The notes under the pieces were generated by a model. It ran no database searches. It saw only the letters and a list, made by a program, of their open reading frames with translations, and had not been told where the DNA came from. A program made the translations under genes and the position numbers. From an uncultured Rhodospirillales bacterium (GTDB taxonomy: Bacteria > Pseudomonadota > Alphaproteobacteria > Azospirillales > Azospirillaceae), in the NCBI GenBank assembly GCA_903920145.1, contig CAIXKV010000265.1, positions 1 through 50,928 of the forward strand: a stretch of DNA of 50,928 bases, written 5' to 3'. Positions within the stretch are counted from its first letter, which is position 1; each line of letters opens with the position of its first letter. Of this stretch, positions 1 to 50,928 are shown piece after piece.

Positions 1-141
1 CTGGACGACCTTGCCCAGCGCGAGGACAACTTGGCGAACGTCGCCGCCGAAGACTGGAGCGCCGATCACGAGGCCGAGGCCGAAGATATCGCGGCCCGGC
101 AGGAGGAGGTTGGCCGAACCCTGGCCGCCCAAGCCACCTTC
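1..141. repeat. Terminal direct repeat (circularisation overlap), left copy
   Basis: Bases 1-141 are identical to 50788-50928. The repeat sits inside one open reading frame that continues in the same phase on both sides, so the simplest reading is a circular molecule of 50,787 bp. An overlap of exactly 141 fits a de Bruijn assembler run with k=141. A true terminally redundant linear molecule is the less likely alternative. Confidence 0.93.
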
Positions 142-1110
142 GCCGAAGCGGATCGCCGCCGCGCCGGTTGCCTGATCACCATCGGTCCCGATGGCCTGCT
201 TCGGGTGCTCCAGGGCATGATCGACCCGGCCGACCGCGCCATTGAGGCCGATGGCGCCGACCCCGCCGGCTCCGATGCCGGTACCGAGACCCCCAAGGGC
301 CGAGGCTTCAGCCAGGCGCTGATAGACGACCTGAAGGCGCATCGGTTGCAGATCGCCAAGGCCCATCTGGCACAGGATTTTGCCGTCGCCTTCGACCTGG
401 CGCTGTTTACGCTGTGCCGCGCCGTGCTGGGATTCGGCTACACGGTCTCTCCCCTCGACCTTCGAGCCGTGCCGACCCGCGAAGCCAGCTCTCTCGACGA
501 CCTGGATGGCACCCCGGCCGCCGTTCTGCTCGCGGCGCAACGCGAGGTCCTGTCACTCGCCTGGCTGTCGCTGCCGGCCGATCAGGGCTTTCAGAGCCTG
601 TGCGCCTTGCCCGACGAGGCCAAGGCCGCGCTGTTCGCCTGGTGCGTCGCCCAGTGCCTGAAGCCGCAACTGGCAAGCGACAGCGGCGCGGACCCGGCGC
701 TCGAACAGGTCGGCGCACGGTTGCGCATCGACGCCGCCGCCCATTGGCGCCCGACCGCCGACAACTATTGGAGCCGGGTAACCAAAGCCCACGCCTTGGA
801 GGCCGGTGGCGAGATTCTCGGCGACCGGTGGCGGCGCGACCACCTGGCCGACAAGAAGCCGGCCCTGGCCAAGGCGCTGGAAGCCGCTTTCGCCGGCGAT
901 GCCACCACCCTCGGCTTCGATGCCGCGACCGCCCGCCGCGCCGCCGCCTGGCTGCCATCGGGCATGGCGTTCGGCGAGGCGCCGATCCCGGTGCCAGCCG
1001 GGGCTACCGTGCCCGGGGCATCGCTACCCCCGGTCGACGACGCACCGGAGGACTTGCCGGCGTTCCTGACCGCCGATCTCGATCCCATTCAGGCGGGAGA
1101 CGCATCATGA
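1..1110 (+). CDS. ParB-like protein, 3' part (gene crosses the circle join)
   Basis: This is the C-terminal part of the ParB-family protein that starts at 49879. Because 1-141 equals 50788-50928, codon 304 of that gene lies at position 1, and the full gene is 2019 bp or 672 aa. This part is rich in Ala, Asp and Glu and mostly helical, with no motif I recognise; it is a long C-terminal extension that classical ParB proteins of about 300 aa lack. It opens with a charged stretch that could form a coiled coil. The stop TGA (1108-1110) overlaps the ATG of the next gene (1107) by 4 bases, so the two are probably translationally coupled. That the join is real biology rather than an assembly accident is an inference from frame continuity. 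Confidence 0.85.
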   Translation: MDDLAQREDNLANVAAEDWSADHEAEAEDIAARQEEVGRTLAAQATFAEADRRRAGCLITIGPDGLLRVLQGMIDPADRAIEADGADPAGSDAGTETPKGRGFSQALIDDLKAHRLQIAKAHLAQDFAVAFDLALFTLCRAVLGFGYTVSPLDLRAVPTREASSLDDLDGTPAAVLLAAQREVLSLAWLSLPADQGFQSLCALPDEAKAALFAWCVAQCLKPQLASDSGADPALEQVGARLRIDAAAHWRPTADNYWSRVTKAHALEAGGEILGDRWRRDHLADKKPALAKALEAAFAGDATTLGFDAATARRAAAWLPSGMAFGEAPIPVPAGATVPGASLPPVDDAPEDLPAFLTADLDPIQAGDAS

Positions 1111-1496
1111 CCAAAGACTATCGCATGGTTGACCGGACTCCCGGCCAAGCCCTGATGACCGTCCGTGCCAGCGCGATCGAGCGGGTCGTCTGCTTCGATC
1201 CCGATCCCGATCTGTCCTATCTCGACCCGGACGCCGACCCGGACTATGCGGCGGAGAACGCCGAGCGGCTCGCCGCCTATCGGGCCGGCGACTGGGCCTG
1301 CCTCGGGATCAAGGCCAAGGCCAGCTTCCTGATCGGTCTCGGCGAGGCCGCCATTATCCAGACGGTTGAAAGCCCTGGCCTGTGGGGAATCGAGAGCGAT
1401 AGCGATGCCGGATATCTCTCGGAGGTCTTTGGCGAGGAGACCGGCATCCTCCGTGATCTGCTCCACCAGTTGGGTGTCGCCGTAATCGACGGCTGA
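1107..1496 (+). CDS. Small acidic protein of the ParB/helicase island
   Basis: A 129-aa protein of unknown function. Near residue 30 it has a run of Asp-Pro pairs followed by an Ala/Glu-rich helix, and the protein is acidic overall. There is no signal peptide or membrane segment. The ATG at 1107 overlaps the ParB stop (ATGA), and the gene is followed 132 bases later by the methyltransferase/helicase gene. Its place between ParB and the helicase suggests a role with one of them, for example as an adaptor or inhibitor. That is inference from position only. Confidence 0.7.
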   Translation: MTKDYRMVDRTPGQALMTVRASAIERVVCFDPDPDLSYLDPDADPDYAAENAERLAAYRAGDWACLGIKAKASFLIGLGEAAIIQTVESPGLWGIESDSDAGYLSEVFGEETGILRDLLHQLGVAVIDG

Positions 1497-1628
1497 TGCC
1501 GGGCCAAACTCGTGCGGGGGTTCCATCGGAAAGGAGAGTGAGAGAACGGCCGGGAGGGGATGAAACCCGGATCGGACCAGAGAGAGTTGCGGTCCACCGG
1601 GACAGTTCCCTCTTCTGGAGTTCCGCCC

Positions 1629-4600
1629 ATGACCGTCCTTTCTCCCGCGCCTCGCCCGGAGGCGAGCCTGCCGCTGTTCGCCAGCCTGCGGACCGCGAGC
1701 CCCGCTCCCGCCACCTCCCCAGCCCCGGACCGCAAGGTCACGGGGCTTTTTCATGCCGGCAGCGTCCTGACCCTGGCCCTCGACAAGGGCCGGACTCTCG
1801 ACGCCCGGACCCTGCGCACGGTCATGACCGAGGCCTTCGACGGCTCCGACGCCGAGGGCGCCTGGGCCTGGAAGGACGCCTACGAGGCGGTCGAGATCGC
1901 CCAGTTGCTGTTCCTGCGCAAGTATGGCCGGGCGATGGCCGGTCAAGCCGGCTCACCCGCACGCCTGCTCGCGATGCTGGCGCGGCTGGCCGAACGGCTG
2001 CCGACCCACAGCCGACGCTCGGAAGAGTCCCAGGCCTTGCAGCAGTTCTCGACCCCGCTGGCGCTGGGCGCGATCGCAGCCCGGGCCGCCGCCCTCTCTG
2101 CCCACGATCTGGTGCTGGAACCCTCGGCCGGCACCGGCCAACTGGCCATCTGGGCCGAACTGGCCGGTGCCCGGCTGGCCCTCAACGAGTTGGCCGAGAC
2201 CCGGGCCGGGGTGCTGGCGCGGTTGTTCCCGGACGCGCCGCTCTGCCGCGCCAATGCCGAACAGATCAACGATCACCTGCCGGCCGAGCTGCGGCCGACC
2301 GTGGTGCTGATGAACCCGCCGTTCTCGGCCTCGCCCAAGATTGATGGCCGCTACCGCCTGACCGCCGCCAAACACCTGGCTTCCGCCCTGGCCCGTCTGG
2401 CCGCGGGCGGCCGACTGGTCGCCATCACCGGCGAGAGCCTGGCGCCCGACCGATCAAGCTGGCGCGAGTTGTTCGCCCACTGGCAGGCCAGCGGCCGGGT
2501 GGTGTTCAGCGCCGGGATTCCCGGAACCGCCTACGCCAAGCACGGCACCAGCTTCGAGACCCGGCTGACCGTGATCGACAAGGCCCCGGCCGAGGATCCG
2601 CGCAGATTCCCCGAGAGCCACGGCGTCACGGAATCGGTCGAAGCGCTGCTCGATCTGGTCGAACGCCACGTGCCGCCGCGTTTGCTGCCGGCTCCGGCTC
2701 CCGTTCTTCCAGCCGCGGTTGCCGCGCCGATCGCCAGGACGGCCGCCCGCCCCAAGCCGGTCGTGTCGACTCCGCCGTTGCTGGCCCGGTTGACCGGCAA
2801 GGTCGCCCCGGCGCCAGTGCCGGCCGCGCCGCCGGTCGAGCCCGCACCCGTTGCCGTGCCCGTCTCGGTCACCGTCGCTGAACCAACCCCCGCCGAGCCC
2901 GTGGTCATCGAACTGGCCTACCAGACCCGCGATTGGACGCCGGCAGCGCGGACACTGACCCAGGCGCTTTACGAAACCTACGAGGTTCAGTCGGTGATCA
3001 TCGACGGCGCCCGGCCCCATCCGACCAAGCTGGTCCAGAGCGGCGCCATGGCCTCGGTGGCACCGCCCAAGCCCGGCTACCGGCCGCACTTGCCCGCGGC
3101 CCTGGTCGCCAACGGCCTGCTCTCCGACGCCCAGTTGGAGAGCGTGATCACGGCCGGCGAGGCCCATGCCGGATTTCTCGACGGCCATTTCACCGTCGAG
3201 GACAATTTCGACACCGTCGCCGCGGTAGCACCGGACACCCAGGGCGCGGTGCGCTTCCGTCGCGGCTGGTTCCTCGGCGACGGCACCGGCGCCGGCAAGG
3301 GCCGCCAGGTCGCCGGCATCATCCTCGACAACTGGCTGAAGGGCCGGAAACGGGCATTGTGGATTTCAAAGTCCGACAAGCTGATCGAGGACGCGATCCG
3401 CGACTGGACCGCCCTCGGCGGCGATCCCGCGGACGTGGTCGCCCTGTCGCGCTTCCGCCAGGGCGCGACCATCGAGCTGGACAGCGCCATCCTGTTCGCC
3501 ACCTACGCCACATTGCGCAGCGCCGAACGCCAAGGCAAGGTCTCGCGGGTCCAACAGATCGTCGACTGGCTCGGGCGCGACTTCGACGGCGCCCTGGTCT
3601 TCGACGAGGCCCACGCCATGGCCAACGCCGCCGGCGATCGGACCGAACGCGGCGAGAAGAAGCCGTCCCAGCAGGGCCAGGCCGGACTGCGCTTGCAGAA
3701 CGCGCTCCCCGGCGCCCGGGTGGTCTATGTCTCGGCGACCGGCGCCACCACCGTCTCCAATCTGGCCTATACCGCCCGGCTCGGCCTGTGGGGGTGCGGT
3801 GACTTCCCGTTCGCGTCGCGCGCCGCCTTCATCGCGGCGATGGAGGCCGGCGGGGTCGCCGCCATGGAAGTACTGGCCCGCGACCTCAAGGCGCTGGGTC
3901 TCTACGCCGCCCGCTCGCTGTCGTTCGACGGCGTCGAATACGAGTTGGTCGAGCATGTCCTGACCCCGGAGCAGATTCGCATCTACGACGCCTACGCCGA
4001 GGCCTTCCAGGTCATCCACACCAACCTGCTGGCGGCGCTCGAAGCCACCAACGTCACCGGCCCCGACGGCACCCTCAACGCCCAGGCCAAGGCCGCCGCC
4101 CGCTCGACCTTCGAGTCCAACAAGCAGCGCTTCTTCAACCACCTGATCACCGCCATGAAGTGCCCGACCCTGCTGGCATCCATCGAACGCGATGTCGCCG
4201 ACGGCCGCGCTGCGGTGGTCCAGATCGTCTCCACCGGCGAGGCCCTGCTCGACCGCAGGCTGGCCGAGATACCCGCCGAGGACTGGGGCGACATCTCGAT
4301 CGACGTCACCCCGCGCGAATACGTCCTCGACTATCTCCGCCACTCGTTCCCGACCCAACTGTTCGAGGTCTATTCCGACGACGCCGGCAACTTGCACTCG
4401 CGGCCGGTCACCGACGCCGAGGGCAACCCGATCCAGTCCCGCGAAGCCGTGGCCCGCCGCGACCAACTGGTCGAGCGGCTGGCATCCCTGCCGCCGGTGC
4501 AAAGCGCCCTCGATCAGATCATCTGGAGCTTCGGCGCCGATCGGGTCGCCGAGATCACCGGCCGCTCCAAGCGCGTCGTGCGCAAACCCGGGGCCGGTGG

Positions 4601-6131
4601 CGATTGCCTGGCGGTCGAGACCCGCCCGGGTTCGGCCAATCTCGGCGAGACCCAGGCGTTCATGGACGACCACAAGCAGATTCTGGTGTTCTCCGATGCC
4701 GGTGGCACCGGCCGCTCCTACCATGCCGACCTCGGCGCCAAGAACCAGCGCCGGCGGGTCCATTATCTCCTGGAGCCCGGCTGGAAGGCCGACGCCGCGA
4801 TCCAGGGCCTGGGCCGCTCCAACCGCACCAATCAGGCCCAGCCGCCGATCTTCCGCCCGGTCACGACCGACGTGAAGGGCGAGAAGCGCTTCCTCAGCAC
4901 CATCGCCCGCCGCCTCGACACCCTGGGCGCGATCACCCGGGGCCAGCGCCAGACTGGCGGCCAGGGCCTGTTCCGCGCCGAGGACAATCTGGAAAGCCCC
5001 TACGCCGCGGCCGCACTGCGTCAGTTCTTCCAGGCGCTCGGCCTCGGGCGGATTGCCGGCTGCTCCTTGCAGAGTTTCTGCGACCACACCGGCCTGGATG
5101 TGATCGACGGCCAGGGGCGGCTGTTCGAGACCCTGCCGCCGATCCCGCAGTTCCTCAACCGCCTGTTGGCGCTACGCATCGACCTCCAGAACACCCTCTT
5201 TGAGGAGTTTGAGGCCCGGCTCGAGGCCGAGATCGAAGGCGCCATGACGGCCGGGGTCTACGATGTCGGGGTCGAGACCCTGATCGCCGAGAGCTTCCGG
5301 ATCATCGAGCGGCGCCGGGTCTTCGTCCATCCCTCTGGAGCCGAGACCGCCTGCCTGCGCATCGCCCGCACCGACCGCAACCAGCCGCTCAGTCTTGAGG
5401 CGGTGCTGGCACTGCGTACCGCCGTCAACGGCCGCTTGCTGGTCAACGCCCAGTCCGGCCGGGCCGCCTTGCAGGCTCCGGCGCCGGCCCGAATGGTCGA
5501 GGATGGCGGCGTCGAGGACCGTGCCCGGCTGATCCGGCCGATGAGCCGCGAGACCATCGGCGTCGGTCTCTTGCGCCGCTCGCGCTGGATCGAGACCGAC
5601 CAGGACCGTTTCGCCGCCGCCTGGCAGGCCGAGATCACGGCGACGCCGGTTTTCGCCACCAGCGAACTCACCGTGGTCACCGGGCTGCTGCTGCCGATCT
5701 GGGACCGGCTGCCCGACACCAATCTGCGGGTCTACCGGTTGCAGACCGACGACGGCGAGCGGGTGATCGGCCGCCTGCTCAACCCCGAACAACTCGGCGC
5801 CGTCTATGCCGCCCTCGGCGTCGATGCCGGTCCGGGCCTCTCGGCCGGGCAGGTCTGGAGCGCGATCACCGAGCGGCGGGTCAGCTTCCGTCTGGCCGGC
5901 GGTCTCACCCTGCGCCGGGCGCGGATCATGGGCGTCGAGCGGGTCGAACTGGCCGACTTCGCCCCCGACGCCGTCGATCGCCTCAAGGCCATGGGGCTGA
6001 TCGGCGAGATCATCAGCTGGAAGCTGCGCCTGTTCATTCCCACCGGGACCACCGGGCCGGACATCCTGGCCACCCTCCTGGACCGCCATCCGGTCATCCC
6101 GGACGCGCGTCCGTCCCCGGTCGCCGCGTGA
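1629..6131 (+). CDS. DNA methyltransferase fused to strawberry-notch-type helicase
   Basis: A 1500-aa two-part protein. The N-terminal third is an adenine-type methyltransferase: a SAM-binding loop EPSAGTGQLA near residue 165 and the catalytic NPPF at 229-232. A Pro/Ala-rich linker follows (about 345-430). The C-terminal two thirds form an SF2 ATPase of the strawberry-notch family, with a Walker A-like GDGTGAGKG near 550, VFDEAH near 657 and a C-terminal helicase region ending in GRSNRTNQ near 1062. The start at 1629 is preferred because GGAG lies 8 bases upstream; an in-frame ATG at 1560 has its purine run too close. Such fusions are common on alphaproteobacterial plasmids and integrative elements next to ParB and Toprim genes. 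The substrate is unknown, and both active sites look intact. Confidence 0.9.
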   Translation: MTVLSPAPRPEASLPLFASLRTASPAPATSPAPDRKVTGLFHAGSVLTLALDKGRTLDARTLRTVMTEAFDGSDAEGAWAWKDAYEAVEIAQLLFLRKYGRAMAGQAGSPARLLAMLARLAERLPTHSRRSEESQALQQFSTPLALGAIAARAAALSAHDLVLEPSAGTGQLAIWAELAGARLALNELAETRAGVLARLFPDAPLCRANAEQINDHLPAELRPTVVLMNPPFSASPKIDGRYRLTAAKHLASALARLAAGGRLVAITGESLAPDRSSWRELFAHWQASGRVVFSAGIPGTAYAKHGTSFETRLTVIDKAPAEDPRRFPESHGVTESVEALLDLVERHVPPRLLPAPAPVLPAAVAAPIARTAARPKPVVSTPPLLARLTGKVAPAPVPAAPPVEPAPVAVPVSVTVAEPTPAEPVVIELAYQTRDWTPAARTLTQALYETYEVQSVIIDGARPHPTKLVQSGAMASVAPPKPGYRPHLPAALVANGLLSDAQLESVITAGEAHAGFLDGHFTVEDNFDTVAAVAPDTQGAVRFRRGWFLGDGTGAGKGRQVAGIILDNWLKGRKRALWISKSDKLIEDAIRDWTALGGDPADVVALSRFRQGATIELDSAILFATYATLRSAERQGKVSRVQQIVDWLGRDFDGALVFDEAHAMANAAGDRTERGEKKPSQQGQAGLRLQNALPGARVVYVSATGATTVSNLAYTARLGLWGCGDFPFASRAAFIAAMEAGGVAAMEVLARDLKALGLYAARSLSFDGVEYELVEHVLTPEQIRIYDAYAEAFQVIHTNLLAALEATNVTGPDGTLNAQAKAAARSTFESNKQRFFNHLITAMKCPTLLASIERDVADGRAAVVQIVSTGEALLDRRLAEIPAEDWGDISIDVTPREYVLDYLRHSFPTQLFEVYSDDAGNLHSRPVTDAEGNPIQSREAVARRDQLVERLASLPPVQSALDQIIWSFGADRVAEITGRSKRVVRKPGAGGDCLAVETRPGSANLGETQAFMDDHKQILVFSDAGGTGRSYHADLGAKNQRRRVHYLLEPGWKADAAIQGLGRSNRTNQAQPPIFRPVTTDVKGEKRFLSTIARRLDTLGAITRGQRQTGGQGLFRAEDNLESPYAAAALRQFFQALGLGRIAGCSLQSFCDHTGLDVIDGQGRLFETLPPIPQFLNRLLALRIDLQNTLFEEFEARLEAEIEGAMTAGVYDVGVETLIAESFRIIERRRVFVHPSGAETACLRIARTDRNQPLSLEAVLALRTAVNGRLLVNAQSGRAALQAPAPARMVEDGGVEDRARLIRPMSRETIGVGLLRRSRWIETDQDRFAAAWQAEITATPVFATSELTVVTGLLLPIWDRLPDTNLRVYRLQTDDGERVIGRLLNPEQLGAVYAALGVDAGPGLSAGQVWSAITERRVSFRLAGGLTLRRARIMGVERVELADFAPDAVDRLKAMGLIGEIISWKLRLFIPTGTTGPDILATLLDRHPVIPDARPSPVAA

Positions 6132-6145
6132 GCCCGGAGGCGATC

Positions 6146-7183
6146 ATGACCGGGTACTCTGCCGGCGATCTCGCGCGGCAACTGGCGGCGCGCGCCGAGG
6201 ATGCGTGCCGCCATTATCTCTCCAACGGGACCCGCGCCGGCCGCTACTGGCAGGTCGGCGACGTGTACAATACCAAGGGCCGCAGCCTCTATGTCCGCCT
6301 GTACGGCCCGCTCGCCGGTCCCGGGGCCGCTGGCAAATGGACCGACTCCGCAACAGCCGGCCAGCATGGCGACCTGCTCGACCTGATCCGCCTCAACCGC
6401 GACTGCCGCACCCTGGCCGAGGCCATGGCCGAAGCACGCGCCTTTCTGGCTCTGCCACCCGGACCTGAACCTCCACGCATCCACGACTCCATCAGCGGAT
6501 CGCCGCCACCCTGCCAGCGTTCGGCCACCGAGGCGGCCCGTCGCCTGTTCGCCGCCGGTCACCCGATCACGGGAACCCTGGCCGAGACCTATCTCCGTGC
6601 CCGCGGCATCAAGGTCTTCCACGGCCCCGCCCTGCGTTTCCATCCTGCCGTCCAGTACCGTGCCCATGACGGTGCCCCACTGCAACGGCTGCCGGCCCTG
6701 ATCGCCGCCGTCACCGATCACGACGGGGAGATCACCGGGGTTCACCGCACTTGGCTCGCCACCAACGGCCGTGGGCTGGCCCCGCTACCGTCACCACGGC
6801 GGGCGCTGGGGTCCCTGCTCGGTCATGGCGTCCGGTTCCCAGCCATCGGATCAGGTACTACCAACCGCCTGATCGCCGGCGAGGGCATCGAGACCGTCCT
6901 CTCGGTCCGTTCGGCACTTCCCGACTGGCCCGCGGTGGCAGCCCTCAGCGCCAACCATCTGGCCGCCCTGATCCCGCCCCCCGGTCTGACGGTGCTGGCC
7001 ATTGCCCGCGATGACGACGAGGCCGGAAGGCAGGCAGCCCGGCGATTGCGTCACTATGCCCAGGCCCGGGGTATCACCGTGATCGACCTTGTCCCGCGCC
7101 TCGACGATTTCAACGAGGATCTGCGACGCTTCGGTCTGGTCAATCTTCAGCGCCGGCTACGCGATCGGATCGGGGCACCGTAG
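6146..7183 (+). CDS. Toprim-domain primase-like protein
   Basis: A 345-aa protein. The N-terminal half resembles the DUF7146 region of plasmid and phage primase-like proteins (GRYWQVGDVYNTKGRSLYV near residue 30, KWTDSATAGQHGD near 65). The C-terminal half is a Toprim domain: the first acidic motif GEGIET near 245 and a DDDEAG motif near 290, both with the metal-binding acids kept. I chose the ATG at 6146 because GGAGG precedes it by 5 bases; a GTG at 6128 overlapping the helicase stop is possible. It is the last gene of the ParB-helicase-Toprim series, which probably acts in plasmid DNA processing or priming. No helicase domain is attached, so it is not a full primase-helicase. Confidence 0.88.
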   Translation: MTGYSAGDLARQLAARAEDACRHYLSNGTRAGRYWQVGDVYNTKGRSLYVRLYGPLAGPGAAGKWTDSATAGQHGDLLDLIRLNRDCRTLAEAMAEARAFLALPPGPEPPRIHDSISGSPPPCQRSATEAARRLFAAGHPITGTLAETYLRARGIKVFHGPALRFHPAVQYRAHDGAPLQRLPALIAAVTDHDGEITGVHRTWLATNGRGLAPLPSPRRALGSLLGHGVRFPAIGSGTTNRLIAGEGIETVLSVRSALPDWPAVAALSANHLAALIPPPGLTVLAIARDDDEAGRQAARRLRHYAQARGITVIDLVPRLDDFNEDLRRFGLVNLQRRLRDRIGAP

Positions 7184-7330
7184 CCGAGGGGTTCACCCTT
7201 GGCCGTCTTCCCGCAAGACGGCGGCACCTGGCCAGCGGATCGGTCGAAGATCGCAGCAATCGGGCCATCCGTCTCCCGGCTCTTCGGTCCGCCCCCCGGC
7301 CTTGCTTGGCGGGCGATCTACCGGAGGGTC

Positions 7331-7437
7331 GGGCGGCAAAAGGCCGCCCTCGCTCCCGGCCCGCAAGGGCGGCGGGCGGCTTTTTTCCCCGGGCGGCGGA
7401 AGCCGCCCTTCCTCGCGAGACAAAAAAGCCGCCCGCT
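7331..7437. terminator. Cluster of GGGCGGC/GCCGCCC hairpins with T and A tracts
   Basis: Alternating copies of GGGCGGC and GCCGCCC can pair several ways: 7331-7337 with 7343-7349 (5-base loop), 7343-7349 with 7374-7380 followed by six T (7381-7386), and 7391-7397 with 7402-7408 (4-base loop). A run of six A before GCCGCCC near 7422-7427 gives a T tract for the opposite strand. This looks like a bidirectional intrinsic terminator closing the upstream operon and separating it from the replicon. Direct RNA evidence is lacking. Confidence 0.65.
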
Positions 7438-7550
7438 CGTCCTCCTCCGCTCCGCTACGGCCCTGCGGGTGCGGGCCGGAAGCGCCTCCGGTCTTCGATC
7501 GCCGTCAAGGCCGCGATGGGCGCGGACTTGCGAGAACCAGGAGACGACCA

Positions 7551-7610
7551 ATGACCCGCAGCTCACCCGATCTCGACCCTCGAGATTTTCGCAGAATCCG
7601 TCGCGCCTAG
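7551..7610 (+). pseudogene. Possible truncated 5' end of a gene (19 codons)
   Basis: An ATG at 7551 has AGGAG about 9 bases upstream and opens a 19-codon frame, MTRSSPDLDPRDFRRIRRA, that stops at 7610. Base composition falls from very GC-rich to moderate right after it. A well-placed ribosome site in front of a very short frame at a composition break fits a gene cut off by a rearrangement. It could also be a short leader peptide or chance. The rest of 7184-7658, apart from the hairpin cluster, shows nothing I can support. Confidence 0.3.
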
Positions 7611-7658
7611 TCGCGGTCAACGGGCTGCTCAAAAGGTGCGACGGGTCGATAGCCTAGT

Positions 7659-7940
7659 TCAGGCAGCGTGGGCGGTCTCTTCAACACGAGCCTTTGGCCT
7701 TCCTGTCGGCTTGAAGTCGGCAGAATCTGGAAAAATGACACCATTGGTGCCGACGAATTCGACACCAAGCGATTCAAGGGCAGCTCTGATTGCCTGGCGA
7801 GTCGAAACGGTACCGCTCTCGCTATTCTCAAATCGGATAACGGTCTGGGTGCAGACCCCTGCTAGGGGCGCGAAATTACGAACCGATAGGCCGAGTCCGT
7901 AGCGGGCGGCAGCACACTGGCGGGGCGTAAGTATCGTCAT
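7659..7940 (-). CDS. XRE-type helix-turn-helix regulator
   Basis: A 93-aa protein starting at ATG 7940 (reading MTILTPRQCAAAR). It matches short Cro/CI-like alphaproteobacterial regulators: an N-terminal helix-turn-helix (QCAAARYGLGLSVRNFAPLAGVC in shape, with AGVCTQTVIRFEN as the recognition helix) and a C-terminal segment predicting GVEFVGTNGVIF, typical of this family. It reads away from the replication genes across a 564-base intergenic region, so it may control the replicon or its own promoter. The longer frame up to 8000 adds an unlikely basic leader. The C-terminus is longer than in many homologues. Confidence 0.8.
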   Translation of the reverse strand: MTILTPRQCAAARYGLGLSVRNFAPLAGVCTQTVIRFENSESGTVSTRQAIRAALESLGVEFVGTNGVIFPDSADFKPTGRPKARVEETAHAA

Positions 7941-8157
7941 AGCGACCCTAATGGTATCTGAAAAATTCCATTTCTTGACACTGCCCCGTTGTCGATCCAC
8001 TGTCTCCGTGTCGAAACGGGGGCTACCCGATGAGCATACACCAAGGCAACGGACAGGTCACGTGGTTACCGAAAGGCCCCGAGTCTCATGGCCTTTTTGG
8101 CCGCTATGCTGTTGCTGGGGTGCAGCAATCGCTATCGAATCCGATTCGGAAGCTAGT

Positions 8158-8169
8158 CGACTCGAGTCG
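8158..8169. promoter_or_regulatory. 12-bp palindrome CGACTCGAGTCG, candidate protein-binding site
   Basis: A perfect palindrome sharing the core CGAGTCG with sites at 7798-7804, 8826-8834, 9858-9875 and 10034-10044. Repetition of one core around the replication and partition genes suggests a common binding protein (initiator, HTH regulator or partition protein). No experiment or known consensus supports this. Confidence 0.35.
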
Positions 8170-8279
8170 TAGAGTAAAAATCGGGGTCTACACGCCGAGC
8201 TTGTTTGCCGTCGTAAGGCTTTCGGGTACTCTCGTAACTTCGCAACAGGGAACGAAACCATGACGTAGTGTTAAACGAC

Positions 8280-8313
8280 GAAGCCCCAGTCGGCTTTCAC
8301 CGACCAGGGCTTC
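8280..8313. terminator. Long hairpin upstream of the replication gene
   Basis: Arms 8280-8293 and 8300-8313 (14 bases each, two adjacent mismatches) enclose a 6-base loop, CTTTCA. There is no T tract on either side, so this may be a terminator for leader transcripts, an attenuator or a structured replication-control element rather than a classical intrinsic terminator. Confidence 0.4.
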
Positions 8314-8504
8314 ATACGTGTCATAGGACGGTAGAGTGGGGCCACTAAACTGTTATCTCTGAAACTTTCGGTCATAGCCGCCAAGCAAGACCCGAAAGCA
8401 TCATTGATGCAGTTCCCACCTTAGCCAGTGTCCTTCGAAAACGCAAGCGATTTTGCGTGAAGGATATCTGTGTCTTCCGTCCACAATCAGAACGGAAGGG
8501 GAAC

Positions 8505-9344
8505 ATGCAAATGCGCGTGGCAATTCTTCATGCCTGCTTTTTCGAGCATCCAGAGATTGATGCAGATTGCATCGCGGTGCTGGCAACGCTGGCGTTACAT
8601 GCAGACCAGAAGACTGGCATCTGCTGGCCGTCTCAAGGGTTATTAGCTCGTCTGCTGAATCGAAGCCGACCTTGGGTCAATGGCGTAATCAGTAGACTTG
8701 TCGAAATCGGGGTGATTGAGAAATCAGATAGATTCCGTGACGACAATGGCGGTCGGCGAACTTCTCTTTATCGTCTGATCACGCCCGAGACTAAGGCTGA
8801 TTCCGAGCCGCAAGCGTCAAGCAATCTCGAGTCGGCCATGTGTCACGCATATGGCATAGGTAGTCTAGATGGCGACATACCCTGTCGTGCTGGTGACATA
8901 AACTACAAAGAAGAAATACAACAAGACGCTCACACCGCGCCCGCGCCCGTTATCGAATCGATTTCAGAGGGGGGCAACGTGGAAGTCGTCCAAGAGGTCG
9001 TTGTCCAGGTATCGACTCAAGAAATCAGGATTGCGACGACTCCAGAAGCGGATTGGCAACCAAGTGACGCCTCGTTGATATATGCAATCGAGAGGTATCC
9101 TGATGCCGATCTCCAGGCGGCAACGGAAAAATTTGTCAACAGATGCAGAGCAAAAGGGTATCGTTACATATGCCTGGATTCGGCATGGCGTGTTTGGCTT
9201 ACAGAGGACCGAGAAGCCAAGGCATCCGGCACTACGAGATTTGACTTCGGCAAAGGAAAACCGTCTGCTGCCCAAGTAAAATTTGACGCCTGGGCTAGTG
9301 TAGCTCGGCAAGCCCAAAGTCAGGGGGTTCGCTATGAAACGTAA
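8505..9344 (+). CDS. HTH-domain plasmid replication protein
   Basis: A 279-aa protein. Residues about 5-85 form a winged-helix (HTH_36-type) domain (CWPSQGLLARLLNRSRPWVNG, then a second helix and RLVEIGVIEKSDRF), as in plasmid and phage replication initiators. Residues about 100-185 are a low-complexity linker. The C-terminus (about 195-250) has a Tyr/Trp-rich helical fold ending GYRYICLDSAWRVWLTED, like the DNA-binding tail of DnaT- or replication-protein-type factors. GGAAGGGG precedes the ATG at 8505. The end overlaps the next gene by 11 bases. It is the best candidate initiator of this replicon, though no iteron array is obvious. Confidence 0.7.
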   Translation: MQMRVAILHACFFEHPEIDADCIAVLATLALHADQKTGICWPSQGLLARLLNRSRPWVNGVISRLVEIGVIEKSDRFRDDNGGRRTSLYRLITPETKADSEPQASSNLESAMCHAYGIGSLDGDIPCRAGDINYKEEIQQDAHTAPAPVIESISEGGNVEVVQEVVVQVSTQEIRIATTPEADWQPSDASLIYAIERYPDADLQAATEKFVNRCRAKGYRYICLDSAWRVWLTEDREAKASGTTRFDFGKGKPSAAQVKFDAWASVARQAQSQGVRYET

Positions 9345-9936
9345 TTTGATGCCGCTGCCCTGCCCCGCTGATGCTAGTGCAGTGGGTTTGATACCTGCCT
9401 CTTCAAGGGTTGCCGAGTTGCTTTCGCCAGTGCGAACGATACCGCGATATCACGATGGTGAATTTGACGGGCTTACCGAGATTTGGGAATGCCGAACCGT
9501 TTCTGTGGGCGACCTGCCCGATTTAAGACGGCAGCTTTCCCTGGTCGAGGCGGCTTTGCGTCCAGGTGACCCTGGGGCGGTCTTGGCTAGGGTTCATGGG
9601 CTTCTTGCACATTATCGGGGTGCTGAACTTCCAGAATCAGTTGAGAGGTCGATTGCGGCTGACTGGCTTGATGACCTTTCTGAGTTTCCGCTGTCTGTGG
9701 TCGAGCAAGCGTGTCGGCAGTGGCGGCGTGGGACGAAGATGCGGTTTCGTCCACTTCCTGGGGAAATCAGGGAAGCATGTCTTGAAATAGTGGGCGAGGC
9801 GATGACGATGCGAGACCGTTTGCGAAAACTGGTGGCTTCAGTGCCTACGGCTGCGACTCCCGAGTCGACTCGGGATAGGACGGCGGACGTGAGAAATCGG
9901 GTCGTGGCCTTGGCGACTGCGAGGCGGATGCCGTGA
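9334..9936 (+). CDS. Helicase-loader-like protein
   Basis: A 200-aa protein translationally coupled to the replication gene (11-base overlap). Its middle (residues about 95-150: IAADWLDDLSEFPLSVVEQA, then CRQWRRGTKMRFRPLPGEI) resembles the region shared by small phage and plasmid proteins that load or regulate the replicative helicase. There is no ATPase motif, so it would act as an adaptor and not as a DnaC-type ATPase. An 18-bp perfect palindrome lies within its coding sequence at 9858-9875. The loader assignment rests on weak similarity and on position after the initiator. Confidence 0.6.
   Translation: MKRNLMPLPCPADASAVGLIPASSRVAELLSPVRTIPRYHDGEFDGLTEIWECRTVSVGDLPDLRRQLSLVEAALRPGDPGAVLARVHGLLAHYRGAELPESVERSIAADWLDDLSEFPLSVVEQACRQWRRGTKMRFRPLPGEIREACLEIVGEAMTMRDRLRKLVASVPTAATPESTRDRTADVRNRVVALATARRMP
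9858..9875. repeat. 18-bp perfect palindrome TCCCGAGTCGACTCGGGA
   Basis: A perfect palindrome near the 3' end of the loader-like gene. It has the same CGAGTCG core as the sites at 8158 and 10034. It could be a parS-like centromere site or an initiator site. Confidence 0.45.
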
Positions 9937-10275
9937 GGCCGTGGTCCTGGGGTGCCGATGCGAGTCTTGTGGCGGGGTAGGAGCACTCAAAGCCAGGCTA
10001 TGTTTTGCATGCAAGACATATTGCCCGACTGTACTCGAGTCGACCGACGCCATTGCCCACACGCCTGATTTTCCGTGAACATATGAACGCCTGAATGCTG
10101 CCATGGAGGTCCGGACGGCAAATGCACGGCGTGCAAAACATCCCCCCCACCGAATCCCGGTGCATTTCTAACTCACCTCATAGCCATAACTGGCCATAAG
10201 TTTTCACGTCGCCATCCTGCGCATTGTCAACGGATTCGCGCGTGGTACAAAGCCTGATGTCCGAGAGCACGGGGG
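9937..10275. other. Candidate origin/centromere region before parA
   Basis: These 339 gene-free bases hold three dyads: an 18-bp imperfect palindrome centred on TTGCATGCAA (10001-10018), CTCGAGTCGAC (10034-10044) and TGCACG-G-CGTGCA (10123-10135). The region lies between replication and partition genes and must also carry the parA promoter. These properties fit an origin or a centromere/operator, but there is no DnaA-box array or AT-rich tract that would settle it. Confidence 0.45.
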
Positions 10276-10977
10276 ATGGGCAACATGGGCAGCGAAAAAA
10301 AAATGCCGAAGAGGATTACAGTCTGTAACTCAAAAGGTGGCAGCTCCAAGACATCGACGTGCCGGAACCTGGGTGTCATCGCAGCGCGGTCCGGGTTCAA
10401 TGTTGCGCTATTCGACCTGGATGAACAGAAGACATTGACGAATTGGTATGACGAGCGTCCGAAAAACATGGTCAGAATGACACTGGTCACGGGGACGATG
10501 GCGGACATCGGCGAGATTGCCGAGCTGGATGACTTCGACCTGGCGTTCATCGACACCCCTCCGCTAACGACGGGCCTTGCGGAAGATTCCGACGACAGGC
10601 AGATGCATGAGCTGATGCGGAAGGTGATTGCGGTTTCGGACATGCTCATCGTCCCGTCCGGTCAGCAAAAGGAGGACTGGGTCTCATCCATCGCCTGGAT
10701 GGACTACCTGAAAATGCGGCACGCGAAATATGCAGCCCTGCTGTCGGCGACTACGCGGCGCAGCAAAAGCTTCGAGGTGGCAAAGAACCAGATACTTCGG
10801 GCAGGGCACTCTCTTTGCCCGAAGGACATCCCGCGCGTGGAGGACATCCCGTTATCGTACACTTACGGCATCGGAGTGGTTGAAATGAAGGGAGCGAAGG
10901 GTGCCGAGGACTACGAGTCGGTCTGGGCGTGGTTGCGCGGGGAACTTGGCATAGCCGCCAAGGCGGTCGGGGAGTAA
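10276..10977 (+). CDS. parA: ParA-type partition ATPase
   Basis: A 233-aa P-loop ATPase of the ParA/MinD family. The deviant Walker A is KGGSSKTS at about residues 20-27, the switch-I/A' motif is FDLDEQ, and the Walker B is FIDTPP near 95. It lacks the long N-terminal HTH of type Ia ParA, so it resembles type Ib or orphan plasmid ParA. Nine A residues (10295-10303) lie in the 5' coding part and end in an in-frame ATG (10303, MPKR), so the functional start could be 10276, 10285 or 10303. It is followed after 6 bases by a DUF3102-like gene, its likely partner. Its role is to move and segregate plasmid copies. Confidence 0.88.
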   Translation: MGNMGSEKKMPKRITVCNSKGGSSKTSTCRNLGVIAARSGFNVALFDLDEQKTLTNWYDERPKNMVRMTLVTGTMADIGEIAELDDFDLAFIDTPPLTTGLAEDSDDRQMHELMRKVIAVSDMLIVPSGQQKEDWVSSIAWMDYLKMRHAKYAALLSATTRRSKSFEVAKNQILRAGHSLCPKDIPRVEDIPLSYTYGIGVVEMKGAKGAEDYESVWAWLRGELGIAAKAVGE

Positions 10978-10983
10978 GGCAAA

Positions 10984-11619
10984 ATGGCACTGAAGACTAG
11001 GACCGACGAGGACAAAATCAGCCGACGGACGCTCCAGGCAGCCCGCGAGAGCACCGATGTCCGTACGGACGACGCCATCCAGCTTGCCGACTTCGCGACA
11101 AAGGAGGAGTGCATCGTAGCAATCAGGACGCTTTGGGAGCGGTCCCAGCGAAACTTCTTGACAATCGGCAGATATCTGATCCGGGCGAAAGAGAAGCTTC
11201 CGCACGGTGACTACGAGGAGATGATTCGCACCAGCCTCCCGTTCTCGCGGTCCGTCGCATACATGATGCGGACCGTGGCGGAGTCGCTCGAGAGCAGGAA
11301 AATCACCATCGAACACCTGCCGATAGACTACTCGACGGCGTATCATCTCGTAAGCCTGCCAGACGAACAGTACGACTTGGCACGTCAGCGTGAGCTTGTA
11401 AAGCAGTCGCTCACACGCAAGGAGATCATGTCGTTCAGGCGCGAACTGACAGGTGAAGCAAAACGCATGAACGGACTGCCGAAGACCCGCAAGGCGCTCC
11501 TTAAATCGCGTGAGCGCCTTGTCGCAGACATGGAGTCAATCAAGGCACGCATTGCCGAAATCGACCGCAGGCTGGCCGTTGACGTCATCAACGGCAGCGT
11601 CATCGAAGGGGGATTCTGA
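10984..11619 (+). CDS. DUF3102-like protein, putative partition partner
   Basis: A 211-aa basic protein directly downstream of parA in the same operon. Residues about 45-100 (FLTIGRYLIRAKEKLPHGDY, then SVAYMMRTVAESL) look like the DUF3102 fold, which carries a helix-turn-helix-like element and occurs in plasmid genes next to ParA. The C-terminal 50 residues form a charged helix with coiled-coil character (LLKSRERLVADMESIKARI). By position it should be the DNA-binding, ParB-like half of this partition cassette. The large ParB at 49879 is a second candidate partner, so the pairing is unproven. Confidence 0.65.
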   Translation: MALKTRTDEDKISRRTLQAARESTDVRTDDAIQLADFATKEECIVAIRTLWERSQRNFLTIGRYLIRAKEKLPHGDYEEMIRTSLPFSRSVAYMMRTVAESLESRKITIEHLPIDYSTAYHLVSLPDEQYDLARQRELVKQSLTRKEIMSFRRELTGEAKRMNGLPKTRKALLKSRERLVADMESIKARIAEIDRRLAVDVINGSVIEGGF

Positions 11620-11676
11620 AGATACCATTTTCTGCAAGCAAAGGGACTCCCCGACCCTACCCGTAAATCTTGACCA

Positions 11677-12042
11677 TCAGACCGCCTCTGCCATCCCGTC
11701 ATCGAGTCTGTCCAACATGGCGTCAATGCCGTCGAGGACAGCCACGATATCTATTGGTTCCGGAGGCGGGGCATCAGGGATTCCGACGTCGAAGCGCAGG
11801 AGTCGACGGGAGAGCTTATGGCCGATACCCGTTCTATCCATCAGCCTGAATTCGTCGTCAACAGTCGAGCGACCGTAGAGCACAACGTCGGCAACTTTCC
11901 CGTTCGAGTTCCAAACTCATCGAGTAAGCCTGTCGGGAGTATCATGCTCGCGGATTCGACGGTTGCGGTGCTTGACCTGAGCGGGTGCATCCTCTCGATA
12001 TCCCTGGCTGGCGCCGAATACGACGCGGTTTCCTTTGTTCAT
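11677..12042 (-). pseudogene. Small gene broken by one in-frame TGA
   Basis: Read from ATG 12042, the minus strand encodes 41 residues (beginning MNKGNRVVFGASQGYRED), a TGA at 11919-11917, then 79 more residues in the same frame (VWNSNGKVADVVLYGRSTVD and onward) to a stop at 11677. Both halves have coding-like composition and no shift is needed, which fits a 121-codon gene with one nonsense change. The last 25 residues are acidic (VLDGIDAMLDRLDDGM). I do not recognise the family. Alternatives are that only the 3' part is used (GTG 11883) or that an overlapping plus-strand frame (11818-12243) is the gene. The remaining 12043-12262 should hold divergent promoters. Confidence 0.45.
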
Positions 12043-12262
12043 GGGCATCCGTCATTCGGAGATGCCTGGGAACAAATGTCATCATCCTTTATGACATCTG
12101 GGGCGTTGGGTGAGCAGGGGAGGGAGGCATCCGACAGGTCAATTCGAAAGTCGTCATCCCGCCAGACCACTCATCACCATGAGTGCGGTCCTTCGGAGAG
12201 GAAGGTCTGGTTGCCCATAGCCCTTGCGTTTACAAGCCGATAAAGGACTATATGTCGTCGCC

Positions 12263-15200
12263 ATGGGCGGCACCTCTCTTTTCCAACAAGTGGCTCGCCC
12301 GGCCATGGCCCCGCCGTTCAGACCCGTGATCCGCGACAACCAGCCGAAGCCCGCCACCTTGGATGAGCAACTTCGTCAGGTCGCGACGCTCCATCCCACC
12401 GAACGCCTGGTGCTGCGGCTGAAGGCCCTGATCGGCCAGGCGGCCAACAAGGGCGAATTCCTGACCGTCATGAACGCCACTGGGACTCGCGGTCCTGACG
12501 GCAGGCCGTGGTCCGCCCAGACGGTCAACGGCGCGCTGGATCGGCTGGTGTCGGCGGGGCTGCTGGTGGAAGGCGAATACGCCTGCACCCCGTCTCTGTG
12601 GCATCCGCTGGCGGTTGACGCGACGAAGGCCCCGGATGGGACGACCCTGCTTCACGCCGTGCTCGGTTCCTTTCCCGAAAGTGGTCGCGACCGTTGGGGT
12701 TCCTACTCGATCCAGAGCGACTCGTACGTCCTGCGCCGCCTGCGGCTCGCCATCTATGACGACGACCCGGAAACCTATCGTCGACTGCTGGAGGGCTACG
12801 ACAAGGAGTTCACCCGCTCCCGCGGACCGCACATCCTGGAGGCGCTGTTCCGCGAGGCGACCCTGGACGTCGAGTGGCTGGCCGCCCGCCACCCGGACAT
12901 CCAGTACGCCCTGTTCGCGGTCAAGCTGGAGCATTTCCTGACCACCGGGCAGACCTCGCCCGATTTGGCGGCTCTGGTCGCGCACTACCGTTCGCTGGAA
13001 GACGCGACGGGCTTCGAGAGCTTCAAATGGCTGCTGCTGCACTCCGACCTGTTGGCAGGACGGATCGGGGCGGTCCGGCGGAAGGTCGAAGCGTTCTCTG
13101 CCGCGACGGGCGATACGCTCGAAACCGACCGCCTGCTCCTACTGGGGTCGGCGGATTTTCTCGAAGGCCGCAACGACGAGGCCCTCGGGCATTTCCGTCT
13201 GGCACTCAAGGGCTACAGGAAGCGGATCGGCAAGCGGAAGGTCTTCTTCAACGGCCCCAACGGCCTGTTCTTCCTGCTGGCCCTGATCGGGGCCAATGAC
13301 CCCGCGCTCCATTACGAACTCCAGGCCAATCTCGACGGCGTCGACCACGGGGGCAATGTATTCGGTCCCGGGTTCAGGGCCGTCCAGGCCTTGCTGTGGC
13401 TGTTGCAGGGAATGGAACCGAAGGCGCGCGACGCGCTGGCGGACATCCGACGTGGCGGCACCCGCGAACCGATGTCGGTCGCTTGCCTAACCCTGGTCGA
13501 GTTTCTTGTCGACCCCACCCTGGCCAAGAAGCGGATCAAAGACACCGTCACGCACTTCGAGGCCCTCAGGGAGGTGCTGCCGCTGATCGCCCGCATCCAC
13601 GCCGAGGTGCTGGAACGGATTGCCGACAAGCCCGCCGTCTACGATGCCTTCCTGCGGACCACGCCCGATGGCACCCAGGTGATCGACTTCCTCAAACTCG
13701 TCGAAGTGCGGCAGCCCTGGGAGCGCACCCTCGACAGCCTCGAGGCTTTCCTCACGGTCGGCAGCGGGCGTCCGGTCGCGTCCCCGCCGATCAGCAAGTC
13801 AAAACGCCTGGCCTGGTTCGTCGACCCCGAACAGATGACGGTCGAGGTGCTGGAGCAGTCGGTCAAGGGTAGAGACTGGACCCCCGGTCGGGTGGTGGCC
13901 ATGAAGAGGCTCCACGAGCAGGACCCGCGCCTCGACTACCTGACCGACCACGATCGGCGGGCACTGCGGACCATCCGCAAGGACCCCAACGGCTGGTACA
14001 ACGAGGAAACCTTCGACTTCGACCGTTACCGCACCCTGACGACGCTGGTCGGCCACCCGACCGTGTTCGATGCGCGTCGGCGCGAGCAGCCGCTGGAACT
14101 GGTGGCCTATCCCGTCGAACTGGTGGTGACCGAACAGCGCAACGGCTACAAGTTCGCGTTGTCACACCGCGCCGCCGAGCAGACGGTGTTCATGGAAGCC
14201 GAGACCCCGACGCGCTGGCGGGTGATCGACTTCTCGGCACGACTGCTCGCGGTCCAGGAAATCCTCGGCGGTCGCGGACTGACCGTGCCGAAGCAGGGCA
14301 GGGAGAGGGTGCTGGACCTCATCAAGGAACAGCATCCCAGCCTGCCGATCCGCGCCGACATCGCCGATGCGGAAGTGCCCGCCGTCGAGGGACAGTCCGG
14401 TCCCGTGCTCCAGATGCAGCCGCTCGACGAGGGGCTGAAGGTGGCGATGGTGGTGCGGCCGTTCGGTGCCGCAGGGCCATACTATCTGGCGGGGCAGGGC
14501 GGACAGTCGGTGTTGGCCATGATCGACGGCGTCCGCCAGCGCGCCAACCGCGACCTTGATGGCGAGCGGGCCGCCGCCGCCTCGACACTGGCGGCATTGC
14601 CGACCCTGCACCGCGAGGCGGCCTCGGGTCACGAATGGGTAATCGGCGACACCGAGTCCGCGCTGGAGTTCCTGCTGGAGGTGCGCGCCTGCCAGCCGCC
14701 GCCGACCGTGGAATGGCCCGAGGGCAAACGGCTGACCGTCAGGTCCGAGGTGTCAAGCTCGGGCCTCTCCCTCAAGATGTCCCGTGCCCGCGATTGGTTC
14801 CAGATGGACGGCGAGGTGCGGGTCGACGAGGAACTGGTCCTCGACATGCAGGACCTGCTCACGCGGCTGGGCAAGGCCAGAGGTCGGTTCGTGCCGCTGG
14901 CGGACGGCAGCTTCGTCGCCCTGACACGCAAATTTCAGAAGCAGCTCGAACGCCTGGGCGGCGTCACCGAGGAACATGGCAAGGGCCTGCGGCTGCCGAC
15001 CCTTGGTGCCGTGGCGGTGCAGGAGCTGGTGGAGGAGGCAGGAAGCGTCAAAGCCGACAAGGAGTGGAAGGCATTCATCGCGCGTCTTTCCGCAGCCGAC
15101 CGGCACCAGCCCGTCGTCCCGTCGACGCTCCAGGCCGAGCTGCGCGATTATCAGGTCGACGGATTTCGATGGCTCTCCCGTCTGGCGCACTGGCAGGCTG

Positions 15201-16519
15201 GTGCCTGCCTTGCCGACGACATGGGACTGGGCAAGACCATCCAGGCAATCGCCGTGATGCTGGAACAGGCTCCCCACGGCCCCTGCCTGGTGATTGCGCC
15301 GACCTCTGTCTGCCACAACTGGGAACGCGAACTGGAACGCTTCGCCCCGACGCTGGCGGTGCGGAAGCTGGGCGCCACCGCGAACCGGGCCGACCAGATC
15401 GCAGCGCTCAAGGCGATGGACGTGTTGGTCACCAGCTACGGCCTGCTGTACCAGGAGGCCGACCGCCTGGCCGAGGTCGACTGGCGGATGGCGGTGTTCG
15501 ACGAGGCACAGGCGATCAAGAACGCCGAGACCCGACGCGCCCAAGCGGGGCAGCGCATCCAGGCCCAGTTCCGCCTCGCCCTGACCGGTACGCCTATCGA
15601 GAACTATCTGGACGAACTCTGGAGCCTGTTCGCCATCGTCAACCCAGGTCTCCTCGGCTCCCGCGACGGCTTCGCCCGCCGCTTCGCCACCCCGATTGAG
15701 CGAAACCGAAGCGACGGTGCGCTCCACGCCCTCCGCGCCCTGATCCGCCCGTTCATCCTGCGGCGGACCAAGAGCGCGGTCCTTGCCGAACTGCCGCCGC
15801 GCACCGAGGTTACCATGGAGATCGACCTGCCCGAGGAGGAGCGCGCCTTCTACGAGGCGGTGCGTCGGCGGGCGTTGGAGGCCCTGGCGCAACTGCGTGA
15901 TGGCGGGGCAGGGGGCGGCCAGACCCGCATTCATATCCTCGCAGAAATCACCCGCCTGCGCCGCGCCTGCTGCCATCCTGGTCTGGTCGACGCCGAGACC
16001 CGCCTGCCCGGAGCCAAGCTGGAGGCGTTCCTGGAACTGGTCGAGGAACTGATCCGCAACCGCCACAAGGCTCTGGTATTCAGCCAGTTCGTCGGCCAGC
16101 TCGAACGGGTGCGGGACGCGCTGACCGCCCGCGGCATCGGCCACCAGTATCTGGACGGCGGCACCCCCGCCAAGGATCGGGAACGGCGAGTGGCGGCGTT
16201 CCAGGCGGGGAAGGGCGACCTGTTCCTGATCAGCCTCAAGGCAGGCGGCACTGGACTCAACCTGACCGCAGCCGACTACGTCATCCACCTGGACCCTTGG
16301 TGGAATCCCGCCGTCGAGGACCAGGCCAGCGACCGTGCTCACCGCATCGGCCAGCTACGCCCGGTCACCGTCTACCGCCTGATCGTCCGCGACAGCATTG
16401 AGGGGAAAATCCTCGACCTGCACCGCGCTAAGCGTGACCTTGCCAGCGACCTTCTTGACGGCAGTGAAATCAGCGCCCGCCTGACCGACGACGATTTGCT
16501 CGACCTGATCCGGATGTGA
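12263..16519 (+). CDS. Large SNF2-family helicase
   Basis: About 1418 aa. The C-terminal 460 residues are a complete SNF2 ATPase: motif I DDMGLGKT near residue 985, motif II DEAQ near 1080, TGTPIEN near 1110, and motifs V-VI GGTGLNLT and DRAHRIGQ near 1330-1360. The first 950 residues are large and mostly helical, with a winged-helix-like segment (about 30-110) and a repeat-rich, TPR-like middle. No nuclease, methyltransferase or SWIM-type zinc signature stands out. It is not part of the Druantia or ape operons. Start choice is uncertain (12263 or 12305; neither has a strong ribosome site). Proteins of this shape occur singly in many proteobacteria; a role in DNA repair or defence is possible but unproven. 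Confidence 0.88.
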   Translation: MGGTSLFQQVARPAMAPPFRPVIRDNQPKPATLDEQLRQVATLHPTERLVLRLKALIGQAANKGEFLTVMNATGTRGPDGRPWSAQTVNGALDRLVSAGLLVEGEYACTPSLWHPLAVDATKAPDGTTLLHAVLGSFPESGRDRWGSYSIQSDSYVLRRLRLAIYDDDPETYRRLLEGYDKEFTRSRGPHILEALFREATLDVEWLAARHPDIQYALFAVKLEHFLTTGQTSPDLAALVAHYRSLEDATGFESFKWLLLHSDLLAGRIGAVRRKVEAFSAATGDTLETDRLLLLGSADFLEGRNDEALGHFRLALKGYRKRIGKRKVFFNGPNGLFFLLALIGANDPALHYELQANLDGVDHGGNVFGPGFRAVQALLWLLQGMEPKARDALADIRRGGTREPMSVACLTLVEFLVDPTLAKKRIKDTVTHFEALREVLPLIARIHAEVLERIADKPAVYDAFLRTTPDGTQVIDFLKLVEVRQPWERTLDSLEAFLTVGSGRPVASPPISKSKRLAWFVDPEQMTVEVLEQSVKGRDWTPGRVVAMKRLHEQDPRLDYLTDHDRRALRTIRKDPNGWYNEETFDFDRYRTLTTLVGHPTVFDARRREQPLELVAYPVELVVTEQRNGYKFALSHRAAEQTVFMEAETPTRWRVIDFSARLLAVQEILGGRGLTVPKQGRERVLDLIKEQHPSLPIRADIADAEVPAVEGQSGPVLQMQPLDEGLKVAMVVRPFGAAGPYYLAGQGGQSVLAMIDGVRQRANRDLDGERAAAASTLAALPTLHREAASGHEWVIGDTESALEFLLEVRACQPPPTVEWPEGKRLTVRSEVSSSGLSLKMSRARDWFQMDGEVRVDEELVLDMQDLLTRLGKARGRFVPLADGSFVALTRKFQKQLERLGGVTEEHGKGLRLPTLGAVAVQELVEEAGSVKADKEWKAFIARLSAADRHQPVVPSTLQAELRDYQVDGFRWLSRLAHWQAGACLADDMGLGKTIQAIAVMLEQAPHGPCLVIAPTSVCHNWERELERFAPTLAVRKLGATANRADQIAALKAMDVLVTSYGLLYQEADRLAEVDWRMAVFDEAQAIKNAETRRAQAGQRIQAQFRLALTGTPIENYLDELWSLFAIVNPGLLGSRDGFARRFATPIERNRSDGALHALRALIRPFILRRTKSAVLAELPPRTEVTMEIDLPEEERAFYEAVRRRALEALAQLRDGGAGGGQTRIHILAEITRLRRACCHPGLVDAETRLPGAKLEAFLELVEELIRNRHKALVFSQFVGQLERVRDALTARGIGHQYLDGGTPAKDRERRVAAFQAGKGDLFLISLKAGGTGLNLTAADYVIHLDPWWNPAVEDQASDRAHRIGQLRPVTVYRLIVRDSIEGKILDLHRAKRDLASDLLDGSEISARLTDDDLLDLIRM

Positions 16520-16603
16520 GGCCGATCCTCACCTCGGGCGACGGGCGGAAGTTGACCTCTGGGCCATGCGGCGGCATGGTCAAACACTGCCAATGACCAG
16601 GAT

Positions 16604-17233
16604 GTGTTCCCAACATGCCGCCGACTGCCGACCAACCACGTCGCGGATATCGATAAGCTCAAGGCCCGGATTCAGGGGTTGCGCGCGAAGACCATCGAGA
16701 ACGGCTGCACCGAGGAGGAGGCGCTGTCAGCCGCCGCGAAGGTGGCGGAGCTGCTCGACACCTACGATCTGTCCATGACGGATGTCGAACTGCGCCAGGA
16801 GGTATGCGAGCGCGCGGAGTTCGAGACCCAGAAGAAGCAAAGCCTTCCCCTGGACGCCTGCATCCCCGCAATCGCCGAGTTCGCCGACTGCAAGGTATGG
16901 CGCATGAAGAACCCCGACGGTGCATTCAGGTTCGTGTTTTTCGGCATGAAGCATGGCCTCGTCCATCGCCGCCAACCTGCGGCTCATGAAGGCCCAACGC
17001 AACGAAGCCCACAAGGCGACCGGGCGCGATCTGGTGCTGGTCAAGGCCGCCGTGATCGAGGACGAGCTGGCCAAGCTCGGGATGAATTTCTCGACCCGCC
17101 GCAAAGGCCGTCGCTTGGTCGCCAAGGATGCGTTCGATGCGGGGCATGCCGCAGGACAGAGAAGGTCTCCATCAACCCCGGCGTGGAACATGAGGGTGGT
17201 GCCTCGTTTAGCAAGCTCGGTGTCGCGCGATGA
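16604..17233 (+). pseudogene. DUF2786/DUF7168 protein, deleted and frameshifted
   Basis: The first 100 codons or so (from GTG 16604) match DUF2786: IDKLKARIQGLRAKTIENGC, a helix AAAKVAELLDTYDLS, then CKVWRMKNPDGAFRFVFFG. The family's expected middle of roughly 60 residues is missing. The C-terminal part continues in another frame from about 16953 (MASSIAANLRLMKAQRNEAH, ATGRDLVLVKAAVIEDELAK). The final motif KVSINPGVEHEGG is back in the first frame from about 17155. An internal deletion and a second indel therefore inactivated it. DUF2786 genes are common on plasmids and phages, with unknown function. Its end overlaps the convergent oxidoreductase gene by 26 bases, marking the edge of the ape cluster. 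Confidence 0.8.
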
Positions 17234-18803
17234 CTGGCCCCGCTTGTGGCGGCAAAACGGCATTAGCCGCCAAAGTACCCGAAACCGCGACCGCCTCGAT
17301 ACCGGCGCCGGTCGTCGTTCCCGCCCCGACCAACAGTAGTCCCGGGAGCGGGCTGTGAAGGTGTGGACAGGATTGATCGCGCGCCATCCCGTAGATTGTT
17401 CCGCCACGGGTACGGACGTAGCGCGCGAACGTTTCGGGGGTCGCCACATCGCACTGCAAGATGTGGCGCCGCAAATCTGGCAGGACGGAGTCTATGGTTG
17501 CGTCTATCATCTGCGCGGCGAAGGCGTTCTTCCGCTCACGATAATCCCGGGCGCCACGCCGCCAAAGGGCACCCTCACCTTCGGGAAGCAGGCGCAGCAT
17601 GGTCAGGGCGGCCGCACCCTCGGGCGCCAGCGAGGTATCTATGGCGCTGGGATTTCCTATGCCGAAATCAAAGCCGTCTCGGCTTACAAAAATGCGAGCC
17701 GGCAGATCCGGAACGGTATCGAGCGCGAGGCTCAGCAGCATGGCCGTCGGCCCTCGCCGGAGCGACCCGATCCAGTCCAGATAGGACGGCGGCAGAATGC
17801 TGCGGTCCAGCAGGTCGGTCAGCATCGCAACCACATCGCCATTGGCCACCACCAACCCGGCCCGGGACCCTTTGCCACCGACGCAGCGCACCCCGACGAC
17901 CCGCTCTCCCTCGGTCAGAATAGCCTCAACGGTGGATTTGAAGGTGATTTGGCCACCCCGTTCCAGGATGACCCGGGCCAGCACCTCGGCTAAACGCTGC
18001 GCGCCACCGGCCGGGTAATAGCCGCCGTCGAAATAGTAGCCATAGAGCGGTGCCATATCTTCGACCGACAAAAGTTCGGGTTGTTCGGTCAAATACTCAG
18101 AGAGGGTCGTCAGCAGATGCTTCAGGTTGGGATCGGTCAGATAGCTATCAAGCATGACCGCAAAGGGTTGTTTCATCCATCGCCAAGCGTGGGGATGGCG
18201 CCCGGGCCAGGCCATGAGTTCGGTCGGGTCGGTGGGCGCCATGGGCACGCCGCCCGTGGTTTCCACATCGGTGTACATCTCGCGGTAGACCGCCTCAATC
18301 TCGTGAAAAAATGCGATGATCGCCGTCGTCTCGGCAGGAAACAGGCGACCCAGCGCTTGTGGAATGTCCTCGCCCCGAGCCGGAACGTCGAAGGTCAGGC
18401 CATCGCGCCAGTAACGATGGTGAACGCGCCGCCAGTCGATGGCCGCCTCGGCGCCAAGTTGCCGGAGCAGGTTGCGCAAAGGTCCCCGTGGTCCTAGGCC
18501 GCTGAAATCCTGCACGCCGGCATCGAAGGTGAACTTCCGGACGCCCTGCGGAAGCCGGACTTTGCGTATCCATGATGAACAGAAGCCACCGGGACGATCA
18601 TGGGCTTCGAAGACGGCAACCTTGAGCCCGCGCTGAGCCAAGAGCGCGCCCGCGGTAAGTCCGCCGATGCCCGCGCCGATGATCACGACGTGGTGATGGT
18701 CGTCGTCGCTCGGCCAGGGACCGAATGCCGGGATATCCCAGGCCCGCGCGTTCCTGGCTCGCCCCGCTCGTGCCGCCCGGGCGGCGGTGGCGGTCAGTCC
18801 CAT
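17208..18803 (-). CDS. CrtI-family FAD oxidoreductase coupled to the ape operon
   Basis: A 531-aa flavoprotein. After a 36-residue extension comes the dinucleotide-binding motif VVIIGAGIGGLTAGALLAQR, and the FAD-contacting E in VFEAHDRPGG. The C-terminus carries the family's GLLLVGAGTTTGAGIEAVAVSG motif. It belongs to the phytoene desaturase/carotene isomerase/retinol saturase superfamily. The ATG at 18803 overlaps the apeR stop by 10 bases, so it is expressed as the last gene of the ape operon. It is not one of the standard ApeA-R functions. By family it could desaturate or isomerise the polyene, or reduce it; this is inference. The overlap with the pseudogene at 17208-17233 is convergent. 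Confidence 0.82.
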   Translation of the reverse strand: MGLTATAARAARAGRARNARAWDIPAFGPWPSDDDHHHVVIIGAGIGGLTAGALLAQRGLKVAVFEAHDRPGGFCSSWIRKVRLPQGVRKFTFDAGVQDFSGLGPRGPLRNLLRQLGAEAAIDWRRVHHRYWRDGLTFDVPARGEDIPQALGRLFPAETTAIIAFFHEIEAVYREMYTDVETTGGVPMAPTDPTELMAWPGRHPHAWRWMKQPFAVMLDSYLTDPNLKHLLTTLSEYLTEQPELLSVEDMAPLYGYYFDGGYYPAGGAQRLAEVLARVILERGGQITFKSTVEAILTEGERVVGVRCVGGKGSRAGLVVANGDVVAMLTDLLDRSILPPSYLDWIGSLRRGPTAMLLSLALDTVPDLPARIFVSRDGFDFGIGNPSAIDTSLAPEGAAALTMLRLLPEGEGALWRRGARDYRERKNAFAAQMIDATIDSVLPDLRRHILQCDVATPETFARYVRTRGGTIYGMARDQSCPHLHSPLPGLLLVGAGTTTGAGIEAVAVSGTLAANAVLPPQAGPVIARHRAC

Positions 18804-20020
18804 TTCCGGAACAGGAGGGACGTGTTGATGCCGCCAAAGGCAAAATTGTTGGACATCAGGTGTCGAACCTCGATGCGGCGTCCCTGGCCCATGACATAAT
18901 CCAGTGCGCCGCAGCGCTCGTCGACCACATCCAGGTTGGCGGTGGGTGCGAACCAGCTATCCTTCATCATCTCGATGCCCAACCAGGCCTCGAGGGCACC
19001 GCACGCGCCCAGGGAGTGGCCGAAATAGCTCTTGAGGGAATGGATCGGCACGTGTCGGCCCAGCACCGCCTGGGTGGCGGTGGTTTCGGCGATGTCTCCC
19101 CACTCGGTCGCCGTGCCATGCCCCGATACGAAGCCGATATCGTCGGGGGCAAGCCCGGCATCGTCCAGCGCCAGACGGAGCGCCCGCTCCATGGTCTCCG
19201 CCTGGGGCTGGGTGACGTGGGCGCCATCCGAATTGGTGCCGAAGCCGACGATCTCGGCATGGATACGGGCGCCGCGGGCGCGGGCGTGTCCCAGTTCCTC
19301 CAGCACCAGAGTGGCCGCGCCCTCGCCGATGACCAGACCGTCACGGTCACGGTCATAGGGGCGCGGCGTCGTCCCGGGCCGGTCATTGCGCTGGCTGGTG
19401 GCGTAGAGGGTATCGAAGACCGCCGAATCGGTGATGTCCAACTCCTCGGCGCCCCCCGCGAGCATGACATCGGCCCGGTTGAAGCGGATCGCTTCGTAGG
19501 CATAGCCGATGCCCTGGCTGCCCGAGGTGCAGGCGCTGGAGGTGGGAATGATGCGGCCGGAGACACCGAAGAACAGGCCGATATTGACCGGCGCGGTATG
19601 GCTCATCATCCGGATGTAGTTGGTGGCGTTGAGGTTCCGTGATTCCCCGTGCATCTTAAGCTCGTAGAACCCAAGCACGGAATCGGGACTGCCGAACGAC
19701 GAGCCGTAGGCAACGCCGGTGCGTCCGCCGCGCACCAGCGGGTCGTCGAGCAGGCCGGCGTCAGCAAGCGCCCGCTCGGTGGCGTACACCGCCATCTTGG
19801 AAACGGCGCCCATGCTGCGCAGCTTCTTGCGGGGGTAACGATCCTCGACGGAAAAGGAGGGCACAGGGGCGCCCAGCCTGGTGTTGACGCCTGTAAAGCG
19901 CTCCCATTCGCTCATGTAGCGCACGCCGGTCTGGCCCGCCGCGAAGGCGGCGCGGATGACCGGCCAGTCCTCGCCGAGCGCCGTCACCCCGCCCATCCCG
20001 GTCACCACCACCCTGCGCAT
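18794..20020 (-). CDS. apeR: Ketosynthase ApeR
   Basis: A 408-aa beta-ketoacyl-ACP synthase of the FabF/KAS-II type. The catalytic Cys lies in SSACTSGSQ (about residue 160) and the two His in GHGTATEWGD (about 295) and SYFGHSLGACG (about 330), so it should be a condensing enzyme and not a chain-length factor. It belongs to the type II polyketide-like set that extends the aryl polyene chain with malonyl units. The ATG at 20020 overlaps the apeQ stop as ATGA. Which of apeO and apeR does most extension cannot be read from sequence. Confidence 0.9.
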   Translation of the reverse strand: MRRVVVTGMGGVTALGEDWPVIRAAFAAGQTGVRYMSEWERFTGVNTRLGAPVPSFSVEDRYPRKKLRSMGAVSKMAVYATERALADAGLLDDPLVRGGRTGVAYGSSFGSPDSVLGFYELKMHGESRNLNATNYIRMMSHTAPVNIGLFFGVSGRIIPTSSACTSGSQGIGYAYEAIRFNRADVMLAGGAEELDITDSAVFDTLYATSQRNDRPGTTPRPYDRDRDGLVIGEGAATLVLEELGHARARGARIHAEIVGFGTNSDGAHVTQPQAETMERALRLALDDAGLAPDDIGFVSGHGTATEWGDIAETTATQAVLGRHVPIHSLKSYFGHSLGACGALEAWLGIEMMKDSWFAPTANLDVVDERCGALDYVMGQGRRIEVRHLMSNNFAFGGINTSLLFRKWD

Positions 20021-20751
20021 CAGATCATGCCTCCGTTGACCGAAATCACCTGCCGGGTGATGTACGACGCCTCGTCCGAGCACAGGAATGCCACCAGCCC
20101 CGCCACCTCCTCTGGGCGTCCGGCCCGCCGCATGGGGATGGCCTTGGCCACCTCCTCCATGGGCAGGTCGGCGGTCATTTGCGTCTCGATGACGCCGGGG
20201 GCCACGCAATTGACGGTGATGGCGCGCTTGGCCAGCTCGATCGCCAGCGACTTGGTCGCGCCGATGATGCCGGCCTTGGCCGCCGAATAATTGACCTGCC
20301 CGCGGTTGCCCACCAGTCCCGATACCGAGGACAGGGTGACGATCCTTCCGCCCCGGCGGGCCGAAACCATCGGCATCACGATGGGGCGCAGCACGTTGTA
20401 GAAGCCGTCGAGATTGGTGCGGAGCACCAAGTCCCAGTCGTCGTCCGCCATGGCGGGAAAGGCGGTATCGCGGGCGATGCCGGCATTCAGGACGACGCCG
20501 AAATAGACGCCGTGCTCGGCCATGTCTGCCTCAATGGCGGCGAGGCAGCCCGGGCGGTCTGAAATGTTAAAGGACAGCAGGCGCCCGTTTCCGCCCGCCT
20601 CGCCGATGGCCGCCAGGGTCCCAGTGGCCCCGTCGCGGTCAGAGCCGTAATGGACAGCTACCCGAAAATCGGCGCGTGCCAACCGCCGGGCGATGGCTCG
20701 CCCGATGCCCTTGCTGGCACCGGTGACCAGAATTGTCCTGTCGTCACCCAT
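20020..20751 (-). CDS. apeQ: 3-ketoacyl-ACP reductase ApeQ (FabG-like)
   Basis: A 243-aa short-chain dehydrogenase. It has the NADP-binding TGASKGIGRAIA at residues 10-21, NAGIARD near 90, the catalytic Ser in LSSVSG near 140 and YSAAK near 152. It reduces the 3-keto group after each extension, before dehydration. It starts at ATG 20751, 50 bases after the DUF4156 gene, and ends overlapping apeR. The length and active site are typical of FabG. Confidence 0.92.
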   Translation of the reverse strand: MGDDRTILVTGASKGIGRAIARRLARADFRVAVHYGSDRDGATGTLAAIGEAGGNGRLLSFNISDRPGCLAAIEADMAEHGVYFGVVLNAGIARDTAFPAMADDDWDLVLRTNLDGFYNVLRPIVMPMVSARRGGRIVTLSSVSGLVGNRGQVNYSAAKAGIIGATKSLAIELAKRAITVNCVAPGVIETQMTADLPMEEVAKAIPMRRAGRPEEVAGLVAFLCSDEASYITRQVISVNGGMI

Positions 20752-20801
20752 ATGGGCCGCTCCCCCGATAGCTGCGCGATGGTTTCCGATGCCGTCTCTG
20801 G

Positions 20802-21140
20802 TTAGGGTGCGTCAGGCGCCTTGTAGGCTTCGCCGCGCACGTTTTCGGAGAAGGTCCAATATGACGCCTTTTTGTCTGGCATCAGCACATGGGTGGCCCC
20901 CATTGCCGCGGCCTTATCCAGCACTTCGTTGACGGCGTTCTCCATCCCCTGATGCCGCATGACGCCGGTCATTGCAGAAGAGCCGACCACCTGTCCGAGG
21001 AAGGTGTAGCCCTTCACCTCCTCCGTGGAATGGACGATGCGGACCTTCGCAGCCCGATCCGACAGCGGGGTCGCACAGGCCGCGAGCACCAAGGCCGCAG
21101 CGAAAGCCACTGCGGCATATGTCGTTTTGAAATTCCTCAT
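20802..21140 (-). CDS. DUF4156-type lipoprotein inside the ape operon
   Basis: A 112-aa protein with a signal peptide and lipobox: a basic start MRNFKTTYAAVAFAAALVL followed by AACATP, where Cys would be lipidated. The mature part contains the DUF4156-like pattern KVRIVHS, GYTFLGQVVGSSAM, then NAVNEVLDKAAAMGATHVLM. This suggests an outer-membrane or periplasmic lipoprotein. It lies between apeP and apeQ with gaps of 36 and 50 bases on its two sides, while nearly all other ape genes overlap or nearly touch, so it may be a later insertion. Its role in pigment export or anchoring is not known. Confidence 0.8.
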   Translation of the reverse strand: MRNFKTTYAAVAFAAALVLAACATPLSDRAAKVRIVHSTEEVKGYTFLGQVVGSSAMTGVMRHQGMENAVNEVLDKAAAMGATHVLMPDKKASYWTFSENVRGEAYKAPDAP

Positions 21141-21176
21141 CGTCTGCTCCGGTCTTGTAGCCATTCCGTCATGTCG

Positions 21177-21641
21177 TCACCCTTCCACCCGCCTGGCAAG
21201 CACGGCGGTCGCGTCGGCGGGCTGATAGACGGTCAACTGCGCTCGGGCGACCGTGGTTCCGTCCAGATCGATCCGGCAGTCGAAGGCGCCCATCTCGCCG
21301 TCGAGGTAGAGCTTGGCTGCCCGAACCGTCAGGTGGTTGCCCGCCATGAAGCGCGCGACCGAGGACGTGAACATCCGCGTGCCCAAGAGGAATCCCAACG
21401 CCGGGGGGCGTCCCTCGGCCAGCGAACCCAGGCCGGCAAAGGCGCCGCAGGCCTGGGCCATCAGTTCGATACCCACATGGCAGGGCACACCGCCCGCGGC
21501 GGGATCGAAGAAGGGATGGTCGGCGGCGATGGTCGTCTCCACCAGGATCCAGTCCTCGCCGTGTTCCAGGACCCGGTCGAGCAGCAGCATGGGCGGCGCG
21601 TGGGGCAAGAGAGTCGCGAGGGGCGGAAAGGCCGGCGTCAT
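21177..21641 (-). CDS. apeP: Dehydratase ApeP (FabA/FabZ-like hotdog)
   Basis: A 154-aa hotdog-fold protein related to 3-hydroxyacyl-ACP dehydratases (LLPHAPPMLLLDRVLE at residues 12-27, HVGIELMAQACGAFAGL near 55-71). It should remove water from the 3-hydroxy intermediate to leave the conjugated double bond, probably working with ApeI. The first His lies in the family's HxPPM region, and Glu59 in GIELMAQ is the usual acid. ATGA overlap with apeO couples it to the operon. Confidence 0.9.
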   Translation of the reverse strand: MTPAFPPLATLLPHAPPMLLLDRVLEHGEDWILVETTIAADHPFFDPAAGGVPCHVGIELMAQACGAFAGLGSLAEGRPPALGFLLGTRMFTSSVARFMAGNHLTVRAAKLYLDGEMGAFDCRIDLDGTTVARAQLTVYQPADATAVLARRVEG

Positions 21642-22879
21642 GACGATCCCCCCCGTCCAAGCACCAGCACCATGTTGTTGCCGCCAAAAGCGAAGGAATT
21701 GGACAGCATGGCCAGCGGCCCGCTCCCGGGAACGGTGGCTCCCGGTTCAGTCAGGGCCAGCCTGGGCAAGGCGGCGTCCGGAACCCCGTCCCACAGATGG
21801 GGCGGCAGCAGGCCCGATGGGTTGAATTCCGGATGCAGGGCCAGCCAGAGGAAGGCCGCCTCGCAGGCCCCCGCCGCGCCCAGCAGGTGGCCGGTCATGG
21901 CTTTGGTCGAGCTGCACGGCGTTTCGGGGCCAAAGACCGCCGCCACCGCCCGGCTCTCCATGGCGTCGTTGAGGGCGGTCGCCGTACCATGGAGGTTGAC
22001 ATAGGCAATGTCGCCCGCGCCCAGTCCGGCGTCCGCCAGGGCCAGGCGCATCGCGGTTTCGGCACCCCGTCCCGTCGGGTCGGGTGCGCTGACATGATGG
22101 GCGTCCGAGCCTTCGCCGATGCCCAGCAGCATGACCGGGGCCAGGTCGCGGACCAGCACGAAGGCCGCGGCGCCCTCGCCGATGGTGATGCCGTCGCGGT
22201 TAGCGCTGAACGGATTGCAGGGGCGGGCCGAGACCGCCTCCAGAGACCGGAAACCGCCCAGGGTCATCCGGCACAGGCTGTCGGCACCGCCGACCACCGC
22301 GGCGTCGCAGAGGCCCAGCGCGATCAGCCGCCGGGCCGACGCGAACGACTTGGCGCCCGAGGAGCAGGCGGTGGCCACGGTATAAGCGGGACCGGTCAGG
22401 CCGAACATCCTGGCGGCAAAGTCGGCGAGGTTTCCCGTCTCCTGCTGGCGGTAGCGATAACCGGGCGGCCAGGCGCCATCCTGCCGGAAAGACGCCCATG
22501 CCGCCTCGCCCTCGGCGATGCCCGCGGTGCTGGTGCCGAGAACCACCGCAACCCGGTCGCGGCCGTAACGGTCGGCGACCGCGCTCACGTCGTCGGAGAT
22601 CTCCTGCAGGGCCGCCAGCATCAGGCGGTTGTTCCGGCAGTCATAGTCCGAGAGATGGTCCGGAATCTCGGGAAGCGCGCCCTCCACCCGGCCTACCGGC
22701 ACGGTCATGCCGGCGATCAGCCGATCGTCGGGAATCGGGATAGGGGGCACCTCACGGTGTTCCCCCTCCCACACCAAACCCGCGCGCGAGCCCGCGAACA
22801 GGGACGCCGCGGTTGCCGCCTTGCCGCGCCCCAGGGGTGTCACCAGCCCGATGGCGGGAATTCCCAGCGATGCGCTCAT
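21638..22879 (-). CDS. apeO: Ketosynthase ApeO
   Basis: A 413-aa KAS-type condensing enzyme. The catalytic Cys is in ACSSGAKSFA (about residue 168) and the two His are in NLHGTATALND (about 300) and TGHLLGAAGACE (about 336). It is the main partner of ApeC, which lacks these residues. It starts at ATG 22879 overlapping the apeN stop (ATGA) and overlaps apeP at its end in the same way. It builds the aryl polyene chain by repeated two-carbon extension. Confidence 0.92.
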   Translation of the reverse strand: MSASLGIPAIGLVTPLGRGKAATAASLFAGSRAGLVWEGEHREVPPIPIPDDRLIAGMTVPVGRVEGALPEIPDHLSDYDCRNNRLMLAALQEISDDVSAVADRYGRDRVAVVLGTSTAGIAEGEAAWASFRQDGAWPPGYRYRQQETGNLADFAARMFGLTGPAYTVATACSSGAKSFASARRLIALGLCDAAVVGGADSLCRMTLGGFRSLEAVSARPCNPFSANRDGITIGEGAAAFVLVRDLAPVMLLGIGEGSDAHHVSAPDPTGRGAETAMRLALADAGLGAGDIAYVNLHGTATALNDAMESRAVAAVFGPETPCSSTKAMTGHLLGAAGACEAAFLWLALHPEFNPSGLLPPHLWDGVPDAALPRLALTEPGATVPGSGPLAMLSNSFAFGGNNMVLVLGRGGSS

Positions 22880-23478
22880 GGAGCGGTCTCCCCGGACTGG
22901 ACATCGATGTCGTAGCCCCAGGCGAGGTTCCGCAGTTTCATCCGCCCCGACCAGCTTCCGGCCTGGGCGGTGCCATAGTCGATGCGGACCACCTCGGTAC
23001 CGTCGGCTCTCCGGACGATCCGCGAGCCCGGCGCCGTCACCAGCGTGGCGCCGGTCAAGGCCCCGCGAACCGCCGCTTCGGGCCAGTACATCATGACGAT
23101 ATCGGCCAGCATGTTGCCCGGCCGCGTGGTGTCGGGCAGCCAGGGCGCGGCTTCGGCCACCACCCCGCCGGCGGTCCAGGTGACGGTCAGTGCGCGCCGC
23201 CCCATGGTGTCGAGGCCGACCAGGAGGAAGCGGTCAGGCGTGACGCCGATATGCCCCTCGAAGACGAAAGTGGTGTCCCGGTAATGCGCGGTGACCAGTT
23301 GCGTGGCTTCGACGGTCCGGCCCAACGCCGCAGGCGCAGGCAAGGTCAGCGTCACCCCCTGGGCGATGGCGATGGTGCGCGCCGAGGCCGGCAGGTCGGT
23401 TGCGGAGGCGCACCCGCTGAGCATCAGGATGGCGGGCAGAAGGAAGGAGCGCTGCCTTCCGGTCAGGGGCGGCGGCAT
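22876..23478 (-). CDS. apeN: DUF3261 lipoprotein ApeN
   Basis: A 200-aa protein with a signal peptide and lipobox ILMLSGCAS near residue 20, so the mature protein is a lipid-anchored periplasmic or outer-membrane protein of the DUF3261 family found in APE clusters. Its job is thought to be localisation or transport of the polyene lipid; the mechanism is not known. The ATG at 23478 lies inside the end of apeM (16-base overlap). Confidence 0.85.
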   Translation of the reverse strand: MPPPLTGRQRSFLLPAILMLSGCASATDLPASARTIAIAQGVTLTLPAPAALGRTVEATQLVTAHYRDTTFVFEGHIGVTPDRFLLVGLDTMGRRALTVTWTAGGVVAEAAPWLPDTTRPGNMLADIVMMYWPEAAVRGALTGATLVTAPGSRIVRRADGTEVVRIDYGTAQAGSWSGRMKLRNLAWGYDIDVQSGETAP

Positions 23479-25778
23479 GCGAGGCCTCCCAGCGGGGACA
23501 AGAGGACGGACAGGGAGATACCGACCAGCATGGTCAGGCCGAAGGTGTGGACCGCGAACACGCCGCTGAACGCCAGAAGTCCGAAGGACAGCAGGGTCGT
23601 GGTCGAAGCGAGGCACACCGCCAGCAGGGTCACGGATTTTCGCGCGCCCCAGGCCTCGGCACAGAAGATGGCATAGTCGACGCCGATCGAGAGCACGAGG
23701 ACCAGCGCCATGGCCGCGAAGAAGGTGAAGGGCTCGCCGACCAGGGCCATCAAGGCCGGTGTCAGAATCATGGCTGCGACCGGGGGCGCCATCACGGCCA
23801 GCGCACCCCGCCACCGATAACGCAGGGCGAGCAGCGGCACCATCAGGGCCGCCGAGACAGCCAACAAAATCACCGCCCGGTCGCGGTAGGCACCAAACAG
23901 GCGGCTGTAGTCGCTGGGCGGATCGACGTAGCGGACGCCGTCCAATCCATCGCCGAGCGCACGCACCGCCGTGGAATTCCGGACGCCGTCGAGCTTCACC
24001 ACGTGGTGGACGCCGCCATTGTCACGCAGGGGAACCAGATCGGCCAGAAACGGCAGAGAGCCATCCTTCAGTGCCGCGGCCAGGGTCAGGATCGGCGCGC
24101 CGTCCCCGGCCGCCGCAGCCTCGGGCGGCTCGGCAAGGCCGAGATGCGCCACGTGGGCTGCGAGCAAGGGGGTCTCCAGGCCGTCGCGGATCAGGCGGCG
24201 GTTCTCTTCTTGTCGGGCGGCCGAGGGCACGAAGGCCGCAGGGGACTGGAAGCCGACCAGTGTGCCGCTCTTGATGGCGCCGGCCAACCGGTCCGCCAAC
24301 GCCTCCTCGATCCCCAGCGCGGTTTCGTCGTCGGGGGCATTGACCAGGAAGAACTGTCCACTCCAGCCCATCCCGGTCAGGGCCTCGATGCGGTGCTGTT
24401 GGGCCAGCAGTCCGGCATCGGGTGATTGGAGGCGCCGGACATCGTCGTCAGCATGCAGGCGGAGAGCGCCGACCACCCCGGCCCCGAGCAGCAGGAGGCC
24501 GAGCGCAAGGCGCAGACGGCGGAGATCGGGCCGCTCCCAAAAGCGCCAGAGGGCTGCGGCGGCGGTGACCAAAGGTGCGCCGTGGGGTAGGTCGCGGCCC
24601 CGGTCCAGGAGCGGGACCCACAGCGCCACCGAGGCGAAGGCTGCCGACAGACCGACCGCAGAAAAGACCGCGATCTGATGAAGACCGGGAAGCGGCGCCA
24701 GAAGCAGCGCGCCGTAACCCACCAACGTGGTCAGCACGCCCAGTCCCAGCCCAGGCATGACCCGGCGCAGTCGGGCCGACGGGGGCGCGCCGTCGCAGAC
24801 GAAGCGATCGGTGAAGTAATAAAGGCTGTAATCGACAGCGATGCCGATCAGGCTCATCCCGAACAGCAGAGAGATCACATGCAATTCACCGAACCACCAG
24901 AGGCTGAAGGACAGGCCGCACAGCATGCCGACGGCAATGGACATCAGGCTTTGCCATAAGGGGCCGAGGCGGCGGAAGACCAGCAGGACCAGAAGCACGG
25001 AGCCCAATGTTGACACGGCGCCCAGCCGCGACGTCTCGTCCATGGCCTGGCGGGCGCCCGCGTGGGCGAAGAACACCGCGCCCAGCCGGAGGACCGTGAC
25101 ATCGCTACCCAGGTCGGCCACCGCATGGTCGAAACCGCCGATCACTCTCTTCTGGACATCGAGTTCAAAGGGCTCGCCCTTCAGGCTGGCGGAAATGAAC
25201 ACCCAGGTCATGCCCTCGCCACGCACCGTCAGCATGCCCTCGTCGGGAGCGAGGCGGGACGAGGGAACCGCCAGGGCGGAAAAGAAGGCGGGCATCAGCA
25301 GGAAAGGGTCGGCGTGCAGCAGTCGTGCGTCGGCCATGCCGACGAAGCCGAACACCTGGGACAGGGCACGGGCCGCCAGCGCGGTGCCATGACCGTCTTG
25401 CAGCATCCGACGGTCGGCGTCCGACAGCAATCCGCCACGGAAGGGAAAATAGAGGGTGCCGATGCGGCGCATCCGGTCGCCGCCCGTGACGGTTTCGAGG
25501 TCCCCGAGCGCGCCCGACTCCTGGAGCCTCGCGGTCAGTTGGGCGGCGGCGTTCCGCGCATGTTCGCGGTCGGCATGGCCGACGAGGATGACGATGCGCC
25601 GGCCGAGTCCTCGGTTGACCAAGTCATTCGTCTGGCGCAGGCCCGGATCGTCATGCTCTCCGGGCAACAGCGCCAGCAGATCGGTCTGAAAGTTCAGGCC
25701 ATGGCTGGTGCGCAGGCCGAGATAAAGGGCCGCCAGCACTACCAGCATCAGGAACAGGGCCGCGCCCAACCGCCTCAT
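23463..25778 (-). CDS. apeM: MMPL/RND-type exporter ApeM
   Basis: A 771-aa membrane protein with two repeats, each with a long soluble loop between the first and later transmembrane helices, as in MMPL exporters. The first TM lies at residues 3-23 (MRRLGAALFLMLVVLAALYL). Later clusters (for example LGSVLLVLLVFRR and GVGALLTTLVGYG-like stretches) bring the total to about 12 TM segments. It should export the lipid-linked aryl polyene across the inner membrane. The ATG overlaps the apeL stop as ATGA. Confidence 0.9.
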   Translation of the reverse strand: MRRLGAALFLMLVVLAALYLGLRTSHGLNFQTDLLALLPGEHDDPGLRQTNDLVNRGLGRRIVILVGHADREHARNAAAQLTARLQESGALGDLETVTGGDRMRRIGTLYFPFRGGLLSDADRRMLQDGHGTALAARALSQVFGFVGMADARLLHADPFLLMPAFFSALAVPSSRLAPDEGMLTVRGEGMTWVFISASLKGEPFELDVQKRVIGGFDHAVADLGSDVTVLRLGAVFFAHAGARQAMDETSRLGAVSTLGSVLLVLLVFRRLGPLWQSLMSIAVGMLCGLSFSLWWFGELHVISLLFGMSLIGIAVDYSLYYFTDRFVCDGAPPSARLRRVMPGLGLGVLTTLVGYGALLLAPLPGLHQIAVFSAVGLSAAFASVALWVPLLDRGRDLPHGAPLVTAAAALWRFWERPDLRRLRLALGLLLLGAGVVGALRLHADDDVRRLQSPDAGLLAQQHRIEALTGMGWSGQFFLVNAPDDETALGIEEALADRLAGAIKSGTLVGFQSPAAFVPSAARQEENRRLIRDGLETPLLAAHVAHLGLAEPPEAAAAGDGAPILTLAAALKDGSLPFLADLVPLRDNGGVHHVVKLDGVRNSTAVRALGDGLDGVRYVDPPSDYSRLFGAYRDRAVILLAVSAALMVPLLALRYRWRGALAVMAPPVAAMILTPALMALVGEPFTFFAAMALVLVLSIGVDYAIFCAEAWGARKSVTLLAVCLASTTTLLSFGLLAFSGVFAVHTFGLTMLVGISLSVLLSPLGGLACRRP

Positions 25779-26413
25779 CGGCCGACGCCCACCAACAATC
25801 TGGTCTCTTCAGGGGAAGGCGGTGCCTGGCTGAGCGTCTGGTCGGCGAAGTGCAGGACGTCACTGTCGCCCCCCTCCCGGACGATCTCCACCTGATCCAC
25901 GAAAAGCCCGCCGGTCAGCCGGATGGTCGTTATCGGCATGGAGACCGGGTCGGCCGCCACCCGCGGACGGAGTTCGACCCGCCATGCCCGGTCGTTCCCT
26001 TGACGGACGACCGTGAATTCCTTGTCGAGAGCGCTCCAGTCTCCCGCCAGCGCGCCGCCCAGCATGTCATAGAGCTTCGCCAGGAAGGGTAGCCGCGCGG
26101 CCGGCATACGCACGGTCTCCGTTCCATCAACCTCCTGAACCAGGCCGGCGGCGGTGATCACCGTGGTCACGGCGAAGGGTTTCTCCGAGCGCCAGACCAG
26201 CCCCTGTCCGGGGGCCAGCGTGAAGCGCCCTTCGGAGATCAGGGGTGCCTTGAAGCCCTGCAAGCGTCGTTCCTGGACGAATGCGCCATGGAGAGTGCTG
26301 CCCGAGGCGATTGACCGGGAGGGACCGGTGCCACCATCAGCGGCGCCGACTGATCGGGGCAGCAGGGTCAGCACCGCGAGGGCCAGGACGAAGACGGCCA
26401 TTATTCGGAACAT
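25775..26413 (-). CDS. apeL: LolA-like periplasmic carrier ApeL
   Basis: A 212-aa protein with a cleavable signal peptide (MFRIMAVFVLALAVLTLLP then VGAADGG). The mature domain resembles LolA/outer-membrane lipoprotein carriers: HGAFVQERRLQGFKAPLISE and GRFTLAPGQGLVWRSEKPF. It may ferry the polyene lipid through the periplasm for ApeM and ApeN. I chose ATG 26413; a GTG at 26419 is possible. It overlaps the end of apeK (26401-26413). Confidence 0.88.
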   Translation of the reverse strand: MFRIMAVFVLALAVLTLLPRSVGAADGGTGPSRSIASGSTLHGAFVQERRLQGFKAPLISEGRFTLAPGQGLVWRSEKPFAVTTVITAAGLVQEVDGTETVRMPAARLPFLAKLYDMLGGALAGDWSALDKEFTVVRQGNDRAWRVELRPRVAADPVSMPITTIRLTGGLFVDQVEIVREGGDSDVLHFADQTLSQAPPSPEETRLLVGVGR

Positions 26414-26823
26414 AGGCACCCCCGCACCCGGTCGGTCAGTGAAGCGGGGGATTCGAAACAGAGTTCGCCGGTTCCCGCGTCCACTGCGACCTGGATGGTA
26501 TGGGCCTTGGTCAGAACTTCGTCCGTCTCCCGGTCGGCGATGCGGTAGTCAATCTTCAGGCGGTTCTCGTACTCCGCGAGCGTGGCCCTGACCACCACCT
26601 CCTGACCGAAGCGTATCGGGCGCACATACTTGATGCGCAGATCGACCACCGGCCAGACATGGCCCGACCGCGCCATTTCCGGATAATTGAAACCGATGCG
26701 GTCGAGCAGCGTGCAGCGCGCCTGTTCGAGGAAGCGGACATAGTTGCCGTGCCAGACGACCTGGAGCGGGTCCAGGTCGTAGAATTGTGCCTTGATCACC
26801 GTGTCTGTGCTCAGCATGGTCAT
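26401..26823 (-). CDS. apeK: Thioesterase ApeK (hotdog)
   Basis: A 140-aa 4-hydroxybenzoyl-CoA thioesterase-like hotdog protein. It has the family motif FYDLDPLQVVWHGNYVRFLE near residues 13-32, with the catalytic Asp. It may edit or release stalled or finished ACP-bound chains. The ATG at 26823 gives an ATGA overlap with apeJ. Its end overlaps apeL. Confidence 0.9.
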   Translation of the reverse strand: MTMLSTDTVIKAQFYDLDPLQVVWHGNYVRFLEQARCTLLDRIGFNYPEMARSGHVWPVVDLRIKYVRPIRFGQEVVVRATLAEYENRLKIDYRIADRETDEVLTKAHTIQVAVDAGTGELCFESPASLTDRVRGCLCSE

Positions 26824-28475
26824 GCCCAGAAGTCGAAGAAGTTGAACCACTGAAGCGGTGCCTTCAGGCAGTAATGCTCCAGCCGGCCGGCAAACTTGGC
26901 GGCCCAACCGTGGAGCGCCACCTCGCGCTCCCGCCTGGGTAACACGATGCGATCGGCGAGCGTCTCTGCGTACACGCGGTGGACATGGCCTTCCCGCAGG
27001 CAGAACAGCAGGTAGACCGGGCATTCGAGCAGGGCCGCCAGGATGTAAGGCCCCTGGGAGAAGGATGCCTCGGCGCCCAGGAAGGGCACGCGCGACACCC
27101 GCCGCCCGCCGCCCACCGGCGTCCGGTCGCCGACCACCACCACCCATTCTCCCCGGTCCACCCGTTCCTTCAGCTCGATGGCGGTTTCGGGTCCGAGTTC
27201 CGTGACCTGACGGGTGTTGACGGCGGCCTCGGGACAGAATTCCCCGAGCACGCGGTTGTAGTGCTCGGCGTGGCGGGTGTGAACCAGCACCGTGATGCGG
27301 GCGCGGGTTCTGGCATCAAGCAGCGCCCGCGACAGTTCGGCGTTGCCCAGGTGCGAGGCGATGAAGAGCGCGCCCCGGCCATCGGCTGCGGCGACATCGA
27401 AGAGCCCACCGTCGGCACGGACCATCGCGCCCGCCGGCATGCCCCCGGTCCAGGCGATGAAGGTGTCGAGCGCGCGGGCTGCGAAGCTGAGAAAGTGGCG
27501 ATAGCCATCAAGCAGGGTCGGGCGACCGGGCGTGTTCGACTGCCGCCGGACCCGCTCCAGGAAGGCCAGGGACGCGCGGCGCCGTTCGGCGCCGGTCAGA
27601 TAGAAATAAAGGACGATGGGCGCCATCACCAGGAGGCAGCCCCGACGACCAAACAGCCAGTATGCCCCGGAACAGAACCGCAGCCCCCAATAGAGCCCCC
27701 GTTCCGCCATGGCGGCCCAGTGGCGGCTCGGCTCCCGCGACCGGGACCTTGAGCGCAGAATCTCGGGCAGCCGGAAAGGCATGCTCAGCACCAGACGCGT
27801 GTGCATGAGGGTGATGCGCCAGTTGTCCCGCAGCATGTGGAAGTTGGAGCTGTTGCCGGGCGGATAGGTCACGCGTACCGGAACCATGATGACGGGAGTG
27901 CCCCGCCAGAACAGCCGGACCATGATTTCGGTGTCGAAGTCCATGCGGCGCCCGAGCCGCTCCCGGGCCAGAAGAGCCATGGTTGCCGCCATGGGATAGA
28001 CCCTGAAGCCGCACATGCTGTCGGGGATGGCCATGGACAGCGTTTCGATCCACACCCAGACATGGGTGATCCAGCGGCCGATCTTCCGCCCCCGGGGGAT
28101 GCTGTGGTCATAGAGCGGCCTGCCCGAGACGAGAGCCTCCGGGGACTGCGCCGCCGCCTCCAGCAACAGGGGCAATGCATCAAGGTCGTGCTGTCCATCG
28201 GCATCGACCTGGACCGCGTGGGTGAAGCCTGCCGCAGCGGCCAGTTCGAACCCGGCCATCACCGCGCCCCCCTTACCCTGGTTGACCTCCAGGCGCCGCC
28301 AGACCACGCCCCGCTCCGGGTCGTGCAATGCGGCCAGCACCGAACGTGCGGGCTCCCCGCTGCCATCGTCCACCACGAACACCGGCAGCCCCGCGCCCTG
28401 GAGACGGGCGACCACATCGCCAACAGCAGAGCAGTGATTGTGGCTGGGCACGATGGCGCAGGGACGGAAGCTCAT
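26820..28475 (-). CDS. apeJ: Fused glycosyltransferase/acyltransferase ApeJ
   Basis: A 551-aa two-domain protein. Residues about 1-240 are a family 2 glycosyltransferase, with VFVVDDGSGE near 31, VDADGQHD near 91 (the metal-binding acids) and a late R/W motif. Residues about 250-551 are an LpxL/HtrB-like lauroyl-type acyltransferase with IASHLGNAELSR (H-x4-E) near 370. Such a fusion is a hallmark of APE clusters and probably assembles the lipid or sugar anchor of the polyene. The C-terminus carries membrane-associated segments. It overlaps apeI and apeK by 4 bases each. Confidence 0.92.
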   Translation of the reverse strand: MSFRPCAIVPSHNHCSAVGDVVARLQGAGLPVFVVDDGSGEPARSVLAALHDPERGVVWRRLEVNQGKGGAVMAGFELAAAAGFTHAVQVDADGQHDLDALPLLLEAAAQSPEALVSGRPLYDHSIPRGRKIGRWITHVWVWIETLSMAIPDSMCGFRVYPMAATMALLARERLGRRMDFDTEIMVRLFWRGTPVIMVPVRVTYPPGNSSNFHMLRDNWRITLMHTRLVLSMPFRLPEILRSRSRSREPSRHWAAMAERGLYWGLRFCSGAYWLFGRRGCLLVMAPIVLYFYLTGAERRRASLAFLERVRRQSNTPGRPTLLDGYRHFLSFAARALDTFIAWTGGMPAGAMVRADGGLFDVAAADGRGALFIASHLGNAELSRALLDARTRARITVLVHTRHAEHYNRVLGEFCPEAAVNTRQVTELGPETAIELKERVDRGEWVVVVGDRTPVGGGRRVSRVPFLGAEASFSQGPYILAALLECPVYLLFCLREGHVHRVYAETLADRIVLPRREREVALHGWAAKFAGRLEHYCLKAPLQWFNFFDFWA

Positions 28476-28831
28476 GTTTCCCCCACCGATACGCTGCCCG
28501 ACGACATCACCTCGTCTCCTGCGCGGTATTCGAAAAGCAGGCGGCCCTTCGCGGCCTCCCGGCGCAGAACCAGCGTCACCGGGCTGTCGGGGGCAATGAC
28601 CCGGCGGAACTTGACCCGGAAGGTCCTGGCGATTCCACCAGTCAGAGACAGGTGACGGTCAGCCAAGCGCACCGCCCAGTCTATTTGGGCTACGCCGGGC
28701 AGAACCCCGACCCCGGGGAAGTGACCCTGAAACTGGAGAAGCTCCGCCGAGAGGAACAAGTCCAGTTCGACACCATCGGTGACTGGGCGCACGGCCAGGA
28801 CCTGCGGGTCGCGCGGGGGGGCAGCGGTCAT
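28472..28831 (-). CDS. apeI: 3-hydroxyacyl-ACP dehydratase ApeI
   Basis: A 119-aa hotdog protein. The FabZ-like active site FQGHFPGVGVLPGVAQID (residues 34-51) has the catalytic His. It should dehydrate the 3-hydroxyacyl-ACP, with ApeP, giving a conjugated trans double bond. It overlaps apeH and apeJ by 4 bases each (ATGA). Confidence 0.9.
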   Translation of the reverse strand: MTAAPPRDPQVLAVRPVTDGVELDLFLSAELLQFQGHFPGVGVLPGVAQIDWAVRLADRHLSLTGGIARTFRVKFRRVIAPDSPVTLVLRREAAKGRLLFEYRAGDEVMSSGSVSVGET

Positions 28832-30177
28832 GACCTTTGGGCCTCCATGCCCGGCCCGAACAGGGCGCCCACGTCTCCGTCCCGTCTCTTTCCCATGGCA
28901 TCGACCGGCAGAGCGTTTGGGAAACGCCAGCGGCGTGGCATCGCGGTGGGTTCTCCCGAAGCCGATAGCGCGCGGCGCAAGACCCGCCCAAAGCGGAATG
29001 GTCCAAGGGAGGCCAACTCGGCACGCCCCTCCTCGGTCAGGAGGACGGCGGCACCCAGCACGGCAGGCTCTCCGGGCAGGGCCACCACGGCCGCAGCGGC
29101 CACCTGGGGCAGGGAGCCAAGTTGCCGTTCGACCTCGGGAAGGCTAACGCGTTTTCCCTCGACCTTGACCACCCGGTCGGCCCGGCCGAGCAGGCGGAAA
29201 CCATCGGGAGTTGGCCGGGCAACGTCCCCGGTCTCATACCAGCCGTCTTCGGCCAGGAAGGGCGAGCGAACCCGAACGGTGCCCCCGGACGCTATCTCCA
29301 GGACGACTCCGGGAAAGGGGCGCCAGGGCCGCTCCTCCCCGTCGCAGCGCCGATTGGCGATCACCCCGGTCTCGGAACTGCCAAATATCTCGGTCACGGC
29401 TATCCCTAGCACCGAGGCTGCCTCACGCGCAGCGGCCGCCGTCAGCGGCGCGCCCGCCGAGAGCACCATGCGGGGGCGGCGTTCCATTGGCAGTTCCGGA
29501 AGTCCCGAAATCCGGCCCAGGTGCGACGGGCCGGTGACGAGGACTGCGCCCGCGGGCAGCTCGGCCGCCACCTCCTCCCAAAGACCATGGGTCCGGCGGG
29601 CAAAGGGATGCCCCGCCGACAGCGGCCACAGCACCTTGAAGGTGAGGCCGTAGACATGGTGGTGCGGCACGGTCGCAAGCACCGGCACACCTTCCTGTCC
29701 GAAACCCCAGAGTTCGTCCAGGACCGCAATCTCTCGTTCGAGCATAAGTAGCGGCTTGGTGACGCGCTTGGGTTCGCCGGTCGAACCGGAGGTGAAGAAG
29801 TCAATCAGGGTCCGGCGCGGGTCGAGGGGCTGAAGGGGGCCGGCTGCGGCCTCTTTGGAGGGCAGAATACGGAACGGGGTTTCGTCGCCGTCGCCGACCA
29901 CACACGGAGACAGGTCCGACGTCTCTGGTCGGGCGATGGCGGACAACATGGGGCAGGCGCCCGCATGCAGCAGCGCGAACAGCCCGACAGCCAGATGGTA
30001 GGTATCGCCACACGCTAGTGTTGCCCGCTTGCATCCGGCCGCGGCGAGGCGTGCGGCGTTGGCCGCCACATCCGCCCGGAAGCGTGCGAAGGGGACCACA
30101 CTCTCCCCGTTCCACGCAACAAGCCGATCACCCCCCCCATGGTCGGAGAGCAGGCGTGAAAGTGGTATGGCGGTCAC
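28828..30177 (-). CDS. apeH: Aryl acid-ACP ligase ApeH (AMP-forming)
   Basis: A 449-aa AMP-dependent synthetase/ligase. It has the ATP-binding loop FFTSGSTGEPKRVTK near 125-139, FGSSETG near 266 and the acid/Lys motif YETGDV...LLGRADRVVKVEGKRV near 318-345. The C-terminal AMGKRR has the family's last Lys. In APE pathways this enzyme loads 4-hydroxybenzoate (or a related aryl acid) on the ACP as starter. It has a GTG start at 30177 overlapping apeG. No gene in this window makes 4-hydroxybenzoate, so the substrate must come from the host. Confidence 0.92.
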   Translation of the reverse strand: MTAIPLSRLLSDHGGGDRLVAWNGESVVPFARFRADVAANAARLAAAGCKRATLACGDTYHLAVGLFALLHAGACPMLSAIARPETSDLSPCVVGDGDETPFRILPSKEAAAGPLQPLDPRRTLIDFFTSGSTGEPKRVTKPLLMLEREIAVLDELWGFGQEGVPVLATVPHHHVYGLTFKVLWPLSAGHPFARRTHGLWEEVAAELPAGAVLVTGPSHLGRISGLPELPMERRPRMVLSAGAPLTAAAAREAASVLGIAVTEIFGSSETGVIANRRCDGEERPWRPFPGVVLEIASGGTVRVRSPFLAEDGWYETGDVARPTPDGFRLLGRADRVVKVEGKRVSLPEVERQLGSLPQVAAAAVVALPGEPAVLGAAVLLTEEGRAELASLGPFRFGRVLRRALSASGEPTAMPRRWRFPNALPVDAMGKRRDGDVGALFGPGMEAQRS

Positions 30178-30755
30178 GATTCACCCCGCCGCCGGAGAAG
30201 TATCCGACGCACAAGAAATTCGCCCGCAAACAGCGCGCCCATCAGAAGATAAGCGATGAGGCCGGTCCACAGCGCCCAGGCCTCGGGCGTCCCCCAGAGA
30301 GCAAGTCCGGCGGCCACGGCGGCGTTCGCCACCAGGAACAGGGTCCAGACCAAAGTGACGGCACGGCAGTAGCCCACGCCGTCATTCGGGAAGTTCGGGT
30401 CGGTCAGGCGGGCCAGACGCTCGACCAGACTGGGCGGCCGTAACAGGGAGTGCCCGAAAAGCACGGCCATGCCCAGACCAAGCAAAACCGGATAGGCCAG
30501 CACCGCCAAGGTCTGGTCCACCGATGCCAGGAAGGCCAACCCGGCCGCCACCGCCAGGAGCGGTGCTCGCCACACGCGCGCCGCCTCGTTCCCGAGGGTC
30601 AGCAGGCGTGCCCCGATGAGCGCCAGGGCGAAGGCGACCATGACCAGCGGCGGCAGCCGTTGCAGGCCAACGTAGACGACCAGGGGGTAAAGCAGACTCG
30701 CTGTCACCACCCCTGCTGACAGGACGCGCGGAAGGCTATCCGACAAGCAATTCAT
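30174..30755 (-). CDS. apeG: Membrane protein ApeG (COG4648-type)
   Basis: A 193-aa integral membrane protein with about five to six hydrophobic segments, for example LLYPLVVYVGL near 25, PLVMVAFALALIGARLLTL near 40, VLAYPVLLGLGMAVLFGHSL near 85 and a last TM near 160-180. It matches the COG4648 membrane protein that sits before apeH in APE clusters. The function is unknown; a link to the ApeJ or ApeH steps at the membrane is possible. The ATG at 30755 is inside the end of apeF (20-base overlap). Confidence 0.82.
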   Translation of the reverse strand: MNCLSDSLPRVLSAGVVTASLLYPLVVYVGLQRLPPLVMVAFALALIGARLLTLGNEAARVWRAPLLAVAAGLAFLASVDQTLAVLAYPVLLGLGMAVLFGHSLLRPPSLVERLARLTDPNFPNDGVGYCRAVTLVWTLFLVANAAVAAGLALWGTPEAWALWTGLIAYLLMGALFAGEFLVRRILLRRRGES

Positions 30756-30984
30756 GAACGCGCTCGACCACGTCACCAACCGTGCGGACGGTCCGGAATT
30801 GTTCGGGCCTTATCTTCTTTCCGGAAATTTCCTGCATCTTGGTAACCAGATCGACGGCGTCAATGCTGTCCAAATCCAGATCTTCGAACAGCCTGGCATC
30901 AAGGACGATTTTATCGGGAGGAACCTCGAACATCTCTTCAAGGTATCCTCGCAGCTTCTCGAAGATGTCTTCCTGGGAAAGCAT
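30736..30984 (-). CDS. apeF: Acyl carrier protein ApeF
   Basis: An 82-aa acyl carrier protein. The phosphopantetheine Ser is in DLDLDSIDAVDLV (about residue 40), and the flanking helices are acidic as in FAS-type ACPs. It is the second ACP of the pair (ApeE/ApeF) that carries the growing chain. The ATG at 30984 has GGAG about 10 bases upstream and lies 4 bases past the apeE stop. It needs activation by the phosphopantetheinyl transferase encoded at 33209. Confidence 0.92.
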   Translation of the reverse strand: MLSQEDIFEKLRGYLEEMFEVPPDKIVLDARLFEDLDLDSIDAVDLVTKMQEISGKKIRPEQFRTVRTVGDVVERVHELLVG

Positions 30985-30988
30985 GGGG

Positions 30989-31252
30989 CTACTCCGCGCG
31001 CTGGGCCGCAATGAATCGCGCCAAACTCCGGACGCTGTAAAAATGCTCTCTGATCTCATCCGTAACCGATTCGATCTTGATGCCATAAGTCTTGCGCAGC
31101 GCCACTCCAAGTTCCAGGGCATCAATGGAATCAAGGCCGAGCCCTTCGCTACCAAACAATGGCTCGTCGGAGCCGATCTCATCTGGCGTCAAGTCTTCCA
31201 GATTCAAGGCAACAACAATTAGACGCTTCAGGCCCAGTTCAAGCTCATCCAT
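30989..31252 (-). CDS. apeE: Acyl carrier protein ApeE
   Basis: An 87-aa acyl carrier protein. The modification site is GLGLDSIDALEL (Ser about residue 40). The start at ATG 31252 overlaps the apeD stop by 8 bases; a longer frame to 31315 is not needed. ApeE and ApeF probably carry different stages (starter versus elongation). Confidence 0.92.
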   Translation of the reverse strand: MDELELGLKRLIVVALNLEDLTPDEIGSDEPLFGSEGLGLDSIDALELGVALRKTYGIKIESVTDEIREHFYSVRSLARFIAAQRAE

Positions 31253-32021
31253 TGTTCTTTGCCAATCTGTCAGAGTAACGTTCTTCGATGCAAGCCACCA
31301 GTCTGCGTGCCCCAATCGAGCGGTACGGATAGCTCAAATAATCACTTGCTTCAAGGGCGCCCATGTCCGCCACTCTGAATGTGGGACGACGGTCGGGAAT
31401 GCGCCACCAGGGCTCGCCCTTCACCAACGTTACGGGGTTGCAGGTAATTAACACCATCCGGATTTCTGTCCCGGTGAGCATAGCCAGATTCGCAAAGCCA
31501 CGATGGAACCTGCCGATCTCGCCCTGATGGGACCGGGTTCCTTCTGGAAACACTAAGAGATTGCTGCCGCTCGCGAGCGCCTCGGAGCAGGCGCGCGCCA
31601 TGGCATCAGAAGGGAGATCATTACGAATGTACCCAGCCGACTTTACCACGCCGCTGAGAAACGGGTTCTCCCACAACTGATGCTTGACGATGCAGCGGAG
31701 ATGGGGATTCAACGACATCAGGAGCACGACATCAAGCAAAGTCGGATGATTGGCCACGATGATGCTGCCTCGGCAGGCGGGAATGCCCCCGATCGCCGAG
31801 ACATCAAGGTCGATGATGCGCGAATGGCGCAACAACAGGATGTAGAGGCGGAAGCTCCAGTGGACGACATGTTGGGTCCGCCGGATACGGTCCCCCGTGT
31901 TGCCCGAAATCAGGGCGATGACCGGAAACACCGTGGCCGCCAGGACCATTCCGCCCAAACCGAGGGAGGCGAAGGCCAATCCGGTCCCAACCAGGCGCCG
32001 AAGGCGGTCAAGAAGCCCCAT
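31245..32021 (-). CDS. apeD: PlsC-type acyltransferase ApeD
   Basis: A 258-aa acyltransferase of the LPLAT/PlsC family. The catalytic NHPTLLD (H-x4-D) is near residue 89 and FPEGTRSHQG near 160; an N-terminal membrane-anchoring helix covers residues 12-38. In APE systems it is thought to help attach the polyene acyl chain to its lipid anchor. I chose ATG 32021; it overlaps apeC by 14 bases. Confidence 0.9.
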   Translation of the reverse strand: MGLLDRLRRLVGTGLAFASLGLGGMVLAATVFPVIALISGNTGDRIRRTQHVVHWSFRLYILLLRHSRIIDLDVSAIGGIPACRGSIIVANHPTLLDVVLLMSLNPHLRCIVKHQLWENPFLSGVVKSAGYIRNDLPSDAMARACSEALASGSNLLVFPEGTRSHQGEIGRFHRGFANLAMLTGTEIRMVLITCNPVTLVKGEPWWRIPDRRPTFRVADMGALEASDYLSYPYRSIGARRLVACIEERYSDRLAKNNG

Positions 32022-32703
32022 CGGCTCGCCCCCACCGCCATTCCATGCGCTCGCCGATCGCCCCCCCAGCACGAATATCGCCTTGGAGGAACGAAAGGAA
32101 TTCCAGGGCAAGGCTGTCGCAGACCGGTGCGCGCTCCTTCTTGGGTGCCCAGTCGAACGTCACGTCGTTGCGGCCCCCGGCGGGACTGGTCAGGTACAAG
32201 GCCATGGCCAGGGGCGCTTCCTGCGCCCCGTCGACGGCGTCCCAGGGCGGGGGAAGGGGTTCGTCGAAATGCACCAGCGCCATCGGCTGCCCGGGACGCT
32301 CGGTCGCCGCGGCGGCCGCCTCCAGAAGACCGTACGCGAAACTTTCTCTGCCCGCGGCCACAGCGGTATGCCCAAGACGGTTCCCGGTCGCGATCGACAG
32401 CAACCCGATCAGCCCATGATGCACCGACAGACTGAAATCCGCCGGCGACAGAGGCTCGCCATCGGCCAAGGCCGACAGCAGTGCCTGGGTCCGCCCAAAC
32501 TCCCCGTGCCGGGAGGACAGGACGAAACGGGATGCACCGACATCGGGCAAGCCGAACGCCGCAAGCAGCGCCTCCCGCCCCAGCGGCGATACCCGTCTCT
32601 TCAGGATGGTCGGAGCGTCAGGGGGAGCCCAGTTGCCCCCCCTGCTCTTCGCCGACGGCGACCACGCCATCCAATGGGGGATAGAAAAAACAAGAGAGGC
32701 CAT
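32008..32703 (-). CDS. apeC: Ketosynthase-like chain-length factor ApeC
   Basis: A 231-aa protein of the Ketoacyl-synt_2 group. It keeps the N-terminal ketosynthase shape (LGREALLAAFGL and FVLSSRHGEFGRTQALLSAL, then FSLSVHHGLIGLLS) but has no catalytic Cys triad, so it should act as a heterodimer partner of ApeO that influences chain length. It starts 7 bases after the stop of the upstream lipoprotein gene. ATG 32703 is my choice; 32721 is also in frame. Confidence 0.88.
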   Translation of the reverse strand: MASLVFSIPHWMAWSPSAKSRGGNWAPPDAPTILKRRVSPLGREALLAAFGLPDVGASRFVLSSRHGEFGRTQALLSALADGEPLSPADFSLSVHHGLIGLLSIATGNRLGHTAVAAGRESFAYGLLEAAAAATERPGQPMALVHFDEPLPPPWDAVDGAQEAPLAMALYLTSPAGGRNDVTFDWAPKKERAPVCDSLALEFLSFLQGDIRAGGAIGERMEWRWGRADGAS

Positions 32704-32710
32704 GGACCGC

Positions 32711-33106
32711 TCAATGGGCATGCAGATACAAGCGCCTGTCAATCTCGCTCTGGAGCGCACGCACCTCCTCGTTATACTTTTTATGGATATTGCCGTTCTC
32801 TTCCTTCAGGTTGACCGAGGAGTCCAGCTTGATGCTGTAGGTCTTCTGGGTATAAAACACGCTGGATACTGCCGAGTGGTCCTTCCACTTCAGCGTCACG
32901 CGCACTTCGCCTGGCCCCGCCTCGTCCGCATGCCAACCCTTGTCGAGTGCTGCCTGGATGATGGCATCCTTGACCTGGGCCAGCGTCATGGGCTTGGCTG
33001 CTTGGGGGATTCTGCTGTCCTCGACGTTGTAGATCGGTTGCTCGCGGTGACAGCCGACCAGACATGTGACCGCGAATACGACGAGCAATAGCGGCAATCT
33101 CGGCAT
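32711..33106 (-). CDS. Lipoprotein heading the ape operon (ApeA position)
   Basis: A 131-aa protein with a signal peptide and lipobox: MPRLPLLLVVFAVTCLVGCH, where the second Cys follows LVG. The mature part is small and charged, ending in a helical coil (KKYNEEVRALQSEIDRRL). It is the first gene of the minus-strand operon, with AAGGA about 10 bases before the ATG, and sits 102 bases from the divergent phosphopantetheinyl transferase gene. A lipoprotein of unknown role begins several APE clusters; identity with ApeA is by position only. Confidence 0.75.
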   Translation of the reverse strand: MPRLPLLLVVFAVTCLVGCHREQPIYNVEDSRIPQAAKPMTLAQVKDAIIQAALDKGWHADEAGPGEVRVTLKWKDHSAVSSVFYTQKTYSIKLDSSVNLKEENGNIHKKYNEEVRALQSEIDRRLYLHAH

Positions 33107-33208
33107 GGTATGCGTCCTTCGATGGCGTTATCACGAAAGGGTCCGAACAAACCTTGGATATCCGTGGCAGTGCGGCTACCCTTACCATGAACCCACTGGC
33201 AAGCGAGC
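33107..33208. promoter_or_regulatory. Divergent promoter region of the ape cluster
   Basis: The 102 bases between the lipoprotein gene (minus) and the phosphopantetheinyl transferase gene (plus) should carry both promoters. No consensus boxes or regulator gene for the cluster are evident, so expression would rely on host or constitutive signals. Confidence 0.5.
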
Positions 33209-33880
33209 ATGATTCTGTACTCAGTAACCTCATTGGATGACGAGATGTTTATTTTCCTCGGTGGTCGTGGGACGCGCGCGCCTGCGGCATCAGTCGGCAC
33301 TCCGGGGAGCCCGACTCGTCTTGCATCGTGTGGCGCTTACGCTCTTCTCGGGGAACTTTTATTCCAGGCGACTGGCCTCCCTGCGCGCTACTGGCGAATT
33401 GGTAAGAATCGATGCGGGAAGCCACATGCCGTCACTCAGCATATCAACGGCCATTTCGATGTTTCCGTTTCCCACAGCGGCAGACTGATTGCCGCCGCCG
33501 TCAGTACCATCGGCCCGATCGGCATTGACGTGGAGTGTCGTCAGCCCGGTAGAGATGTTGTCGGCATGGCTGGCCTCGCCTTTGGCGAATCTGAGCGCTT
33601 AGAAGTCATCCGGAACGGAGAGGACGCGTTTTATCGGATTTGGACGCTTCGTGAGGCCATGGCAAAGGCTCTCGGAGTCGGCTACCCGTTGGTAGTCGAC
33701 GGGTGTGATCGGGTACCTCTGGACCCTGTTAATGGTAGCTGGGGCACGCTCGTGGATGGCCGGCGCTGGTTTTTCAGCCACAGTCGACCCGATGCAATGA
33801 CCCACATCGCTTTGGCTTGCCTTGCCCCTTCACAATATGTGTCCAGTCGCCCGAATTGCCCCCCCTCCTTCTATATCTGA
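33209..33880 (+). CDS. Sfp-type phosphopantetheinyl transferase
   Basis: A 223-aa protein with the Sfp/AcpT-type motifs: a basic mid-section (FDVSVSHSGRLIAAAVS, residues 83-99), the magnesium-binding GIDVE near 108 and WTLREAMAKALG near 147. It transfers the phosphopantetheine arm from coenzyme A to the ApeE and ApeF serines. It is divergent from the ape operon, about 100 bases away, and makes the cluster independent of the host's own transferase. The start at 33209 is preferred (an ATG at 33245 is also in frame). Its stop falls in an inverted repeat. Confidence 0.85.
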   Translation: MILYSVTSLDDEMFIFLGGRGTRAPAASVGTPGSPTRLASCGAYALLGELLFQATGLPARYWRIGKNRCGKPHAVTQHINGHFDVSVSHSGRLIAAAVSTIGPIGIDVECRQPGRDVVGMAGLAFGESERLEVIRNGEDAFYRIWTLREAMAKALGVGYPLVVDGCDRVPLDPVNGSWGTLVDGRRWFFSHSRPDAMTHIALACLAPSQYVSSRPNCPPSFYI

Positions 33881-33901
33881 TAATTGGCCTTTATCAGATA
33901 T
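33873..33901. terminator. 10-bp perfect inverted repeat at the transferase stop
   Basis: Arms ATATCTGATA (33873-33882) and TATCAGATAT (33892-33901) are perfect, with a 9-base loop. It overlaps the stop codon of the phosphopantetheinyl transferase and is AT-rich, so it could be a weak terminator or an operator for the toxin-antitoxin genes downstream. Confidence 0.5.
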
Positions 33902-33993
33902 TTAAAGCCGGCGTACGGGGCCGCCAGCACGGTTGAAAATCAGCACCTAACATGGCATCATGCTAAGTGTATAAGCATTGATCAGGAGGCCCG

Positions 33994-34236
33994 ATGGCCG
34001 ACACCACCCGCTGGACCGTCTCGGTGTCTCGAGAGACCGACATCGCGGTGCGCAGCTTTCTGGCCCAGCGCGGCCTGAAGAAAGGCGATCTCTCGAAATT
34101 CATTGAGGAAGCCGTCAAGTGGCGGGTGCTCGACCAGACGATAGCCGAAGCCCGGAGCAAGTTCGCCGACCTGCCGGCGGCGGAACTGGAAGCGGCGATA
34201 GACGAAGCCGTAGCCGCCGCGCGCAAGGCTGGGTGA
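33994..34236 (+). CDS. Ribbon-helix-helix antitoxin
   Basis: An 80-aa protein with an N-terminal ribbon-helix-helix (RWTVSVSRETDIAVRSFLAQ, then GDLSKFIEEAVKWRVLD) and an acidic Ala/Glu-rich C-terminal helix that would clamp the toxin. AGGAGG lies 6 bases before the ATG. The PIN toxin gene begins 4 bases after its stop, so the pair forms one operon. Autoregulation is likely; GCATCATGC (33954-33962) is a possible half-site pair in the promoter. Confidence 0.82.
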   Translation: MADTTRWTVSVSRETDIAVRSFLAQRGLKKGDLSKFIEEAVKWRVLDQTIAEARSKFADLPAAELEAAIDEAVAAARKAG

Positions 34237-34239
34237 CGC

Positions 34240-34659
34240 GTGCGGCTGGTGATCGACACCAACGTTCTGGTCAGCGCGTTGCTCGCGAGTACATCGCTGC
34301 CGGCGCATCTCATCGACCTCTGGCGCGACGGACGGTTCGATCTGCTGACCTCGACCGAACAGCTGGACGAGCTGATACGTGTGACCCGCTATCCAAAGAT
34401 ACGCCAGCGCCTGACCCCGGCACTGGCCGGGCGGCTCATCAACGAATTGCGTGACCTCGCGATCCTTGTGTCGAACCTTCCCACCGTTACGGTCAGCCCG
34501 GATATCTACGACAACTATCTGTTAGCGTTGGCCGCCACTGGTGCTGCGAATTTTCTCGTTACCGGAGACAAGCACGATCTGCTGGGGCTCAAACTTTATG
34601 AGGGCGCCAAGATCATGACTGTGCGGGACTTTCTCACCCTGAACAGGAGGTTGCCGTGA
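34240..34659 (+). CDS. PIN-domain toxin (VapC-like)
   Basis: A 139-aa PIN-domain protein of the putative toxin-antitoxin PIN family: RLVIDTNVLVSALL at residues 2-15, the acidic LDELI near 43, then YDNYLLALAATGAANFLVTGDKHDLLGL with the D residues of the active site near 90-112. It is a metal-dependent RNase. A GTG start follows the antitoxin stop by 3 bases. The active-site acids appear intact. Confidence 0.85.
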   Translation: MRLVIDTNVLVSALLASTSLPAHLIDLWRDGRFDLLTSTEQLDELIRVTRYPKIRQRLTPALAGRLINELRDLAILVSNLPTVTVSPDIYDNYLLALAATGAANFLVTGDKHDLLGLKLYEGAKIMTVRDFLTLNRRLP

Positions 34660-34731
34660 TCGAGGAGACCAGGCCCGTGCCAGCGGACTGCGGTTCGATG
34701 CCTATTTGCCGCCGGGTATGGCTGAGGTGAT
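34660..34731 (+). pseudogene. Remnant of a small gene at the Druantia boundary
   Basis: One frame reads DRGDQARASGLRFDAYLPPG followed by MAEVI and a stop at 34731, a pattern I associate with the N-terminus of a small antitoxin-like protein, while the 5' part (GTG at 34656, VIEETRPVPA) needs a one-base shift to join it. Both suggest a gene cut and frameshifted when the neighbouring defence island was inserted or rearranged. This is a short stretch, so the call is weak. Confidence 0.35.
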
Positions 34732-34769
34732 ATGAATATGAAAATCGGTTCGCTGGATTAATGAGGTCG

Positions 34770-37700
34770 TCACGCCGTGTCCGGGGGTCTGGTTTTTCGA
34801 GCATCGTCCAGTGCCTTGACGGGACGCCTAGTCGCGTCGAAGGTGTCGACGAACGAGATGTCGGTATTCGCGGCATCGGTCACTGCCGACCTGATCGGCT
34901 CCGCGTTCCTCCCGATATCATCCAGGCGCCAGAACGGATGCACGATCAGGAAGGCGCTTATCGTACCATTCCTCGCCCATTCCACCAGAGGTAGGCGTAG
35001 AATGCCGACCTCCCGCACGCTCATCTGACCGGGACGCAGACTGATGATCTCGTCCGCCGCGCGGCGTGCGATTCCGAGCCAATCAGTCAGCTCGGGGTGG
35101 GAGTCCCATAGTCCGTCTGCTCCCGATCGGTACCCTGAATCCGATAGGGTTCTCAGGAATCCCATGCCCAACCGCCAGTCGAGCAGTCCGTGATATCCTC
35201 TGTTGCCATATCTCTGGATGCAGCGGTAGCAAGCTTGGTTGCATATTTCCCTATGTTCATCCGTCATGAACGGCGCTACGAGAGGGTCGGCCGGATCACC
35301 GAGCATGGAATCGATGAGATGCGCGACCAACGGCCTTCCATCGCGTTCGGGCGTGCCCAGCCGTCGGCAGAACCCCGCCCCGTTGACCAGGACGTCAGCG
35401 ATCTGAAGCAGCGGGCGCCCCTGCCGTAGCCTCGGCTCGAGTATCTCGAACTCCTCCGGAGCTACGTCGAGTTCTAACGCGGCTCGCTGGATGAGCAACT
35501 GTACCGCGCTGATCGCCGCCGCTCTCATGCTGGTCTGCCACCATGCTATGCGCCCTAGGCGATGCGGTGCGAGACCATCGGGGATGTCCCGGAGGGCTAT
35601 GTAGAGTGAATCCGTGGCCTTTCTCGAAAGCAGGCGGACATCTCCGGAGGCACCCTGGTCACCGACGATCCACTTTCCAGTATCGGACGCGACATCCGGG
35701 AGAATGAACTGATTCATGAGCTTGAAACCGTTGGTCGCGCGACCGGGAGGCCGACATGATCTCTGGTGAACGTGGACGATCGAATATCCGCCCGCCTTCC
35801 CGTCATCCCCGACTGGGCCGTCGTTCATTCTGAGAATCGCAGCGTCGTCTCCGACGCCTATCTCCATGTTCGACGCGGGAACCGCCGTAGTCCTGATGTC
35901 ACGGATTTCGGAAGCGGTTTCTCTGCGTACCGAAAGCTGAACCTCGTCGTCACGTGCCGATTCCGCCTTGAAAGAGGTACGGAAACCCGTCGGCACGAAG
36001 TACGGGTGGAAGGCGTCGACGGCGATTGGGTTCCCGCAATCCCCGCAAGGGGTCTCTGTCGAAATGCCGATGTCGGACGACGTGATTCCGCCGCAGTTCG
36101 GGCAACGACCCACATATTGACGTTCGACGGCCCATTGGTCGTCAGGCTCGGGCATGAACACGAAGCCGTTCTTCTGGACTCTCGGCGGAGAAAGCGGAGC
36201 GGTGAATCCAATACTGACATGTTTCCGCTTGTCGCGGACCAGTGTGCCCTGGGGGGCGAATTCGTAGATGGCGATATCCAGTTCACGGTCAATGGTCTCC
36301 CACTGGAGTTCGTCCCGCTCGTTTTCCGTCAATCCCAGGATTAGCGACCTGACTCTTGTCGGCATTCCATACATCGGCATGAGCGCATTCTCAGCCAGGA
36401 AACTCGCCAAGTTTCCGTCGCTTCGGGCACCGACCTCCCCGAGCGCCATGACGCGAGCCATCACCCTGTCGACGTCGGTCAAGCCGATCAGCGTCTCGGG
36501 GCGTCCAGTAACGCCCATGCCGAGAACCTCTGCAAAACTGTTCCTGACGCCCACGGTTCGGGTCAGCGCCTGCCTGAGCCTGTCTTCCCACCCGAGACGC
36601 CGATTGAAGAAGACCGAGCATGGAACGAATTCCCCGTGGACGTCCGGACGGTCGACATCGTCTCCTGGATAGGCGGACCCCATCGCGCTGCGGATCAGGT
36701 CGAATGCCGCGGTGAACCAGACCTTCCGCAGGAGCCTGACGGGAATGTCGAGGTGGTCTGGAGTAAGGAACGGAGGAGGAGGGGCGTCACCGGTGATGGC
36801 AGCGGGGTGACGGAAGTAATGCAGATCGTGACTGCGGCTCCTGCACAAGGTGATGACGAGAGAGAACGCCTGACTGCGTCGCCCTGCGCGACCCACGCGC
36901 TGCTGATAGTTGAAGCGCGTGGGCGGCATGTTAGCCTGGTAGACCGCTTGTAGCGACCCGATGTCGATACCAACCTCCATCGTGGTGGTCACCGACAGCA
37001 TGTCGATCTCCTGCGCCCGGCGATCAATGGAGTTGTCTCGATCGGTTCGTGGCTCTACGAATATGCCACGAAACCTCCTCAGGCGCTCGGCGGGTGCGCC
37101 TGTCTGTCCCGTCATCTCCTCGCAACGCAGACGGAAGGTGGAGAGGCCGTCCCGGAGGCTCCGCTTGATGCGCCGCGAAAGGAAATGCCGATCCCACAGT
37201 TCGGCGACCTTTCCGGAAGGAGCCGCCGGAAGCGCGGTCCCGCAACGGGTGCAGAAACCAGTTCCCCGGTGAAGATGGATGCGACCGCAGTTGGCACACC
37301 TCAGATAGGGGTGTTCCGCATCGACGAGACGGACGGTCAGATGCGCTGGTTCCACCAACCCGTTACGGTGGCCCATCGCGGAGAACCTGTCCAGGATGTC
37401 GGCGATTTCGCGCCGCGGTTCCGAAGACGATGCGGCGGCGAAGTTGAGGACACGTCGGTTCCCGACCTGGGAGGCGTCGGTCCATGGCTTGGGATCACGA
37501 TCCTGGACCCATTTGTTCCCCTCAATCCGGTAGGCATCCGAAAAGACCCTGAGCCACGCGTCAAGGCGATCGGACCCGGCGTCCTGTAACCTGACGATCG
37601 ACGGATAGCCAAGTCCGGTTTCCTCGAGAGCGAAGTAGGTCTTCGAGAACAGTACCTCGTCGACCAGTGGGCGCTGCTCCTGGACGATGGTGAGGCGTGC

Positions 37701-40649
37701 CGACTGCCTCAGGGCGTCCCGATCTCCCTGCCTGTATCGGATCTCCCCACCCTCCGTGTCGAAGAGATCGTTCCATGCGAACCCTTCAATGGGATCTATG
37801 CCGACGTCGTCCACGGGATGCACCCCCAATGCGACCATGCGGGCAAGCATGGGATTGGCGGCTACGGACGGTCCCTGCCCGATAGGCATCTCTATCAGGC
37901 TGGCCAACGGCACTCTGTCTGCATCGGTTGGCAGAGGCAGATTCCGCATGTCGTTCAGCAACTGCCCGGCCCGCTCGTCCTCTCCGGCGGCGAACGCTTC
38001 CTGGGCGCGCTTGCGGAGCATCTCCTTGGACGGCCGGGAACCGTTGTGCTTCCGCAGGTCGTCCAACAGTTCGATCAACATGTGTCGCCGGAGATCCTGA
38101 TGGTGACGCTGCTCAATGTTCAGTGCGGCGCGGGCGGCCTCCTGTCGACTGTCGGAGAAAAGAACCGCCTTGGCATCCGCACCTGCAGTCTTCAGTAGCT
38201 CGAAGAGTTCCGTGGCGACGAGTTGCGATGTCTTCGCGAAACCCGTCCTGAAACTCCTGATTGGCGATCGGCGCCCGGTCGTCCTGCGGTAGTAGTCCGT
38301 ACCGCATGCTGGGCAACAGAACGGCGATGCCGTTCCGGGGCGGCCGATCCGCGCGGACTGCGTGCTTGCAACCCTGAACAGTCTTCCGCCTATCCCGGGC
38401 GCCCCCTCTTCTCCTGCCGCACCGACCATTCCGTTCCGGACATTGAGAACCGCCGGAACCCACGCCTCGTCGTCCGACTCTCCGCCGATCGGCTTGCGGG
38501 AGTCCGGCCAGAAGATCGCGAAGTCGCGATAGCTCAGTTCCTCGAACTTGCCCGCGCCGCCTCGCTCGGGAAGGTTCTCCAACCACGGTGATGAAGGCAG
38601 AAGCTCTATCGAAGGCCGATGCCCGCTCCCGTGTTCTCCACGGCAACCGCCGACGAATATCTCGCCGCAAGCCTCGCAGTAAATCAGCTCGAACATCCGT
38701 CCCAGCCCGCCATCGGCGGTTCTGGCGTAGGTCGTTCCACGCTCAATCGTCAGTCCGTCGAAGGCGACCGTCGCGTCGTCGTTCCTTGGGGTAGCGAACA
38801 GACCCTCAATGGACCTGATGAAGATATGCACCCTGAAGCTGGGCACACCCTCCGAAAGCGTCCTACCGTATAGACGTTTCAGGTGGTCGCCCAGCCCGCG
38901 CACGATAAGCATCCCGCGTAGCGCCACCGACGCCTCTCCGTCCGATTTACCGAAAAGCCTCATGGCAATGCTTTCGGTTCCTGCCGCCCTGATTCTGTCG
39001 ACGTCCGCAGGATCGCGGCAGGCGTGTACGAGCACAGCGGCGGCGGCCTCGACAGCTTGTTTCGCCGTCAGACCGATATCCGCACCCTCTCCGCAGCCGA
39101 GTTCTGAATGAACAGCGGCCAGCGCGGCATCCAGTTCGTCGGACCTGTCAAAACGGATGCCGACCATCTCCCCATCGCCAAGAACACGCACCATCCGCGA
39201 GAAGGGCTCGGGATTGATGGGAAGTTGACCGGAGAATCCCGGAACGACCGGGTGGCCGGGAACGATGCATGAGCGCCAGAAATCGGGATCGGATAATCCA
39301 GGATGTCCCGCATGGGCGGCCGTACCGATGGGACCGAAGAAGTCATTCAGGTACTTGAGGCTTCTCTCGCCCTCCGGTCCCTCAATCGGTAGCGAAGCGC
39401 TTGATGCCAGGATGCGGAGCTTGTGGCGATGTTGCGGCAGATGGAGGCCGAGACGGTGAATCAGAGCGCGAACCAGACCTGCTACCTCGGTTCCCGCCGA
39501 TCCGCGAATGAGATGCAACTCGTCCAGAACCAGAAAGAAATAGGCATCCGGATCGCGTTCAAGCCATTCGGCGGTCTTCGCGAACATTCCGCCTTCGATT
39601 TCCCGCGACAACATGGTGCCGAGCATGGAGACGTTCGTTACCAGAACGTCGGGCGGGGTGTCTTGCATGTCCCATCGGCTGACGAGTTCACCGCCGTCAG
39701 TCGCGGGAAACAGGAATCTCGTCAGGTCGGGAAGCGTCTCCCCCCGACGCGCGGTCGCCGCGGCCTGCTGACGGTCGAAAGCGCGTGCATTGTCCTGCAC
39801 GTCCGTCATCTTGCCTATGGCCTCGGCAAGTCTCCGCACCCGCTTGTGCGCCCGATCCTGCTCGTCGATGTCGTTTGCACGTCGCGGGTGGATGCGGTGT
39901 CCCGTGACCGGAGTGGCGCTCGTGTACCGGCCGAAGAATATTCGATTGCCGCCAAAACGGGCGTCCATCACCTCATGCGCCTCGTCGGAATCCAGGGTGC
40001 GCCGCATACGGGTCAACTGGTCCTCCACCAGCGCGTTCATGGGATACAGAATGAGGGCGCGGATCGCCTTGGGTCGGCCTGGAGCCTCCAGGTCACGATG
40101 GGGGGCGAAGCGATCCGGATTATCGGTCCACCATGTCCCCGTCAGATACCCTTGACGCGGCTTCGGCCAACCGATCGCTTCCGCGGCAATCGCCGCGAGT
40201 ATGGGGAGCATGAACGATTCCGTCTTGCCCGACCCCGTTCCCGAAGTGACGATTCCGGGGTGATCGGGTCGGGTTCCCCGGCCGAGCATCTCCATCTGGT
40301 GCCTGTATGGACGGAGGAAGTCCGGACTCCTCCGCATCGTTTCGCCGTCATCCGCCAATCCCGGGAAGAGTCCGGACAGGGCCAATTCCACGAAAGCCTG
40401 TCGGGCCTTCCAGGGAAGATGAGCTATCGGGTTGTCGGAAGCCCTCTCCACAAGGTCCTCCATGCGGTAATCGGCGGCAGAATAGCGCGGTACGGGTTCG
40501 ATAAACGGAACCGTGGCGAGTGTGTCTGGTTTCCGGAGCAGTCGGCGCCGTTCTTCCGCGAGATCATCCCGGCGGATGCGGAAAGCCGTATCAAGGTACG
40601 AAACGAAGAACTCCCGCAGACGTTCGAAGCCGCCAATCGGATCAAGCAT
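34770..40649 (-). CDS. druE: DruE: giant DUF1998-type helicase of Druantia
   Basis: A 1959-aa SF2 helicase. Motif I is TSGTGSGKTESF near residue 155, motif II is VLDELHL near 380, and motifs V-VI are MEVGIDIG and QRVGRAGRRSQ near 1250-1290. Several Cys clusters lie along the protein: YCEACGEIF near 690, CCPACGTDYY near 790, RCANCGR with CTRCG near 1130-1150, GRCPNCGG with CGDCG near 1530. The C-terminal CYRCIQRYGNRGYHG is typical of the DUF1998/MZB region. It is the shared core protein of all Druantia types. ATG 40649 is chosen because the frame upstream to 40778 is a basic leader without family match; it overlaps druG by 8 bases. It would act on phage DNA in an unknown way. Confidence 0.92.
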   Translation of the reverse strand: MLDPIGGFERLREFFVSYLDTAFRIRRDDLAEERRRLLRKPDTLATVPFIEPVPRYSAADYRMEDLVERASDNPIAHLPWKARQAFVELALSGLFPGLADDGETMRRSPDFLRPYRHQMEMLGRGTRPDHPGIVTSGTGSGKTESFMLPILAAIAAEAIGWPKPRQGYLTGTWWTDNPDRFAPHRDLEAPGRPKAIRALILYPMNALVEDQLTRMRRTLDSDEAHEVMDARFGGNRIFFGRYTSATPVTGHRIHPRRANDIDEQDRAHKRVRRLAEAIGKMTDVQDNARAFDRQQAAATARRGETLPDLTRFLFPATDGGELVSRWDMQDTPPDVLVTNVSMLGTMLSREIEGGMFAKTAEWLERDPDAYFFLVLDELHLIRGSAGTEVAGLVRALIHRLGLHLPQHRHKLRILASSASLPIEGPEGERSLKYLNDFFGPIGTAAHAGHPGLSDPDFWRSCIVPGHPVVPGFSGQLPINPEPFSRMVRVLGDGEMVGIRFDRSDELDAALAAVHSELGCGEGADIGLTAKQAVEAAAAVLVHACRDPADVDRIRAAGTESIAMRLFGKSDGEASVALRGMLIVRGLGDHLKRLYGRTLSEGVPSFRVHIFIRSIEGLFATPRNDDATVAFDGLTIERGTTYARTADGGLGRMFELIYCEACGEIFVGGCRGEHGSGHRPSIELLPSSPWLENLPERGGAGKFEELSYRDFAIFWPDSRKPIGGESDDEAWVPAVLNVRNGMVGAAGEEGAPGIGGRLFRVASTQSARIGRPGTASPFCCPACGTDYYRRTTGRRSPIRSFRTGFAKTSQLVATELFELLKTAGADAKAVLFSDSRQEAARAALNIEQRHHQDLRRHMLIELLDDLRKHNGSRPSKEMLRKRAQEAFAAGEDERAGQLLNDMRNLPLPTDADRVPLASLIEMPIGQGPSVAANPMLARMVALGVHPVDDVGIDPIEGFAWNDLFDTEGGEIRYRQGDRDALRQSARLTIVQEQRPLVDEVLFSKTYFALEETGLGYPSIVRLQDAGSDRLDAWLRVFSDAYRIEGNKWVQDRDPKPWTDASQVGNRRVLNFAAASSSEPRREIADILDRFSAMGHRNGLVEPAHLTVRLVDAEHPYLRCANCGRIHLHRGTGFCTRCGTALPAAPSGKVAELWDRHFLSRRIKRSLRDGLSTFRLRCEEMTGQTGAPAERLRRFRGIFVEPRTDRDNSIDRRAQEIDMLSVTTTMEVGIDIGSLQAVYQANMPPTRFNYQQRVGRAGRRSQAFSLVITLCRSRSHDLHYFRHPAAITGDAPPPPFLTPDHLDIPVRLLRKVWFTAAFDLIRSAMGSAYPGDDVDRPDVHGEFVPCSVFFNRRLGWEDRLRQALTRTVGVRNSFAEVLGMGVTGRPETLIGLTDVDRVMARVMALGEVGARSDGNLASFLAENALMPMYGMPTRVRSLILGLTENERDELQWETIDRELDIAIYEFAPQGTLVRDKRKHVSIGFTAPLSPPRVQKNGFVFMPEPDDQWAVERQYVGRCPNCGGITSSDIGISTETPCGDCGNPIAVDAFHPYFVPTGFRTSFKAESARDDEVQLSVRRETASEIRDIRTTAVPASNMEIGVGDDAAILRMNDGPVGDDGKAGGYSIVHVHQRSCRPPGRATNGFKLMNQFILPDVASDTGKWIVGDQGASGDVRLLSRKATDSLYIALRDIPDGLAPHRLGRIAWWQTSMRAAAISAVQLLIQRAALELDVAPEEFEILEPRLRQGRPLLQIADVLVNGAGFCRRLGTPERDGRPLVAHLIDSMLGDPADPLVAPFMTDEHREICNQACYRCIQRYGNRGYHGLLDWRLGMGFLRTLSDSGYRSGADGLWDSHPELTDWLGIARRAADEIISLRPGQMSVREVGILRLPLVEWARNGTISAFLIVHPFWRLDDIGRNAEPIRSAVTDAANTDISFVDTFDATRRPVKALDDARKTRPPDTA

Positions 40650-42774
40650 TTTTTCCCCCGTTTTCCCCCGCCCCGGAGGAGATCGTTTCCGCCAACGCCT
40701 TCCTGCCCGTTTCGAACCGCGTTCCCGCAATTCCCGCAAGTTCCTTCGCCGCCTCGATTCCCATCTGCACCGCCCCATGCTGCGACATGGTCATCATGGC
40801 GGCCAGCGTGATTCGCACTGCACGGCCGACGATCACGGCATCCCCGACCATCTCAGCGGAAAGATCGACGACGATGCCGCGCGCGATGTCATACGGAATC
40901 CGCCACCGTCCGGCATCTACCAGGGTGCCCGGACTTACACGGCCTCCCCGTCCCAGTTCCAGGTCGATGGCCCTGAGCACGGCGGCCATATCACCGTCCG
41001 TCCCCGACGGTGGAGGTGGGACGAGAAGTCCTCCAAACCCGCCTACGGTCGTCCTCCCGGAATCCGCCGACGGACCGTCGACCAGACCCGTGACCAGGAG
41101 ATTCGCAGGCCGCGACGCGACCCCGAGAACCATCGGGAGTGAGGGAAGCCACAGGTCGACGGGAGATGACTGGAGACGATCGAAGACGAACAGGAACGTC
41201 TTCCCGGGGCGGTTGCGGGCTGCCGTCCAGGCATGGGCGAACGCCGTCGGGGAACCTGAACCAGGCTGCCGCCACAGGTCGTCGGCCGAGATCACGACTG
41301 GATCGGCAAGCTGGACGTACAGACGCCCGGCGGCTACCGCATGGGCGTAGGCATCAAGTAGCGTTCTTCCGCGACGGCCCTGGAGGATGACGAATTCACC
41401 GGCGCGTGCGAGCGCGTCCAATTCCACCAAATTGGCCGGATTGACGCCCCACGCGGCGGCAACGCGGTCCAGCCTTCCGGAGAGTTCTCCTGGCGGCACC
41501 GGAACGGCATCATCAGAATCGGTGCCACCGATGGTCCAGGGAGGCAGTTCCGGGGGATATGGAGCCACTCCGGAGCTACTCCCCAACGCCTCGGTTAGGC
41601 GCCTGGCGATGCGTCGGGCCAGCACCGAGGCTTCCTTCGGCGCCTCGGCGAGCGCCCCGCGGACCTCTTCGACCTCACGAACCAGGGTTTCCCTGAAATC
41701 TTCGGTCTCGGCCCTGATCTCGGAGACACGGACGGTCAGGGCGTCCCTTTCGGCGATAGCCTGTCCTATTTCCTCCCGCAGGGTCCGCATCCGATCCACG
41801 AGCGTGGCGTATCCGCTCTCCAACGTCTCGCGCACGATCGGTTCCAGTTCGGCGCGGAGTTCCGTCTCGAGTTCGCTCCTTCGCCGCACGATGTCTGCCC
41901 TGATCCGCTCATCGATCGGCGTGAGAGTCTCCAGCACGTCAACTATGGCGTTCACGCGGTCGAGATTGTCGGCGAGCGCCGACTTCAGATGCGGAACGCG
42001 CATCGCGATCGTCCTCAGATCGGGGGTGTCGCGCGGCAGCAGACCGGCGGTGTCGAGGAACATCGCGAGGAGTTCCACGGTATCCCTGGTGAGATGCTGC
42101 CAATTGTTCCTGAGACCGCTGCGGGCCGGGATTATGCGACGCAACCGCTTGACGACCCTGGGAAGAAAATCGATATCCGAGGACCAGTCGATCTCCGATG
42201 GATCGTCGGCCCGCACGAGGTTTGCGGGGGGCATGAGGAACATTCTGCCTTCAACGGCATCGCCTGCGGTGGTCCATAGTGGAATCCGCCATGTCTCGAG
42301 GCGATCGGGATGCTCGGACGTACCCGGTCGCCAGCGCCAGAGGCTATCCTCGAGCTTCAATGCGATCCTTATGCAGATGCCGCCCTGGAGGAGTATCACG
42401 CAAGGTCCGACGGGTGTCCACGAGAGGTCGATGCCTTCCTCGACGATGCGCCGACGAGCCGTTTCCACGGGGATGGCCGAAAGATCGACGACGTCGATCG
42501 CGGGTCTGGCCCAACCGTTCGCCACCAGGAACCGATCCCCTTTCCTGAGAGGGTCGTATCTTTGGTTCTGTTCGACCGGGAACGTCCAGAAGGTCCCGAT
42601 ATCGATGGAGAGCGTTTCCGGCGCGACGCTGAAAATCCTTCCATCGTCGGGGAAGCGCGTCAGCCGATCGGTCAGGAGCCGCCACCCGAACTCCCCCGCC
42701 TCGAGAAGCGGCTCGAACCTTGTGAACCTCGCGTCTACATAGACGCATCTGCTGAGAAGGATGGGGTTTGCCAT
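40642..42774 (-). CDS. druG: DruG-like protein of Druantia type II
   Basis: A 710-aa protein in the druG position. The N-terminal 270 residues form a beta-rich domain. A long coiled coil follows at about 280-390 (LREEIGQAIAERDALTVRVS and neighbours). The C-terminal 260 residues look like an ATPase fold with a degenerate P-loop (VILQGRRGRTLLDA near 455-470, no Gly-Lys-Thr), a Walker B-like FLFVFDRL near 525 and a sensor-like NLLVTGLVD near 550. It starts 13 bases after the druF stop and overlaps druE by 8. The assignment rests on order, length and operon; I cannot test similarity here. Confidence 0.82.
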   Translation of the reverse strand: MANPILLSRCVYVDARFTRFEPLLEAGEFGWRLLTDRLTRFPDDGRIFSVAPETLSIDIGTFWTFPVEQNQRYDPLRKGDRFLVANGWARPAIDVVDLSAIPVETARRRIVEEGIDLSWTPVGPCVILLQGGICIRIALKLEDSLWRWRPGTSEHPDRLETWRIPLWTTAGDAVEGRMFLMPPANLVRADDPSEIDWSSDIDFLPRVVKRLRRIIPARSGLRNNWQHLTRDTVELLAMFLDTAGLLPRDTPDLRTIAMRVPHLKSALADNLDRVNAIVDVLETLTPIDERIRADIVRRRSELETELRAELEPIVRETLESGYATLVDRMRTLREEIGQAIAERDALTVRVSEIRAETEDFRETLVREVEEVRGALAEAPKEASVLARRIARRLTEALGSSSGVAPYPPELPPWTIGGTDSDDAVPVPPGELSGRLDRVAAAWGVNPANLVELDALARAGEFVILQGRRGRTLLDAYAHAVAAGRLYVQLADPVVISADDLWRQPGSGSPTAFAHAWTAARNRPGKTFLFVFDRLQSSPVDLWLPSLPMVLGVASRPANLLVTGLVDGPSADSGRTTVGGFGGLLVPPPPSGTDGDMAAVLRAIDLELGRGGRVSPGTLVDAGRWRIPYDIARGIVVDLSAEMVGDAVIVGRAVRITLAAMMTMSQHGAVQMGIEAAKELAGIAGTRFETGRKALAETISSGAGENGGKNA

Positions 42775-42787
42775 GACGGGTCGCCTT

Positions 42788-45502
42788 TCACCTCATCGGA
42801 AATCGAGGGAAGACGCGCGGACACCCGGATGATCCGCCTGAACCGATATCCCTGCGCGACATCCCCCTATGCCGCCGGATCGCGATATCCGGAAGGTCAT
42901 CCCTTCTCTCATCTGTCACCGCAGAGCCGAAAAGAACGCGTAACGCGGATTCTCTGAGACTATCGACGGGATATGACCAGGTCCATCCGGAGGCCCCTGG
43001 GCCGCCGACCATTGAAGGATGCGGACCTGCGGGCGCGAGAAGCGCGAAGCGCAGCGCCCGCGCGACGGGATATGGAAGGAAGCCCTCACGGGTGTTCCGG
43101 ACCATCCGGTCACCGCATCTCTTCAGGAGACGGCGTCCGGCGATTCGATGCGCCTCAATGATCGCGGACACGCGGCTTCCGAACGCCTCAGCACGACCGG
43201 AACCGTCCTCGACAACGAAGAGGTCGGCGTCGTCCTGCCTCCACCATCTGGACAGTACGACGGGACATCTGGAATCGGTCTGGTTCTCGGAAAAGCAACC
43301 GATCCGCCAATCCCATATCGACTTCCTTTCGCGGTTGGTGGCATCGCGCCGCTCCTCCGGCCAACATGTTGGAGCGGATGCGAAACATGGGGTCGGGCAT
43401 TCGGAGACAGTCCAACCGAGTTTCTCCGCCAACTTCACGACATCCGCTCCCGATGCCCCAAGAACGGGAAGGGTCCAAGGCGAGGTGTCCGCCATCGACC
43501 AGGCCCTTCCGCCGACATCCGCCGCAGCCTGGACGAATTGTTCACGGAGTACGATGGGAATCGCGCCGTCCGCGACCGAAACCCCTTCTCTGGTCGCAAA
43601 CCTGACGAGACGGGGTGGCCTAAGGTACCATGTCCTGGCCCGCCATCGGTTCGCCAATCTGGATTCGATCCATCCAGCTTCCTGAAACATCCTCAGGACA
43701 TCCCAAGCCCACGGACCGCCGATCGGGACGATCCGTCGGCACAACCCGACCAGTTTCTGCTCCGTCAGGCCCCGGCGTCCGATCGCGTATATCGCCTCCC
43801 CCAGATCGACGAGGCCGCCCTCCGGGGGCACGACTGCCGAAGGAGGAGATGGCTGCGAATAGCCGTCTCCGAAGATGGGTCGGCTTCCGGACGCGACGAT
43901 TTCGACTTCCGGACGACGGATGTCGGGACGTGCGTCCGGGGCTGCGAGTTCCTCGTGGATCGCAGCCCGATCGTCGAAGACAATCAGCCGCGCCGTCTCC
44001 AACGGAGAACGACCTCCGAAGTCACTTTCGACTGCGCTCACTTCGAAGCGGCCCCGGAGCGGAACGGATGAGGCGATGCGCCAGATACTCGCACCATCGG
44101 CGCGCCGCATTTCCGGCGTGCCCATCGCGTCGCCGATCGGCATGATGCCGATGACAGCGTTATCGGTCCCGCAGACGCTCGGCAGGACGGTCGTCCGCCC
44201 GAGTATCGCGCTTCCAGTCCGCACGGCATCGACCCACCTCAGGGAAGCCAGTTCACTGCCTTCCGTGGAACCGATCACACCGCGGAACGTGTCAACGAGA
44301 TTGCGCAGGAGACGCCCGGCCATCTCCCCGTCGATCGGATCGGACAGATTCCAGATGCCGTCCAGGCGCCTCCATACGGCGACGTTCGCTCCGAGACGAT
44401 TACGGACGGACTGCGTCGCCACCATGGTGATCAGGTTGCCCGGCTTCGGTCCCGTCGCGGACGAACTCCATCGACCCCATGCCCGTTCCGTGAATAGCAG
44501 GATACCCCGTTCCATCGCCCCCGAAAGCCACGCGGGCGCCGTTCGGTCCGAAATCGCCGTCTCAGCGATTTCGGAGAAGCGCCCGCACGCGGGCAGCTCC
44601 TCCCCGTCATCGCCGACGATCAGTTCCGCCTCAACGTCCTCGTCCAACCCGAATACGAGGTCGATACGCCATTCGCGTTCCTTCCTGCACACAGATACGG
44701 TATCGCGCCTGTCCACCAGCGACGCCGCCAGGCGCCAGAACCGATGTTCTCCGAGTAGGCGATCTCCCGCGGCGTACCGATCGCGAAAATCGTCATAGGC
44801 GAGTCCAAGAGCGCCGTTCAGGTCATCGGCCAGCCGAAACTGCCGAAGAACCCCGATCAGTTTCTGCGGCGAACGGAGTTCGGTCGCTGGGATTTCGTCG
44901 ATCAGTCTCGTCAGCCTCTGCCTGTCCCTCCATGTTGGAAACGAGAGCCTGATTGAGTGGCCTATGCGACTCCAGCCACCGGGGTCAGGCAGAATTACCC
45001 GGCGGACAAGCACTCCCTTGGCGCGACGCCTGTCACACCAATCCCCGAGCCGTCGCCACAGGTCGGCAATGGCGTTCACATGGTTGAACGGCCTACCGAT
45101 TCCGAGGAGTTCGCCGAAGCGGGCCTGGAACTCGTTGGAACCCGTGCCCTCCGCCGCAGGGACAAAGCATGTCAGGACAAGGTACCGGAAAAAACCAGGA
45201 GCTTCTTCCCCGTCCGCCCACCCGACCTGCCGATGCCCGCCAAGAACCGCTCCGAGACGGCTGTCCCGACGAAACACCGCCAGAAACCGTTCCCTGACCT
45301 CGTTATGATCGGCCGTCGGCTCCCCGATGGCGTTCGCCAGTTCCGGCGGAGTGGCGTCAATATAGGTGAGTGAAGACGCGCCGAACGGTCCCTCCGAACT
45401 CAAGAAGTAGCGCGTCAAGGCCAGTTCCCACGTCCTCTCGTCCAACGCTTGAACGTGCCGTGCCCCTCCGGCATCGACCGGGGATGCGAAGCGTGGCTTC
45501 AT
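42788..45502 (-). CDS. druF: DruF-like protein of Druantia type II
   Basis: A 904-aa protein with no enzymatic motif I recognise. It has many aromatic and Arg-rich stretches (for example TRYFLSSEGPFGASSLTYID near 30, HVNAIADLWRRLGDWCDRRR near 140) and looks like a DNA- or protein-binding platform. It overlaps the druM stop with ATGA at 45502-45499 and precedes druG by 13 bases. It is the second gene of a druM-druF-druG-druE operon, which is the main reason for the name. Confidence 0.82.
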   Translation of the reverse strand: MKPRFASPVDAGGARHVQALDERTWELALTRYFLSSEGPFGASSLTYIDATPPELANAIGEPTADHNEVRERFLAVFRRDSRLGAVLGGHRQVGWADGEEAPGFFRYLVLTCFVPAAEGTGSNEFQARFGELLGIGRPFNHVNAIADLWRRLGDWCDRRRAKGVLVRRVILPDPGGWSRIGHSIRLSFPTWRDRQRLTRLIDEIPATELRSPQKLIGVLRQFRLADDLNGALGLAYDDFRDRYAAGDRLLGEHRFWRLAASLVDRRDTVSVCRKEREWRIDLVFGLDEDVEAELIVGDDGEELPACGRFSEIAETAISDRTAPAWLSGAMERGILLFTERAWGRWSSSATGPKPGNLITMVATQSVRNRLGANVAVWRRLDGIWNLSDPIDGEMAGRLLRNLVDTFRGVIGSTEGSELASLRWVDAVRTGSAILGRTTVLPSVCGTDNAVIGIMPIGDAMGTPEMRRADGASIWRIASSVPLRGRFEVSAVESDFGGRSPLETARLIVFDDRAAIHEELAAPDARPDIRRPEVEIVASGSRPIFGDGYSQPSPPSAVVPPEGGLVDLGEAIYAIGRRGLTEQKLVGLCRRIVPIGGPWAWDVLRMFQEAGWIESRLANRWRARTWYLRPPRLVRFATREGVSVADGAIPIVLREQFVQAAADVGGRAWSMADTSPWTLPVLGASGADVVKLAEKLGWTVSECPTPCFASAPTCWPEERRDATNRERKSIWDWRIGCFSENQTDSRCPVVLSRWWRQDDADLFVVEDGSGRAEAFGSRVSAIIEAHRIAGRRLLKRCGDRMVRNTREGFLPYPVARALRFALLAPAGPHPSMVGGPGASGWTWSYPVDSLRESALRVLFGSAVTDERRDDLPDIAIRRHRGMSRRDIGSGGSSGCPRVFPRFPMR

Positions 45503-46545
45503 CCGCACATCTCGACGTGCTTGACAATGCTCCTGCCGATCGCCTGTCCGAGTTTCACTGGTACAGCGTTTCCGATCAGCCGCCCAATGGTCTTGCAGGA
45601 GATCGGACGGCCAGGTGCAACGAACCCATAATTCTTCGGAAAGCTCTGGAGAATGGCTCCCTCGCGGAGAGAGATAGCCCTATGTTGTTCCGGATGACCG
45701 AACCGACCGTTCCCGAACCCGTAGAATTGCGTCGTCATGGTCGGTGCCGGTTGGTCCCAGACCATGCGCCCGTACACACTCGGGTAGGTCTTGCCGGTCG
45801 CGCGGCGATGGCATGTCGCGACCAGTTCGTCGTCCCAGTCACGCCAGGAACCACCCGGTTTGGAAACAACTATGCGCTTCATGTTTGTCGGGGACAGCGT
45901 GCAAGCCTGATGGAGTGGATCTCCATCGTCGGCCTCGCCGGCGCCGATGGAGGGAAGCGCTCCGATGGCTTCGCGGACGGTGCGGTACCCATCGGGCTGG
46001 CGCGTCGGCACCATCAGCGAGATGTCCCCGAGCCTTGAAGCCAGGAGCACGAGCCGATGTCGCATTTGAGGAACGCCATAGTCCGCACAGTTGACCACTT
46101 TCTGGAAGACCCGGAAATCCTGCTGACGAAGGCTTCTGACGAACTCGTCATAGATCTCCTGGTCAGCCAGTCTCGGGACGTTCTCCATCGTAACTAGTTC
46201 GGGCTGCATCTCTCGAACCAACCGATCGAATTGAAGAAGAAGCCCCCATCGCTTGTCCGTCTCGCACTGACTCTTCTGGCTGTACGTCGAAAACGGCTGG
46301 CACGGGGCGCAACCGGCTAGGAGTCGATAGCGTGATCCCCAAAGGAACCGATTGAGATGCGGCCCGCTCACATCGTCGACGGATGCAAGTAGAAAATCGG
46401 CCCTGTTATTCTGGACATATGGATATTCGCATGATTTGTCGATGTCGACGCCGAGCCTGACGTCGATTCCTGCCCGCTCCAACCCCTTGGTCAGGCCGCC
46501 GACGCCACAGAACAAATCGACGGCGGCAATTCCAGCCTTATCCAT
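45499..46545 (-). CDS. druM: DruM: cytosine-5 DNA methyltransferase
   Basis: A 348-aa C5-methyltransferase. Motif I is DLFCGVGGLTKGLE near 10-23, the catalytic PCQPFS of motif IV is near 82, ENV of motif VI near 122, QMRHR of motif VIII near 160, and motif X GRLIGNAVPV near 321. It is a complete, probably active enzyme that would mark host DNA. It is the first large gene of the Druantia operon, as expected for type II. The ATG at 46545 follows the stop of a 34-codon frame by 3 bases, suggesting coupling. The target sequence cannot be read from the protein by eye. Confidence 0.93.
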   Translation of the reverse strand: MDKAGIAAVDLFCGVGGLTKGLERAGIDVRLGVDIDKSCEYPYVQNNRADFLLASVDDVSGPHLNRFLWGSRYRLLAGCAPCQPFSTYSQKSQCETDKRWGLLLQFDRLVREMQPELVTMENVPRLADQEIYDEFVRSLRQQDFRVFQKVVNCADYGVPQMRHRLVLLASRLGDISLMVPTRQPDGYRTVREAIGALPSIGAGEADDGDPLHQACTLSPTNMKRIVVSKPGGSWRDWDDELVATCHRRATGKTYPSVYGRMVWDQPAPTMTTQFYGFGNGRFGHPEQHRAISLREGAILQSFPKNYGFVAPGRPISCKTIGRLIGNAVPVKLGQAIGRSIVKHVEMCG

Positions 46546-46548
46546 TGT

Positions 46549-46653
46549 TCAGACTACGTGTCGCATCCGGAGAGCACTTCTCGTCAGGCTTGTCGGTTTG
46601 ATGGAATGCTCATCAGAAACGAGCGCGCCGAGTTCAATAACTTTGTCTGGCAT
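46549..46653 (-). CDS. 34-codon ORF upstream of druM
   Basis: ATG 46653 is preceded by a strong GAGGAGGAA ribosome site (46658-46666) and opens MPDKVIELGALVSDEHSIKP and 14 more residues (TSLTRSALRMRHVV) to a stop at 46549-46551, 3 bases before druM. No other ribosome site stands in front of druM, so this short frame may be a leader that delivers ribosomes to druM or regulates it. It could instead be the end of an older gene. I do not recognise the peptide. Confidence 0.45.
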   Translation of the reverse strand: MPDKVIELGALVSDEHSIKPTSLTRSALRMRHVV

Positions 46654-46882
46654 AGACTTCCTCCTCGTTCCGCAGCCGAACCCTTCCCGACCGAGGGCTG
46701 CCTGGCGACGAATCTGTGAGTATACTGCCCCCGAACGGTTGCCCATTCCACCGTATTTTCGCCACGGGCAGATTTCCAACTTGATGATGTGTGGGTAAGA
46801 TTCCCGCACAGATACCCATTGCTGGACTGAAGCCATCCTTTAGTTGGATGTCGCGCGTTGAGGGCAATCGGTCACGTCACGA

Positions 46883-47056
46883 TCACCACGGTGTCCCCCC
46901 AATCTGCGCAACGATCTGAGCAAGGGTGGTGCGGTCGGTCTTGGCTCCGCTCACCACATTGAGGAACACCTTCTTGCAACCAACAGCGCGAAGCTGGCGC
47001 ACCTGCACGTCAAAGCTCTGATAGTCTGTGGATACTCGCGCATAGCTGTAATTCAC
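46883..47056 (-). pseudogene. Truncated serine resolvase (N-terminal fragment)
   Basis: From GTG 47056 the frame encodes VNYSYARVSTDYQSFDVQVR, then QLRAVGCKKVFLNVVSGAKT and DRTTLAQIVAQI, which is the N-terminal resolvase/invertase domain with the catalytic Ser in YARVST. It stops after 57 residues (46883), with the rest of the catalytic domain and HTH missing. It sits just outside the druM end of the Druantia island, so the loss was probably caused by that insertion or deletion. Confidence 0.8.
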
Positions 47057-47217
47057 GCCCGCATTATGGCGGTAACCTATGGGAAGCCCATTTCGGATCA
47101 ACGGCCTAACCTTTTTCAGAAGTCTTGAATTATGGGTCGGACGTGATGGTTTGTTCGCCTGCACCTATTGCCAATGACTGTGTATATGGATCGCGCATGC
47201 TGTCCCTTTGACCTCAA

Positions 47218-47463
47218 TCATCCACACGATGGGCACTCATTGTTGGCGTCAATGATAACGTCTTTCATCGCCGCTAAAATCTCTTCCCTCGACGCGCTCC
47301 TAAAATTGCCGTCTTTCCAGGCGTTCGTAGCCATGGCGTATGCCTTTGATTCGGCATCTCCGTCATGGGCGCGTATGTAATTATTACCGCAGGTTTCGCA
47401 GGGAACAACTGCCCCGGATTCCTTCGCTATTTCATTCAGTGCTTCTTGGACGTGGGCGTTCAT
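47218..47463 (-). CDS. Small CxxC protein of unknown function
   Basis: An 81-aa protein with two CxxC-type pairs, PCETCGNN near 23-26 and CPSCG at the C-terminus, a likely zinc ribbon, around a helical middle (SREEILAAMKDVIIDANNEC). GGAG lies 7 bases before ATG 47463. I do not recognise the family. It is a lone gene between a truncated and an intact resolvase in a lower-GC stretch. Confidence 0.65.
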   Translation of the reverse strand: MNAHVQEALNEIAKESGAVVPCETCGNNYIRAHDGDAESKAYAMATNAWKDGNFRSASREEILAAMKDVIIDANNECPSCG

Positions 47464-47653
47464 CAGTTGCTCCGTTCGGTGACATCTGTTTTGCATATCA
47501 TAAACAAGGATCGGGCGGCACTGCCTTCGCCTGTCGGTTCAGTAGGGTCGCTTAGTATGGTACCATCACCACGCGCAAAATATGCGCCCTGTCGCATAAT
47601 GCCCCAATCTGGAAAACGGACGGTATCATCGCCCGTCGGTCACGGATTGGCAA

Positions 47654-48238
47654 TCATGCTGTCCATTGCCCATCTCGTATCCGCGCGATGGTTGCTCGTG
47701 AAACAGCATGGTTTCTGGCGATCTCGGCCACTGGAATCTTCCGGTCAAGTTCGATCCTGATTGCCGCCGCGGCATCCTGGTTCAAAGCCTTGGGTCGGCC
47801 GAGTATCTTTCCGTCTCTCCTCGCGCGGTCTAGGCCAGCGTTCGTGCGCTCGATCAAAATGTCCCGCTCCATCTCTGCAACGGCAGCCAAGGTCGTCAAC
47901 ACCAATTTTCCGGCCGACGACGTCAGGTCAAGGTCGCCGAGTTGAAGGACCCGAACCGAGCAGCCGATATCAGAGAGGGTGCGGACGGTCGCCATCACGT
48001 TCGCTGCGTCACGGCCAAGGCGGTCCAACTTCGACACAATCAACTTTTTCGGCGACCGAATGCGCTGGAGTGCGTCGGCCATCTTCGCAAATTCCGGACG
48101 CTCCGCAGCCGGAACCCTGCCGCTGACAACGTCCGAGTAGACAGCGTCAGGGACGTATCCAGCGTTTTCGATTTCCAGGAGTTGATTCTCGGCTGTCTGT
48201 CCGGCGGTCGATACCCTCAAATATGCGAACGTCTGCAT
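47654..48238 (-). CDS. Serine recombinase/resolvase
   Basis: A 194-aa small serine recombinase from ATG 48238. It starts MQTFAYLRVSTAGQTAENQ with the nucleophile Ser of YLRVST at about residue 9, then KLIVSKLDRLGRDAANVMAT with the Arg cluster, and GDLDLTSSAGKLVL and AEMERDILIERTNAGLDRAR further on. A C-terminal HTH (AEIARNHAVSRATIARIRDG) completes a typical Tn3-type resolvase/invertase. It probably resolves plasmid dimers or a lost transposon. A 9-bp dyad lies 32-79 bases upstream. The frame can be extended to 48406 but adds no recognisable sequence. Confidence 0.92.
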   Translation of the reverse strand: MQTFAYLRVSTAGQTAENQLLEIENAGYVPDAVYSDVVSGRVPAAERPEFAKMADALQRIRSPKKLIVSKLDRLGRDAANVMATVRTLSDIGCSVRVLQLGDLDLTSSAGKLVLTTLAAVAEMERDILIERTNAGLDRARRDGKILGRPKALNQDAAAAIRIELDRKIPVAEIARNHAVSRATIARIRDGQWTA

Positions 48239-48269
48239 GCCGATGCCCCCCGATGTGATCAAAGCCCCC

Positions 48270-48317
48270 TGTTCAGAATGCATGATGTCCAGAATGCCGT
48301 AAAGACGGTTCTGAACA
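48270..48317. promoter_or_regulatory. Dyad upstream of the resolvase, candidate res/operator site
   Basis: Arms TGTTCAGAA (48270-48278) and TTCTGAACA (48309-48317) are exact inverted repeats of 9 bases, 30 bases apart. Resolvases bind paired dyads of this kind in front of their own genes, so this may be a res subsite and autoregulatory operator. Further subsites were not identified. Confidence 0.5.
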
Positions 48318-48402
48318 CGTATTTCAGGCCGATTCCCGTCCTGCCCAGAAACGGTCGTTTGTGGACATGAGAGCGTCACGTATTCCGTTACGACTTCATC
48401 GC

Positions 48403-48873
48403 TCATTCATCCGGTTGCCCAACAACCTGGGTGACGAGGTCGGTCCAATCATTTGGCGGGCATCCCGATCTGATCATCCGGGCGAACACGCTATATGGAT
48501 CAGTTTCCGATCCTGATTTTCTCAAGGTGTTTTCATCGTTCACCCAACAATATATGATAATGCGAGCCTTGGCGTCATACCGAAAGAACAAGCGGAAACG
48601 GCCTAAGAACTTGGCCCGAAACCATGCCCTATACTGAGGGCCAAGTGTCGTTCCTTGTCGGTACATCGGATGGCCAGGGTCGGATGGAATCTCTTCAAGA
48701 ATCAATGAGTTTATACGAGCCAGGAGCTTTGTCTTTGGATGGGCGACGTATTCGTCGGGGCTATCCGCTGCCAAACGGTCGACAGCGGCGACAAGCGCAT
48801 CGTAGGGAACCTTGAACGTCGGGTACATGTAAAGCTGCCAGCCGAGGCGGGTGTCGAATGGAGAGTTTGGCAT
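48403..48873 (-). CDS. yhaV: YhaV-family toxin
   Basis: A 156-aa RelE-superfamily RNase toxin of the YhaV type. It shares the YhaV pattern: GWQLYMYPTFKVPYDALVAA, then KTKLLARINSLILEEIPSDP, then a conserved C-terminus with RFRLFFRYD, WVNDENTLRKSGSETDPYS and PPNDWTDLV. It inhibits translation by mRNA cleavage until neutralised by PrlF. ATG 48873 follows the antitoxin stop by 40 bases, with AGAGG about 8 bases upstream. The family's usual length is about 150 aa, so it is complete. Confidence 0.92.
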   Translation of the reverse strand: MPNSPFDTRLGWQLYMYPTFKVPYDALVAAVDRLAADSPDEYVAHPKTKLLARINSLILEEIPSDPGHPMYRQGTTLGPQYRAWFRAKFLGRFRLFFRYDAKARIIIYCWVNDENTLRKSGSETDPYSVFARMIRSGCPPNDWTDLVTQVVGQPDE

Positions 48874-48913
48874 TGACAAGGCCTCTATACGCAGCCGACA
48901 GGCGTTGTTCGCC

Positions 48914-49267
48914 TCAGAATGTGATGTCGTCAGGAATTACATCATCATCAGAAACCACGACCTTACGGCAAAGTTCAACTGCGAGAGCAACCTTGGACGC
49001 CGACAGAGGGACTATGTTCTCCGGGTGACTAATTGCATTCTGTTCCAGAAACGCGAGAAACGCCGCCACCACAGGATCCTCTTGCTCCTCCTGGCCTTCC
49101 GCATCATCGACGACATGCACGAGGAGCATGCCGCGACCGATGACATGCGCTTCGACGCTGGCTTTCTGGCGAAACTCCGGATTCTGCCGGAACAACCCTT
49201 TGTCGAAGCGGATGGCTTCCGAAGACCCCGTCGTGGTGATCGAACCTCTGTAGGCGAGCATCGACAT
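48914..49267 (-). CDS. prlF: PrlF-family antitoxin
   Basis: A 117-aa protein from ATG 49267 with GGAGG 5-10 bases upstream. It matches PrlF/SohA-like antitoxins: an N-terminal swapped-hairpin DNA-binding part (LAYRGSITTTGSSEAIRFDK) and a C-terminal helical part (DPVVAAFLAFLEQNAI then VVSDDDVIPDDITF) that would bind YhaV. A 14-bp dyad CGTATA-AA-TATACG (49286-49299) overlaps the probable promoter, which fits autoregulation. The two genes form an addiction module for plasmid stability. Confidence 0.9.
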   Translation of the reverse strand: MSMLAYRGSITTTGSSEAIRFDKGLFRQNPEFRQKASVEAHVIGRGMLLVHVVDDAEGQEEQEDPVVAAFLAFLEQNAISHPENIVPLSASKVALAVELCRKVVVSDDDVIPDDITF

Positions 49268-49285
49268 CGTGACCTCCTTCAACGT

Positions 49286-49299
49286 CGTATAAATATACG
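49286..49299. promoter_or_regulatory. Operator-like dyad in the prlF promoter
   Basis: CGTATA-AA-TATACG is a perfect dyad with a 2-base centre, 19 bases upstream of the antitoxin start codon and next to its ribosome site. It includes a TATA-like element for the minus strand. It is a probable binding site for PrlF or PrlF-YhaV. Confidence 0.5.
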
Positions 49300-49453
49300 T
49301 ATGGCCGCCCGGAGTCAAGGTACTGAACTCGACCACCTTGACCATGCGATCGGTCGGCCGCCGCTCTCGAGGATTGTCACCAGCACACCGTTGGCATCGT
49401 CGCCTGCCCAGTGTAAGCCAGACACACCTGCCACCATCTCGCCGAGCCACGCC

Positions 49454-49729
49454 ATGAACCGTACCGACCTTGCCGCCTACATCGCCAACAGCGCCAGCCT
49501 GCCCAAGGGCACCGCCGACAAGGCGCTTGATGCCGTCTTCGACACGATCTCGGCGGCTCTCGGGCGCGGCGAGGAGATCGCGATCAAGGGCTTCGGATCG
49601 TTCGCGGTGGCCGAACGGCCCGCCCGCCAGGGGCGCAACCCAAAGACGGGTGAGCCGATCCCGATCCCGGCCAGCAAGGCGCCGAAGTTCAAGCCCGCGA
49701 AACCGCTCAAGGACGCGGTCAAGGGCTGA
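49454..49729 (+). CDS. HU-family DNA-binding protein
   Basis: A 91-aa HU/IHF-type protein, complete: MNRTDLAAYIANSASLPKGT at the start, the body AIKGFGSFAVAERPARQGRN and the DNA-wrapping arm RNPKTGEPIPIP with its proline (about residues 61-72). It bends DNA and may serve plasmid replication, partition or compaction. It begins at ATG 49454, 150 bases before the ParB gene, and shares its high GC. Hundreds of plasmids carry such a gene next to parB. Confidence 0.93.
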   Translation: MNRTDLAAYIANSASLPKGTADKALDAVFDTISAALGRGEEIAIKGFGSFAVAERPARQGRNPKTGEPIPIPASKAPKFKPAKPLKDAVKG

Positions 49730-49878
49730 TCTTGCTGCCGTGAAGGAGGAACCGCAAGGGTCCGCTTGCCCGTCGGCCAGACCGGGGTCGGATCAGAGTA
49801 AGAGGCCCGCTCGGGTTTTAGTGACGGGTTGAGGAAGGCGAGAGAGAGGCTGTCGCCGGCCCGTCGCGGAGAGACCCG

Positions 49879-50928
49879 ATGGATGCCGTTGCTGCCCTTC
49901 ACGAGATTCCCCTCAACCGATTGGTGCTGTCGCCGGCCAATGCCCGCAAGACCCCGGCCTCGGCTGCCGATGATGCCGAACTGAAGGCGAGTATCGCCGC
50001 CCACGGCCTGAAGCAGAACCTGATCGTTGGTCGGGCCGACGCCGAAGGCAAGCATGCCGTGATCGCCGGCGGGCGACGGTTGCGGGCGTTGCACGCCCTG
50101 TCGGCCGCCGGCCTCGTTGCCTCCGACCGGCCGGTGCCGTGCCTGATCGAGGCGCCGGACAGCGCGCTCGAGACCTCGCTGGTCGAAAACGCCGTGCGCG
50201 TCGCGATGCACCCGGCCGACCAGTTCGAGGCCTTCGCGGCCCTGGTCGATGCCGGGCAGACCATCGCCGCCATCGCGGCGCGGTTCGGAGTGGCCGAGCG
50301 GCTGGTGCGCCAGCGGCTGCGCCTGGGCAAGGTCGCGCCCGATCTGCTCGCGGCCTATCGCGCCGGCCAGATGGACCTGGAAACCCTGACCGCCTTCACC
50401 CTGTCAGAGGATCACGACGCCCAACGCGCCGTCTGGGCCGAGGCCAGCCAGCATTATGGCCGGTCGCCCATCCAGATTCGTCGCCGGCTGACCGAGACCG
50501 CGATTCCGGTGGCCTCACGCCTCGGACGCTTCGTTGGTATCGAAGCCTATGAAGCGGCCGGCGGCGCCATCACCAGGGACCTGTTCTGCGACCACGACGA
50601 GGGCTTCATGGACGACGCGGCCCTGGTCCGCCGCCTCGCCCAAACAAAGCTCGAAGCCGAAGCCGCGGCACTGGCCCCCGACTGGAAATGGGTCAGGCCG
50701 GTGCTCGACCCCGCCCTTGGCACCCCCTTCGACTACGGCCGGATCGAGCCCACGCAGGCCGAGCCATCGCCCGACCTCCGCGCGGTTCTGGACGACCTTG
50801 CCCAGCGCGAGGACAACTTGGCGAACGTCGCCGCCGAAGACTGGAGCGCCGATCACGAGGCCGAGGCCGAAGATATCGCGGCCCGGCAGGAGGAGGTTGG
50901 CCGAACCCTGGCCGCCCAAGCCACCTTC
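49879..50928 (+). CDS. ParB-like partition protein, 5' part (gene crosses the circle join)
   Basis: Start ATG 49879; the frame runs off the window end and continues through 1-1110 (672 aa in all). Residues about 8-110 form the ParB N-terminal domain: IPLNRLVLSPANARKT, IAAHGLKQNLIVGR, then the GGRRLRALHAL box and TSLVENAVRVAMHPADQ. Residues about 125-180 are a helix-turn-helix (TIAAIAARFGVAERLVRQRL). It has the ParB CTPase-type signature and may bind a parS-like site or act with the neighbouring methyltransferase-helicase. The N-terminal half looks like a classic ParB; the C-terminal half is unusual. Position next to HU and away from parA is noted. Confidence 0.9.
   Translation, partial: MDAVAALHEIPLNRLVLSPANARKTPASAADDAELKASIAAHGLKQNLIVGRADAEGKHAVIAGGRRLRALHALSAAGLVASDRPVPCLIEAPDSALETSLVENAVRVAMHPADQFEAFAALVDAGQTIAAIAARFGVAERLVRQRLRLGKVAPDLLAAYRAGQMDLETLTAFTLSEDHDAQRAVWAEASQHYGRSPIQIRRRLTETAIPVASRLGRFVGIEAYEAAGGAITRDLFCDHDEGFMDDAALVRRLAQTKLEAEAAALAPDWKWVRPVLDPALGTPFDYGRIEPTQAEPSPDLRAVLDDLAQREDNLANVAAEDWSADHEAEAEDIAARQEEVGRTLAAQATF
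50788..50928. repeat. Terminal direct repeat (circularisation overlap), right copy
   Basis: Identical to bases 1-141; see the left copy. The redundancy should be trimmed once, giving a 50,787-bp circle. Confidence 0.93.

Follow-up and report, generated by a model that had tools for sequence, protein, structure and literature searches.

Can a plasmid of about 51 kb carry a whole operon for an aryl polyene (APE), a common yellow membrane pigment, and how did the operon come to lie there? The contig analyzed here (50,928 nucleotides in all, referred to below as the window) raises both questions. A sequence-only reading had described it as a small non-conjugative plasmid bearing a nearly self-contained APE cluster. 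We assign a probability of roughly 0.85 to the reading that it is a 50.8-kb circular plasmid from an environmental alphaproteobacterium and carries a complete APE operon, to which a pathway can be proposed and which probably changed replicon.

A probably circular replicon with its own replication genes

The ends of the contig form an exact 141-nt repeat, positions 1 to 141 being identical to 50788-50928, which supports closure of the contig to a 50,787-bp circle. Two backbone genes were identified:

8457-9344, plus strand: Rep, plasmid replication initiator (HTH_36; PHROG replication initiation proteins)
10276-10977, plus strand: ParA, partition ATPase (CbiA/AAA_31)

Rep homologues occur in 46 of 72,556 PLSDB records, mainly from Azospirillum, Roseomonas and Skermanella, with identities of 32-38% among the 15 matches listed. 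Together, the terminal repeat, Rep and ParA are what one expects of a plasmid, and the contig is predicted to be one. A YhaV/PrlF toxin-antitoxin pair is also present. Pfam scans of the submitted window ORFs, which included part of those of 60-150 aa, revealed neither a relaxase nor a type IV secretion system, which would mark the plasmid as mobilizable or conjugative, in agreement with its description as non-conjugative.

The aryl polyene gene set

Pfam, NCBIfam and tblastn agree that 17208-33880 is an APE cluster, with the functions where the sequence-only reading had placed them. Nineteen genes lie on the minus strand, and a phosphopantetheinyl transferase (PPTase) gene lies beside them. 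Identities to G001 refer to the nearest cluster, from a species of the same genus.

32711-33106, minus: ApeA lipoprotein, at the head of the operon (homology; lipobox LVGC; no Pfam match)
32008-32721, minus, start inferred: ApeC chain-length factor (PF13723, 150.9 bits)
31245-32021, minus, start inferred: ApeD lysophospholipid-type acyltransferase (PF01553, 63.2 bits; HPTLLD)
30989-31252, minus, start inferred: ApeE acyl carrier protein (PF00550, 32.6 bits; DSI)
30736-30984, minus, start inferred: ApeF acyl carrier protein (PF00550, 41.1 bits; DSI)
30174-30779, minus: ApeG membrane protein (position and homology; no Pfam or NCBIfam match)
28828-30177, minus: ApeH acyl-ACP synthetase, an AMP ligase (PF00501, 62.8 bits)
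28472-28831, minus: ApeI dehydratase (PF22818, 46.7 bits, cut-off 28.5)
26820-28475, minus: ApeJ, GT2 glycosyltransferase plus lipid A-type acyltransferase (PF00535, PF03279)
26401-26817, minus, start inferred: ApeK thioesterase (Pfam 4HBT_2, 47.3 bits; 81% in G001)
25775-26419, minus: ApeL, LolA-like carrier (PF19574 LolA_3, 49.4 bits)
23463-25778, minus: ApeM, RND/MMPL-type transporter (position and homology)
22876-23478, minus, start inferred: ApeN, DUF3261 LolB-like lipoprotein (Pfam DUF3261, 98.5 bits; lipobox LSGC)
21638-22879, minus: ApeO elongating ketosynthase (NF006618, 494.2 bits, cut-off 407; CSSG/HGT/KAMTGH)
21177-21641, minus: ApeP dehydratase (PF22817, 88.7 bits, cut-off 27)
20802-21164, minus: DUF4156 lipoprotein (Pfam DUF4156, 30.1 bits, cut-off 28.9; lipobox LAAC)
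20020-20751, minus: ApeQ ketoreductase (Pfam adh_short_C2; TGxxxGIG and YSAAK motifs)
18794-20020, minus: ApeR ketosynthase, start 20020 (NF006587, 673.1 bits, cut-off 470; CTSG/HGT/KSYFGH)
17208-18803, minus: FADox, CrtI-family flavin oxidoreductase, at the end of the operon (Pfam Amino_oxidase, NAD_binding_8)
33209-33880, plus: PPTase (PF01648 ACPS, 33.6 bits, cut-off 25; IDVE and WTLREAMAK motifs)

Fourteen of the 18 junctions between the minus-strand genes overlap, and the remaining four are gaps of 2-50 nt; the starts of ApeC (32721) and ApeN (23478) were set at the nearest in-frame ATGs, with which both junctions still overlap. The claim of one coupled operon with its own PPTase thus holds for the coupling, but the PPTase is outside the operon because it lies on the plus strand, divergent from the other genes. 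Similarly, the inventory of ApeC to ApeR was accurate but passed over ApeA, which lies within the same range.

The order (A, C, D, E, F, G, H, I, J, K, L, M, N, O, P, DUF4156, Q, R) is the canonical one. It follows, as had been expected, the E. coli A-R table in PMC8253772 with B missing, and 17 of the 18 genes of E. coli CFT073 are present in the same order and with the same pathway as predicted there. Relative to E. coli the cluster differs in its plasmid location, in lacking ApeB and in having a dedicated PPTase, transcribed divergently, as well as the DUF4156 lipoprotein and the CrtI-type flavoprotein.

The enzymes that define an APE cluster were all found: ApeR- and ApeO-type ketosynthases and the ApeC chain-length factor at the core; the ApeI and ApeP dehydratases, the ApeQ ketoreductase, the ApeH synthetase and two ACPs; and a LolA/RND/DUF3261 export set with the ApeD/ApeJ/ApeK attachment set, ApeM being assigned by position and homology. 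The best PDB matches of ApeO and ApeC are 6qsp_A (E 1.1e-99) and 6qsp_B (E 7e-15), respectively. ApeM has no Pfam match and scores below cut-off against the NCBIfam HpnN and HAE3 transporter models, but is 74% identical to its G001 counterpart and 53-55% identical to ApeM of A. rugosum, A. canadense and A. doebereinerae, with conserved order. ApeG is 64% identical in G001 and 35-59% in the other 16 clusters, at a conserved position, and ApeA is 56% identical to its G001 homologue and 31-46% to ApeA in 11 other clusters. Among the 17 clusters compared, the DUF4156 lipoprotein was matched only in that of G001 (67%).

Motif inspection found the signature residues in place across the cluster enzymes, including the key residues of the ketosynthase, AMP ligase (ApeH: TSGSTGEPK, YETGD and a C-terminal Lys) and ACP genes of the assembled sequence, and the reading frames are uninterrupted. 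An E. coli-type ApeB methyltransferase is absent: ApeA and ApeC overlap, leaving no space between them, and the only methylase that Pfam recognized in the scanned window ORFs is a DNA cytosine methylase. According to PMC8253772 head-group tailoring differs among genera, so that ApeB is not a defining gene. The plasmid gene set is complete and looks intact for an aryl polyene, production of which is predicted. It is also the only set we found in its genome, where a search for a second APE copy returned none: the window ApeR is the only close ApeR, and other ketosynthase matches are either 35-39% identical or ApeO.

Three gene calls were set aside. An alternative ApeP frame (21169-21687) and "orfX" (32781-33233) are in the wrong frame, and stand replaced by 21177-21641 and ApeA, respectively; a tRNA-Ile (tat) call at 22326-22417 was dismissed as spurious because it is located inside ApeO. 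Rfam gave no match at the gathering threshold.

Proposed pathway

Enzyme roles were assigned after those described for E. coli in PMC8253772. ApeH would load an aromatic acid, by analogy 4-hydroxybenzoate, onto an ACP that was likely primed by the divergent PPTase. Initiation would fall to ApeR, as in vitro work suggests by analogy; the polyene acid would then be built through extension by ApeO/ApeC, reduction by ApeQ and dehydration by ApeI/ApeP. Release of the polyene acid and its attachment to lipid are attributed to ApeK, ApeJ and ApeD, and transport to the outer membrane, where the pigment may quench oxidants, to ApeM, ApeL and ApeN. Since there is no ApeB, the ring should remain unmethylated. 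The role of ApeR here is uncertain, because an E. coli apeR deletion strain is described as still making the main APE lipid (PMC8253772).

Tailoring of the polyene is probably the function of the CrtI-type flavoprotein. The best PDB match of this protein is a phytoene dehydrogenase (4dgk, E 3.4e-15), and its score against TIGR02734 (crtI_fam) is 138.4 bits, under the family cut-off of 238.1; a limited literature search (titles and abstract openings) found no role assigned to such a protein in APE clusters. One could go further and propose that the intact cluster yields a distinct polyene, the flavoprotein and the DUF4156 lipoprotein changing the product or its anchoring. Five of the 17 other APE clusters (a palsa_911 MAG, G055, G052, G035 and A. 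doebereinerae) have retained an adjacent flavoprotein homologue close to full length (56-58% identity). This and the matches to carotenoid desaturase families are consistent with the proposal, but in G001 only a remnant of the flavoprotein survives though the rest is colinear, and it is therefore dispensable there. We regard a distinct product as possible but doubtful. The two clusters, one with an intact flavoprotein gene and the other with a remnant, form a natural experiment on this putative tailoring gene.

Starter supply and expression

No starter-supply gene was recognized among the scanned window ORFs, and two chorismate-lyase families, PF04345 (UbiC) and PF01947, had no match in the whole genome. 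For this reason "nearly self-contained" overstates the case. If no recognized source of 4-hydroxybenzoate means no source, the cluster could be starved or silent and its host without pigment. Upstream of ApeA no promoter-like site was found with the sigma-70 consensus, and terminator-like sites are in excess (19, versus 11.2, sd 3.7, in shuffles), several of them on the minus strand within the operon. Nevertheless, alphaproteobacterial promoters frequently deviate from consensus, and other routes to aromatic acids, such as XanB2-type chorismatases and ammonia lyases, fall outside the families searched. The uninterrupted frames and motifs point instead to maintained function, and we consider a silent or starved cluster unlikely.

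Plasmid carriage in other bacteria

The sequence-only reading considered carriage on a small non-conjugative plasmid notable. Plasmid carriage is rare: a protein search (E<=1e-60) found ApeR in 27 of 72,556 PLSDB records, so the cluster is not common on plasmids. Of these records, 22 are of 0.68 Mb or more and five are under 400 kb. A megablast search of PLSDB with the cluster gave nothing, and we rejected the idea that the same cluster occurs on a known plasmid at the DNA level. Carriage is nonetheless not new. Among the records under 400 kb, plasmids of Cedecea neteri (NZ_CP023526.1, 254 kb) and Moellerella wisconsensis (NZ_CP093256.1, 332 kb) likewise carry ApeA, ApeC to ApeR and a PPTase, but they are far larger than 51 kb and their ApeR is only 57-59% identical to that of the window; the Moellerella plasmid is also conjugative, and its cluster encodes a methyltransferase where ApeB would be. 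Most of an APE cluster (14 of 20 queries matched) lies on a 200-kb Acinetobacter junii plasmid, and PLSDB records a 15.7-kb circle of APE genes from Klebsiella. For an APE cluster, a plasmid of this size is an unusual location without being an unprecedented one. Among the papers listed in searches of the PMC literature, most of them judged by title and abstract opening, none described a plasmid-borne APE cluster, which does not prove that none has been published.

A probable change of replicon

The nearest cluster, in G001 (C81), lies on a chromosomal contig. Its ApeR is 88% identical in amino acid sequence and groups with that of the window with support of 100/100 in a tree of 34 rows (the window, 15 of 17 joined loci and 18 of 80 other loci; G042 and G032 were left out, having no ApeR long enough). 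The G001 cluster is colinear from ApeA through ApeC to ApeR, including DUF4156, at 55-88% amino acid identity; its PPTase, 50% identical, lies downstream on the same strand. A plasmid origin for it was rejected because the contig, among whose longer ORFs 10 were scanned, holds SMC, COX1 and tRNA-Arg. In a third species, G003, pieces of the plasmid backbone recur at 86-97% nucleotide identity, and ApeI has no match. Given the chromosomal counterpart in G001 and the backbone pieces without an ApeI match in G003, the cluster probably changed replicon within the genus. Taken with these two genomes, the 51-kb plasmid and its complete cluster would offer a concrete case of such a change.

The G003 backbone pieces also bear on another reading, in which the circle arose during assembly or by excision from the chromosome, the cluster's normal place. 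The genome is a 269-contig draft, and the Klebsiella circle, for which the incomplete gene table of PLSDB lists no replication gene, illustrates that such circles are recorded. However, Rep, ParA and a toxin-antitoxin pair are encoded on the circle studied here, Rep homologues sit on plasmids, and backbone pieces recur where ApeI has no match; an artefact or excised segment seems very improbable.

A move of the cluster between replicons need not be recent, since the host and the G001 species share 96% identity in the housekeeping protein FabF, as against 88% for ApeR and 50% for the PPTase. Nucleotide identities between host and G001 are similar in the flanks (69-80%) and in the cluster (66-75%), and vertical descent is therefore possible. 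A bolder scenario, to which we give little credence, is that the plasmid is a genus-level shuttle that acquires the whole pigment operon from the chromosome and gives it back, stabilized by toxin-antitoxin and a Druantia-type defence locus and preserving the flavoprotein, whose remnant in G001 would mark a loss, so that the product would differ from known aryl polyenes.

The nearest clusters of named organisms include those of Azospirillum and Magnetospirillum, so that the host may belong to an Azospirillaceae-like family. In A. rugosum, A. canadense and A. doebereinerae the order is the same and ApeR is 76-77% identical in amino acid sequence, but the PPTase has no match in the stretches compared. 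The A. doebereinerae cluster, which also has the flavoprotein, departs from this order in that ApeJ adjoins the flavoprotein rather than lying between ApeI and ApeK.

Cluster content and integrity

The aryl polyene (APE) cluster was delimited with Pfam, NCBIfam and tblastn. It is real, correctly named and well assembled; what is unusual is the replicon that carries it.

33106 down to 17208, minus strand: ApeA, C, D, E, F, G, H, I, J, K, L, M, N, O, P, DUF4156 lipoprotein, ApeQ, ApeR, CrtI-family flavoprotein
33209-33880, plus strand (opposite to the operon): phosphopantetheinyl transferase (PPTase)

The sequence-only reading had proposed ApeC-ApeR functions in the expected order, and families, tblastn and the E. 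coli gene table agree with it. Compared with that table, in PMC8253772, 17 of 18 genes are found here in the same order, and the methyltransferase ApeB alone is missing. ApeR and ApeO score far over curated NCBIfam cut-offs and ApeI and ApeP match dedicated Pfam models over cut-off, while ApeM has only sub-cut-off NCBIfam matches and ApeG has no family match in Pfam or NCBIfam. ApeC and ApeO find their best structural matches in the pair of chains that make up 6qsp, the Xenorhabdus ApeO:ApeC structure. The PPTase had been placed inside the operon, a claim that fails since its gene runs the opposite way. A tRNA-Ile (tat) called by ARAGORN (22326-22417, minus strand) falls inside the ApeO coding sequence and was judged spurious.

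Internal stops were absent from all 20 genes. Both ketosynthases keep the catalytic Cys/His/Lys motifs. Also present are Tyr-Lys in the ketoreductase, the signature motifs of the AMP ligase and the PPTase, the ApeI motif and the serine of each ACP. ApeC is without the ketosynthase Cys motif, as expected for a chain-length factor.

The 18 junctions among the 19 minus-strand genes comprise 14 overlaps and four gaps of 2-50 nt, a pattern consistent with a single operon. A consensus scan of 16500-34900, compared with shuffles, detected no promoter-like site upstream of ApeA; the two promoter-like sites observed (2.3 in shuffles) are both on the plus strand. Terminator-like sites numbered 19, versus 11.2 (sd 3.7) in shuffles, with several on the minus strand within the operon, and this excess does not favour a single unbroken transcript.

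Proposed pathway

By analogy with gene roles in PMC8253772, ApeH would load 4-hydroxybenzoate, ApeO/ApeC, ApeQ and ApeI/ApeP would extend the polyene, ApeK, ApeD and ApeJ would release and attach it, and ApeM, ApeL and ApeN would serve in export; the product may guard against oxidative stress. The same paper cites in vitro work on ApeR in initiation, and reports that the main APE lipid is still made after apeR deletion.

The host genome gave no match to UbiC (PF04345) or to the Rv2949c-like family (PF01947), which matched 1 and 3 of 14 control genomes, respectively; this weakens the description of the cluster as nearly self-contained. The flavoprotein is nearly full length beside five of the 17 other clusters compared and a remnant in one, some of these stretches being incomplete and absences therefore less sure. 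Its nearest named families are carotenoid desaturases, and our best guess is that it tailors the polyene.

The replicon

The window is a complete contig (C265) of a 4.26 Mb draft assembly of 269 contigs. The 141 bases at its start recur unchanged at its end, the pattern left by a circular molecule in k-mer assembly, indicating a circle of 50,787 bp. This end repeat, with Rep and ParA on the same contig, supports the proposed ~51-kb plasmid, and the finding of no relaxase or T4SS among the window ORFs scanned agrees with its description as non-conjugative.

Left of the cluster: strawberry-notch-type helicase; toprim/primase-like protein; Rep protein; ParA
12224-16519, plus strand: SNF2 helicase, 1431 aa, related to DpdE/ZorD, adjoining the APE operon at its 3' end
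34770-46545, minus strand, right of the cluster: Druantia type II-like defence locus
48403-49450, minus strand, right of the cluster: YhaV toxin and adjacent PrlF-type antitoxin ORF
Right of the cluster: resolvase

In the Druantia locus DruE2 scores 2168.7 bits, DruF2 414.5 and DruG2 a weak 65.4, and the cytosine methylase scores higher as DrmMII (309.3) than as DruM2 (237.2). The SNF2/DpdE-like gene (12281-16519) has copies at 79-81% nucleotide identity in two other genomes, G001 and G002. Rep homologues occur in 46 of 72,556 records of the plasmid database PLSDB, chiefly from Azospirillum, Roseomonas and Skermanella, with 32-38% identity among the 15 matches listed. The host genome holds two further Rep homologues (G000:C77:3477-4298 and G000:C133:18747-19700, 53-57%), one with an internal TAG, which may represent either further plasmids or remnants.

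Backbone pieces are found in a third species, G003: an 8.8-kb contig matches parts of 143-5822 and 7344-7579 at 86-97% nucleotide identity, and another contig matches 49789-50569 at 88%. The ApeI family search found no match in this genome (91% complete), from which the cluster is likely absent.

Other plasmids and secondary replicons

A tblastn search with ApeR found 27 of the 72,556 PLSDB records at E<=1e-60, so APE clusters are rare on plasmids. Twenty-two of these records are at least 0.68 Mb, sizes that we read as chromids or apparently mislabelled chromosomes, and five are below 400 kb. The five include two Moellerella plasmids (345 and 332 kb); gene content was examined for the latter and for the three records from other genera. 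A Cedecea plasmid (254 kb) and the 332-kb Moellerella plasmid, which is conjugative (MOBH), each have ApeA, C-R and a PPTase; in an unannotated A. junii plasmid record (200 kb), 14 of 20 queries match in order. A 15,708-bp Klebsiella pneumoniae circle labelled a plasmid (NZ_CP084827.1, L155) carries APE genes and a PPTase, has no replication gene listed in the PLSDB table, which is incomplete, and arose either by excision or during assembly. The view that APE clusters are mostly chromosomal is thus right, and to call a small plasmid carrier notable is fair, but plasmid carriage is not a new category. In two relatives the cluster lies on contigs (G020 C3, 1.15 Mb; G042 C2, 1.35 Mb) whose size suggests secondary replicons.

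The same-genus counterpart

Of 99 genomes searched for the ApeI family, 36 gave a match at E<=0.001 and 12, the host among them, exceeded the curated cut-off. Within the genus two of five genomes matched, the host and G001. The G001 cluster is colinear with that of the window, DUF4156 gene included, and its Ape and DUF4156 proteins are 55-88% identical in amino acids to their counterparts there; SMC, COX1 and tRNA-Arg on the G001 contig indicate that it is chromosomal. The two were paired in an ApeR tree of 34 rows (support 100/100). At the nucleotide level the two clusters are 66-75% identical and their upstream flanks 69-80%, and amino acid identity is 96% for FabF and 88% for ApeR, values compatible with a cluster either inherited or exchanged.

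The flavoprotein of G001 is a remnant after ApeR (L099:4867-5100, on its cluster) in which residues 57-110 are matched at 85%, closely followed by a C-terminus-like stretch in another frame. The PPTase lies downstream in G001 but divergently upstream in the window. Divergent upstream PPTase matches (39-44%, over part of the length) also occur in the palsa_911 MAG, the SV3-B17.1 MAG and a further genome, G095, so the plasmid layout looks older than that of G001, and it is unlikely that the cluster now in G001 gave rise to the one on the plasmid.

A dispersed repeat of ~80 bp lies between ApeK and ApeL of the G001 cluster (L098:17116-17202). It accounts for 43 of 50 matches listed in the host genome, of which 17 begin no more than 150 nt from the start of their contig, and probably breaks assembly.
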